A DNA stretch of 43,559 nt. Origin: Martelella mediterranea. Its GTDB lineage: Bacteria > Pseudomonadota > Alphaproteobacteria > Rhizobiales > Rhizobiaceae. The stretch is taken from positions 1-43,559 of the forward strand of contig PVUG01000024.1 of the NCBI GenBank assembly GCA_003001975.1, given 5' to 3'. The notes below the pieces were generated by a model, which was given only the letters and a program-made list of their open reading frames with translations, did not search any database and was not told where the DNA came from. The position numbers and the translations under genes are program-made. Positions 1-43,559 of the stretch are shown here, in pieces (positions within the stretch are counted from its first letter, which is position 1; every line of letters starts with the position of its first letter).

Positions 1-221
1 TTGCGCGGTACGTGTCTGTCTTCATCCAACCAGTGATCGATCGTCGAAACGAACGCGTCCAGCTTCGGCCGCCGGACTGGTGATTGTCGCTGATAGCCAG
101 GAGGCGTCGAATACGACAGCATCTTCGCTACGCTGTCGCGGGATATGTTGAAGTGTTTGGATGCCTGACGTTGGCTCATCCCTTCCGAGACGGCCAGACG
201 AACCTTCAGATAAAGTTCCAC
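1..221 (-). CDS. istA: IS21-family transposase IstA, N-terminal part (runs off window)
   Basis: Reading from a GTG at 221 leftward, the frame stays open to the window edge (about 73 codons). It begins with V-E-L-Y-L-K-V-R-L-A-V and contains an N-terminal helix-turn-helix stretch (SQRQASKHFNISRDSVAKM) followed by a P-P-G-Y motif, a pattern typical of IstA proteins of IS21 elements. IstA is a DDE transposase acting with the AAA+ helper IstB; the catalytic core and IstB lie outside the window. The element's end lies just upstream at 343, so orientation and promoter side fit a normal IS21. The start choice rests on family alignment; a purine-rich stretch precedes the GTG. Confidence 0.75.
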   Translation of the reverse strand, partial: MELYLKVRLAVSEGMSQRQASKHFNISRDSVAKMLSYSTPPGYQRQSPVRRPKLDAFVSTIDHWLDEDRHVPR

Positions 222-343
222 GGTGTAGATCCTCTGTCCCTCCTGCGCTCATTGCAGAAGGAAGATAGGTGGCCGGATTTTACTCCGCCCGCGGACGAAT
301 TATTCCGCCGCTTCCGTGGCCGACTTTTGCACCGCCGTTCTCA
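222..343 (-). mobile_element. IS21 element terminus with internal repeats
   Basis: Upstream of istA, two 21-bp direct repeats at 269-289 and 316-336 match at most positions; both begin GTGGCCG and end CCGCC. Repeated transposase-binding sites near the ends are a known property of IS21. The end is placed at 343 because the IS110 reading frame on the same strand is intact down to 344 and breaks at an element-like TGA sequence at 343-341. Confidence 0.6.
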
Positions 344-640
344 GCGCGCATCGTTGCGATCGCTCTTATTCGGCTGCGCCTTGAGAAAAGCTTTGGTGTG
401 ACGGGTCTCGATGCAAATCACCTGAAGCCCGACCTTGACAAGACCGTCAAATAGCCATTGCGACAACGGCCCCGCTTCAAGCCCGATCCGCTCGATATGC
501 ATACTACACGCCTTCAAAACGACGACGAGATCATCGGGATGGCTGACGACCTTTGTCTCGCGGCAAATTTTACCCGCTTCATCGACAATGCAAATGGAGG
601 TCTCTTTCACCGAAACATCCAATCCGGCATAATACTTCAT
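344..640 (-). pseudogene. IS110-family transposase, N-terminal fragment interrupted by IS21
   Basis: The frame opens at the ATG at 640 and encodes MKYYAGLDVSVKETSICIVD, then a conserved RHTKAFLKAQPNKSDRNDAR block. These are the RuvC-like DEDD signatures of IS110/IS1111 transposases: the GLDVS aspartate near residue 8 and the K-x-D-x-x-D-A motif near residue 95. Family members run to about 320-400 residues; here homology stops after about 99 residues, exactly where the IS21 terminus begins. The simplest reading is insertion of IS21 into the IS110 gene, with the remainder outside the window to the left. The 180 bp between 640 and 823 hold no recognisable gene and probably include the IS110 leader. 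Confidence 0.8.
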
Positions 641-822
641 GCTGCGCTTCCTTTCCTGATGCTTGTGGCTGTTTCCAACAGACCACGTTTTATCATCAGC
701 TCGAAGCGCAGCACCTCAATGCCCGTCACTGGAGAGGGGGCTCAAGCCGAATACCCCATCTGACTCAATTTCGATGATATTTGGGATTCTGCTGACATGG
801 TTTTCGTTGGAGGATCAATGCC

Positions 823-999
823 ATGCGCTCCCAATTTCGTCTTTCCGGTCTGATCCCAGCCGAATTTGTGGTGGAAACAACTTGCGAGGATGCCACGGCA
901 ACCGCGATCTCCGCACGTGCTGCTTCGAGCTGTAGCTCATGCCCTCAATGTGGCACGGCGTCTGTCGATTTGCCTTTGAAACCGGGACTCGCGCCTTGA
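823..999 (+). pseudogene. ISL3-family transposase N-terminal remnant
   Basis: A short frame of 58 codons starts with MRSQFRLSGLIPAEF and carries the cysteine knuckle SCSSCPQCGTAS followed by a V-D-L-P stretch. This resembles the N-terminal zinc-finger region of ISL3-type transposases, which normally read C-P-x-C-G, a short arginine-rich linker, then a D-L-P motif. The linker seems to be missing, suggesting an internal deletion, and the frame stops soon after. The DDE core is absent. It is a decayed fragment, identified on motif only. Confidence 0.4.
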
Positions 1000-1090
1000 G
1001 CGTTTTCAAGGATTTGCGTGAGACTGAAGTGTAACGCCTTTCACTTCAAACGAGACTCCAGGGGGCTTTTGTTACACTCAAATTGGGATT

Positions 1091-1111
1091 GATCGACCGG
1101 TCGATCGACCG
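1091..1111. promoter_or_regulatory. Overlapping perfect palindromes upstream of the TniA-like gene
   Basis: GATCGACCGGTCGATC (1091-1106) and CGGTCGATCGACCG (1098-1111) are both perfect palindromes that overlap, formed by alternating GATCGACC and GGTCGATC units. They sit 13-33 bp before the ATG at 1124. This could be an operator for a dimeric regulator or transposase binding; no regulator of the element is present in the window. Confidence 0.35.
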
Positions 1112-1123
1112 TAATGTCGGTGT

Positions 1124-1933
1124 ATGATTTCACCCCTCGAAGACCCCAAAATCGGCCAGGACACTGGGGACGACGGTCCACAAGAATTCCTGCGAGATCT
1201 TTTGCGCCGTAGCGGTGGAACGGTAAATGCTGAGGTGGTCGCAGAGGCACGTGAAGAATATGGTATTCCGCGCTCGACGTTATTTCGGCTCGTTGCGCGG
1301 TTTAGAAAAACGCAGCGCACCTCAAGCCTCAAACCCAAAAAACGCGAGACGCAGGAAGGCGTGACCCGTCTGGACCCGAGAACGGAGCGGGTTATTGCCG
1401 AACAAGTGGATGACTTATGGCTCAAGAAGGAAAGGCCGAGCTTTGCTGCACTATTACGACGAATCCGGGAAGTCTGCCTTGCAGAGGGCCTGTCTGCTCC
1501 GGCCCGTAGAACAGTGCAACGGAGAGTTTCGGAACTGATCCCGATTTCCGCGGCCCGCAAGCGCGGGGAACGAGAGATCGAAGCTGCATCAACGCCAAGT
1601 CCTGGCCAGTTATCTGTTGCCAAGCCGAACGCTCTTTGGCAGATCGACCACACAATCGTCGATGTCATCGTTGTCGATGAACAGTATCGTCAGCCCATCG
1701 GACGGCCAGTGCTGACAATTGCTATTGATGTTTGCACCAGAATGGTCGCCGGTTTCCATTTGTCATTGGAAGCCCCGTCCAGAACGTCTGTTGGCCTTTG
1801 CCTCCTGCACGCGGTTTACGACAAAACGGCATGGCTGGACGAGAGGGGCATTGATATTCCCTGGCCCGTCGCCGGACTACCCACGGTTCTCCATTGCGAC
1901 AACGTCCTATGTCGAGAAAATCTGGCTGCTTAG
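1124..1933 (+). pseudogene. TniA/TnsB-like (Mu-type DDE) transposase, C-terminally truncated
   Basis: The 269-residue product has an N-terminal helix-turn-helix region (about residues 40-60), a second basic DNA-binding region (about 85-150) and the start of an rve/DDE core: LWQIDHTIVDVIVVD with first catalytic Asp175, and TVLHCDN with second Asp259. Large transposases of the TniA (Tn402/Tn5053) and TnsB (Tn7-like) group look like this but continue to 500-700 residues. Homology stops right after HCDN, at about 1904, where G-A-x-F would be expected, so the catalytic glutamate and C-terminal domain are lost. The last nine codons derive from unrelated DNA. Companion genes (tniB/tnsC, tniQ) are not seen. 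It should be inactive. Confidence 0.7.
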
Positions 1934-1977
1934 GTCAGTAGGTCATAGGGCATCCGGTGTCCCGGGTGCCTTGTCAA

Positions 1978-2255
1978 TGACCTGCACCCCGCATGGTCCC
2001 GCGTTTTGATGTAGAGTTTGCTCATTCATATGGAGCAGATTTATGCGAAAGAGCCGTTTCACCGAGGCGCAGATTATTGGGATGATCAAGGAACAGGAAG
2101 CCGGTCTTCCGACGTCCGAGATCTGCCGCAAGCACGGCCTGAGCCCTGCAAGCTTTTATAAGTTCAAGGCCAAATATGGTGGCCGCGGCTTCGTTCAATC
2201 CGGCCTACATGAGCTCGGACAGCGCAAGCCGATACCGCGACCCTGCCTCACATAA
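1978..2255 (+). pseudogene. IS3-family orfA remnant with element left end
   Basis: An ATG at 2043 encodes MRKSRFTEAQIIGMIKEQEA followed by a helix-turn-helix segment ending KAKYGG, the classic N-terminus of orfA proteins of the IS407-like group of IS3. After about 47 residues homology stops and the frame continues in unrelated sequence to 2255. About 65 bp upstream, TGACCTGCACCCC starting at 1978 looks like the terminal sequence of such an element, so 1978 is proposed as its left end. orfB is not adjacent. The fragment is inactive. Confidence 0.65.
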
Positions 2256-2506
2256 TCTTCCAGATTCCCTGGCTGAGCTTTGTCTGATTCATGGGATGTC
2301 GATTGATTGGAGGTCGACATGAGCACGAAGACGACAGAGGACGACTGGCCGGTAGCGCTTGAGGTTCTTCAGGCATCGTTCCCCCGCTAATTTCGACCTC
2401 GGTGTCGGTGTCAGCTTGGGATATTTTGACGCGCCGGGCTGACCAGCGGAGTGGTCGGCATGTGGAAAGAGTACTTGACGAACTGATCAAGGTCTCAGAA
2501 GTCATC
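2191..2506. other. Relic DNA without an intact gene
   Basis: Between the orfA remnant and the LacI promoter there is no convincing gene. A 23-codon frame at 2319-2390, preceded by TGGAGG, begins MSTKTTEDDW and resembles the start of IS5-type transposases, but it stops at once. The remainder shows only short frames on both strands. It is best read as decayed IS sequence at the left border of the sugar operon. Confidence 0.4.
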
Positions 2507-2574
2507 TTGACATCCTAAACGTTTAGCATTAACCAAATAGCCATCCTAAACGTTTATGACGCAGATAAACGTTA
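2507..2574 (+). promoter_or_regulatory. Promoter of the LacI-family gene with three operator-like palindromes
   Basis: TTGACA at 2507-2512 is a perfect -35 box; 17 bp later TAACCA (2530-2535) can serve as a weak -10. Site 1, CTAAACGTTTAG (2515-2526), is a perfect palindrome inside the promoter. Site 2, TAAACGTTTA (2547-2556), and a weaker site 3, TAAACGTTA (2566-2574), follow. All have the central CG typical of LacI/GalR operators, so the downstream LacI-family regulator probably binds here and represses itself. Confidence 0.6.
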
Positions 2575-2594
2575 CGTTTTGGGTGGAGGAAAAC

Positions 2595-3668
2595 ATGCGC
2601 AGAAAGACGATGCGTGACGTCAGCGTTGCCACGGGGCTTTCGACCTATACCGTTTCGCGCGCCCTTTCGGGGGCGGACGGCGTTTCGGCAGAGTCGCGCG
2701 CGCATGTCCTCAAGGTTGCGCGCGAGATTGGCTATATTCCCAATCGCGCAGCGCAGGAACTGCGACGCGCGAACCGCGATTCCGTCGCCGTCATCACCGC
2801 CAGCACATCCAACTCCTACTATCTGAACCTGATGGAGGGCATCCACCACGAGCTCAGATCCACAGGACGCGCCGTCATCGTCGGCGATATCGCGATTGAC
2901 GGCGTATACAGCGCCGAACTTGAAGATCAGCTCATCCGACGCCTGATCGAATCGCGGACGGCGGGCGTGATCGCGACTCTGACGCTAAGACCTGAAAACC
3001 TGAAGCTCCTTGACCAGTGGGACGTGCCGGTGGTCTTCGTCGACTCCGACCCGCCTGAAGGCGCCGGACACTATCCAAGCGTCACAACGGACAATTACAA
3101 GGCCAGCCTTACCGTCGGCGACCACGTCGCGTCCCATGGCTATGGCAACTGGCTTCTACTGATGTATCCGGAGAAATGGTCCACCCGCTTTGAACGCGAG
3201 CGCGGCATCCGGGACGCGGCCGCAAGGCACGCGGCCGATCTGACCATTATCGAATGCGAAAACAATGATCTGGCTGCGCAGGAGGCGCTCGCACGTCATC
3301 TTGAAGAAGCGGCTCGTCTGCCGGATGTGCTGATCGCCGGCAATAATCCGCTTCTGCTCGGCGTTCTCAAGCTCTGCCGCGAGAAGACGATCGGGATTCC
3401 CGGAGACATGGCCGTGGTCAGCTTTGACGATTTTGCCTGGGCGCCGCTGATGGATCCGCCGCTGACCGTTCTGGACGAGGACAGCAAATCCATCGGCAGT
3501 CGCGCCGCCGCAACGCTGACGGCCATCATCGAGCAGCAGATCGAAAGCGAGAAACGCAGCCAGCCCACGAAACCGGATTACAAACCCGAATACAGACAGC
3601 AGATGCCGGCACGACTTGTCGTGCGGCGTTCATGCGGCTGCTCTTCTGACACAAGGGAGAAAAACTAG
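2595..3668 (+). CDS. LacI/GalR-family transcriptional regulator
   Basis: The product has 357 residues. The N-terminal HTH (TMRDVSVATGLSTYTVSRAL, about residues 5-24) and hinge (IGYIPNRAAQELRR) are standard LacI family. A type I periplasmic-binding-protein-like sensor domain fills the rest, with the conserved V-V-S-F-D-D-F motif near residue 280 that family members use around the effector site. The start at 2595 is chosen over an in-frame ATG at 2556 because GGGTGGAGG directly precedes it and because 2556 overlaps the operators. It sits head to tail with the sugar ABC genes, so its effector is probably the imported sugar or a derivative. The substrate cannot be named from sequence. The C-terminal tail (SCGCSSD) is rich in cysteine and serine. 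Confidence 0.9.
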   Translation: MRRKTMRDVSVATGLSTYTVSRALSGADGVSAESRAHVLKVAREIGYIPNRAAQELRRANRDSVAVITASTSNSYYLNLMEGIHHELRSTGRAVIVGDIAIDGVYSAELEDQLIRRLIESRTAGVIATLTLRPENLKLLDQWDVPVVFVDSDPPEGAGHYPSVTTDNYKASLTVGDHVASHGYGNWLLLMYPEKWSTRFERERGIRDAAARHAADLTIIECENNDLAAQEALARHLEEAARLPDVLIAGNNPLLLGVLKLCREKTIGIPGDMAVVSFDDFAWAPLMDPPLTVLDEDSKSIGSRAAATLTAIIEQQIESEKRSQPTKPDYKPEYRQQMPARLVVRRSCGCSSDTREKN

Positions 3669-3710
3669 GAAACCGACCGGAGACCAGCCGGTTTCCAGGC
3701 CTCTAGAGGC
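3668..3710 (+). terminator. Stem-loop after the regulator gene
   Basis: GGAAACCG (3668-3675) pairs with CGGTTTCC (3689-3696), and the perfect palindrome GCCTCTAGAGGC (3699-3710) follows. No T-run follows, so this is more likely an attenuator or mRNA-processing structure separating regulator and transporter expression than a strong terminator. Confidence 0.4.
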
Positions 3711-3792
3711 AGCCAACCAATCCGCCGGACAATTCTCCGCCTGCGTGCTGGAACACGCCGGAAGCGGTGTTGATCAGTCGTTCAATGCAATC

Positions 3793-3820
3793 CGGAGCGA
3801 TTTTTTAGCGAACAGCTCCG
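3793..3820 (+). promoter_or_regulatory. Inverted repeat upstream of the binding-protein gene
   Basis: CGGAGC (3793-3798) and GCTCCG (3815-3820) flank an AT-rich 16-bp centre just before the GGGAGG ribosome-binding site (about 3830-3835). It may form a leader hairpin. No clear CG-centred operator like those at 2515-2574 was seen in 3711-3841. Confidence 0.3.
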
Positions 3821-3841
3821 CACTACCAAGGGAGGTATAGT

Positions 3842-4798
3842 ATGAAAATGAAATCCTGCACAAGGTCGGGCAGCCTGCTCACCGCCTCGGCGCTAGCCGC
3901 ACTCATGGCCTTTTCCCCCGCCAACGCGCAAGACCGGCAATTGCCTGACAAGATCGAGAAGATCGGGCTGATGGTACAGGACATGTCCAACCCCTTCTTC
4001 TCCGCCATGGAAAAGGGCGCAAAGGACGCCGCCGACCGGCTCGGCGCATCGCTCAACACCCAGGATGCCCAACTCGACCTGTCACGCCAGTACACCCAGA
4101 TCGACGCCTTCATTCAGCAGGGCGTGGACCTGATCGTCATCTCGTCGGTGGATGAGGCAGGGATCGAACCCGCCATCGAACAGGCCAAGGCCTCGGGCAT
4201 CATCGTCATGGCCGTGGATACGCCAGCCCATGGCGCCGATGCAGTGATCATGACCGACGCCGTTCAGGCGGGTGAGAAATCCTGCCAGTACCTGTTCGAG
4301 CAGATGGGCGGCGAGGGCAAGGTCCTCCTTGTCGACGGCACGCCGATCCAGACTATCATCGACCGGATCGACGGTTGCAACAATGTCCTCGAGAACTTCC
4401 CCGGCATTGAGGTCGTGGGCCACCAGTCCTCGATGAACGACAGGGCTTCAGGCCTTGCAGTCACCACCGACATGCTGACGGCGAACCCGGATGTTGACGG
4501 CATTTTCGGCATGAACGACCCCTCCGCGCTCGGTGCGGTTCTGGCAGTCGAACAGGCGGGCCTTGCCGACCATGTGGTCGTGACCGGCGTGGATGGAAGC
4601 CCCGAAGGCGTTGACGAACTGAAGCGCGAAGGCTCGCCCTTCATTGGAACGGCAACGCAGAACCCGGCGCAGATGGTCCGTGAAGCCGTGCGGATCGCCG
4701 AGGACATGATCGCCGGCAACCCTCCGGAAGAGACGACCATCCTCATCCCGAGCGTTCTGGTGACGCGCGATACGGTCGATGAATATCCGGGCTGGTAA
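3842..4798 (+). CDS. Sugar ABC transporter periplasmic binding protein (RbsB-like)
   Basis: The product has 318 residues. A signal peptide is evident: basic start, hydrophobic LLTASALAALMAF, and likely cleavage after S-P-A-N-A-Q near residue 30. The mature part follows the type I substrate-binding fold of the ribose/xylose/galactose group: KIGLMVQDMSNPFFSAMEKG at the first strand-helix, then DLIVISSVDEAGIEP, VDTPA, and FGMNDPSALGAVLA. It would capture a monosaccharide or sugar-like solute in the periplasm and deliver it to the ATPase and permease encoded downstream. The ATG at 3842 has an excellent upstream AGGGAGG. Position directly after a LacI regulator supports sugar-inducible expression. 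Exact ligand unknown. Confidence 0.9.
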   Translation: MKMKSCTRSGSLLTASALAALMAFSPANAQDRQLPDKIEKIGLMVQDMSNPFFSAMEKGAKDAADRLGASLNTQDAQLDLSRQYTQIDAFIQQGVDLIVISSVDEAGIEPAIEQAKASGIIVMAVDTPAHGADAVIMTDAVQAGEKSCQYLFEQMGGEGKVLLVDGTPIQTIIDRIDGCNNVLENFPGIEVVGHQSSMNDRASGLAVTTDMLTANPDVDGIFGMNDPSALGAVLAVEQAGLADHVVVTGVDGSPEGVDELKREGSPFIGTATQNPAQMVREAVRIAEDMIAGNPPEETTILIPSVLVTRDTVDEYPGW

Positions 4799-4832
4799 GG
4801 GCCGGCACACCCAGTCGGCATGAAATACGGGA

Positions 4833-4858
4833 GCACAGAGCGCCGAGGCGCTCTGTGC
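4833..4858 (+). other. Intercistronic hairpin between binding protein and ATPase genes
   Basis: GCACAGAGCGCC (4833-4844) and GGCGCTCTGTGC (4847-4858) form a perfect 12-bp stem with a two-base gap. There is no T-run. Such structures after binding-protein genes commonly stabilise the upstream mRNA and lower expression of the downstream ATPase, which matches the need for excess binding protein. Confidence 0.6.
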
Positions 4859-4877
4859 ACTGGGAAAGGAGCGCCTC

Positions 4878-6422
4878 ATGGCAGGCCAAACTGATGACCC
4901 CGAACCGCTTTTGAAACTGGAATCGATCAGCAAGCGCTACGGCGCCACGCTGGCGCTCGACAATGCGAGCTTCGATCTTCGCGCGGGAGAGGTTCACGCC
5001 CTCATGGGCGAAAACGGCGCCGGCAAATCCACACTGATGAAGGTTCTGGCCGGCAACATCACCCGCGACAGCGGGCGCATCCTGATGGACGGCAAGGAAA
5101 TCGAAATCCGCTCGGCACGTGATGCCCGCGCCCTTGGCATTGCGATCATTCACCAGGAACTGAATACCGTTCCGCAGATGACGGTCGCCGAAAATCTCAG
5201 CCTCGGCCAGGAGCCGGTCACGGGGCTGAGGATGCTGGACCGTCGTGCAATGCTGAAATCGGCGCGCGAGAAACTCGCCACGATTGGCTCCGACATCGAT
5301 CCCCGCAAGCCGCTTGGCTCACTCAGCGTCGGACGGCAGCAGATGGTCGAGATCGCCCGCGCCATCGGTGAAAATGCACGCGTTCTGGTGCTCGATGAAC
5401 CAACGGCCGCGCTTTCCCGGGCAGAGGCGGAGCAGCTCTATGCGCTCATCGCAAAGATGCGGGCCGAGGGCGTCGGTCTCGTCTATATCTCGCACCGCAT
5501 GGAAGAGGTCTGGCGTCTGGCCGATCGCGTCACGGTATTTCGCGACGGCTGTTTCGTCGGCACCAACCGGATGGAGGACACATCCCCGCAGGAGGTCGTC
5601 CGCATGATGGTCGGCCGATCCGTCGGGCACCTCTACGAACACCCCGACCGCAATCCGGGCAAAGCGGTCCTCAGCGTTCATGATCTTTCCGGAGACGGCG
5701 TCGAGGGCCCTGTCAGCTTTGATGTGCACGCAGGCGAGGTGGTCGCCATGGCCGGTCTTGTCGGCGCCGGCCGAACCGAGGTCGCCCGCCTGATCTTCGG
5801 CGCTGGCCGCCGAACGAGCGGCACGGTCTTCGTCAACGGACGGCCGTCGGCGCCCGCCGGCCCGAGGGACGCGATTACAGATGGCATCGGCATGCTTCCC
5901 GAGGACCGCAAGGTACAGGGGCTGTTCCTCGACCACACGGTCGCGGCGAACATCTCGATCAGTTCACTGCTGCAGTTCGTGCGCGCGGGCGTCCTGCGTG
6001 AAAAGCTGGAGCGGGCGGCGGTCGAACAGGAAATGAAGCGCCTTAACCTGAGGAGCAACGCTATCCGGCTGCCCGTCAAGGCGCTTTCAGGCGGAAACCA
6101 GCAGAAGGCGGCGGTTGCCCGCTGGCTCCTGCGCGACAGCGACGTGCTCATCATGGATGAACCGACCCGCGGCGTCGACATCGGCGCCAAGCGCGAAATC
6201 TACGAGATGATCCAGGAGCTTGCCGAAGCGGGCAAGGCGATACTGGTGATTTCCTCCGATCTGCCGGAGGCCATCGGCATCAGCGATCGCATCCTGGTCA
6301 TGCGGCACGGGCGTATCGTTCATGAAATGCCGTCGGCATCCGCAACCGAACAGGACGTCATGTTCCACGCGACCGGAACGGCAGCGCAAAACGCGCCGGC
6401 CGGCGAGGAGTTGTTACAGTGA
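4878..6422 (+). CDS. Sugar ABC transporter double ATPase (RbsA/XylG-like)
   Basis: The 514-residue protein contains two ABC nucleotide-binding domains. Domain 1 has Walker A GENGAGKST (about residue 44), signature LSVGRQQM (about 149) and Walker B VLVLDEPTAAL (about 170). Domain 2 has the degenerate P-loop GLVGAGRTE seen in this family, a complete signature LSGGNQQK (about 403) and Walker B LIMDEPTRGVDIG (about 425). This asymmetric pattern is characteristic of RbsA/MglA/XylG. The ATG at 4878 follows GGAAAGGAG. It is co-transcribed with the binding protein gene and overlaps the permease gene by four bases, implying translational coupling. It hydrolyses ATP on the cytoplasmic side to drive sugar uptake. 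Confidence 0.93.
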   Translation: MAGQTDDPEPLLKLESISKRYGATLALDNASFDLRAGEVHALMGENGAGKSTLMKVLAGNITRDSGRILMDGKEIEIRSARDARALGIAIIHQELNTVPQMTVAENLSLGQEPVTGLRMLDRRAMLKSAREKLATIGSDIDPRKPLGSLSVGRQQMVEIARAIGENARVLVLDEPTAALSRAEAEQLYALIAKMRAEGVGLVYISHRMEEVWRLADRVTVFRDGCFVGTNRMEDTSPQEVVRMMVGRSVGHLYEHPDRNPGKAVLSVHDLSGDGVEGPVSFDVHAGEVVAMAGLVGAGRTEVARLIFGAGRRTSGTVFVNGRPSAPAGPRDAITDGIGMLPEDRKVQGLFLDHTVAANISISSLLQFVRAGVLREKLERAAVEQEMKRLNLRSNAIRLPVKALSGGNQQKAAVARWLLRDSDVLIMDEPTRGVDIGAKREIYEMIQELAEAGKAILVISSDLPEAIGISDRILVMRHGRIVHEMPSASATEQDVMFHATGTAAQNAPAGEELLQ

Positions 6423-7450
6423 ACCCGAAAGATGAAGCCCTTCGCCGGCAGCCCCTGCAGGTGGAAAAGGAACCGTTTGATTTCGCCCGCTGGTGGGACC
6501 GTGTCGGTATCCTGATCGTATTGCTCGCGCTGGTCGTCTTCATGTCGATCTTTGCGCCGAACTTCGCGCGCGTTGACAACCTTTTCAACATCGCGCGCTC
6601 GATTTCAGTCAACGCCATTCTGGCAGCCGGGATGACCTTTGTCATCCTGACGAAGGGCATTGACCTATCCGTCGGCTCGACAGTCGCTGTTTCCGGCGTC
6701 GTCGCCGTGCTGGCGGCTATCGCAGGCGTGCCCGCCCCGTTTGCCATTCTCTCCGGCATGCTGGTCGGCGCCGCCTGCGGTATCGTCAATGGCGCTCTGG
6801 TCGCCTATATGGGCCTTGCGCCCTTCATCGTGACGCTTGGCCTGATGACCTTCCTGCGCGGGCTGGCCTATACCATGACCGAGGGGCAGCCGATCGTCTC
6901 GAGCAGCCTCAACTTCAAGGCGTTCGGCAGCGGTTATCTCGCTGATGTGCCGATCCCCGTCATTACCATGATCGTTGTCTATATCGTTGCCTGGTTCATT
7001 CTGGAACGCACGCGATTCGGACGGCACATCTATGCCGTCGGCGGCAATGAAGAGGCGGCAGAGCTGGCAGGCGTGCGCGTCAAGCGTATCCTGACAGCGG
7101 TCTATGTCATTGCCGGCCTGTGCGCGGGTCTCGCCGGCGTCATTTTCGCTGCCCGGGTGATTTCCGCGCAGCCAACGGCGGGCACAGGTTACGAGCTTGA
7201 CGCAATCGCGGCGGTCGTTCTTGGCGGCACCAGCCTTTCAGGCGGTCGCGGCCGGATCATCGGCACCCTGATCGGCGCCGTCATTCTGGGTGTTCTGAGC
7301 ACCGGCCTGATCCTGATGGATGTTCCCTTCTTCACCCAGCTTCTGATCAAGGGCGTGGTCATCATCTTCGCCGTTGCCATCGACAGCCTCAAGCAACGCA
7401 CTTTCAACTTCGGCTTCCTGTCACGCAAACAGGTCCCCCGTCGAAGCTAA
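6419..7450 (+). CDS. Sugar ABC transporter permease (RbsC-like)
   Basis: The 343-residue protein is strongly hydrophobic with about eight to ten predicted membrane segments, and it shows RbsC-family blocks: AAGMTFVILTKGIDLSVGS, PFIVTLGLMTFLRGLAYTMT, and GGTSLSGGRGRIIGTLIGA, the last being the cytoplasmic coupling region. The start is a GTG inside the stop of the ATPase gene (GTGA overlap), typical of coupled transporter genes. It forms the membrane channel for the sugar recognised by the binding protein at 3842. The N-terminal 25 residues are polar and precede the first membrane helix. Substrate not deducible. Confidence 0.92.
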   Translation: MNPKDEALRRQPLQVEKEPFDFARWWDRVGILIVLLALVVFMSIFAPNFARVDNLFNIARSISVNAILAAGMTFVILTKGIDLSVGSTVAVSGVVAVLAAIAGVPAPFAILSGMLVGAACGIVNGALVAYMGLAPFIVTLGLMTFLRGLAYTMTEGQPIVSSSLNFKAFGSGYLADVPIPVITMIVVYIVAWFILERTRFGRHIYAVGGNEEAAELAGVRVKRILTAVYVIAGLCAGLAGVIFAARVISAQPTAGTGYELDAIAAVVLGGTSLSGGRGRIIGTLIGAVILGVLSTGLILMDVPFFTQLLIKGVVIIFAVAIDSLKQRTFNFGFLSRKQVPRRS

Positions 7451-7458
7451 AGCAACAC

Positions 7459-7481
7459 GCAAAGGGCCCGGAGCCCTTTGC
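7459..7481 (+). other. Perfect stem-loop after the permease gene
   Basis: GCAAAGGGC (7459-7467) and GCCCTTTGC (7473-7481) form a 9-bp stem with a five-base loop, followed by CCCTCCC rather than a T-run. It probably acts as a processing or attenuation hairpin before the next gene. Confidence 0.5.
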
Positions 7482-7524
7482 CCCTCCCAGACTTCAATCT
7501 CACGTCTTGTGAAAGACCGACACC

Positions 7525-8886
7525 ATGACCTACCGTATCCGGATCGAAGATCCGCTCAATGGCGCACGCGTGCGCGAACCGATTGTCTTCGCCGTCAACA
7601 CCGCCATCGACGCGCCGCTCCTTTGGGCCAAGACCGACGATGGCGAGAAAGTTCTCTGTCAGAGACTAAACCAGGGCTCCAACGCTCAGCAGACGCGCTT
7701 CGTCGCGACCGTCGACGTCAACCAGACGACAAGTCTGGAGCTGACGGAAGCCTGTGAAGCGCTGCCGGCCGATGTCGTGCCGGTGATCAGCGAAAAGCAA
7801 GGCCGCGAAACCGACTGCTTTGTCCGTCTCGACACCGGCGCCTTCGACCTCGAACTCTGCTCGGGCAAGGCAGAGGGGCTTGGTTCCTCGAAATGGGGCT
7901 TGCGGCACTTTCGGGCACTGAGTGACAACTTCGAGCTCTTGCCGTCTGGAAACAATGCCATCGGCGGTTTCTATGGCCCTTTCTTCACGCCGGAAAACGG
8001 CCTCATCAATCCGCCGGAACACACGATGGTCAAAATCGAGGTCATCGAAAAGGGACCGGTCATGCATCACTATCGCATGCATGGTGAGATCCCGGACGGG
8101 CTTCTCGACGAACTGAAGGGAAAGTCCTTCTCAATCGACTGGACATTCTACGCCGGAACGCCGTTCTTCGAGCGCCGCTATGACGTCACGCCGTTCCAGA
8201 CGGTGATCAATGGCCGATCGGTCACCAACAAGATCACGGTCGGCGATGAGTTCGAAGGCGGCAAGGGAAAGCTGGTCTTCGACCGCTTTGCCGCCTATGG
8301 CGGCACCCGCTACCGGGCGGGCGACCCCTATGCGGGGGAACTTGTCGATATGGTCGCGGATACGGTCAAGACCGTGACATCCGGCAGCGCCAAGCTTGAG
8401 GAATTCAGGGCAGAACTGGCGGATATGGAATCCGCCCACTGGGATCTTTACTGGCGGCTGTTCTGTGCCTGGGAAGGCGTCCTGGGCGAAGACGAGATCC
8501 GCAACAGACTGGCGAAAGTGCGCGCGTCAGCACATGTCAAAGCCGATCTCAACGACCGCGAATGGATCATCACGGATGAGCCTGTGGATGTCTCCGCCCT
8601 CGCCCACGAAACCATCTTTCCGGGACCTGCAAGCAAGACCGTCGAGTTCCACCAGGAAAGCGGTCGCGCGATGGTCTGGTGGACGTCGAAACCCTCCGGC
8701 GCCTTCCAGATTGTCCAGCGCAAACAGTCGGGCTGGGTCAACTGGGGTTCGAATGGCGAAAATGAATGCCCGGAACTGCCGGTCGGCGTCGACATCAAGA
8801 CCGCCTATGGTCCGTTCGCAGATCGCTGGATGCAGATCGCTGATCAGCTTGAAACCACATTGAACGTCAGTGTTGAAGCTCTTTAG
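7525..8886 (+). CDS. Unrecognised 453-residue protein of the sugar operon
   Basis: No family is recognised with confidence. The protein has no signal peptide or membrane segment, is rich in Trp, Tyr and Phe, and reads like an all-beta fold with alternating hydrophobic strands. Notable segments are GPFFTPENGLINPPEHTMVK (about residues 153-172), VIEKGPVMHHYRMHGEI, and a C-terminal half with WVNWGSNGENECPELPVG. The phrase I-E-V-I-E-K-G-P-V is reminiscent of beta-sandwich polysaccharide-lyase-like proteins, where similar text precedes a strand, but this is only a hint. It lies 74 bp after the permease gene on the same strand. No sugar kinase or dehydrogenase is present in the operon, so it is the only candidate enzyme for processing the imported substrate. 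A start at 7525 fits its position but lacks a strong ribosome site (GAAAGACCG). Confidence 0.7.
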   Translation: MTYRIRIEDPLNGARVREPIVFAVNTAIDAPLLWAKTDDGEKVLCQRLNQGSNAQQTRFVATVDVNQTTSLELTEACEALPADVVPVISEKQGRETDCFVRLDTGAFDLELCSGKAEGLGSSKWGLRHFRALSDNFELLPSGNNAIGGFYGPFFTPENGLINPPEHTMVKIEVIEKGPVMHHYRMHGEIPDGLLDELKGKSFSIDWTFYAGTPFFERRYDVTPFQTVINGRSVTNKITVGDEFEGGKGKLVFDRFAAYGGTRYRAGDPYAGELVDMVADTVKTVTSGSAKLEEFRAELADMESAHWDLYWRLFCAWEGVLGEDEIRNRLAKVRASAHVKADLNDREWIITDEPVDVSALAHETIFPGPASKTVEFHQESGRAMVWWTSKPSGAFQIVQRKQSGWVNWGSNGENECPELPVGVDIKTAYGPFADRWMQIADQLETTLNVSVEAL

Positions 8887-8943
8887 GCAAAGCCCGAGCC
8901 GATCTGCAGACAGCTGCCGATTGCGTCGGGAAGGGGGGACTCG

Positions 8944-9003
8944 ACCCGGTGCACCATAGAGAGGCTGATGAAGGAGATGGACCTCGAAGGCGGCGTTCGA
9001 TAA
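8944..9003 (+). pseudogene. IS3-family orfB N-terminal scrap
   Basis: The frame TRCTIERLMKEMDLEGGVR matches the conserved R-C-T-V-E-R-L-M segment near the start of IS3 OrfB transposases and stops at 9001-9003. Only about 20 codons survive. Confidence 0.5.
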
Positions 9004-9107
9004 AGCTCGAGGCCATTCGCAACCTCACGCGCTACATCGCCCGCGAAGTCTTCGGCATCATCATGCGGCGCTACAAACAGATCAACTAGACTCAAATCGC
9101 CGCTTGA
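8998..9107 (+). pseudogene. IS110-family transposase C-terminal scrap
   Basis: Translation gives IKLEAIRNLTRYIAREVFGI and continues through an in-frame TAG (9087-9089) to a TQIAA tail ending at 9107. The L-x-R-Y-x-A-R-E-V-F motif is the usual C-terminus of IS110 transposases. The fragment separates two IS3 orfB pieces, which suggests nested insertion followed by deletion. Confidence 0.5.
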
Positions 9108-9117
9108 CACTTCGAAG

Positions 9118-9420
9118 GGCGTCCAAGGGTCGCAGTTAAACTCTATCAACTTTACGGCGGTGCTGAAGAAGGCCGAAATCGCCATCTCGATGGACGGCAA
9201 GAGTTCTTGGCGGGATAACGCCTTCGTCGAGCTGCTCTGGCGGTCGATTAAATGCGAGGAGGTCTATCTCCACGCCTACAAAACCGTGTCCGAGGCCCGC
9301 GCTGGCATCAGTCGTTATCTGAACTTCTACAATACCCGACGACCACATTCATACCTTGGCTGGCAGACGCCGGCTCAGGCTTACTTCAACGCGCTGACGC
9401 CGATGATGGTGGTAGCATGA
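9118..9420 (+). pseudogene. IS3-family orfB C-terminal fragment
   Basis: The frame reads Q-G-S-Q, then NFTAVLKKAEIAISMDGKSS, WRDNAFVELLWRSIKCEEVY and finally YNTRRPHSYLGWQTPAQAYF before a stop at 9418-9420. This is the last third of the rve/DDE domain of IS3 OrfB, including the catalytic glutamate region (F-V-E) and the R-R-P-H-S motif. There is no own start codon; the 5' part is replaced by IS110 sequence. It is inactive. Confidence 0.75.
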
Positions 9421-9482
9421 TTGAGGCGGAAATCCACTTAACGAAACGCCCAAAACTGTTCAGACAAACCAAGCCACCTCTC
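9365..9482 (+). repeat. IS3 right-end sequence, copy 1 (second copy at 32449-32566)
   Basis: About 118 bp covering the end of orfB and the following non-coding element end (CGGAAATCCACTTA, then CAAACCAAGCCA) recur at 32449-32566 in the same orientation with scattered substitutions. The proposed right end of the element lies near 9482. Confidence 0.7.
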
Positions 9483-9522
9483 TCGCGCTCGGCACTGTAG
9501 AGAAATACCTTGATCACAAATG

Positions 9523-10284
9523 CTAGATACTACGTTCAATCTTGCGGGCGGCGTCCCTCAGCAGGTAACGGTAGCGGTCAATGTCGGCCTGTTCCGTGCG
9601 GAAGCTCGGCGCGACGATGTTCAGGCAGGCAAGCGCTGTTCCGTCGAAACCGCAAACCGGAACGGATATCGCGACCAGTTGGTCGCTGACTTCCCCGTGA
9701 CTGACGCAATAGCCATTTGCCCGGATTTTCCTGAGCTCCTGAAACAGCCTTTCCTTCTTGGTGATCGTGTTTGCGGTAAAGCGCGTAAAGCTCTCCGGCA
9801 ACAGCGAATCCCAGCTTTCTTCGGGCAGAAACGCCAGGATTGTCTTGCTTGAGCCGGCATAGAGCGGCCTTCGCTTGCCGATATGGGCATGGACCCTGAG
9901 ATCGCGCGATGGCTCAGCCTTGGCAATGCACAGCGTCTCGGCATTGAGCCGGATACGCAGCTGCACGGTTTCATTGGCCTTGAGCGCAAGCTGGTCGAGC
10001 ACAGGCTCCGCGCGTTTTACAAGGTCGACCTGGGTCGAGGCAGCGCTGCCCAGCACCAGCATGGCCGTGCCGAGCCGATAGCCGCCTTTTTCCGACTTCT
10101 GAAGCAAACTGCGCCGTTCCATTGTCCGTAACGATCGCAATATTCGAGGTTTACTTTCTCCCAGTCTTCGCGCGGTCTCGCTCAGGGTGATATCGGCCGA
10201 TCCGGCAATTTCGATCAGGATCGAAATTGCCAGGTCAACTGACTGTATATAATCACTATTATTGATATTTTCCGCTCTCTCCAA
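9523..10284 (-). CDS. IclR-family regulator, operon A
   Basis: The product has 253 residues. An N-terminal winged helix-turn-helix (SVDLAISILIEIAGSADITL, then TARRLGESKPRILRSLRTME, about residues 14-55) is followed by the IclR effector domain with RPLYAGSSKTILAFL and NGYCVSHGEVSDQLVAISVP, both hallmark segments. The start is a TTG at 10284, chosen because GGCGGAG lies about 8 bp upstream and no in-frame ATG exists before the HTH. It is transcribed divergently from the peptide transporter operon beginning at 10478, the usual arrangement for a regulator responding to the transported or degraded compound. It is clearly paralogous to the IclR gene at 18652-19452. Confidence 0.92.
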   Translation of the reverse strand: MERAENINNSDYIQSVDLAISILIEIAGSADITLSETARRLGESKPRILRSLRTMERRSLLQKSEKGGYRLGTAMLVLGSAASTQVDLVKRAEPVLDQLALKANETVQLRIRLNAETLCIAKAEPSRDLRVHAHIGKRRPLYAGSSKTILAFLPEESWDSLLPESFTRFTANTITKKERLFQELRKIRANGYCVSHGEVSDQLVAISVPVCGFDGTALACLNIVAPSFRTEQADIDRYRYLLRDAARKIERSI

Positions 10285-10330
10285 AATGTTCTCCGCCCAT
10301 TCGCTCGAGGTTCCAGAAACTGCAGCCTAT

Positions 10331-10396
10331 GTCGTTACGTTAGGCGTTACAATGAAAAAATTGTCTTGACTTTGCATAATTTGCCACAAGAAAATT
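10331..10396 (+). promoter_or_regulatory. Possible control region between IclR and operon A
   Basis: CGTTAC occurs twice (10333-10338 and 10345-10350), 12 bp apart, on one face of the helix. A TTGACT (10366-10371) may be a -35 box, but the -10 (AAAATT, 10391-10396) is poor, consistent with an activated promoter. The assignment is tentative. Confidence 0.3.
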
Positions 10397-10477
10397 ACCT
10401 CACATTCGCCGCCAAAGATGCCGCTCGCGGATCGCAAAAACCAAGAGCGAATGGGCAACAACAAAGAGGAGAACACA

Positions 10478-12067
10478 ATGACCCTGCGCCTTACCCGACG
10501 CGCGCTCCACAAATCCGTTCTGGCCATGGCGTTTGCTGCGGCCCTGCCCCTCGGCGCTCACGCCCAGGAGAACGGATTGCTGGTACTCGGCATGTCGACG
10601 ACGCCGACGACGCTCGATCCGCACGAAGACAGCAGCGCCCCCAACAACGCGATGTCGCGCCATATCTTCGACAGCCTGATCAATCGCGGCGGGGCGGCGG
10701 AAAACATGCCGCAACTAGCGACGAGCTGGAGGGTGATCGACCCGACACACTGGGAATTCAAGCTGCGCGAAGGCGTGACCTTCCATGACGGTTCCGATTT
10801 CGACGCCGAAGACGTTACCGCCTCTCTGCTTCGCGCCCGCGACAAGCCGAGCCAGAGCTTCGCATCCTATACCCGCACCATCAAGGACGTGACGGCCACC
10901 GATCCGCTGACGATCGTGGTCGAGACCACCGTTCCCGATCCGATGATCCTCAATTCCCTGAGCCGCATCAGGATCATCAGTTCCGACTACGCCGACGCAA
11001 GCGTCGAGGATTTCGACAATGGCACGGCAGCAGTCGGGACCGGCCCATTCAAGTTTGCCGGCTACACGCCAGGCGACCGTCTCGAACTCGTTCGCAATGA
11101 CGAATACTTCGAGGAGCCTGCCGACTGGTCAAAGGTGACCCTGCGCTTCGTGCCTGATGACGGCGCCCGCCTCGCCGGCCTGCTTTCCGGCGACATTGAC
11201 CTGATCGAGACCCTGCCCGGCGAAGGCGCAGACCGCGTCGAAAGCAATGATAATCTCGATATCATCCGCGGCCAGTCCACCCGTCTCGTCTATCTCGGCA
11301 CGGACCAGGAAAGTGACGTGACGCCGTTTGCGACGGCGAAGGACGGTTCGCCCCTTTCGTCGAATCCGTTCAAGGATGAGCGCGTGCGCAAGGCGCTTCT
11401 GATGGCGATCAATCGAGAGGCGATCGTCGACCGCGTCATGCAGAAGAACGGAACCCGCGCCGACCAGTTCGTCGCTGAAGGCTATCTCGGCTATTCGGAC
11501 AAGGTCGAGCCGGTCAACTACGATCCGGAAGGCGCCAAGGCCCTTCTGGCGGAAGCCGGCTATCCCGACGGCTTCAAGCTGACAGTCCACGGTCCGTCCG
11601 GGCGCTATGTCGGTGACAGCGAGGTCCTGCAGGCCGTGGGCCAGATGTTCGCCCGCATCGGCGTTGACACCCAGGTCGAGGTCATGCCCTGGTCGATGTA
11701 TGCCGACCGTTATGCCGCGGGTGACTTCAGCCTTTTCCTTGCCTCATGGGGCGTAAACACCGGGGAGGTCTCCAATCCGGCAACCGCCCTGGTCGCAACG
11801 CGCGATGCCGAAAAGGGAACGGGACGCTACAATGGCGGCGGCGTCAGCGTTCCCGCACTCGATGCCCTGGTCGACGAAGCCAGCCGGACGCTTGACGAGA
11901 ATGAGCGCAGGCCGATCCTCGAGGAGGTTTCGGAGATCACGTTCAACGAATATCTGATCCTTCCGATGCATTTCGAAAATGTCGTGCTGGGCGCGTGCAA
12001 GGGGATCGAATACACGCCGCGCGGCGACAAATATACGCTCGCCTACGACGTGAAGTCCGACGAATAA
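10478..12067 (+). CDS. Peptide-type ABC transporter substrate-binding protein, operon A
   Basis: The product has 529 residues and belongs to SBP family 5 (DppA/OppA/GsiB group). A signal peptide MTLRLTRRALHKSVLAMAFA, with an R-R pair and cleavage after A-H-A-Q near residue 30, sends it to the periplasm. Family motifs include TTPTTLDPHEDSS, WEFKLREGVTFHDGSDFDAE, VGTGPFKF and YLGYSDKVEPVNYDPEGAKA. The ATG at 10478 follows AGAGGAG; upstream in-frame ATGs at 10418 and 10451 lack such a site. It delivers oligopeptides or related amide compounds to the permeases encoded from 14630. Between them lie two hydrolase genes, an unusual order that links uptake to cleavage. A paralogue is at 21440. Confidence 0.93.
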   Translation: MTLRLTRRALHKSVLAMAFAAALPLGAHAQENGLLVLGMSTTPTTLDPHEDSSAPNNAMSRHIFDSLINRGGAAENMPQLATSWRVIDPTHWEFKLREGVTFHDGSDFDAEDVTASLLRARDKPSQSFASYTRTIKDVTATDPLTIVVETTVPDPMILNSLSRIRIISSDYADASVEDFDNGTAAVGTGPFKFAGYTPGDRLELVRNDEYFEEPADWSKVTLRFVPDDGARLAGLLSGDIDLIETLPGEGADRVESNDNLDIIRGQSTRLVYLGTDQESDVTPFATAKDGSPLSSNPFKDERVRKALLMAINREAIVDRVMQKNGTRADQFVAEGYLGYSDKVEPVNYDPEGAKALLAEAGYPDGFKLTVHGPSGRYVGDSEVLQAVGQMFARIGVDTQVEVMPWSMYADRYAAGDFSLFLASWGVNTGEVSNPATALVATRDAEKGTGRYNGGGVSVPALDALVDEASRTLDENERRPILEEVSEITFNEYLILPMHFENVVLGACKGIEYTPRGDKYTLAYDVKSDE

Positions 12068-12085
12068 CCACCGCATTTGACGAAA

Positions 12086-12111
12086 GGCGGTCGCGACGCT
12101 CCGCGACCGCC
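12086..12111 (+). other. Intercistronic stem-loop after the binding-protein gene
   Basis: GGCGGTCGCG (12086-12095) and CGCGACCGCC (12102-12111) form a perfect 10-bp stem with a six-base loop, followed by GCAAATTTT. It could partly terminate transcription or protect the upstream message, raising binding-protein yield over the downstream genes. Confidence 0.6.
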
Positions 12112-12133
12112 GCAAATTTTCCGGAGAAAAAAC

Positions 12134-12988
12134 ATGAAAGAACTCGGTGACACCGCTGCGCGCGCGCGCGCGGCGGCGATCTACGACTATGGCGCGACCG
12201 CGATATTCGCGTCCCGTTTCGACCCCCGCCTGCACATGCTCCTCTATGTTCCGAAGGCTGCTGCACAAGGTCGCAAGCTCAACCTGATCGTCGCCGTCCA
12301 CGGTACGGGTCGCACCTCGGCGATCGAATTCCGCGACGGTTTCGCCGAATTCTGCGAGTATAACGATTGCGCCATCCTGTGTCCGATCTTCCCCATGAAC
12401 GTTCAGGGAGACAGCGCGCGTTCGGGCTACAAATACATCATCGAAGGCGACCTGCGCTATGATCTGGCGATCCTGTCCATGGTCGAGGAAATGGCCGGCA
12501 AATACGGCCAGGACTGGTCGCGGTTCGCCATGTTCGGCTTTTCCGGCGGCGGACACTTCACCCACCGCTTTGCCATTCTCCACCCCGAGAAGCTCTGGGC
12601 CGCCTCCATCGGCGCACCTGGTTCGGTGACGCTTCTCGATCCCGAACGAGACTGGTGGGTTGGAATCCGCAATGTCGAGGCCGTGTTCGGCAAGCCGTTC
12701 GACGTGGCGGCGCTGGCGCGGGTGCCTGTGCAGATGGTTGTCGGGGACGCCGACCTCGAGACCTGGGAAATCACCCACAAACCGGGTGGGCGTTATTACA
12801 TGGAAGGCGCGAACGACGCCGGAAAAACAAGGCCGGAACGGCTGAAATCACTGGCGAAATCATTCGAAAACGCCGGCGTCGACGTCACGCTCGACATCGT
12901 TCCGGGGATATCCCATGACCGGATGAAGGTCCTCGGCCACGTGAAAGGCTTTTTCAGGAACCAGCTTGAAAAGATCGAGGCCCAATGA
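12134..12988 (+). CDS. Alpha/beta-hydrolase, cytoplasmic, operon A
   Basis: The 284-residue protein has the alpha/beta-hydrolase layout: LIVAVHGTGR as the oxyanion-hole strand (about residue 51-60), nucleophile elbow GFSGGG with Ser137, a late acidic residue in VVGDADLE, and a catalytic-histidine candidate in the GISHD motif near residue 258. It resembles the esterase/PHB-depolymerase-like group rather than proline iminopeptidases. No signal peptide is visible, so it should act on imported substrate. The ATG at 12134 is preceded by CCGGAGAAAAAAC. Its stop overlaps the next gene's start (ATGA), indicating coupled translation with the gamma-glutamyltransferase-like enzyme. The natural substrate (ester, lactone or amide) is unknown. 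Confidence 0.85.
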   Translation: MKELGDTAARARAAAIYDYGATAIFASRFDPRLHMLLYVPKAAAQGRKLNLIVAVHGTGRTSAIEFRDGFAEFCEYNDCAILCPIFPMNVQGDSARSGYKYIIEGDLRYDLAILSMVEEMAGKYGQDWSRFAMFGFSGGGHFTHRFAILHPEKLWAASIGAPGSVTLLDPERDWWVGIRNVEAVFGKPFDVAALARVPVQMVVGDADLETWEITHKPGGRYYMEGANDAGKTRPERLKSLAKSFENAGVDVTLDIVPGISHDRMKVLGHVKGFFRNQLEKIEAQ

Positions 12989-14607
12989 GCAATGCAACGA
13001 TTTGCGCGCCGCAGCCCGAGGCCGTGGAAGCCGGCGCGCGCATTCTCGAACAAGGCGGCAACGCGGTTGATGCTGCGCTCGCCTGCGCCTTCACGCAAGG
13101 CGTCGTCGATCCTCAGATGGCAGGCATTGGCGGGTTCGGCTCCATGCATGTCTTCATGCCGGAACGCGGCATTCACGAGATTCTCGAATTTTACGCCCGT
13201 GCGCCGCTGGCCGCCACGCCGGACATGTGGGTCGACAAGGTCAGGGGCCAGAGCCGCGACGGCTTCGGCTATATCCTCGACGGCAACATCTCCGATATCG
13301 GCTATCACGCCGTCTGCACGCCCGGATCGCTGAAGGGATATGAAGAGGCGCTCAGGCGTTACGGCACGTTCGACTGGGCAGACCTGATCGCCCCGGCCAT
13401 CCGCTATGCGCGCGAGGGCTTCAATATCCGCAACCACATGCACTGGTACTGGACCAAAAACCAGTCTGGCGACGGTTTCGCCAATACGCTCGACAAGCTG
13501 AAGCTGACGGAGAGCGGACGAAAAATCTACTTTCACGGCGATGGCCGCCTGCGCGCGGTCGGCGAGCGTCTCGTCAACACCGATCTGGCCGATACGCTGG
13601 AGCTGATCGCCCGAAGCGGAGACGCCGATATCTTCTATCACGGCGAACTAGCGGAGCGAATCGCCGAGGATTTCGCCGCTCATGGCGGGCTGATCGGCAT
13701 GGATGACCTTGCCGCCTACACGCTTCAGAATGTTGCGCCTGCGTGGGGCAGCTATCGCGGACGGCGCATCGCCTCCTCTCCGCCGCCCGGTTCCGGGGTG
13801 TCGGTGATCGAGCTGTTGCAGATTCTCGAGCATTTCGACATCGCCGGCATGGATCATGCAGGCACGCCCCATGTCACGTTGCTGTTCGAAGCGATGAAAC
13901 GGATGACCCTCGACAAGGACACCTTCATGGGTGATCCGCAATATGTCGACGTCCCGGTCGACACGCTGCTTTCGCAAGAACGCGCAGCAATGCACGCGGC
14001 CTCCATCCGGGCAGGAGAGCGGGCCGATGTCAAGCGCCTGGATATGTCGCAGCGCGATACGACGCATGTTTCCGTCGTCGACAGCAAGGGCAATGCCGTG
14101 GCCATGACGCACACGCTCGGGAGCCCTTCCGGCGTCATCACCGACGGTCTCGGCTTCATGTACAACGGCACGATGAGCCGCTTCACGCCGTTCCCCGGAC
14201 ACCCCGGGTCGATCGCGCCGGGCAAGCGGCGCCCGAGTTCGGCTGCGCCGACAATCGTCTTCGAGGATGGCCGTGCGCGCATCGTCGTCGGGGCGCCGGG
14301 CGGCAGCTATATCGCGCCGACGGTGGCCCAGCTGATCATGAACATGATCGATTTCGACATGAGCGTTCTGGAAGCCGTCGTCGCTCCGCGCGTCGTCGGC
14401 GTGTCCAACACGATCGATATCTGCAACCGCATCCGCAGGTCGGTCGAAACAGACCTGATCGCCGACGGCTATGCGGTGGAGCGCTCGCCACAGGCCTACG
14501 CCTTCGCCGCCCTGCACGCAATCAGCGTCGGCCCGGATCAGGTATCGACAGGGGCGGCGGATCCGCAAAGGGACGGCATGTCGCTTTCGGTTCGCGTGCC
14601 GCAGTGA
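12985..14607 (+). CDS. Gamma-glutamyltransferase-family enzyme without signal peptide
   Basis: The product has 540 residues, an Ntn-hydrolase of the GGT family. The autocleavage/nucleophile motif DTTHVSVVD puts the catalytic Thr at 359, giving a large chain of about 358 and a small chain of about 182 residues. KRRPSSAAPTIV (the S-S pair) and GAPGGSYI are conserved. Unlike secreted GGTs there is no signal sequence. The arginine that binds the glutamate carboxylate in E. coli GGT (in the F-R-E-M-A-P motif) is replaced by Tyr70 (F-Y-A-R-A-P), and the Q-x-x-D segment binding the amino group appears replaced (YNGTMSRF). Similar changes occur in GGT-like acylases, so a different acyl group is likely cleaved. 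Start ATG overlaps the hydrolase stop. Confidence 0.88.
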   Translation: MSNATICAPQPEAVEAGARILEQGGNAVDAALACAFTQGVVDPQMAGIGGFGSMHVFMPERGIHEILEFYARAPLAATPDMWVDKVRGQSRDGFGYILDGNISDIGYHAVCTPGSLKGYEEALRRYGTFDWADLIAPAIRYAREGFNIRNHMHWYWTKNQSGDGFANTLDKLKLTESGRKIYFHGDGRLRAVGERLVNTDLADTLELIARSGDADIFYHGELAERIAEDFAAHGGLIGMDDLAAYTLQNVAPAWGSYRGRRIASSPPPGSGVSVIELLQILEHFDIAGMDHAGTPHVTLLFEAMKRMTLDKDTFMGDPQYVDVPVDTLLSQERAAMHAASIRAGERADVKRLDMSQRDTTHVSVVDSKGNAVAMTHTLGSPSGVITDGLGFMYNGTMSRFTPFPGHPGSIAPGKRRPSSAAPTIVFEDGRARIVVGAPGGSYIAPTVAQLIMNMIDFDMSVLEAVVAPRVVGVSNTIDICNRIRRSVETDLIADGYAVERSPQAYAFAALHAISVGPDQVSTGAADPQRDGMSLSVRVPQ

Positions 14608-14629
14608 GATCGGGAAGGAGGACCGGAAA

Positions 14630-15604
14630 ATGGCAACGTCGCTGATCCGAAGGCTGATACAGGCGCTGTTCGTCATCATCGCGATGACGATCATCGTCTT
14701 CATCGGCGTCAACGTCATCGGCAATCCGGTCGACATTCTGATCAATCCGGATGCAAACCAGGCCGAGCGGGCGCGCGTTATCGCCTTTTACGGGCTCGAC
14801 AAGCCTTTGTGGGAACAATACCTCCTGTTCCTGAGGGGGCTGATTCACGGTGATTTCGGCAACAGTTTCGTCTACGGACGACCGGCGTTGGCGATCATTC
14901 TCCAGCGCCTGCCGGCAACGCTGGAACTCGCCTTCAGCGCGCTGATCATCGCGATCGTCATCGGCATTCCACTCGGTCTTTATGCCGGGCTCTATCCGGA
15001 CCGGGCCTCCTCCCACTTCATCATGTCGGGCTCCATCCTCGGCTTTTCCCTGCCGACCTTCTGGGTCGGGCTGATGTTGATCATGCTGTTTTCGGTCGAT
15101 CTCGGCTGGCTGCCATCCAACGGGCGCGGCGAAACCGCCCCGCTCTTCGGAATCCAATGGTCGTTTCTGACCCTGGATGGTCTGAAGCATCTGATCCTGC
15201 CGGCCATCAATCTGGCACTGTTCAAGACCTCGATGGTCATGCGCCTGACGCGGGCGGGCGTTCAGGAAGTGCTGCCACAGGACTATGTCAAGTTCGCGCG
15301 CGCCAAGGGATTGCGCGAGCGCCGGATCGTGTTCGTCCATGTGCTGAAAAACCTGATGATACCGGTTGTCACCATCATCGGACTGGAATTCGGATCCCTG
15401 ATCGCCTTTTCGGTGGTCACCGAAAGCATTTTCGCCTGGCCCGGCATGGGAAGGCTGATCATCGAGAGCATCAACCTGCTCGACCGTCCGGTGATCGTCG
15501 CCTACCTGATGATGATGGTGCTCCTGTTCGTGACCATCAATTTCCTCACCGACATCTGTTACATGCTGCTCGATCCGCGCATCCGCCTCGACAAGAAAGG
15601 GTGA
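14630..15604 (+). CDS. Peptide ABC transporter permease, DppB type, operon A
   Basis: The product has 324 residues and about six membrane helices, with the DppB/OppB hallmarks IVFIGVNVIGNPVDILI near the N-terminus, the HGDFGNSFVYGRP segment, and the coupling motif QDYVKFARAKGLRERRIVFV that contacts the ATPases. The ATG at 14630 has GGGAAGGAGG upstream. It lies 22 bp after the GGT-like gene and 3 bp before the second permease gene. It is very similar along its whole length to the permease at 23138 (shared runs such as GSILGFSLPTFWVG), evidence for duplication of the transporter. Confidence 0.93.
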   Translation: MATSLIRRLIQALFVIIAMTIIVFIGVNVIGNPVDILINPDANQAERARVIAFYGLDKPLWEQYLLFLRGLIHGDFGNSFVYGRPALAIILQRLPATLELAFSALIIAIVIGIPLGLYAGLYPDRASSHFIMSGSILGFSLPTFWVGLMLIMLFSVDLGWLPSNGRGETAPLFGIQWSFLTLDGLKHLILPAINLALFKTSMVMRLTRAGVQEVLPQDYVKFARAKGLRERRIVFVHVLKNLMIPVVTIIGLEFGSLIAFSVVTESIFAWPGMGRLIIESINLLDRPVIVAYLMMMVLLFVTINFLTDICYMLLDPRIRLDKKG

Positions 15605-15607
15605 CCC

Positions 15608-16531
15608 ATGACAGACACACCAGTTGAGAGCGTTCTGTCCTCGGAACAGCCGGAATCCATCAGGGCGTTGCGGCGGCGCAGGGTTCTTGCCTTTTTCGCC
15701 TCGCCGGGTGCAGCGATCAGCTTCGTCACGCTCGCGGTTATTGCGCTGATTGCGATTTTCGCCCCCGTTCTGGCGCCGCAAAACCCCTACGACCTGTCCC
15801 AGCTCGATATCCTCGACGGACGGTTGCCGCCGGGATCGGAATCGATGACCGGAATGCATTATTGGCTCGGCACGGACGGTCAGGGGCGCGATATTCTGTC
15901 GGGGATTTTCTACGGACTCAGGACATCCCTGACCGTCGGCCTGCTGTCGGCGTTCGCCGCAGCGCTGATCGGCACGACCATCGGCCTCATCGCCGCCTAT
16001 ATCGGCGGCCGCACGGAAACGCTGCTGATGCGGCTCGTCGATCTCCAGCTTTCCTTCCCCACCATACTCATGGCGCTGATGCTGCTGGCGGTTCTCGGCA
16101 AGGGAGTCATGAACGTGGTCATAGCACTGATCATCGCGGAGTGGGCAACTTACGCCAGAACTGTGCGCAGCACGGCTCTGGTCGAGCGCGAGAAGGAATA
16201 TATCGAGGCCGCCCGCAACCTCAACCTGCCGGGTTGGCGGATACTGTTCCGGCACCTGCTGCCAAACTGTCTGGCGCCGGTCATCGTCATCGCCACAATG
16301 CAGGTCGCCCGCGCCATCAGCCTGGAAGCGACGCTTTCCTTCCTAGGGCTCGGCGCCTCGGTAACCCAGCCCTCCCTCGGCATGCTGATCGCCAACGGCT
16401 ACAAGTATCTCCTGAGCGGCAACTACTGGATCAGTTTCTTTCCCGGCATCGCATTGCTGATCACGATCGTCGCCATCAATCTCGTCGGCGACCGGTTGCG
16501 CGATGTCCTGAACCCGAGGAATGCGCGATGA
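15608..16531 (+). CDS. Peptide ABC transporter permease, DppC type, operon A
   Basis: The product has 307 residues. The N-terminal DppC segment is followed by VLAPQNPYDLSQLDILDG, the GTDGQGRDILSGIFYG motif diagnostic of DppC/OppC proteins, and the coupling helix EYIEAARNLNLPGWRILFRH. About six membrane segments are evident. It pairs with the DppB-type permease encoded just upstream to form the channel. Its stop overlaps the ATG of the first ATPase gene (ATGA), so the four transport genes are translated in series. It is paralogous to 24115-25041. Confidence 0.93.
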   Translation: MTDTPVESVLSSEQPESIRALRRRRVLAFFASPGAAISFVTLAVIALIAIFAPVLAPQNPYDLSQLDILDGRLPPGSESMTGMHYWLGTDGQGRDILSGIFYGLRTSLTVGLLSAFAAALIGTTIGLIAAYIGGRTETLLMRLVDLQLSFPTILMALMLLAVLGKGVMNVVIALIIAEWATYARTVRSTALVEREKEYIEAARNLNLPGWRILFRHLLPNCLAPVIVIATMQVARAISLEATLSFLGLGASVTQPSLGMLIANGYKYLLSGNYWISFFPGIALLITIVAINLVGDRLRDVLNPRNAR

Positions 16532-17511
16532 CACCGATCCTCGACGTTCGCAATCTGGTGACAGAATTCGCCACGCAGCCGGGAAATCCCGCTCTGAAAG
16601 CTGTCGACGATGTCAGCTTTGCCTTGAACAGGGGGGAAATACTGGGGCTGGTCGGGGAATCCGGTTCGGGGAAATCCGTTACGGGTTTCTCGATCATGGG
16701 ACTGGTCGACCCGCCCGGTCGCGTCAGCCAGGGCCAGGTTCTCTTCGAGGGCCGAGACCTGACCGGCCTTGGCCCTGCGGACATGCGCGATCTGCGGGGG
16801 CGGCGGATCGCCATGGTCTTTCAGGACCCGATGATGACACTCAACCCGGTCCTGCGCGTGGGAACCCAGCTCACAGAAACCCTTCATGCGCACGAGCAAC
16901 TTTCCCGTCGCGAGGCGTGGTCGCGCGCCCGCGATGCACTGGCCATGGTCGGCATTCCGAGCCCGGAAGAGCGGATGAACGCCTATCCGCATCAGTTTTC
17001 CGGCGGGATGCGGCAGCGCGTGGCCATCGCCATCGCCATTTTGCACAAGCCGGACCTCATCATCGCCGACGAGCCGACGACAGCGCTCGACGTGACCATT
17101 CAGGCGCAGGTCATCCACGAGTTCCAGCGCCTGGCGGAGACCGCCAATACCGCCGTCATCTGGATCACCCACGACCTGGCGATCGTGTCGCGGCTGGCCG
17201 ACAGGATCGCGGTCATGTATGGCGGCAGGCTCGTTGAAAGCGGTCCCGTGGCCGACATTCTGACCCGGCCCCGTCACCCCTACACGAAAGGCCTGATCGG
17301 TTCCGTTCCCAGCCAGAATTCCAGAGGCCAGCGCCTGATGCAGATCCCGGGCATGACGCCCGGTCTCGGCCGGCTTCCCGCCGGCTGCGCCTTCCAGGCA
17401 CGGTGCGCCCGTGCCGATGCGCTGTGTCGGGTCCAGCCGGAGCTATCGATCGAAGGAGAGCGTGGCTATCGCTGCTTTCACCCCATCGCCGAACAGGTTG
17501 CCGGAGCATGA
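16528..17511 (+). CDS. Peptide ABC transporter ATPase, DppD type, operon A
   Basis: The product has 327 residues and one ABC domain: Walker A GESGSGKS (about residue 42), Q-loop VFQDPMMTLNP, signature QFSGGMRQR (about 156), Walker [13 protein letters not shown] (about 181) and switch histidine in WITHDLA. The C-terminal oligopeptide/dipeptide extension with spaced cysteines (C-A-F-Q-A-R-C-A, then L-C and R-C-F) matches the [4Fe-4S]-associated tail known from DppD/OppD. The start at 16528 lies within the previous stop; the long in-frame extension upstream is out-of-frame permease sequence. It works as a heterodimer with the DppF-type ATPase encoded next. Confidence 0.93.
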   Translation: MTPILDVRNLVTEFATQPGNPALKAVDDVSFALNRGEILGLVGESGSGKSVTGFSIMGLVDPPGRVSQGQVLFEGRDLTGLGPADMRDLRGRRIAMVFQDPMMTLNPVLRVGTQLTETLHAHEQLSRREAWSRARDALAMVGIPSPEERMNAYPHQFSGGMRQRVAIAIAILHKPDLIIADEPTTALDVTIQAQVIHEFQRLAETANTAVIWITHDLAIVSRLADRIAVMYGGRLVESGPVADILTRPRHPYTKGLIGSVPSQNSRGQRLMQIPGMTPGLGRLPAGCAFQARCARADALCRVQPELSIEGERGYRCFHPIAEQVAGA

Positions 17512-18551
17512 GCATGAGCGCATCACTACAACAGGCATCAAATCCTTCCGCAACTGAAATGGCGGCCGCGCCGGTTCTCGAGCTTCGCAATGTAACCCGC
17601 AAGTTCGGAGCGCGTCCGGACCTTGCCGAGCGGATCGCGATCGGATTGAAGCTTGCGCGTCCCAGATCCGTGGTGCATGCCGTCGACGGGGTGGACCTCA
17701 AGGTCAAAGTCGGCGAGGTCCTGGGGCTCGTCGGCGAATCCGGCTGCGGAAAGTCGACGCTTGGTCGCATCGCTGCGGGCATTCTGCCGCCGAGTTCCGG
17801 CTCGGTCCTGTGGAAAGGCCAGGATCGCGCATCGATGACGCAGCGGCAGCGCCACGCGGCCGACCTCGACATCCAGATGATTTTCCAGAACCCGATGGCC
17901 GCCCTCAATCCGCGTATGACGATTTCGGAAATCGTGGCCGAGGCGCCGCGCGCGCATCGCCTGATCGACGGCCCCGAAGAGCCTTACGTCGATCGTTATC
18001 TGAAAATGTCGGGTTTCGACCCGGCGATGAAGCGGCGCTTTTCCCACCAGTTTTCGGGAGGCCAGCGTCAGCGCGTCAACATTGCCCGCGCGCTCGCCGT
18101 TCAACCGGAATTTCTGGTGTGTGATGAGAGTGTGGCGGCGCTGGACGTTTCGATCCAGGCGCAGGTCATTAACCTGTTCATGGATCTGCGCGAAACCCTT
18201 GGCCTGACCTACCTGTTCGTCAGCCACGATCTGGGGGTTGTCGAGCATATCTCCGACCGGGTGGCGATCATGTATCTCGGGCGGATCGTCGAGGAAGCCG
18301 GTGCGGAAGATATCTTCGCGCGCTCGAACCATCCCTACACCCAGGCCCTGCTTTCCGAAATTCCGCGTATCGAGACGACAAAACGTCGGTTTTCGCCGGT
18401 CAAGGGCGAGTTGCCAAGTCCGCTTTCCCCTCCTTCGGGCTGCCATTTCCACCCCCGCTGCCCCCACGCCACGAAACGTTGTCGCGAGGAGGCGCCGCTG
18501 CTGCGCGAGATCGCGCCGGGCCACCGCTCGGCCTGCCATCTCAACGGGTGA
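17508..18551 (+). CDS. Peptide ABC transporter ATPase, DppF type, operon A
   Basis: The product is 347 residues from the ATG at 17508 (ATGA overlap with DppD); a second ATG at 17514 is equally possible. The ABC domain has [50 protein letters not shown] and VSHDLGVVEH in order, followed by the Opp-type C-terminal tail with spaced cysteines (G-C-H-F-H-P-R-C-P). An insert of about 25 residues between the first strand and Walker A (DLAERIAIGLKLARP) is a feature of many rhizobial DppF proteins. It is the last gene of operon A; 100 bp separate it from the converging IclR gene. Confidence 0.92.
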   Translation: MSMSASLQQASNPSATEMAAAPVLELRNVTRKFGARPDLAERIAIGLKLARPRSVVHAVDGVDLKVKVGEVLGLVGESGCGKSTLGRIAAGILPPSSGSVLWKGQDRASMTQRQRHAADLDIQMIFQNPMAALNPRMTISEIVAEAPRAHRLIDGPEEPYVDRYLKMSGFDPAMKRRFSHQFSGGQRQRVNIARALAVQPEFLVCDESVAALDVSIQAQVINLFMDLRETLGLTYLFVSHDLGVVEHISDRVAIMYLGRIVEEAGAEDIFARSNHPYTQALLSEIPRIETTKRRFSPVKGELPSPLSPPSGCHFHPRCPHATKRCREEAPLLREIAPGHRSACHLNG

Positions 18552-18651
18552 TCCATTGCGCAGTGCGGCCAGTCGAGCCTGTCTCACCATTGCCGGCGGC
18601 TTCTGCCGTTTTCGCCCTGCTTCGCCATGAAGGATATCCGCGCAGGCAACC

Positions 18652-19452
18652 TCAGCTCTGGATGCCGGCAGGCGGATTGGTAAGCCTGATGACGCGGCTG
18701 ATATGCTCCGCAGCGGCCATGACCTGCGGAACAACCTGCCGGGCAGCAGCCGCGGACATTCTGGACGCGGGGGCGGCGAGATTGAGCACTGCTGTGACCC
18801 TGGAACCCGGCGCGAAAACGGGAGCGCTGACCGAAACCAGCTCGTCATTGACCTCGCCGTGGCTGATTGCATAACCGTTAGCCCGGATCCGGGCGAGGCG
18901 CTCCCGCAAAACCGCCGGATCTACGATCGAGTTCGCCGTCAAACGGGGCAACGGCGCGGCCAGAAACCGTGCCAGTTCGTCCTCTTCCATGTAGGCAAGA
19001 AAGATTTTGCTCGATCCGCCGTAAAAGGCGCCCCGTTGTCCGACCTCGGAGTGAACCCGCACCGCCCGCTCCGGCTCCCAGCGAAAGACGCAAAGGGATT
19101 CGTCGCCGTCGCGGATGCGCAACTGCACGGTCTCCTGCGTCGCCCGCCCCAGCTCCAGCATCGCCGGTTCGGCGATCTGGACAAGGTCGAATTGTCCGCG
19201 TGCGGCGGCCCCGAGCAACAGGGTGGCGAAACCTATGCGATAGGATTTTCCGTCATTGCCGCGGGTGACGAGATCGCGCGCCTCAAGCGTCCTGATCATG
19301 CGGAATATGCGTTGTCGGCTGCCGCCCACCTTGCGGGCGATGTCGGCCATCGCCAGACCCGGCTCCTCGGCGATCGCCTGTAGCACATCGATCGCGCAGT
19401 CAACGGCCTCGATGCGATAGCTGTTGTCTTTTCTGTCTTCCGCAAGCGACAC
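18652..19452 (-). CDS. IclR-family regulator, operon B
   Basis: The product is 266 residues from a GTG at 19452, chosen because GAAAGGGGG lies 6 bp upstream; an in-frame extension to 19542 would add a basic, non-conserved leader. Winged HTH (VDCAIDVLQAIAEEPGLAMA then IARKVGGSRQRIFRMIRTLE) and effector domain (RGAFYGGSSKIFLAYM and NGYAISHGEVNDELVSVSAP) are typical. It is similar throughout to the IclR protein at 9523-10284. It diverges from the M28/peptide-transporter operon starting at 19669 and probably controls it; its 3' end converges on operon A. Confidence 0.92.
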   Translation of the reverse strand: MSLAEDRKDNSYRIEAVDCAIDVLQAIAEEPGLAMADIARKVGGSRQRIFRMIRTLEARDLVTRGNDGKSYRIGFATLLLGAAARGQFDLVQIAEPAMLELGRATQETVQLRIRDGDESLCVFRWEPERAVRVHSEVGQRGAFYGGSSKIFLAYMEEDELARFLAAPLPRLTANSIVDPAVLRERLARIRANGYAISHGEVNDELVSVSAPVFAPGSRVTAVLNLAAPASRMSAAAARQVVPQVMAAAEHISRVIRLTNPPAGIQS

Positions 19453-19533
19453 GCTTTGCCCCCTTTCGCTGCAACGACTCTGATGCCCAAGGCTCTGTTG
19501 TAGAGGGACGGATGACGATGGGCAAATCAGAGT

Positions 19534-19565
19534 TTGTAACACTGTATATAACGTGTATTAACAGT
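19534..19565. promoter_or_regulatory. Divergent promoter/operator region between IclR and operon B
   Basis: ACTGT (19541-19545) and ACAGT (19561-19565) form an inverted repeat with ACAC (19539-19542) and GTGT (19553-19556) nested in it. On the plus strand TTGTAA (19534-19539), 16 bp, TATTAA (19556-19561) is a plausible promoter overlapping the repeat, placing transcription start near 19568, about 100 bp before the M28 gene. Confidence 0.4.
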
Positions 19566-19668
19566 ATTGACCAGCGATATCAACATGCAGTAACCTCGCC
19601 GAATGATCCGAAGTGCATGCCGTGCTGCTGCGGATCGACGTTCAGATGCGGCGATATGGAGTGCAGGA

Positions 19669-21378
19669 ATGATGATGGGCGAGCATGCGGCTGTGAAATT
19701 GATGTCGGAACCGGACGGCGCAGTCCTCGGCGATCTGAAGAATGCCGTCAGCGGCGTACGCATGATGGAAACGCTGGATCATCTGGCGCGCTTCACCAAA
19801 CTGGCCGGAACGCCGTCCGAGCGCGAGAGCCTGGAAGGGCTTCGTTCACAACTCGCGAATATCGGCTTCGAGACCTCCGTGCTGGAGCACGACGCCTATA
19901 TCAGCCTTCCCGGCAAGGCCAGCCTGCAGATCGCCTCCGCCGCCTACGCCTGCATCACCCATTCGATGGGGATATCCTCCCCCGCCGACGGCCTCACGGC
20001 CGATCTGGTGGACCTGCCCTCCGGCCGGGCGGATGACCTGCCGGACAGCGGGGTCGCCGGAAAGGTCGTCGTCATCGACGGCATCGCCTCGCCGGACGTG
20101 ACGCGGCGTATGACGGCGCTCGGCGTCGCCGGCATCATCCATGTCAGCCCTCACGAGCATATTCACGAGATGTGCATCTCGCCTGTCTGGGGGAGCCCGT
20201 CGATGCAGACGATGAAGGACCTGCCGGCCTGCGTTGTCATATCCGTCTCGGCGACGACGGGCCTCTCTATCCGCGAGCAGATGAGCAAGGGCGCGCAACG
20301 GGCGCTGATCCACGCCGAGGTGGATACCGGCTGGCGCAAGACGCCACTGCTCGTCGCGGAGATGGCTGCGGACGAACCAGCCGAAGAAGCACCGTTCGTG
20401 CTGTTCTCCGGGCATCACGATACCTGGTACTACGGCGTCATGGACAACGGCTCGGCCAACGCCTGCATGATCGAGGTGGCGCGCCTTGCCGTTTCGCAGC
20501 GCGCTCACTGGCGGCGTTCCCTGCGGATCTGCATCTGGTCCGGTCACTCCCAGGGCCGTTATTCCGGTTCCGCCTGGTACGTGGACCAGAACTGGGCCGA
20601 CTTCGACCGGCGATGCGTTGCCCATGTCAATATCGACAGTCCCGGAGGCATCGGCGCGGGAAATCTGAAAAATACCGGGGTCATGCGTTCATTGCGGCCG
20701 CTCGCCGCCAGAGCAATCGCTCAGGAAACCGGGCAGGTTCTTGCCGGCAAGCCAAAAGTCCGCTCGGCCGATGAATCGCTTCAGGGGATCGGCATTCCAT
20801 CCATGTTCGGTTCCCTCAGCGGCCAGTTTCCCGACCCTGAAAGCAAGATGCGAAATGCGCTTGGCTGGTGGTGGCATACGCCCGACGACCTGATCGACAA
20901 GATCGACGAGGCCAATCTCGTGCGCGATGCCAGGATCGTCCTTGAATGCGTGTGGCGGCTGTTGAGTGAGGAGGTGCTTCCCATCGACATTTTCGCGCCG
21001 CTTGAAGGCTTGCGTTCGGCGCTGCTCCCGCTTCAGGAAAAACTCGACGCCAATTTCGACCTCGGCATGCTGTTCGCGCGCATTGATGCGGCTTCGGACC
21101 GCCTTCGCGCCCTTCAGGAAAATAGCGCGCCGCCATCGATCAACAGCGCCATCATGCGCGCCTCGCGTGAACTCGTGCTGCTCGAGCACAGCCGCGGAGA
21201 CCGGTTTGTCCACGAGCCGGCGCTCGCCCTGCCCGCATGGCCGGTTCTGGAGCCGCTGCGGATCCTGTCCGAAGCGGCGCCCGGAACAGATAGCTTCCAT
21301 TTTGCAATGGTCGACGCCGTCCGCGCGCGCAATCGCATCGCCTGGCACCTCGAACGGGCCGCCGCCTGCATGGCGTAA
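19669..21378 (+). CDS. M28-type (Zn) peptidase-like protein, operon B
   Basis: The product is 569 residues from ATG 19669 (three successive ATGs; TGGAGTGCAGGA precedes). The N-terminal part is followed by a PA-like insert (about residues 95-200, GVAGKVVVIDGIAS) and an M28 core: SGHHDTWYYGVMDNGSANA (His250, Asp251; Asp260 area), NIDSPG (Asp323) and WWHTPDD (His403), which are expected zinc ligands. The usual Glu-Glu pair in W-x-x-E-E is replaced: WSGHSQGRYSGS has His293-Ser294 there. So one ligand and the general base differ, and the reaction may not be classical aminopeptidase hydrolysis. No signal peptide is seen. First gene of operon B, controlled by the divergent IclR. Ends with an about 150-residue helical C-terminal domain. 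Confidence 0.85.
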   Translation: MMMGEHAAVKLMSEPDGAVLGDLKNAVSGVRMMETLDHLARFTKLAGTPSERESLEGLRSQLANIGFETSVLEHDAYISLPGKASLQIASAAYACITHSMGISSPADGLTADLVDLPSGRADDLPDSGVAGKVVVIDGIASPDVTRRMTALGVAGIIHVSPHEHIHEMCISPVWGSPSMQTMKDLPACVVISVSATTGLSIREQMSKGAQRALIHAEVDTGWRKTPLLVAEMAADEPAEEAPFVLFSGHHDTWYYGVMDNGSANACMIEVARLAVSQRAHWRRSLRICIWSGHSQGRYSGSAWYVDQNWADFDRRCVAHVNIDSPGGIGAGNLKNTGVMRSLRPLAARAIAQETGQVLAGKPKVRSADESLQGIGIPSMFGSLSGQFPDPESKMRNALGWWWHTPDDLIDKIDEANLVRDARIVLECVWRLLSEEVLPIDIFAPLEGLRSALLPLQEKLDANFDLGMLFARIDAASDRLRALQENSAPPSINSAIMRASRELVLLEHSRGDRFVHEPALALPAWPVLEPLRILSEAAPGTDSFHFAMVDAVRARNRIAWHLERAAACMA

Positions 21379-21439
21379 CCGGAGCGGAACAAGCAAGCAC
21401 TTTAAAACGGAACCAATCAACCAAAAAGGGGAACTCCGA

Positions 21440-22999
21440 ATGAAACCGAAAACAGCCCTACTCACAATATTGATCGCAGGTCTGATGGCTGGCGCGGCAA
21501 CCGCCAAGGATCTGGTCATCGGCATGAAAGCGGCGGTCGACAACGCCGACCCTCATCAGCTCTACACGCCCAATCGCAACGTGGATCTTCAGGTCTACGA
21601 GCCGCTGGTTTATCAGGACCGCTTTCTGAAGCCGGTCCCCTGGCTGGCGACGTCGTGGGAACCCCTCGACGACACGACCTGGGAATTCAAACTTCGCGAG
21701 GACGTCAAGTTTTCCGACGGCACGCCGTTTACGGCAGAGGACGTGGTCTTCTCTCTCAATCGCGGCATAACGATCAAGGGATTGCGCACCTATGTCGGAT
21801 ATCTCAAGGATATAGCCTCGGTTGAGGCCAAGGACGACCACACGGTCGTCATAAAGACCAAGATGCCGACGTCGATGTTGCCATGGAATCTCACCTCCAT
21901 CGGCATGGTCTCGGCCAAAGCCTCCAGGGATGCGACCGAAGAGGACTTCAACGGCGGCAGCGCCGCCATCGGCACTGGTCCTTACCGCTGGATAAAATGG
22001 ACGCCCGGCGACAGCGTTGTTCTGGAGAAGAATCCGGATTACTGGAATGGGGTCGAGCCGTGGGACAAGGTCACCTACCGGTTCATTCCCGACGACAGCA
22101 CCCGGGTTGCGGGCCTGCTTGCCGGCGATGTCGATGTCATCGATCAGGTTCCCGGCAACCTTACCAGGCAGATTGCCGACAGCGGCAAGACCAGCCTCGT
22201 TGAGGACACGTCAGTCTTCAACGTGTATCTTTCCTTCGACAGCGCCAGGGCCAATTCTCCCTTCATCAAGGCCAATGACGGTTCGGACCTCAAGGAAAAC
22301 CCGTTTTCCAACCCTGACGTCCGTGAGGCGGTGAACATCGCGATCAACCGCACGGGCCTTGCCGAACGCATCATGAATGGCGCGGCGGTTCCCACTGGCC
22401 AGCTCGCGCCCGAAGGCATGCAGGGCTATGTGCAATCGCTGGGCGTTCCCGAATACGATCCCGCGAAAGCTAAGGAACTGCTCGCCAGGGCCGGATATCC
22501 TGACGGGTTCCGCATGACAATCCATTGCTACAACAACCGTTTCACCGGTGATGTCCAGACCTGCCAGGCGGTTGCGGCCATGCTTACCGCGATCGGGATC
22601 AAGACAAACGTGGACGCCATGCCCACCTCGGTCTTCTTCAAGCGCGCGCGCGCGAACGAATTCTCCTTCTTCATGATCATGTACGGCACGCCGACCGGCA
22701 GCACGACCAGCATGGTGACGACGGTGCTTCAGACCGTCGACAAGGAAAATGGCTATGGCGCAAACAACAATAACTTCTATTCGAACCCCGAGGTCGACGC
22801 GCTCATCGTGGAATCGCAGAGCACGTTCGACGATGCCGACAGTGAAGAACTGCTGAAGGAGGCGACCGCGGCGGCGATCAACGACCAGGCGCTGCTGCCG
22901 CTGTTCTTCCTGAAGTCGAGCTGGGGCGTGCGCAAGGGACTGGAGCTTGAACCGCGCGGCGACGGCTTCACCATGGCGCGCAACATTCGCGAGAAGTAG
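21440..22999 (+). CDS. Peptide-type ABC transporter substrate-binding protein, operon B
   Basis: The product has 519 residues. A clear signal peptide, MKPKTALLTILIAGLMAGAA with cleavage near T-A-K at residue 22-23, precedes an SBP family 5 fold: DNADPHQLYTPNRNVDLQVY, WEFKLREDVKFSDGTPFTAE, IGTGPYRWIKWTPGDSV and YVQSLGVPEYDPAKAKELL. The ATG at 21440 follows AAAAAGGGGAAC. It differs from the operon A binding protein in the ligand-facing N-terminal region, so the two systems likely import related but different molecules. It sits 61 bp after the M28 gene. Confidence 0.93.
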   Translation: MKPKTALLTILIAGLMAGAATAKDLVIGMKAAVDNADPHQLYTPNRNVDLQVYEPLVYQDRFLKPVPWLATSWEPLDDTTWEFKLREDVKFSDGTPFTAEDVVFSLNRGITIKGLRTYVGYLKDIASVEAKDDHTVVIKTKMPTSMLPWNLTSIGMVSAKASRDATEEDFNGGSAAIGTGPYRWIKWTPGDSVVLEKNPDYWNGVEPWDKVTYRFIPDDSTRVAGLLAGDVDVIDQVPGNLTRQIADSGKTSLVEDTSVFNVYLSFDSARANSPFIKANDGSDLKENPFSNPDVREAVNIAINRTGLAERIMNGAAVPTGQLAPEGMQGYVQSLGVPEYDPAKAKELLARAGYPDGFRMTIHCYNNRFTGDVQTCQAVAAMLTAIGIKTNVDAMPTSVFFKRARANEFSFFMIMYGTPTGSTTSMVTTVLQTVDKENGYGANNNNFYSNPEVDALIVESQSTFDDADSEELLKEATAAAINDQALLPLFFLKSSWGVRKGLELEPRGDGFTMARNIREK

Positions 23000-23017
23000 A
23001 GGGTCATCGCCCGAAGC

Positions 23018-23039
23018 CCCGGCTTCCCCGGAAGCCGGG
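23018..23039 (+). other. Intercistronic stem-loop after binding-protein gene, operon B
   Basis: CCCGGCTTCC (23018-23027) and GGAAGCCGGG (23030-23039) form a perfect 10-bp stem. It occupies the same operon position as the hairpin at 12086-12111 and probably has the same message-stabilising or attenuating role. Confidence 0.55.
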
Positions 23040-23137
23040 CGCTGCGACAGCCTGGCGCGCGGCCCCTGATTTCCGGGACGCTGAAGAGGCGCGGGCACGA
23101 CTCAAAACGAAAACCCCGGAATTTAAGGTAAACGCAG

Positions 23138-24118
23138 ATGGCCCTTTGGCTCGGCAGGCGGTTTTTCCAGGCTGCGCTCGTCATTCTCGCCATGACGGTA
23201 ATCGTCTTCATTGGCGTCAACGTGATCGGCAATCCGGTCGATATTCTCATTCCGCCGGATGCGACCCAGGCGGAACGGTTGCGGCTGATCCAGTCACTCG
23301 GGCTCGATCAACCGCTTTACAGCCAGTATTTCGACTTCCTGAAAAATGCGCTGCACGGAGATCTCGGCAACAGCTACGTCTACAATCGACCGGCTCTCCA
23401 GATCATTCTCGAGCGTATGCCCGCAACATTCGAACTGGCAATGAGCGCCATGGTGATATCCGTGGCCATCGGCATCCCGCTGGGTCTTTACGCCGGGCTT
23501 CGGCCCGACAGCCTGTCCGCCAAGACGCTGATGGCGGGAAGCATTCTCGGGTTTTCCCTGCCCACCTTCTGGGTTGGCATCATCCTGATCATGGTTTTCG
23601 CGGTCCAGCTCGGTTGGCTTCCCGCCAGCGGCCGCGGGGAAACCGTGGAAATATTCGGCGTCGGCTGGTCGTTTCTCACCGTTGACGGCCTGCGCCATCT
23701 GCTTCTTCCGGCAGTCAACCTGTCGTTGTTCAAGACGGCGCTGGTGATGCGGCTGACCCGCGCCGGCGTGCAGGAAACGCTCCCGCAGGACTATATCCGC
23801 TACGCCCGCGCCCGCGGCCTGAACGAGCGTCGCGTCGTTGCCGTGCATGTGCTGAAGAACATCATGATCCCCGTCATCACGATCCTCGGCCTCGAATTCG
23901 GCTCGATCATCGCGTTTTCGGTCGTGACGGAAAGCATCTTCGCCTGGCCGGGAACGGGCAAGCTCATCGTCGACAGCATCAATGTTCTCGATCGGCCGAT
24001 CATCATCTCCTACCTGATCATGATCGTCATCGTGTTTACCATCATCAATCTTGCGGTCGATCTGACCTACACACTTCTTGACCCGCGCGTGAGGCTTAGC
24101 ATGAAGGGAGGCGCATGA
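23138..24118 (+). CDS. Peptide ABC transporter permease, DppB type, operon B
   Basis: The product has 326 residues and about six membrane helices. It is co-linear with the operon A DppB protein: VIVFIGVNVIGNPVDILI, HGDLGNSYVYNRPA, SILGFSLPTFWVGIILIM, and the coupling motif QDYIRYARARGLNERRVV. The ATG at 23138 follows TTTAAGGTAAACGC (modest ribosome site). Its TGA overlaps the next start (ATGATG at 24115). It forms the channel for the solute captured by the protein encoded at 21440. Confidence 0.93.
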   Translation: MALWLGRRFFQAALVILAMTVIVFIGVNVIGNPVDILIPPDATQAERLRLIQSLGLDQPLYSQYFDFLKNALHGDLGNSYVYNRPALQIILERMPATFELAMSAMVISVAIGIPLGLYAGLRPDSLSAKTLMAGSILGFSLPTFWVGIILIMVFAVQLGWLPASGRGETVEIFGVGWSFLTVDGLRHLLLPAVNLSLFKTALVMRLTRAGVQETLPQDYIRYARARGLNERRVVAVHVLKNIMIPVITILGLEFGSIIAFSVVTESIFAWPGTGKLIVDSINVLDRPIIISYLIMIVIVFTIINLAVDLTYTLLDPRVRLSMKGGA

Positions 24119-25041
24119 TGACCGATCTTTACGAACCGGATATCGAACCCGTTCAGCTCGTTGCCACGGAGAGGCCGGGCAAGCGCCTCCTGCGCGACTT
24201 CTTGAAATCGAAGATCGCGGTCGGCGCGCTGGCCGTTCTCGTCCTGATCATTCTGGCGGCCATATTCGCGCCGCTGATCGTGCCGCAGAACCCTTATGAT
24301 CTTCTGCAACTCAACATCATGGATGGCCTGATGCCGCCCGGCACAACTGCTGCCAACGGCGAATACGCCTATCTGCTCGGATCTGACGATCAGGGACGCG
24401 ACATGCTGTCGGCCATTCTTTACGGCCTGCGCATCTCGCTGACGGTCGGCGTCGCCTCCGCTTTCGTCGCGGCGATGATCGGCGCCTCGCTCGGCCTGCT
24501 TGCCGCCTATGTCGGCGGCCGGACCGAAAATATCATCATGCGTCTGGTCGACCTGCAGCTCTCCTTTCCGTCGATGCTCGTGGCATTGATGATCCTCGCC
24601 TTTCTGGGCAAGGGCGTCGGGAACGTGGTGCTGGCGCTAATCATCGTGGAATGGGCGACCTATGCCCGCACGGCGCGCGGCACGGCGCTGGTGGAAAGCC
24701 GGCGCGAATATATCGAGGCCGCATCCTGCCTCGGCGTACCGTCCTATCGGATTGTCTTCCGCCATCTGCTGCCGAACTGCCTGCCGCCGCTGGTCGTGAT
24801 CGCAACGGTCCAGATCGCGCGCGCAATCGCGCTGGAGGCGACCCTGTCGTTTCTCGGCCTCGGCGTTCCCGTGACCGAACCGAGCCTCGGCCTGCTGATC
24901 GCCAACGGCTACAAATACATCCTGTCCGGCCAATACTGGGTGAGCATTTATCCCGGCGTCGCGCTTCTGGTGACCATCGTCGCCATCAACCTCGTCGGCG
25001 ATCACCTTCGTGACATCTTCAATCCGAAAGGACACGGATAA
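24115..25041 (+). CDS. Peptide ABC transporter permease, DppC type, operon B
   Basis: The product has 308 residues. It contains the DppC-type motif [20 protein letters not shown] (about residue 87), six membrane segments and the coupling helix [20 protein letters not shown]. Two adjacent ATGs (24115, 24118) follow AAGGGAGG; the first overlaps the upstream stop. The stop shares a base with the ATG of the fused ATPase gene (TAATG). It is paralogous to 15608-16531 including near-identical runs such as TLSFLGLG. Confidence 0.93.
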
Positions 25042-26867
25042 TGGCTGTTCTTGCTTCGCAGACTAGGCCTGCCCCCCTGATTTCCGTCAAGGGGCTTGAG
25101 GCATCGTTTCTTGTCAACGGGGCCTGGAGCCAGGTGGTCAGGAATATATCCTTCGATATCGGACGCGGGGAAACCGTCGCCGTGGTAGGCGAATCCGGCT
25201 CCGGAAAAAGCGTGACCGCAATGTCGATCATGCGCCTTTTACCGAAGGCGACCAGCCGGGTTCATGGCGTCGTGGATTTCGAGGGGCGCGACCTGCTCGC
25301 GCTCCCGGATGACAGGATGCGCGCGATTCGAGGCAACCAGATTGCCATGATCTTCCAGGAAACCAGCCTCAATCCGGTCTATACGATCGGCTTTCATATG
25401 ATAGAGACCCTGCGCCAGCACCGCAATATCTCGCGGGAAGAAGCCAGGAAAGAGGCCATCGCCCTTCTCGACAGGGTTCGCATCCCGTCAGCCGAAAAAC
25501 GCCTCTCCGACTACGCGCACCAATTTTCGGGCGGCATGCGTCAGCGCGTGATGATCGCCATCGCGCTCGCCTGCAGGCCCAAGCTTCTCATCGCAGATGA
25601 ACCGACCACCGCGCTCGATGTCACGATCCAGGCCCAGATCCTCAACCTCATCAAGGAATTGCAGGACGAGGTCGGGATGTCGGTCATGTTCATAACGCAT
25701 GACATGGGCGTGGTGGCGGAAATATCGGACCGGACCGTGGTGATGTATCGCGGCGATGCCGTTGAAACCGGAACAACGCCGCAGATCTTCCGCGCGGCTG
25801 AGCATCCCTATACCAGGGCGCTGCTGTCGGCGGTCCCGCATCTGGGCGCGATGAAATCACAGGCCCTGCCGATGCGTTTTCCCGTTGTCAGCAAGACCAC
25901 CGGGGAGGCGGCGCCGATACCCGAAACGCCCGATACGGTCGACAAATTGGACAAACCTCTCCTGAGCGTGAAGAATCTTGTCAAGCGATTCGACATCCAC
26001 GACGGTCCGCTGGGCGGCCTGACCGGGCGGGTCCATGCCGTGGAAAACGTCTCCTTCGATATCAGAAGCGGCGAAACCCTCTCGCTCGTCGGCGAATCCG
26101 GGTGCGGCAAGTCGACAACCGGACGGTCTATCCTGCGTCTGACCGAACCGACATCCGGCTCTGTGATCATGGACGACACGGACATGGCCAGGCTCGGCCG
26201 GACGCAGTTGCGCGCCATGCGCAAAAGTGTCCAGATGATCTTTCAGGATCCGGCGACCAGCCTGAACGCGCGCATGACGATTGGCGATGCCATCGCCGAA
26301 CCGTTTCTCGTCCACGGGCTCGGGACGCGGCGGCAGGCGCGCGAAAAGGCGGCCGACCTTCTGGTTCGCGTCGGCCTCAAGGCGGACATGGCGCATCGAT
26401 ATCCGCATGAATTCTCGGGCGGCCAGCGTCAGCGCATCAGCATCGCGCGCGCCCTCATTCTCGACCCGCGTCTGATCGTGGCGGACGAGTCGGTGTCGGC
26501 TCTCGATGTGTCGGTGAAGGCGCAGGTCGTCAATCTTCTCCTCGATCTTCAGCAGAGCATGGGGCTTTCCTATCTCTTCATCTCGCACGACATGGCCGTC
26601 GTCGAGCGCGTCAGCCATCGCGTGGCGGTAATGTATCTCGGGGAGATCGTTGAAATCGGGCCGCGGGCCGCCATCTTCGAAAACCCGCAGCATCCCTACA
26701 CGAAGAAGCTGATTGCAGCCGTACCGGTTGCCGACCCTGAGCGGCGCAAGATCCGTGTCGGCGGCGATGTCGAGGAACTGAAGAGCCCGGTCAGGCCCGT
26801 GGATTTCGTGACGCCCGAGCGCCATTACGACGAAACGGAGCCGGATCACTTCGTCCGCAGGGAATAG
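25041..26867 (+). CDS. Fused DppD-DppF double ATPase, operon B
   Basis: The product has 608 residues and contains two complete ABC domains in one chain. Domain 1: [43 protein letters not shown] proline/threonine-rich linker (about residues 285-305, [12 protein letters not shown]) leads to domain 2: [61 protein letters not shown]. Both domains look catalytically intact. In operon A the same functions are two separate genes, so a fusion (or fission) event separates the paralogous operons; GsiA-type fused ATPases are known. The central cysteine tail of DppD is absent here, in line with the fusion. Confidence 0.93.
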
Positions 26868-26943
26868 GCCGGACGTCATGTCGGCCTATGCCGAAAACCG
26901 GTTCTCACAATGACTATGCAACTCTCTCCCGCGCGGAAACAGC

Positions 26944-28863
26944 ATGACTGAAACAACTGACCACTTCGAAACCATCGCCGACGGCGTGGTGCTCCAGCGC
27001 AACGTCATGGTGCCTGCGCGAGACGGCATCCGCCTTGCGACCGACATCTACAGACCTGCCCGCAACGGCGTTGCCCTGACCGGGGCGTTTCCGGTCATTC
27101 TGGAGCGCACGCCTTACGACAAGGCAGGCACGCCGCGGACGGAATTCAGCCGACACGATCCCACACCCATGACCCGGGCCGGGCTGGCCATCTATTTCGT
27201 CCGGCGCGGTTATGTCGTCATCTGGCAGGATTGCAGGGGCCGCTTCGCTTCCGAGGGACATTTCACCAAATATCTTTCCGAAGGCGAGGACGGCTACGAT
27301 GCGATGGAATGGATCGCCGCCCAATCCTGGTGCAATGGCCGCATCGGCACCATGGGCCTTTCCTATGCAGCCCACACGCAGATGGCCATGGCCTGCCTCA
27401 ACCCTCCGGGTCTTGCGTGCATGGTGGTCGATTCAGGGGGCTTTTCCAACGCCTATTCCTGCGGCATACGCCAGGGCGGCGCCTTTGAGCTGAAACAGGC
27501 CACCTGGGCCTATAACCGCGCATCGGAGGGCGTGGCGCCTGAAATCGCGGCGGCGGTGAAAGCCGAAAGCCTGCACGACTGGTTCACGCGGATGCCCTGG
27601 TCCCGAAACCGGTCTCCGATCCGCTGGAATGGCGAATACGAGGACTATCTGCTGGAACAGTGGCAGCACGGCACGTTCGACGACTTCTGGAAGAAGGTCG
27701 GGCTTTACGCCGAGGGCTACCGCGAAACCTTCCCCAAAATACCGATCGCGTTCATGTCGAGCTGGCTGGACGTCTATGTGCCGTCGACATTGGATAACTA
27801 TACCGGCCTGAAGGCCCAGGGCGCGTCCTCTCTCGCGCTTGTCATGGGGCCGTGGACGCATGGCAACCGGTCGCAGACGGTTTTCGGCGACGTTGATTTC
27901 GGCCCCCGCGCCACCTTTGACGAGAATGTCGCGCCGAGCTGGCTGGCCTACCGCACATCCTGGTTCGACCGCTGGCTGAAAGATAGTGCCGGCGGCAACG
28001 AAGAGGATAATGCCAGGCCCGTGCAGGTTTTCATCATGGGCGGGGGCACTGGAGGCAAGACCGAAGAAGGGCATCTGGACCATGGCGGGCACTGGATCGA
28101 GGCCGACGAGTGGCCGTTGCCCGAGACCAGTGAACGCGTACTCTATCTCAACGCCGACATGTCGCTTGCGCCGGCGGCGGGGGCGCAATCCGCAATCACC
28201 TATGATTTCGATCCGTCAGACCCCGTGCCCACCATCGGCGGCGCGCTGACATCGGGAGAGCCGATCTTTTCCGGCGGCGGTTTTGATCAGGTCGAGGCCT
28301 CCGATTTCTACGGATGCAAGAAGCCGGGACTGCCGTTGAGCGCGCGGCTCGACGTGCTCAGCTTCGAGACCGAAACGCTCACGGAAGACCTGACAGTCGC
28401 CGGCCCGATCGAAGTGTCTCTGTGGGTTTCCTCCGATGCGGCCGATACCGATTTCACGGCCAAGCTCATCGACGTCTACCCGCCGAGCCGCGATTATCCG
28501 CGCGGCTATGCCCTGAATATCACTGACGGGATTTTCAGGTGCCGCTACCGCAACGGCTTTGAGAACCCGCAGCCTATCGCCAAGGAAGAAATGTTCAGGG
28601 TTTCGATCACGCCCTTTGCGACCGCCAATCTGTTCCGGAAAGGCCACCGCCTGCGTCTGGACATCTCCTCCTCCAATTTCCCCAAATTCGACGTCAATCC
28701 CAATGTCTTTGCGCCCGAGGGAACGAGCAGGAGCAGGCGCGTAGCGAGAAACACCGTCTTTCTCGGCACGCCTCCGGTCGCAGAACAGCATGGAGAACAG
28801 CGCCCCTCCTTGCTGAAATTGACTGTCATTGGTGGAAAAGCGAAGCCGTCGGCGACGGCTTAG
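26944..28863 (+). CDS. CocE/NonD-family hydrolase, operon B
   Basis: The product has 639 residues. The N-terminal alpha/beta-hydrolase domain of the S15/CocE group contains RRGYVVIWQDCRGRFASEG and the nucleophile elbow TMGLSYAAHT with Ser140; MGPWTHGNR carries the catalytic histidine candidate. The C-terminal jelly-roll domain typical of X-Pro dipeptidyl peptidases and cocaine esterase follows (GPIEVSLWVSSDAADTDFTA, KGHRLRLDISSSNFPKFDVN). Known activities include X-Pro dipeptidyl peptidase, cocaine esterase, glutaryl-7-ACA acylase and alpha-amino-acid ester hydrolase. No signal peptide is seen. It lies 76 bp after the fused ATPase gene with a weak ribosome site (GCGGAAACAGC). It is probably the last gene of operon B and acts on imported acyl-amide or ester compounds. 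Confidence 0.9.
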   Translation: MTETTDHFETIADGVVLQRNVMVPARDGIRLATDIYRPARNGVALTGAFPVILERTPYDKAGTPRTEFSRHDPTPMTRAGLAIYFVRRGYVVIWQDCRGRFASEGHFTKYLSEGEDGYDAMEWIAAQSWCNGRIGTMGLSYAAHTQMAMACLNPPGLACMVVDSGGFSNAYSCGIRQGGAFELKQATWAYNRASEGVAPEIAAAVKAESLHDWFTRMPWSRNRSPIRWNGEYEDYLLEQWQHGTFDDFWKKVGLYAEGYRETFPKIPIAFMSSWLDVYVPSTLDNYTGLKAQGASSLALVMGPWTHGNRSQTVFGDVDFGPRATFDENVAPSWLAYRTSWFDRWLKDSAGGNEEDNARPVQVFIMGGGTGGKTEEGHLDHGGHWIEADEWPLPETSERVLYLNADMSLAPAAGAQSAITYDFDPSDPVPTIGGALTSGEPIFSGGGFDQVEASDFYGCKKPGLPLSARLDVLSFETETLTEDLTVAGPIEVSLWVSSDAADTDFTAKLIDVYPPSRDYPRGYALNITDGIFRCRYRNGFENPQPIAKEEMFRVSITPFATANLFRKGHRLRLDISSSNFPKFDVNPNVFAPEGTSRSRRVARNTVFLGTPPVAEQHGEQRPSLLKLTVIGGKAKPSATA

Positions 28864-28999
28864 CGCCAGTCCAGTACCCAGGGCTCAAAAATGGCCGTCT
28901 GAAGAGGATGGTTGCGACCGGAGCGATCACTGAAAAGGCCGTTTGCAGCCAACGGTCCTGGCGCATGACAACCCCGAACCGATCGATGGCTTCAATCTG

Positions 29000-29033
29000 G
29001 AGCGCCGTGCGCCCTTTAGGACGTACGGCGCTC
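29000..29033 (+). terminator. Stem-loop downstream of operon B
   Basis: GAGCGCCGT (29000-29008) pairs with ACGGCGCTC (29025-29033); three inner pairs extend the stem. TAACTTGTT follows. It lies 137 bp after the CocE stop and just before a converging IS remnant, so it could end operon B transcription. Confidence 0.5.
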
Positions 29034-29046
29034 TAACTTGTTGAAT

Positions 29047-29277
29047 CTACGCATCGTCCTTGGCGCTTTCGGCGCTGGCCTGTGGCGTCGAGCCGGCAAA
29101 CCTCTTCTTCCACGCATAGAGCGAATGCTGGCTTACGCCGAGCCGCTGAGAGACTTCTGATACCGGATAGCCTCGTTCCGTGATCTGACGAACGGCATCG
29201 CGTTTAAAATCGTCACTGAAATTCGATTTGCTCATGGTCGCCTTCTTACCTCATTTTTAGGCAGGAAGGTGTCTACA
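29047..29277 (-). pseudogene. IS3-family orfA fragment with element end
   Basis: From ATG 29235, MSKSNFSDDFKRDAVRQITE and a helix-turn-helix segment ending in SLYAWKKRFAG identify an IS3/IS911-type OrfA. After about 55 residues it ends in unrelated sequence with a stop at 29047; normally a leucine-zipper region and orfB follow. Beyond the start codon the element end is suggested by GTGTCTACA at 29269-29277. It is a different IS3 subgroup from the one at 2043. Inactive. Confidence 0.65.
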
Positions 29278-29516
29278 AAACGCGGGGCTATTCACTCTGC
29301 ATCGGCTTGTCAGGAGCGATTTAGTGCCATTCAACGTGGGTCTCCTGGCACCATTTGACGATCGCATGCTGTTCATCTCCGTGCCCTTTTCGGAGGCAAT
29401 CGTCCTTGGGTGGGCTTCTGTCACCCACTTGCTGGCTTGAAAAAATGGTTATTTTTTGTCTTGATGAAATTTACAAGCCTATGTTTTTTAAAGATTAACA
29501 TCGTTAACTTGGGGAG
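29278..29516. other. Non-coding AT-rich stretch
   Basis: No gene was found. The base composition is clearly more AT-rich than the flanks, especially 29430-29510. AAAAAAT (29440-29446) and ATTTTTT (29451-29457) can pair and could act as a weak terminator for the acyltransferase gene on the minus strand. Confidence 0.4.
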
Positions 29517-29981
29517 TTAGGGACGCTTACTATCGGGCCGCGCTTCGGCAAGACGAAAAATGCCAATCTTCAGTGGCAGCAGCCTCTCCTTTCCGGTATT
29601 GCGGGTGCCCTCCGGAAAGAAAATCAGGCAATCGCCCTGATCGAGCGCCATCGCGTCGATCGGATCGGGATCGGTGCGCTCGCCATTGCGGGGAATCAGG
29701 AGTGACTTGAAGACGTCGATGCCGATGAACCGGCGCAGGCGGGAGGCTTGCCAGTAATCCGCCCCGGCCACCGGCCTGGTTTCGGACCGCATGCCCGGCG
29801 GCAGCACGGTCCAGATCAATATGAAATCACAATGACTCGCATGGTTCGCATAAAAGACACAGGGCTTGGTAAAAGCCTCATCGCCATGCCGGACACCACG
29901 CACGGCGGTAACCAAGCGTGCGAAGAAGCTGATCAGCGCGGCAACAAAATCGGCCGCAAGCCTGCGAACAATCAACATCAT
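29517..29981 (-). CDS. 1-acylglycerol-3-phosphate acyltransferase-like protein, shortened C-terminus
   Basis: A PlsC-family acyltransferase: an N-terminal hydrophobic anchor, the H-x4-D motif in YANHASHCDF, a third motif around IGIDVFKSLLIPR, and the FFPEGTRN motif. These enzymes transfer an acyl chain to a glycerophospholipid intermediate at the inner membrane. The reading frame extends to a GTG at 30017, but a promoter at 30018-30046 would start transcription near 30011, so the ATG at 29981 (or 29978) is preferred. The protein stops after L-A-E-A-R-P-D-S-K-R-P. Homologues continue about 50 residues with a motif around V-P-V after A-R-P-D, so the C-terminus is probably lost by rearrangement and function is doubtful. 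Confidence 0.75.
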   Translation of the reverse strand: MMLIVRRLAADFVAALISFFARLVTAVRGVRHGDEAFTKPCVFYANHASHCDFILIWTVLPPGMRSETRPVAGADYWQASRLRRFIGIDVFKSLLIPRNGERTDPDPIDAMALDQGDCLIFFPEGTRNTGKERLLPLKIGIFRLAEARPDSKRP

Positions 29982-30017
29982 CCGACCATTACGCGAAAAG
30001 AATCCTGTCATCCGCAC

Positions 30018-30046
30018 CTTATAGTCCGCAGCCTACATATGAACAA
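30018..30046 (-). promoter_or_regulatory. Promoter of the acyltransferase gene
   Basis: On the minus strand TTGTTC (30046-30041), a 17-bp spacer and TATAAG (30023-30018) make a good sigma70 promoter. It places the transcription start near 30011 and decides the start codon of the gene downstream. Confidence 0.5.
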
Positions 30047-30193
30047 ATCTGGTTCAGTATAAACTCTCTGCGCGGGTTTTCTGCCACCGTTGAACGCGAC
30101 TGGCGACCGAATGTGATTGGCGAATTTCCGGCGGGCCACGAGCGCTGATTGGTCATCTCGCCCCCAACGTGGCTGGTTCTTGCATCGCCAATC

Positions 30194-30400
30194 TCATGAC
30201 CGCTTGATCCCATAAACCATAGCCGCCACGGAAACCGCGAAAGGCGCCCAGAAATGGATGAGGCCGATCTGACTCCAGACGCTGAATTCTTCGCGGCAGC
30301 CGGTGGGATTCATCCCGCAGCCCAGCGGTACGAAATAGGAGAACCACACAAATGTAGCGATAAGGAGCAGGATGCCAAACAGAAGGAAGAGTATTTTCAT
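30194..30400 (-). CDS. Small two-helix membrane protein
   Basis: The product is 68 residues from ATG 30400. The first hydrophobic helix MKILFLLFGILLLIATFVWF is followed by a short loop with two cysteines (G-C-G-M-N-P-T-G-C) and a second helix around IHFWAPFAVSVAAMVYG. No family is recognised. A longer frame to 30475 would add a polar, low-complexity leader. The ribosome site is weak. It stands alone between the acyltransferase and a secreted protein gene on the same strand. The paired loop cysteines could face the periplasm and form a disulfide. Confidence 0.6.
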   Translation of the reverse strand: MKILFLLFGILLLIATFVWFSYFVPLGCGMNPTGCREEFSVWSQIGLIHFWAPFAVSVAAMVYGIKRS

Positions 30401-30552
30401 GGTTGCGTGAATTGCCTGTTTACCGCCGAACGTCCAGTCGCTCGATCGTTGGTTTGAGTGACTCGTGTAGGACATTTACTCGTGTACATCTCCAAGATGC
30501 CATTCAACGCGACCACAAGACTGTCGGAACAATCCGCTTCTGCCGTAACCCG

Positions 30553-31377
30553 CTACCCCGCGAATTCCGTGGCGCGATGGTACATGTCTACCAGACGGCG
30601 GCGAAACGCCTGCCGCTGATCGTAGTCGGCAACAGAGGCGGCGCGGCTCAGGTCCCCGCACTGTCCCGTGAATCCAACGACATCGACATCCTCCGCGCAC
30701 CGGCTGAGCCAACTCGCCGATTGCGCCTCAGCCCGACTGTAGATTGCCAGCGCCCGCTCGCACAGCGCCGGCATGTCGTCGCTGCAGCCCATCGCGAAGG
30801 CGAGATAGGCGATATAATCGGGATGCCATACGTGTTCGTCGACGCCCATCTCATCCGCGTCTGGGATGCTGTCGGCGAGGACCTCGCACCCGTTGCCGTC
30901 GATGAACGGCTCGGGATTATGCAAGAAGCATGCGCGAGAAAGCTCCGCGAATGCCCGGTCGATCCGCGGTTCGCCGGTGAGGCCCTTGCGATAGATGATG
31001 CCCAGATATTTGCAGGCATAGGGGCCGATCCCGACATCGTCGGAACCACAGACGATTTCCATCTTCTCCTGTGCTGCCGCATAGTTGCGGAGATCAACGT
31101 TCAGGAAATAGATCTTGCCGGCTTCGTAGCAGCCGCCCACCTGAAAGCCTGCATTGCAGGATGCTTCGTAGGTCGCGAGCGCCATCTTTGCGTCCCCGCG
31201 CTTTTCTGACGCAACGCCAGCCGCCCAGCAACTGTCCACATTGGCGACCGATGAGCAGTCGGCAAAGACCTGTTTGCCTGTCGGTAGTTCTGTGCTCTGC
31301 ATCGGCTCGGCGGTCGCAGAGTCCAACACTGTCGCCGTGCACATCATCAGAACAAAGGCCGTCAAGATTGATCGCAA
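30553..31377 (-). CDS. Secreted cysteine-rich Sel1/Hcp-like repeat protein
   Basis: The product is 274 residues from a TTG at 31377 with a strong GGGAGGG six bases upstream. The signal peptide (LTAFVLMMCTATVLDSATA, cleavage near residue 23) indicates export. The mature chain consists of short alpha/alpha repeats each holding a pair of cysteines: C-S-S-V...C-W, C-N-A-G...G-C-Y, V-C-G...A-C-K, A-C-F...G-C-E, G-C-S...L-C-E, R-C-A...Q-C-G. This regular pairing is characteristic of Helicobacter Hcp-type Sel1-like repeats, where each repeat is locked by a disulfide. Such proteins usually bind other proteins or peptides. No partner gene is adjacent, so the function is unknown. The strand opposite carries a long shadow frame only. 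Confidence 0.75.
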   Translation of the reverse strand: MRSILTAFVLMMCTATVLDSATAEPMQSTELPTGKQVFADCSSVANVDSCWAAGVASEKRGDAKMALATYEASCNAGFQVGGCYEAGKIYFLNVDLRNYAAAQEKMEIVCGSDDVGIGPYACKYLGIIYRKGLTGEPRIDRAFAELSRACFLHNPEPFIDGNGCEVLADSIPDADEMGVDEHVWHPDYIAYLAFAMGCSDDMPALCERALAIYSRAEAQSASWLSRCAEDVDVVGFTGQCGDLSRAASVADYDQRQAFRRRLVDMYHRATEFAG

Positions 31378-31739
31378 GTTTCCCTCCCGAGCGCTGCCGC
31401 AATCTTTCCCAAGTCAACACGTTGAACAGTGCCGCGTTGTCATACTGGCCGATTTGCTCCCATTCCACATATCCCGTCTGTATGCGGAACGTAAGCAATC
31501 TAGAAGCGAAACGGGGCGGCTATAGGCTGGTTAGCAAAGGCTCTGTATTCTCCACATCTGGCTGCGAGTCCGGTCCCCGGTGGACGGCTTAAGTCCGAGA
31601 CACCTTGTCCCAAAGCGCAGGTCTTGATGGGATACGAACTGTCGCCCCTTCATCTACCTGACCTGTATGGTATATCCCATAGACATTCCAGCGAAGTTGA
31701 GACTTTACATCAGGACATCGAGAATGAGCTTCACTCCGC
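31378..31739. other. Intergenic stretch without a gene
   Basis: This 360-bp segment holds no convincing coding frame on either strand. It contains the leader of the secreted protein on the left and, near 31667-31683, an imperfect ATGG/CCAT inverted repeat upstream of the toxin-antitoxin promoter, which could be an autoregulatory site. Confidence 0.4.
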
Positions 31740-31768
31740 TTGATAATAGTTGATAAATCACCTATATT
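31740..31768 (+). promoter_or_regulatory. Promoter of the parDE operon
   Basis: TTGATA (31740-31745), a 17-bp spacer and TATATT (31763-31768) form a strong sigma70 promoter. Transcription would start near 31775, so the possible ATG at 31750 cannot be used and the antitoxin must start at 31786 or 31798. Confidence 0.65.
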
Positions 31769-31797
31769 TTCGTCGTTCCAATACGATGGAGGACCGC

Positions 31798-32064
31798 GTG
31801 ATCAGCGCCGATCTGGGAAAGCAGCTTGAAAGCTATATTCAGCAACTCGTGGAGACAGGCCGCTACGGCTCGAAAAGCGAAGTGCTGCGTGAAGGCGTGC
31901 GACTGGTCCAGGACCGCGAGACCCGGCTTGCCGCGCTGGATGCCTCCATCATGCGCGGCATCGCCGATGCGGACGCTGGCCGGACCAAGCCAGCGAGCGA
32001 TGTCTTCAACCGTCTCGATGCGAAATACAGTGCAATGGCTGACAAGGCCGAAAAATTGGCATGA
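31798..32064 (+). CDS. parD: ParD-type antitoxin
   Basis: The product is 88 residues from GTG 31798, favoured because GGAGGA lies four bases upstream; ATG 31786 is an alternative adding MEDR. The N-terminal ribbon-helix-helix region (ISADLGKQLESYIQQLVETG then RYGSKSEVLREGVRLVQ) is the CopG/ParD DNA-binding fold, followed by a C-terminal helix (ADAGRTKPASDVFNRLDAKY) that would wrap the toxin. It should neutralise ParE and repress its own promoter. The stop overlaps the toxin start (ATGA), the standard antitoxin-first arrangement. Confidence 0.88.
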   Translation: MISADLGKQLESYIQQLVETGRYGSKSEVLREGVRLVQDRETRLAALDASIMRGIADADAGRTKPASDVFNRLDAKYSAMADKAEKLA

Positions 32065-32357
32065 TCCTTGAGTTTTCCCGAGAGGCCGAAAACGATCTTG
32101 AGCAGATCGCCGATTATATTGCCGAGCGAAACCCAAGACGCGCCCTTTCATTCCTTCGGGAACTGCGGAGCAGCTGTGAGGATATCGTCGTTAACCCCAA
32201 CGCCTTCGCCCTCGTCCCGCTCTATGAACATCATCAAATCCGTCGACGCGTTCACAGCAACTATCTGATCTTCTACCGCGTTGACGGTGCAAAGGTGGTC
32301 ATCATTCATATTCTGCATGGCGCCACCGACTATGGTTCCCTCCTCTTCGGCGAATGA
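32061..32357 (+). CDS. parE: ParE-type toxin (RelE/ParE superfamily)
   Basis: The product has 98 residues. The fold pattern EFSREAENDLEQIADYIAER, RALSFLRELRSSCEDI, then QIRRRVHSNYLIFYRVDGAK and VVIIHILHGATDY is that of ParE toxins, which inhibit DNA gyrase; conserved Arg residues (R-R-R-V) and the Y-R-V strand are present and the gene looks intact. It overlaps parD by four bases. A decayed Tn3-family transposase gene begins 213 bp downstream; parDE modules are known passengers of Tn3 transposons, so this pair may have arrived with it. Confidence 0.88.
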   Translation: MILEFSREAENDLEQIADYIAERNPRRALSFLRELRSSCEDIVVNPNAFALVPLYEHHQIRRRVHSNYLIFYRVDGAKVVIIHILHGATDYGSLLFGE

Positions 32358-32448
32358 TAAAAACCTGTCGAGTTGAGGTAATCTCTGGCATTGAAGCAGG
32401 ACCGCGCGGCTCCGGCGTAAGTCTGAGCGTCAAAGCCTCGTTTCCGGA

Positions 32449-32566
32449 AGACGCCGGATCAGGCTTGCTTCAACGCGCTGATACCGATGACGGTGGCAGC
32501 ATAATCGAGGCGGAAATCCACTTAGAAAAACGCCCGAAACTGTTCAAACAAACCGAGCCAGCTCTA
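32449..32566 (+). repeat. IS3 right-end sequence, copy 2 (copy 1 at 9365-9482)
   Basis: This block repeats the last codons of the IS3 orfB and the element's non-coding end. The encoded text shifts frame relative to copy 1, showing an indel within the coding part, and orfB upstream is missing. Both copies have the same orientation. Decayed tnpA sequence begins immediately after the proposed end. Confidence 0.7.
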
Positions 32567-32569
32567 TTC

Positions 32570-33742
32570 ACACATATACGAACGGGTGATGCGCCGCAAA
32601 ATATATCTGCAATGCTGGCCGGCGTGCTTGCGGACGGCACCAACCTTGGCCCGAAACGAATGGCAGGCGCTTCCAAGGGGATAAGCGCACACCAGATTGG
32701 CTGCTTGCGCACATTCCATGCGCGGCCTGAGACCTATCGAGCTGCACAAGCCTGCGTAACAAACGCCCACGCCCGTCATCCCTATTCGCTGCTTTGGGGC
32801 AACGGTAAATCGGCCTCTTCAGATGGCCAATTCTTCCGCGCCAGCGACCGGGCCGCCAAGCACGGCGACATCAATTTGCACTACGGCGATGAGCCAGGGA
32901 CAAAATTCTAGAGTCATCTATCCGACCAGTACGGTATTTCGGAATATTACCTATCAGCCCGACGGAAAGCGAAGCGGCTTATGTTCTCGACGGACTCTTT
33001 GACCACGAAACGATTTTGGAAGTCGATGAGCATTTTACCGATACCGGTGGCGCCAGCGATCATGTCTTCGCGCTATTCGCCCTGATTGGCAAACGCTTTG
33101 CACCACGGCTCCGCAACATAAAAGACCGGAAATTCCACGCCTTCGAAAAAGGCGATGTATATCCCGGGATAGAAAACCACATCGGAGCGCCCATCAATAC
33201 GGCGCTTATTCTCGACCATTGGGATGATTTGCTGCGCCTGGCCGCCTCGGTCACCCTCGATGATCCTCAAGAGGTTTTCGGCTTCCTCGAAATCGAACAA
33301 CCTAGCCAGAGCACTACGAGAAATCGGCCGCATTGAGCGAACGCTGTTCATGATTGAGTGGTATTCCAGCCCTTCGTTGCGTAGACGCTGCCAAGCTGGC
33401 CTGAATAAAGGGGAGGCTGCCCACAAACTGAAGCGCGCAGTCTTTTTCCATGAACGCGGTGAAATCCGCGATCGTTCCTACGACAGCCAAGCTTTCCGAG
33501 CATCCGGTCTCAATCTTGTTGTCAGCGCCATTGTTCACTGGAACACAGTTTATCTCAGTCGCGCGGTTGCTCATCTGCGTCAAAGGGGGCGCTACATTCC
33601 CGATGAACTGTTGAGGCACGTCTCGCCACTCAGTTGGGAGCACATAAATCTCACCGGTATATACTCCTGGGACTCTGAACAGCACATGCCAGGAGAGTTC
33701 AGACCCTTGCGACTTCCGAACGGTCGCGCGATTGCTGCATAA
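32570..33742 (+). pseudogene. tnpA: Tn3-family transposase TnpA, decayed C-terminal part
   Basis: Successive frames give HIRTGDAPQN, PETYRAAQACVTNAHARHPY, SSDGQFFRA, a stop at 32909 where Tyr is expected, then TESEAAYVLDGLFDHETILE, DEHFTDTGGASDHVFALFAL, NTALILDHWDDLLRLAASVT, and after another frameshift near 33290 RRRCQAGLNKGEAAHKLKRA, ASGLNLVVSAIVHWNTVYLS and LSWEHINLTGIYSWDSEQ. This is the catalytic C-terminal third of Tn3 TnpA (S-S-D-G-Q-F carries the first DDE aspartate). One nonsense change, two frameshifts and loss of about 600 N-terminal residues make it inactive. Confidence 0.88.
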
Positions 33743-33761
33743 AGTTCACATTTCGTTCACT

Positions 33762-33799
33762 CTTAGCGCAGGATTTTGAACTCCTCTTGTTCCGACCCC
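33762..33799 (+). mobile_element. Tn3-family 38-bp terminal inverted repeat
   Basis: The 38 bp from CTTAGCG (33762) to GACCCC (33799) have the length, the CTTA inner start and the GGGGTC outer end (read from outside) of Tn3-family terminal repeats, and they lie 19 bp beyond the tnpA stop where the right repeat should be. The opposite repeat is not in the window. Confidence 0.75.
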
Positions 33800-34147
33800 A
33801 TATTGCAAGGCGCGTGGATCCGCCCCGGCACCCATGTCGATTTGATCGGCGCCTTCAAATCCGACATGCGCGAGGCCGACGATGCGCTGATCGCGAAGGC
33901 AAGGCTGTTGGTCGACAGCCGCGAGAGCACCATCGGCCATATCAGCGAACTCGCGATCCCGATCGCAAACGGCGTCATCACCGCCGATGACGTGATCGGC
34001 GACCACTACGATCTGGCGATGGGCCGCTGCGGACGCGATACGCCTGAGGAGATGACCGTCTTCAAGAATGGCGGCGGCGCCCATCTCGATACCATGATCG
34101 CCGCCTATATCGCCCGCGCCTGCGCCGAGGCGTCTCAGAACCCGTGA
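33800..34147 (+). pseudogene. Ornithine cyclodeaminase/mu-crystallin-like gene, 3' part only
   Basis: The frame reads LQGAWIRPGTHVDLIGAFKS, EADDALIAKARLLVDSRE and ends with VFKNGGGAHLDTMIAAYIAR. This matches the NAD-binding and C-terminal part of the OCD/mu-crystallin family (the P-G-T-H-V-D and V-F-K-N-G-G-G-A-H blocks). Roughly 115 of about 320 residues remain and there is no start; the coding sequence begins exactly at the Tn3 terminal repeat, so transposon insertion removed the 5' part. It is a different subfamily from the intact gene at 40352-41395, whose C-terminus reads LFDSVGFAIEDFTALRY. Confidence 0.8.
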
Positions 34148-34151
34148 TATT

Positions 34152-34182
34152 GCCGCTTCCCCAGGGTTAAAGTGGAAGCGGC
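34152..34182. terminator. Bidirectional stem-loop between OCD remnant and ureohydrolase
   Basis: GCCGCTTCC (34152-34160) pairs perfectly with GGAAGCGGC (34174-34182) around a 13-base loop, located between converging genes. It probably ends the ureohydrolase operon transcribed from the right. Confidence 0.6.
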
Positions 34183-34194
34183 TCCTTCATCAGG

Positions 34195-35166
34195 CTAGAC
34201 AGGTTTTGCCGCGGCGCACTGGCGGGCCAGAATGCCGAGCGCTGAAGTGATGACGCGGGCAAACGACAGCGCGCCGAGCCCATCGATGTCGCGCTCCGGC
34301 ATGAACTCGACACAATCCATCGCGGCGATGCGGCCGCGTTTGGCAATCCCGAACAGAAGGTCGAGGGTCTGGAAATAGGAAAGCCCGCCCGGACCGCGCG
34401 CGATCACGCCCGGCACAAGCGTGGAATCGAGCGCGTCGGCATCGAAACAGACGATGACATCGGTGCCATCCGGGATCATGTCGAGCACCGGCTCGAGGCC
34501 GTCGCGATCGAGCTGATGGGCGGTAAAGAGGCTGGCGCCCCAACGCCTGGCATCCTCGACGTCCGACGCCCTTGCCGAGCCGATGCCGCGCGCGCCGACC
34601 TGAATGATCCGCTCGATATGGCCCATTTCGGATGCCCGGCGCATTGTCGACGACAGCCCCATGGTCTCGCCCATATGGGAATCACGCCAGTCGATATGGG
34701 CATCGATCTGAACGATGGTATATTTCCGGCCGGTCTCGGACAGCGCGTCGATCATCGGGATCGGAATGGAATCGTCGCCGCCGAGCAGGACGGGAACGGC
34801 CCCGCGTGAGACGACCGTGCTGACGGCCTTGCGGATCGTGCCCCGGTTGCCTGCCGCATCGTTTTCGTCGAAGGGCAGGTTGCCGCAATCGACGGCGCGC
34901 AGCCCGGCCTCGGGAAACACGGGGCCGCCGAGATCGAAGTCGAAATGGTCGACATTGGCTGTCAGGGGCGCGGTTGCCCGCCTAAGCGCATCGGGCCCAT
35001 TGCGGCAATAGGCACCGGCGCTGGCATAGGGCGTGGCGCAGGGCGCGCCGATGATGGCGATCGGGGCGTCGAGCGTCGTCAGATCGCCGCAGGCGTCCAG
35101 CCCGAGGAAGGTTTTGGTGTCGGCGGCTGCGCCGAAAAGAACGCCGAGATCGACGGATTCAGTCAT
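34195..35166 (-). CDS. Ureohydrolase (agmatinase/arginase family) with altered metal ligand
   Basis: The product has 323 residues. Metal-binding blocks of the arginase/agmatinase/guanidinobutyrase family are present: GGDDSIPIP (residues 129-137), IDAHIDWRD (Asp155, His157, Asp159) and CFDADALDS (Asp242, Asp244). The first block normally reads G-G-D-H-S; here His is replaced by Asp132, changing one ligand of the binuclear centre. Family enzymes split guanidino compounds into urea and an amine or ornithine. It is the last gene after the amino-acid transporter (permease stop about 75 bp upstream), so it probably hydrolyses the transported guanidino compound. Arginine, agmatine, guanidinobutyrate or another substrate cannot be distinguished from sequence. 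Confidence 0.88.
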   Translation of the reverse strand: MTESVDLGVLFGAAADTKTFLGLDACGDLTTLDAPIAIIGAPCATPYASAGAYCRNGPDALRRATAPLTANVDHFDFDLGGPVFPEAGLRAVDCGNLPFDENDAAGNRGTIRKAVSTVVSRGAVPVLLGGDDSIPIPMIDALSETGRKYTIVQIDAHIDWRDSHMGETMGLSSTMRRASEMGHIERIIQVGARGIGSARASDVEDARRWGASLFTAHQLDRDGLEPVLDMIPDGTDVIVCFDADALDSTLVPGVIARGPGGLSYFQTLDLLFGIAKRGRIAAMDCVEFMPERDIDGLGALSFARVITSALGILARQCAAAKPV

Positions 35167-35241
35167 GTCTTCTCCTTGTCTGCCGGGTCCGGGACGCGGG
35201 CAGATCGTCTTTCATTGTTTGAATGCGGATCGTCCGCGCGG

Positions 35242-35934
35242 TCAGTGCCGTCTTGGCTGCAGGTATCCGGCATAGCGGCGCTGAACGAGCTGGAAGGCGG
35301 AGACCAGCACGAATGTCATCACCAGATAGATGCCGGCCGCCGTCACGTAGGGTTCGAACTGGATATAGTCGTTGAGCGATATCTGCCGGGCAACGCCGGT
35401 CGTCTCCAGAAGCCTCACCGTGCTCGCAAGCGAGGTCGCATGCAGCATCATGATCATCTCGTTGCCGTAAAGCGGCAGCGCGCGGGTCAGCATGGCCGGC
35501 AGCAGGATGCGTCGGGCCGCGGCAAGCGGGGGAATGCCGAAGGCGCGCGCAGCCTCGATCTCGTCGTGCGGAATGTGCCGAAGCGCGCCGGCAAATATCT
35601 CGGTGGTGTAAGCCCCGGAATTCAGCGCAAGCGCCATCAGCACGCAAACCATCGGGCTCGAAAGCCAGGGCCACAGAAAACTCGTCTGGATCAGTTCGAA
35701 CTGCGCCAGGCCGAAATAGATCAGGAAGAGCTGCACCAGAAGCGGGGTTCCGCGAAAGACCAGCGTATAGGCGTGAACCGCGCCGCGGGTCGCACGGGTA
35801 TTGCTGTTGCGCAGGAAAGACAGCGGCACGGCGATGGCAAAGGCCAGTAGAAGGGCGAAAAAGGTCAGCACCAGTGTCAGTTTCGCGCCTTCGAGAAACA
35901 GGCCTCTGTTTTCGGCGATGATATCCCAGTTCAT
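35242..35934 (-). CDS. Polar amino acid ABC transporter permease (HisM-like)
   Basis: The product has 230 residues and about five membrane segments. The HisM/ArtM family is shown by VFRGTPLLVQLFLIYFGLAQ (substrate-channel segment) and the coupling region HIPHDEIEAARAFGIPPLAA. The ATG at 35934 overlaps the stop of the other permease gene (ATGA). It forms a heterodimeric channel with the protein at 35931-36620. Confidence 0.92.
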   Translation of the reverse strand: MNWDIIAENRGLFLEGAKLTLVLTFFALLLAFAIAVPLSFLRNSNTRATRGAVHAYTLVFRGTPLLVQLFLIYFGLAQFELIQTSFLWPWLSSPMVCVLMALALNSGAYTTEIFAGALRHIPHDEIEAARAFGIPPLAAARRILLPAMLTRALPLYGNEMIMMLHATSLASTVRLLETTGVARQISLNDYIQFEPYVTAAGIYLVMTFVLVSAFQLVQRRYAGYLQPRRH

Positions 35935-36620
35935 GCTCCGGCCTTTCTCATTCCCGCATTGAAATGGGTCGCGACGCGCGCAAGGCAGAATGTGGAAAGC
36001 AGCGTGAGGGCCAGATAGAATGCGCCCGCAACGAGATAGAAGGTAAAGGGCTGTCCCGTCGCCTCAGCTGCGCCCTTGGCCCGGAACATGACGTCCTGCA
36101 GTCCGATCAGCGAAACCAGCGCCGTGGCCTTGGCCAGCACCAGCCAGTTGTTGGTAAAGCCCGGCAGCGCCAGCCGGATGAGCTGCGGCAGCACGATGCG
36201 GAAGAATATCCGCGCCCGTGCGAGGCCGAAGGCCTGCGCCGCCTCGATCTGGCCGTGCGGAATGTTCTCCAGCGCAAAGCGGAAGGTTTCGGTCATATAG
36301 GCGCCGAAAATCAGCCCCAGCGTCGCAATGCCGGTCGCAAGCGGCGGAAACTCGACCCACCAGTCCAGTCCAAAGAGCTGGAACAGCTGGTTGAGCAGCG
36401 CCGGCAGGCTGTAGAACACCAGCAGGATCATGACGAGGTCCGGAATCCCGCGGACGATGAAGGTGTAGGCCTGCGCCACACCTCGCAACGGTCTGCTTTG
36501 CGAGCGCTTGGCGAGCGCTGCCGCCATGCCGATCAGCGTCGACAGCAACAGCGCCGCGAAGGCCAGGAGAAGGGTCATCCCTCCTCCCGCCAGGATCGTC
36601 CAGGTGTAATCGACGAGCAT
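35931..36620 (-). CDS. Polar amino acid ABC transporter permease (HisQ-like)
   Basis: The product has 229 residues. It contains AYTFIVRGIPDLVMILLVFY and the coupling motif ENIPHGQIEAAQAFGLARAR, typical of HisQ/ArtQ, and about five membrane segments. It starts five bases after the stop of the binding-protein gene and is coupled to the next permease gene by an ATGA overlap. Basic amino-acid transport is likely given the flanking arginine/ornithine enzymes. Confidence 0.92.
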   Translation of the reverse strand: MLVDYTWTILAGGGMTLLLAFAALLLSTLIGMAAALAKRSQSRPLRGVAQAYTFIVRGIPDLVMILLVFYSLPALLNQLFQLFGLDWWVEFPPLATGIATLGLIFGAYMTETFRFALENIPHGQIEAAQAFGLARARIFFRIVLPQLIRLALPGFTNNWLVLAKATALVSLIGLQDVMFRAKGAAEATGQPFTFYLVAGAFYLALTLLSTFCLARVATHFNAGMRKAGA

Positions 36621-36625
36621 ATCCG

Positions 36626-37390
36626 TCAGTCGCCGAAATACTGGGCGTTGAGGGCATCCAGCGTGCCGTTTTCACGGACGATCTCGAGGCCCTTGTTGAT
36701 CTCTTCCAGAAGCGCGGTGTTTTTCTTGCTGATCGCAATCGCCACGCCCTCGCCGAATTCCGGCGCGTCTTCGCCGGTCAGCTGCGGGCCGACAAGCTCA
36801 TAGCTTTCAGCCTTGTCGCCGCCCAGGAAGCCAGCCGTGATCTGTGCCTGGTAGCTGAGCACGACATCGGCGCGCTTGCTTTCCAGATCGAGATAGGGCG
36901 CGCTGCCGGTGTCGTAACGCTTGATATCGGAGTCGACATAGACGCGGGTGACATAGGCATCCATCGGGGTGCCGCGCTGAACGGCGATGGTCTTGTCGGC
37001 AAGACCTTCCGGCGTGATCGTGAGATCCGCATCGCTGGCCGCGACGAAGCGGAATATCGGATGGCTGTAGATGTCGCTGAAGGCGATGACCTTGCGGCGC
37101 TTGTCGGTCACCGTCAGCTGCGAAATCAGCGCATCGTATTTGCCGCTGATGAGGCCGGGGATCATCCCCTCCCAGGCGGCATTGGAGATGACGCAATTGA
37201 GTTCGGCGGCCTCGCACACGGCCGTCATCAGGTCGATGTCGTATCCGACGAGCTTGCCGTCCTTGTCGATCGATTCAAATGGCGGGAAGGTCGCGTCCGT
37301 TGCGACGATCACCTTTTCGTCGGTCTGGGCGGAAGCCGTGCCGACGGCAAGGGCAAGCGCGATGGCGGCGGCTGAAAGCAGTCTTTTCAT
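36626..37390 (-). CDS. Polar (probably basic) amino acid-binding protein, HisJ/ArgT-like
   Basis: The product has 254 residues. The signal peptide MKRLLSAAAIALALAVGTAS is cleaved before Q-T-D near residue 22. SBP family 3 features follow: IVATDATFPPFESIDKDGKL, VGYDIDLMTAVCEAAELNC, WEGMIPGLISGKYDALISQL and LADKTIAVQRGTPMDAYV. These blocks match the lysine/arginine/ornithine and histidine binding proteins. A GAGGA sequence precedes the ATG at 37390. It supplies the permeases encoded immediately downstream and the ATPase encoded 96 bp upstream. Confidence 0.92.
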   Translation of the reverse strand: MKRLLSAAAIALALAVGTASAQTDEKVIVATDATFPPFESIDKDGKLVGYDIDLMTAVCEAAELNCVISNAAWEGMIPGLISGKYDALISQLTVTDKRRKVIAFSDIYSHPIFRFVAASDADLTITPEGLADKTIAVQRGTPMDAYVTRVYVDSDIKRYDTGSAPYLDLESKRADVVLSYQAQITAGFLGGDKAESYELVGPQLTGEDAPEFGEGVAIAISKKNTALLEEINKGLEIVRENGTLDALNAQYFGD

Positions 37391-37486
37391 AAGTTTGTCC
37401 TCTGTGGTTTTCAGGTGTGGAGCGGCAGTTGCGGAACGATTCTGTCTGCCATTTCTTATCGGCGTTCGGCGTGACGATGCGCCCGG

Positions 37487-38257
37487 TCAATGCCGTAATT
37501 GTCCGGCCAGGAATTGCTGCATGCGCTCGCTTTCGGTCTGGTCGAACACGCGCGACGGCGCGCCTTCTTCCTCGACGCGGCCCTGATGCAGGAACATGAC
37601 CTTGGTGGAGACGTGGCGGGCAAAGCCCATCTCATGGGTGACGACCACCATGGTGCGGCCCTCTTCGGCGAGCGCCTGCATGACCTTGAGCACCTCGCTT
37701 ACCAGTTCCGGGTCCAGCGCCGAGGTCGGCTCGTCGAACAGCAGGACCTCGGGATTGACGGCAAGCGCGCGGGCGATCGCCACACGCTGCTGCTGGCCGC
37801 CGGAAAGATGGGTGGGGTATTTATCGAGGACATCCAGACCGAGGCCGACCTTGGTGAGGTTCGCCTTCGCCAGTTCGGTCGCCTCGCGCCGCGACAGACC
37901 CAGCACGCTGATCGGCGCTTCGATGATGTTGGAGAGCACGCTCATATGGGACCAAAGGCAGAAATTCTGGAAAACCATGGCAAGGCGGGTGCGCATCAGC
38001 CGCAGCTCGCCGCGGTTCAGCACCCTCAGCATGCCGTCGCGGTCCCGCACCGTTTCCAGCCTCTTGCCATCGACCGCAATCTCGCCCTCATGAGGACGTT
38101 CCAGAAAGTTGATGCAGCGCAGGAACGTGCTTTTGCCCGAACCGCTGGAACCGAGAATGCTGACGACATCGCCGGCGGCCGCACGCAATGAAACGCCTTT
38201 CAGCACTTCGTGCTGGCCGTATGATTTGTGAATGTCGCTGACGGCGAGTTTGTCCAT
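37487..38257 (-). CDS. Amino acid ABC transporter ATPase (HisP-like)
   Basis: The product has 256 residues and a single ABC domain: [20 protein letters not shown] (Walker A about residue 36), [20 protein letters not shown] (Q-loop, with Cys where Asn is more common), signature [15 protein letters not shown], Walker [12 protein letters not shown] and [12 protein letters not shown]. These match HisP/GlnQ-type ATPases of polar amino-acid importers. The ATG at 38257 has GGAG upstream. It is the first gene of the transporter-ureohydrolase operon. Confidence 0.93.
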
Positions 38258-38292
38258 TTCATACTCCGGAGCATGTCTCTGGCGGAAGGTCT

Positions 38293-38396
38293 CCCGCAGA
38301 GCGGGCCGGGCACCGGCAAACGCCGGTGTCTAATTTTGAGGCACAATAGATGCGTGTCGTATTTTTGCGCAAATGATCATTCTTCAAGCGAATCAT
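38293..38396. promoter_or_regulatory. Palindrome cluster between LysR gene and transporter operon
   Basis: TTTGCGCAAA (38364-38373) and ATGATCAT (38373-38380) are perfect palindromes, and ATGAT (38373-38377) also pairs with ATCAT (38392-38396) over 14 bp, a spacing reasonable for a LysR-type site. Two hairpins, CCCGC/GCGGG (38293-38305) and CACCGGC/GCCGGTG (38311-38328), lie between this and the ATPase start and may form its leader. Confidence 0.4.
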
Positions 38397-38408
38397 GATC
38401 TGTTTTCA

Positions 38409-39338
38409 TCAATCGAGCGCAGGCAGCGTGTCGATCATGTCGTCCTGACCGAAGGCCGCCAGTAGCCAATGCAGGAACAGGCGCGGGCCGGCCCGCTCCA
38501 GGCTGTGCATGTGGGCAACGACATACCAGCCGCCAAAGGCATCGATCGAGAAGCCGAACGGCCTTATAAGACGGCCCTGTCGAATATCGTTGCGGGTCAG
38601 CGTTTCGCTGGCAAGCGCAAACCCGACGCCGTTGAGCGCGAGGTCGATGGCGATGCCGAGATCGCTGCAATAAAGGTGGCGGGCACGGTCGAAGACATCG
38701 CCGTGGCCGCATTCGGAAAGCCAGCGCCGCCACTCGGCCCCGTCATCGCGGTGCAGCAGAAGACAATTTTTCAACGCGCCCGCATCCGGCGTCGCATATT
38801 CCAGGCGCTGGAACAGCACCGGCGAGCAGACCGGCGTGATGTCGACATCGGCGAGACGCGCCGACCACCGGTTTGGCCATCCGCCCTGCCCGAACATTAT
38901 ACCGAGATCGACATCCGCTGTTTCAGGGACGAGATGGTTTTCAATGAGCCGGATGTGGCACTCGACCGTCGGGTGCCTCTCGCTGAAATCCGCGACATTC
39001 TTCGCAAGCCAGGCGCTGGCGAACATCGGCGGACAGGCAATGTCCAGCCGCCCGCCGGCAAGCGGCTGTTCGGACAACATGACCGCGGTCGACAGGATAT
39101 CCTGCAACGCCTTCGCAACGGTCTTGTAAAACAGTTGCCCGGCATCGGTGAGCCTGATCCCCCGCCCGGCCTTCTCGAACAGATCATAACCGAGATCGCC
39201 CTCCAGCCTGCGCAGCTGATGACTGACGGCGCTGTCGGTCAGGTTGAGCTCGGCCGCCGCCCGCGCCATGCTGCCATGGCGGGCGGTTGCCTCGAACGTC
39301 CTCAGCGTCTGCAAAGGCAGATGTCGCAGATCCTTCAC
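38409..39338 (-). CDS. LysR-family regulator
   Basis: The product is 309 residues from a GTG at 39338. The N-terminal HTH (LQTLRTFEATARHGSMARAA, then LNLTDSAVSHQLRRLE) is close to the GcvA subgroup of LysR proteins, and the effector domain contains RLDIACPPMFASAWLAKNVA. It is encoded upstream of, and on the same strand as, the transporter-ureohydrolase operon, with 150 bp of palindrome-rich DNA between. It probably activates that operon in response to the imported amino acid. No HTH or domain defect is visible. Confidence 0.9.
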   Translation of the reverse strand: MKDLRHLPLQTLRTFEATARHGSMARAAAELNLTDSAVSHQLRRLEGDLGYDLFEKAGRGIRLTDAGQLFYKTVAKALQDILSTAVMLSEQPLAGGRLDIACPPMFASAWLAKNVADFSERHPTVECHIRLIENHLVPETADVDLGIMFGQGGWPNRWSARLADVDITPVCSPVLFQRLEYATPDAGALKNCLLLHRDDGAEWRRWLSECGHGDVFDRARHLYCSDLGIAIDLALNGVGFALASETLTRNDIRQGRLIRPFGFSIDAFGGWYVVAHMHSLERAGPRLFLHWLLAAFGQDDMIDTLPALD

Positions 39339-39418
39339 GTCGACCTCAATGTTTCGGCGCCCGGTCCTGGTTGACGTTCGTCGCCTGACGCAACGACGGC
39401 CGTCCAGGCTGGCCGCTT

Positions 39419-40348
39419 CTATCGTCTGGCGAGGTGAATGCCCGCCAGGGTGCAGCGCACCGAGCCGCCGGCGTTCTCGATCGTCGGAATGTCCAGCGCC
39501 ACAATGCTTGCCGTCTTTTCTATCGCTGCAATCTGGTCGGGACGCAAGGCGTCGAGCGCAGTCGTGGAAAGGGCGAGCAACCGCTGATCGGGCGCCTGAA
39601 GCTCAAGCGCATTGCCGGCAAAGCGGGCGATCTGGTCATTGTCGAGGGCAATGATATCCCGTCCGGTCCGTCGCAACCTGTCGAGGATCTCGGCCCGCCG
39701 GTCGGGTTCGGTCATCATCTCCGGGCCGATCAGCACGAAACCGGTTCCGATGCACATCAGGACATTGGTGTGATAGATCGCCATGCCCTGAGGGTCGCGC
39801 GCGTCGAAGACCATCGGCTCGAAATTGAAGTGGGTTGCGAAACGCTCGAGCGCGACCGGATCGGCGCGCTCGGAACGCACAACATAGGCGACCCGGTCGA
39901 TATGATCGAGCACCATGGCGCCCGTGCCTTCGAGGAACAGACCGTCGGCTTCCAGCCCCGAATAGTCGATGACGTCCTGAACGCGATAGTCGCGTTTCAG
40001 CGTTTCGATGATATCCGGACGGCGTTCGAGCCGCCGGTTTCGCGCCTTCATCGGAAAAATCGCGACATGTCCGCCGGCATGGGTGGAAAACCAGTTGTTT
40101 GGAAAGACAGAATCCGGCGTCTTGTCTCCCTCGTCCTCGAACATGTGCACGGCAATGCCGGCTGAAGAGAGCGTTTCGCCGGCGCGGGTGATTTCATCAT
40201 AGGCCCGGCGCCTGAGGTCCTGCCCGGTTTCGGGAACCTTCTGAAACCGGTTGTCATTGGCCGTTTCGGTGTTGACGGTGAAATGATGCGGCCGGATCAT
40301 GACCACGGCGCTCGCCGCCTGCGGCGAAAAGAAGAAAGGGCGCGCCAT
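39419..40348 (-). CDS. ctlX: CtlX-type guanidino-group-modifying enzyme (arginine deiminase/DDAH fold)
   Basis: The product has 309 residues. The N-terminal block MIRPHHFTVNTETANDNRFQ, the DSVFPNNWFSTH motif, LEGTGAMVLDH, a histidine in AIYHTNVLMCIG and a C-terminal cysteine (Cys299 in SVRCTLAGIHL) are those of the CtlX branch of amidinotransferase/dimethylargininase-fold enzymes. The Cys-His-acidic triad is complete, so activity is expected. Enzymes of this fold hydrolyse guanidino or ureido groups, for example arginine to citrulline and ammonia. It starts 3 bp after the ornithine cyclodeaminase stop on the same strand, so the two are co-transcribed. The precise substrate is not fixed by sequence. 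Confidence 0.85.
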   Translation of the reverse strand: MARPFFFSPQAASAVVMIRPHHFTVNTETANDNRFQKVPETGQDLRRRAYDEITRAGETLSSAGIAVHMFEDEGDKTPDSVFPNNWFSTHAGGHVAIFPMKARNRRLERRPDIIETLKRDYRVQDVIDYSGLEADGLFLEGTGAMVLDHIDRVAYVVRSERADPVALERFATHFNFEPMVFDARDPQGMAIYHTNVLMCIGTGFVLIGPEMMTEPDRRAEILDRLRRTGRDIIALDNDQIARFAGNALELQAPDQRLLALSTTALDALRPDQIAAIEKTASIVALDIPTIENAGGSVRCTLAGIHLARR

Positions 40349-40351
40349 GGG

Positions 40352-41395
40352 TCACACCGCCCGCTGCAGCATGCCGAACAGATCGCGCGGGTCGTCCGGG
40401 TCGGCGATCATGTCGAGGTTCTCGTAGAGTTCCGTGCCTTTGATCCGCTCGGCAACATAGCGCAGCGCGGTGAAATCCTCGATCGCGAAACCGACGCTGT
40501 CGAATAGCGTGATCTGGCGTTCGTCGGTGCGCCCGGCCTGGCTTCCCTCAAGCACCCGCCAGAATTCGGTCACCTCGTAATCTTCGTCCATCTGCTGGAT
40601 TTCCCCCTCGATGCGCGTTTGCGGCGGATACTCCACGAAGGTCGTCGCGCGCCTCAGGATATCGGGATGCAGTTCGGTCTTGCCGGGGCAATCGCCGCCG
40701 ATGGCGTTGATGTGGATGCCCGCCCCGACCATGTTATCCGTCAGGATCGTCGCATACTGCTTGTCGGCCGTGCAGGTGGTAACGATCTCGGCGCCCTCAA
40801 GCGCCTCCTCTGCCGAGCGGCAGGCCTTCACCGACAGTCCGCTGCCTTCCAGATTGCGACATGTCTTTTCGGTAGCGGCGGGATCGATGTCATAGAGCCG
40901 GACCGCCTTGACGCCGACGACGGCCTTCATCGCCAGCGCCTGAAACTCCGCCTGCGCGCCATTGCCGATCATCGCCATCGTTCCGGCATTCTTCGGCGCC
41001 AGATGGCGGGCAACCATCGCCGAGGTTGCCGCCGTCCGAATGGCCGTCAACAGCGTCATCTCGCTCAGAAGGACCGGATAGCCGGTGGCGACATCGGCCA
41101 GAAGCCCGAATGCGGTGACCGTCTGGTGACCCGTCAGCTTGTTCTTGGGATGGCCGTTGACATATTTGAAGCCGTAATGGCCGCCATCGGAGGTCGGCAT
41201 CAGCTCGATCACGCCGTCGGGGGAATGGGCAGCGACGCGCGGCGTCTTGTCGAACTGCTCCCAGCGGCGGAAATCCGCTTCAAGCGCTTCGACGAGTTCG
41301 CTCATCATAGTCTCGATGCCGACATCGTGCACCAGCCGCATCATGTTATCGACGCTGACGAAGGGCACATAGGCTTTTGTGGAAGGTGACGGCAT
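40352..41395 (-). CDS. ocd: Ornithine cyclodeaminase
   Basis: The product is 347 residues from ATG 41395 (AAGAGG eight bases upstream); longer in-frame extensions cross the promoter region. Diagnostic blocks are FKYVNGHPKNKLTGHQTVTA, PVLLSEMTLLTAIRTAATSA, the NAD-binding GNGAQAEFQALAM, INAIGGDCPGKTELHPD (Asp of the active site) and ITLFDSVGFAIEDFTALRYV. The length equals rhizobial and Agrobacterium ornithine cyclodeaminases, which convert ornithine to proline with release of ammonia using bound NAD. It is the first gene of an ocd-ctlX operon and is divergent from the Lrp-type regulator at 41519. Confidence 0.92.
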   Translation of the reverse strand: MPSPSTKAYVPFVSVDNMMRLVHDVGIETMMSELVEALEADFRRWEQFDKTPRVAAHSPDGVIELMPTSDGGHYGFKYVNGHPKNKLTGHQTVTAFGLLADVATGYPVLLSEMTLLTAIRTAATSAMVARHLAPKNAGTMAMIGNGAQAEFQALAMKAVVGVKAVRLYDIDPAATEKTCRNLEGSGLSVKACRSAEEALEGAEIVTTCTADKQYATILTDNMVGAGIHINAIGGDCPGKTELHPDILRRATTFVEYPPQTRIEGEIQQMDEDYEVTEFWRVLEGSQAGRTDERQITLFDSVGFAIEDFTALRYVAERIKGTELYENLDMIADPDDPRDLFGMLQRAV

Positions 41396-41468
41396 TTCAA
41401 CCTCTTTTCGTTTTGATGCTTTCAGGAAAGCTATGCCGATTTGAATGCTAGCGAAAAGCGCAAAACTG

Positions 41469-41503
41469 TAGTAAATTTGCTTCTCTATCAGTAGATTTGA
41501 ATA
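41469..41503. promoter_or_regulatory. Two Lrp-box-like sites between ocd and the Lrp-type gene
   Basis: TAGTAAATTTGCTTC (41469-41483) and CAGTAGATTTGAATA (41489-41503) match 11 and 12 of 15 positions of the E. coli Lrp consensus YAGHAWATTWTDCTR. Their centres are 20 bp apart, two helical turns, as expected for cooperative Lrp binding. They should control both divergent genes. Confidence 0.5.
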
Positions 41504-41518
41504 ACGAGACTGATCAAT

Positions 41519-41974
41519 TTGAGCAATGAGCGCCACCACACTACGGCCAAATACGTTCCCGATCGGCTTGACAGGGACATCATTTCGCATCTGCGCAGCG
41601 ATGGCCGGGCCTCGCTTTCCAAGCTTTCGGACACGCTGGGGATCGCCCGCGGCACGGTGCAGAAGCGCCTCGACCGGCTGATCGAGACCGGAACCCTGAT
41701 GGGTTTCACCGTGCGGGTGCGCGAGGACTACGAGGATGACAGGGTTCATGCAGTGATGATGATCGAGGTCGTCGGCAAATCAACGACCCAGGTCATCCGC
41801 AAGCTGCGCGGCCTGCCGGAGGTCTATTCGCTGCACACAACCAACGGCAGCTGGGACCTAGTCGCCAATATCCGCACATCGACGCTGTCGGAATTCGACA
41901 GGGTCCTGCGCGAGGTCCGGATGATCGAAGGCGTATCCAACAGCGAGACCAGCCTGCTTCTGAGCAGCGTGTGA
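41519..41974 (+). CDS. Lrp/AsnC-family regulator of the ocd-ctlX operon
   Basis: The product is 151 residues from a TTG at 41519, the only in-frame start before the HTH; the ribosome site is weak. The HTH (LDRDIISHLRSDGRASLSKL, then LGIARGTVQKRLDRLIETG) is followed by the RAM ligand-binding domain (VHAVMMIEVVGKSTTQVIRK, LHTTNGSWDLVANIRTSTLS). Lrp-type activators next to ornithine or arginine catabolic genes commonly sense that amino acid. Divergence from ocd and the two box-like sites in between support direct control and autoregulation. Confidence 0.88.
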   Translation: MSNERHHTTAKYVPDRLDRDIISHLRSDGRASLSKLSDTLGIARGTVQKRLDRLIETGTLMGFTVRVREDYEDDRVHAVMMIEVVGKSTTQVIRKLRGLPEVYSLHTTNGSWDLVANIRTSTLSEFDRVLREVRMIEGVSNSETSLLLSSV

Positions 41975-42099
41975 CGGCGCCGGCCGTTCTGAGAATCATC
42001 ACCGGCGCGAACGAATGCTATCGAGCGACGCTTGAAAAGCGCGAGCCACAAGAATCCGGAAAAAGTAGAAAAGGCACTGATTGAAGCCACCATCGGTCG

Positions 42100-42510
42100 C
42101 GGATGCTTGGCACGACTGCGATTGGTCATGAAATAGCCGAAGATGCCGGCCGAGAGCGGGTAGTTTTCGTCCACCGCACCCTTGCCCATAACGGTCGTCG
42201 CCACCGGCAGGCCGAATGACTCCTGGAGGGCGGCGAGTTCTTCGGCCGCGCCAGATACGCACGCCGCCACCCGCGATTATCAGCGGACGCTCCGCCGACG
42301 CCAGCGATTTGGCGGCCTGGGCAACTCGCTCCGGGTCCGGGCGGCTGCGATCGAGTGGAAATGTGCCGAGAGACGCCCTCCGGGCATCGTTGCGGCTCGC
42401 TGCTGTTTCCACGAATATGCCGATCGGGGCGATCAGGACGGCCGGGCCTGGGCGGCCCGATGCCGCCGCGGCGAAAGCCATATCGATATAGGGCATCGTC
42501 AACTTAACGA
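42100..42510 (-). pseudogene. Thiamine-diphosphate enzyme (acetolactate synthase-like) internal fragment
   Basis: On the minus strand one frame reads MPYIDMAFAAAASGRPGPAV (residues joining the N-terminal PYR domain) and PERVAQAAKSLASAERPLII; after a frameshift near 42260 another gives AAEELAALQESFGLPVATTV and GKGAVDENYPLSAGIFGYFM, the central domain of this family. The N-terminal active-site part and the C-terminal PP domain are missing. It is a remnant broken by the adjoining IS6 element and other events; 41975-42099 contains no recognisable gene. Confidence 0.7.
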
Positions 42511-42540
42511 AGCTTGGACCTGAATGTGGGATGCTCGGCC

Positions 42541-43242
42541 ATGACTGACCGAGATCCTCTTTACCGCCGCCATCGTTTTCCACTCGAAATCATCGCCCAT
42601 GCGGTGTGGCTCTATTTCCGCTTTCCCCTGAGCCTGCGGATGGTAGAGGATTTGTTGGCGGCGCGTGGCATCATTGTCTCGCATCAGACTGTCAGACTGT
42701 GGGCGGAGAAGTTTGGCCGGACCTTCGCCAACGAGATCCGTCGCCGGTCATCCGGGCGGCTTGGTGATAAGTGGCACCTAGATGAGGCCGTTATCTCGAT
42801 CCGGGGCAAGAAGCATTGGCTATGGCGCGCCGTGGATCAGGACGGTTTCGTCCTGGAGGTCCTGGTGCAAAGCCGCCGCGACACCAAGGCGGCCAAGCGC
42901 CTGATGCGCAAGCTTTTGAAAGGCCAGGGACGATCGCCGCGCGTGATGATCACCGACAAGCTTCGCTCCTATGCAGCCGCAAAGCAGAAAATCATGCACG
43001 GCGTCGAGCACCGCTCGCATAAGGGCCTGAAAAATCGGGCGGAGAATTCCCACCAGCCAGTCCGACGGCGAGAGCGGATCATGAAGCGCTTCAAGTCAAA
43101 GCGACATCTGCAACGCTTCGTTTCCATTCACGATCCGATCGCCAACCTCTTCCACATCCCTCGCCACGACATTTCCACCAGCCACCATCGCGAACTGCGC
43201 GCCTCAGCCATGAGCATATGGGCGGAAATCGCTCGGATTTAG
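42541..43242 (+). CDS. IS6-family transposase, complete
   Basis: The product is 233 residues from ATG 42541. N-terminal HTH-like region, then a DDE core with Asp81 (WHLDEAVISIRGKKHWLWRA), Asp139 (VMITDKLRSYAAAK) and Glu168 (NRAENSHQPVRRRER): the compact IS6 pattern. The length is normal and no disruption is seen, so it may be active. Clear terminal inverted repeats for this element were not found by eye. Insertion next to the thiamine-diphosphate enzyme relic suggests it removed that gene's 5' part. Confidence 0.88.
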   Translation: MTDRDPLYRRHRFPLEIIAHAVWLYFRFPLSLRMVEDLLAARGIIVSHQTVRLWAEKFGRTFANEIRRRSSGRLGDKWHLDEAVISIRGKKHWLWRAVDQDGFVLEVLVQSRRDTKAAKRLMRKLLKGQGRSPRVMITDKLRSYAAAKQKIMHGVEHRSHKGLKNRAENSHQPVRRRERIMKRFKSKRHLQRFVSIHDPIANLFHIPRHDISTSHHRELRASAMSIWAEIARI

Positions 43243-43273
43243 TCGACAAGTCGAGCAACCGGGCAAACCAGAG

Positions 43274-43287
43274 GGCTCTGTTGCAAA
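43274..43287 (+). mobile_element. Left terminal repeat of a second IS6-family element
   Basis: GGCTCTGTTGCAAA differs at one position from the IS26 terminal repeat (GGCACTGTTGCAAA) and lies 66 bp before a transposase start, the usual spacing. Confidence 0.75.
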
Positions 43288-43339
43288 AAAATTTTGCCGA
43301 TGCCCGAAAGAGTGCGGACAATTTTCAGCGGGACTTTTG

Positions 43340-43559
43340 ATGAGCGATTTCAAGTGGCGTCATTTTCAGGGTGACGTGATTTTATGGGCGGTGCGGTGGT
43401 ATTGCCGCTATGGGATCAGCTACCGCGATCTTGAACAGATGATGGGTGAGCGCGGTGTGCCCGTCGATCATTCCACGATTTATCGCTGGGTCCAGAAATA
43501 CGCGCAGGAGATCGAAAAACGGCTGCGCTGGCATTGGCACCGACCACAGTCAACGAGCT
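43340..43559 (+). CDS. IS6-family (IS26/IS6100-like) transposase, N-terminal part at window edge
   Basis: From ATG 43340 the frame MSDFKWRHFQGDVILWAVRW continues with YGISYRDLEQMMGERGVPVD, HSTIYRWVQKYAQEIEKRLR to the window end (73 codons). This is the conserved N-terminal HTH region of IS26-like transposases, clearly different from the neighbouring IS6 transposase at 42541. The DDE core is outside the window. The terminal repeat at 43274 marks its left end. Confidence 0.88.
   Translation, partial: MSDFKWRHFQGDVILWAVRWYCRYGISYRDLEQMMGERGVPVDHSTIYRWVQKYAQEIEKRLRWHWHRPQSTS

Follow-up and report, generated by a model that had tools for sequence, protein, structure and literature searches.

The stretch of Martelella mediterranea DNA analysed here (43,559 nucleotides of contig PVUG01000024.1, hereafter the window) holds, at positions 9523-28863, two Dpp-type import operons, A and B, which adjoin each other in the same orientation and carry four different hydrolases. 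We consider it probable that they are two side-by-side versions of a modular import-and-hydrolyse system, with matched cassettes and a shared substrate class. In each operon, a small peptide-like compound would be bound in the periplasm, imported intact and cut in the cytoplasm. The likeliest substrates are amino acids or short peptides with N-acyl, ester or other modifications, which would serve as a carbon and nitrogen source. Peptide-like import followed by intracellular hydrolysis had been proposed in the initial annotation, and the results below support it.

Operon A runs in the order IclR, SBP, alpha/beta hydrolase, GGT-like, DppB, DppC, DppD and DppF. Its divergent regulator IclR_A (9523..10284, minus strand; IclR_C 132 bits) is followed on the plus strand by SBP_A (10478..12067; SBP_bac_5 297 bits), the alpha/beta hydrolase abH_A (12134..12988), a GGT-like Ntn hydrolase (12985..14607; G_glu_transpept 413.6 bits), the permeases DppB_A (14630..15604) and DppC_A (15608..16531), and the ATPases DppD_A (16528..17511; ABC_tran and oligo_HPY) and DppF_A (17508..18551; 71-72% identical to the ATPase of the Rhizobium/Shinella and f28 A-type operons). 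The gene order of operon B differs: the divergent IclR_B (18652..19446, minus strand; IclR_C 123.8 bits, HTH_IclR) and then, on the plus strand, an M28-like enzyme (19702..21378, open frame from 19603; Peptidase_M28 54.1 bits), SBP_B (21440..22999; SBP_bac_5), DppB_B (23138..24118), DppC_B (24115..25041), a fused double ATPase, DppDF_B (25041..26867; two ABC_tran stretches), and the CocE/NonD hydrolase CocE_B (26944..28863; Peptidase_S15, PepX_C and CocE_NonD). All gene positions of the initial annotation were confirmed, its named families matched in Pfam and NCBIfam, and its four different hydrolases were borne out. Its two IclR/SBP/Dpp modules also stood, except for the ATPases, which are separate in A and fused in B. 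Signal peptides and the starts of relatives make 10478 the more likely start of SBP_A, and about 19702 that of the M28-like enzyme. By crude hydropathy, both SBPs have a signal peptide and none of the four enzymes does, as had been described, and abH_A is predicted to be cytoplasmic.

Each importer combines a family 5 SBP, two permeases and two oligo_HPY ATPase domains, the composition of the PepT/Dpp type, with DppF_A and the permeases assigned by homology and the other parts by Pfam scan. The same architecture is found in GsiABCD and DppABCDF of E. coli (PepT family). DppDF_B scored 799 bits to GsiA, below that family's cut-off of 1077. Some of the ATPase cut-offs are exceeded by it, but this carries little weight, as its two halves both count towards the score. 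Both SBPs fell far under every curated NCBIfam cut-off shown for named equivalogs (DppA, GsiB, NikA etc.). Soil and plant-associated alphaproteobacteria have many peptide-type transporters, and their assignment is poor.

Between A and B, identity reached 69.1% for DppB and 65.0% for DppC (the DppC comparison covers A versus B only), 41.8% for IclR, 37.7% for SBP and 43.9% for each of the ATPases. Within the genome, the best-scoring paralogue of DppB_B was DppB_A (69%; next 42%), that of SBP_B was SBP_A (38%; next 30%), and that of IclR_B was IclR_A (43%; next 27%). Together with the adjoining positions and common orientation, these matches favour the origin of both operons by local tandem duplication within this lineage, with later replacement of the enzymes, close to the duplicated system of the initial annotation. 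However, the phylogenies separated the two operons. In the DppB+DppC tree (60 rows with the listed near-duplicate loci omitted, then 29 rows), the A permeases grouped with the common Rhizobium/Shinella operon (support 100/100) and the B permeases with operons of Bosea, Terrarubrum and Mesorhizobium, the joining of window B and Bosea having a support of only 80/84. The AU test rejected A+B as a single clade (p 5e-68 under the model used, with long branches as a caveat). The SBP tree (31 rows, identity of at least 33%, length above 430) and the IclR tree, computed without the window's own locus L009, likewise set A apart from B. IclR_A grouped with the IclR of Rhizobium/Shinella A-type operons, and IclR_B was 44-46% identical to that of the Terrarubrum/Mesorhizobium operons. 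The ATPases of A and B are of different origin: the best genome paralogue of DppDF_B (63% identity) lies outside A on another contig (C8), and DppDF_B is 66% identical to the ATPase of a congener's nucleoside-hydrolase operon. Operon B is a mosaic. The paralogous genes are thus not each other's nearest relatives, and local duplication is highly improbable. Both modules are, by sequence comparison, accessory; a GGT_A orthologue was found in none of 12 congeners at E 1e-60 (one 34% match), and the congeners' matches to SBP_B were at 34-42%.

The enzymes do co-occur outside the source genome, with all four in Terrarubrum, three of the four at four Mesorhizobium loci and two at two Bosea loci. The operon of Terrarubrum flagellatum, on plasmid NZ_CP091854, resembles A and B combined in having all four hydrolases, both SBP types, an IclR and Dpp genes, but it is a single operon with one transporter, and its DppD and DppF are separate. 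Identities to the window were 53% for M28, 52% for SBP_B, 52% for SBP_A, 68% for abH, 64% for GGT and 60-61% for CocE. Since four enzymes share one cluster with one importer there, they probably serve one kind of food molecule, and the proposal that the four hydrolases form one set is supported. As A and B are not sisters and their enzymes co-occur elsewhere, we regard them not as a local duplication but as a pair of variants of a single modular catabolic system.

The relatives of the single cassettes showed how these enzymes are distributed. Among the best 80 of 244 confirmed CocE_B loci, a survey that includes the Terrarubrum CocE (lacking from one tree, where it was probably filtered on X), 63 had same-strand DppB and DppC with at least 50% identity to the window's. 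Of these 63, four (Mesorhizobium) also had abH and GGT, one (Bosea OK403) had M28, and 58 had no M28, abH or GGT at 40% or more. The permease pair was missing from the other 17 of the 80, eight of which had at least 9 kb on both sides; a second Bosea locus had M28 and CocE with permeases absent. CocE operons of Neorhizobium, Paracoccus, Pseudochrobactrum, Ponticoccus and others (DppB-C-D-F-SBP-CocE) have a CocE 58-68% identical to CocE_B and permeases about 55-67% identical to the window's, but they differ from B in their SBP-c lineage and in the absence of M28. In the SBP tree, three lineages tracked the enzymes: SBP-a, including SBP_A, with abH+GGT, SBP-b, including SBP_B, with M28, and SBP-c with CocE. 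The full order of operon A is common to R. johnstonii 3841 pRL12 (357.5-365.7 kb), R. leguminosarum A1 pRL12, Shinella sp. WSC3-e and Sinorhizobium meliloti R14 pSymA, although in one of the known copies the SBP gene is absent from the feature table. Window A proteins were 55-84% identical to copies in Shinella, R. leguminosarum A1 and four sampled genomes. The Rhizobium/Shinella/Sinorhizobium copies are without operon B in the stretches shown, and those of Shinella and S. meliloti, unlike the window, are followed by an M20 metallopeptidase. An 8.2 kb Rhizobium copy matched 102 plasmid records, 75 of them across at least 80% of its length. In the genomes sampled from the order, abH_A was matched at 54% or more in eight besides the source genome; four of these had the full operon A and two more had GGT (66-67%) nearby. 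Other M28_B relatives (46-51%) lie beside an M20 peptidase and, in most cases, a His-type transporter, and several abH relatives below 50% lie beside other Dpp transporters.

Part of this distribution would also suit two unrelated peptide importers that are neighbours by chance and take up unrelated substrates: 58 of the 63 CocE operons among the best 80 loci stand without the other enzymes, the SBPs are only 38% identical, the ATPases and enzymes differ, and the genome has 30 DppB-type matches (3 weak and partial). Related permeases in congeners moreover serve nucleoside-hydrolase and M32-peptidase operons, so that a place in this permease clade does not by itself indicate a substrate. Another congener operon, L150, was placed in the 13-row permease clade on a long branch. 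The merging of A and B enzymes and SBPs in one Terrarubrum operon, and the joining of CocE by abH+GGT at the four Mesorhizobium loci, speak against chance neighbours, which we consider unlikely.

The GGT-like enzyme scored above the TIGR00066 equivalog cut-off (396.7 versus 357.85) and kept T359, aligned to the first residue of mature small chains and marking the predicted self-processing site; a TTHVSV-like motif was present in 11 of 13 relative rows. Nothing signal-like was seen at its N-terminus by hydropathy. While the score and the retained Ntn threonine would suit scavenging of gamma-glutamyl or glutathione-type compounds by a true gamma-glutamyltransferase, E. coli GGT Arg114, Asn411, Gln430 and Asp433 are replaced by Y70, G379, T396 and R399, which do not vary among 7 sequences; the numbers of Asn411 and Gln430 were counted on the alignment, and the clamp roles of these two are presumed. 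As read from the alignment, the enzyme has lost the gamma-glutamyl clamp. Excerpts of PMC8062742 confirm the roles of Arg114 and Asp433: R114L and R114D had no activity, and D433N lost transpeptidation while keeping 82% of hydrolysis. With all four residues replaced, gamma-glutamyl substrates, which the initial annotation had listed for growth tests, are unlikely, and true gamma-glutamyl scavenging is very doubtful. According to the same excerpts, D433N acquires cephalosporin acylase activity, which could suggest that the GGT-like and CocE/AEH acylases detoxify or use antibiotic-like amides or esters (beta-lactams or similar). The kin of CocE_B do include alpha-amino acid ester hydrolases (150 bits and below), but it is nearer to cocaine esterase (230 bits), and enzymes predicted to be cytoplasmic and tied to an importer would suit nutrition better than protection. 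An antibiotic role is therefore also very improbable. CocE_B otherwise fits its family well, with 330 bits to TIGR00976 (cut-off 66.3), S15 and PepX_C domains, and the triad motifs GLSYAA, SWLD and GPWTH, found in 90, 90 and 72 of 91 relative rows.

In the M28-like enzyme, the metal-ligand frame is kept (H238, D240, D248, D312 and H392, invariant in 7 sequences), and the catalytic Glu and the adjacent zinc-ligand Glu are replaced by His282-Ser283, also invariant in 7 sequences. The M28 motif was found in 24 of 28 matched rows, a set in which some genes are counted more than once and distant members are included. The best fold-search matches of its model were glutamate carboxypeptidase II (GCPII) and transferrin receptor (TM 0.60-0.66 of query; rmsd 7-12 A among the 50 matches listed, 2ek8 aside), and the search pointed to apical and helical domains from a weak model (mean pLDDT 62.7). 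The enzyme thus probably has the GCPII/transferrin-receptor architecture, but differs from those proteins in having His-Ser for the Glu pair that provides the base and a zinc ligand. A literature search on altered M28 sites returned nothing relevant. abH_A had no Pfam match and reached no family cut-off, showing weak similarity to PHB-depolymerase-type esterases. As candidate motifs for a Ser, Asp and His triad it carries GFSGGG (nucleophile), GDAD and GISH (in 23, 10 and 13 of 24 relative rows); its structure model is poor (pLDDT 46). Its similarity to poly(Asp) hydrolase-1 (PahZ1) reaches only 39 bits; PMC4456602, in the part available, is concerned with PahZ1 and does not bear directly on abH_A.

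These observations would be explained by two IclR-controlled PepT/Dpp-type operons of separate recent ancestry that are neighbours in one accessory region. The PHB-depolymerase-like abH, the GGT-like Ntn amidase, the M28/GCPII-like enzyme and the CocE/NonD esterase/amidase would belong to one modular operon family. Around its conserved permeases, SBPs and the enzymes matched to them may have been swapped as cassettes, each of which probably handles one variant, or one bond, of the shared substrate class. More tentatively, with such exchange of SBP and hydrolase pairs, the four enzymes might together dismantle one class of amide- or ester-linked natural product, the GCPII-type enzyme with its rebuilt metal site (Glu-Glu to His-Ser) performing non-peptidase chemistry and the GGT-fold amidase having a new specificity. 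For these two enzymes, automatic annotation as gamma-glutamyltransferase and M28 peptidase is probably mistaken. With four hydrolase families and three SBP lineages tied to a single operon family, what was "function unknown" becomes a set open to testing, in which the ligand of any one SBP, once found, makes the others predictable.

Searches of an open-licence library returned no published role for this gene set, consistent with the earlier statement that no such pathway was known, and the available parts of PMC3687685 and PMC6421345 hold nothing bearing on it. As excerpted, PMC3333776 reports three PepT systems without known solute induced only in the alfalfa rhizosphere. The pRL12 regions guessed from the numbering for two of the three are not operon A; no papers were found under the extrapolated pRL12 gene numbers of operon A.

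No RNA elements were found at gathering score. The sole exact match to GTTACGN5CGTWAC in the window lies at 10334..10350 (plus strand, GTTACG-N5-CGTTAC) and is a candidate IclR_A operator; allowing 2 mismatches gave 5 matches in the window, a number reached by 18 of 100 shuffles. The motif had no exact match upstream of operon B, and one operator for both IclR proteins was rejected, since the intergenic regions share no word of 9 bases or more. While absent between IclR and SBP in three of eight other A-type loci (L035, L036 and L037), the core TTACGN5CGTWA was present there in the remaining five (L001, L002, L038, L155 and L156).

The two peptide-import operons occupy 9523-28863 of C24:1-43559, in a genome of 4.63 Mb and 46 contigs. 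Operon A opens with the regulator gene IclR_A (9523-10284, minus strand), followed by the genes for the solute-binding protein SBP_A, an alpha/beta hydrolase (abH), a GGT-like enzyme, DppB, DppC, DppD and DppF, and ends at 18551. Operon B opens with IclR_B (18652-19446, minus strand), followed by an M28-like enzyme, SBP_B, DppB, DppC, a fused DppDF and a CocE/NonD hydrolase, and ends at 28863. Gene placement and family matches confirmed this arrangement, already described in the initial annotation, and several genes share a few bases with the next, as is usual in operons. By hydropathy only, the SBPs have hydrophobic, signal-like N-termini and the four enzymes do not, in agreement with the earlier statement that the enzymes lack signal peptides.

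A and B had been taken for a duplicated system. Their identity is 69% for DppB, 65% for DppC, 42% for IclR and 38% for SBP, and the A copies are the best-scoring within-genome paralogues of DppB_B, SBP_B and IclR_B. DppDF_B is nearer to an ATPase on contig C8 (63%), whose adjoining permeases are just 36-40% identical to those of A and B, than to the ATPases of A (44%), and is 66% identical to the ATPase of a congener's nucleoside-hydrolase operon. In a careful 29-row DppB+DppC tree, Rhizobium, Shinella and other A-type operons share a six-row clade with operon A (100/100), whereas operon B pairs with Bosea sp. OK403 (80/84) within a seven-row fork (88/86) whose further members come from Terrarubrum and Mesorhizobium, plus L150, a congener operon on a long branch. 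Clade and fork together form a thirteen-row clade (100/99), and A and B are not sister clades: constraining them together cost 81 log units (AU p 5e-68). In a quick SBP tree of 31 rows, SBP-a was found in operons with abH and GGT, SBP-b in operons with M28 (window B, Terrarubrum and Bosea OK403; support 100), and SBP-c in CocE operons; the second SBP of Bosea OK403 is also an SBP-c. In a quick tree the window's CocE joins its counterparts from Brucellaceae, Devosia and Rhodobacterales CocE operons (100), and those of Terrarubrum and Mesorhizobium join Aminobacter and other Devosia CocE (98); because these are different groups, CocE seems to have entered these operons more than once. IclR_A lies within a seven-row A-type set that excludes IclR_B (99, quick tree). 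Judged by these phylogenies, the pair did not arise by tandem duplication; A and B are separately descended versions, now adjacent, and B is a mosaic.

The original interpretation is partly supported, and the shared set of four hydrolases is among what stands. Terrarubrum flagellatum carries all four in one gene run (IclR-M28-SBP_B-SBP_A-abH-GGT-DppB-C-D-F-CocE), whereas the window splits them over A and B. Among the best 80 of 244 CocE_B loci, 63 had DppB and DppC on the same strand at 50% identity or more; four of these 63, all Mesorhizobium, also had SBP_A-abH-GGT, and Bosea OK403 had M28 with SBP-b. Bosea psychrotolerans has IclR-M28-CocE and no permeases. However, 58 of the 63 lacked M28, abH and GGT at 40% identity or more, and the permease pair was absent from 17 of the 80, nine of which are flanked on one or both sides by less than 9 kb and eight of which are not. 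In two genomes, abH (54-55%) and GGT (66-67%) surround a different Dpp transporter, and other M28_B relatives adjoin an M20 gene and, mostly, a His-type transporter. An M20 metallopeptidase, possibly a fifth enzyme of the set, lies directly 3' of operon A in Shinella (L001, 17617-18813) and S. meliloti R14 (L156, 12181-13377).

Gamma-glutamyl substrates are unlikely. The GGT-like protein retains the nucleophile T359 but differs at the positions with which E. coli GGT holds the gamma-glutamyl group (Y70 for R114, G379 for N411, T396 for Q430, R399 for D433), the replacements being invariant in seven sequences including the window's. According to the review PMC8062742, R114L and R114D have no GGT activity, R109S in another GGT retains 85%, and D433N loses transpeptidation and gains cephalosporin acylase activity. 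Because of these replacements and mutant data, the protein is probably an Ntn amidase of another specificity, although it scores above the TIGR00066 cut-off.

The M28-like enzyme retains the metal frame (H238, D240, D248, D312, H392) and has His-Ser in place of the adjacent base and ligand glutamates, so that "peptidase" is likely a misnomer for this subfamily. The His-Ser sits in the subfamily motif W-x-G-H-S-x-G-R-Y-x-G-S (residues 279-290; gene at 19702-21378) and is retained even in a relative at 30% identity. Among the matches listed for its predicted model, of modest quality (pLDDT 62.7), the best folds were transferrin receptor and GCPII (alignments of at least 615 columns including gaps, TM 0.60-0.66 of the query, rmsd 7-12 A). 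CocE_B carries CocE/NonD motifs, with cocaine esterase as its nearest solved relative (230 bits), and abH resembles poly(Asp) hydrolase-1 and esterases of the PHB-depolymerase type only weakly.

On our best reading, intact small peptide-like compounds would be taken up through the SBPs and cleaved in the cytoplasm, and SBP-enzyme cassettes would have been swapped around a permease core. Judged only by the enzyme families, the substrates would be amino acids or short peptides that carry amide- or ester-type modifications. In congeners, related permeases also accompany nucleoside hydrolases and an M32 peptidase, a warning that the substrate cannot be read from the transporter by itself. One such operon (L141, 8543-16809; same genus, G408) encodes an SBP, a DHDPS-family protein, two nucleoside hydrolases, DppB, DppC and a fused DppDF, its permeases being 63-64% identical to the window's. 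Searches of an open-licence collection of papers, to which most subscription journals do not belong, turned up no account of these genes as a set.

Between IclR_A and SBP_A, positions 10334-10350 form a palindrome-like candidate operator, GTTACG-N5-CGTTAC. TTACG-N5-CGTWA occurred in the same gap of five of eight other A-type loci (L001, L002, L038, L155 and L156, three of them near relatives) and was not found in that of L035, L036 or L037; with up to two mismatches the window held five matches, a number reached by 18 of 100 shuffles. Since the motif has no exact match upstream of operon B, separate control of A and B is suggested.

Both operons look accessory: no GGT_A orthologue was detected in 12 congeners at E 1e-60 (one 34% match), and SBP_B matches there had 34-42% identity. 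Of 397 genomes of the order, 18 have relatives of abH_A (E 1e-30), 12 of M28_B (1e-60) and 7 of CocE_B (1e-100), each count including the window's own genome. By itself, operon A is widespread: the 8.2 kb of a Rhizobium copy hit 102 plasmid records, among them R. johnstonii 3841 pRL12, and in 75 of these the match covers at least 80% of its length.

Elsewhere in the window, 2556-8886 (plus strand) encodes a LacI-type regulator, ribose-type sugar ABC genes (assigned by eye) and a 453-aa protein without a Pfam match. Just downstream of operon B, translations resemble IS3-type OrfA (a short ORF at 29047-29235, minus) and a ParD/ParE toxin-antitoxin pair (31750-32357, plus). Arginase-family, two permease, SBP_bac_3, ATPase, LysR, DDAH-like and ornithine cyclodeaminase-like genes at 34195-41749 (minus) probably serve arginine or methylarginine catabolism.
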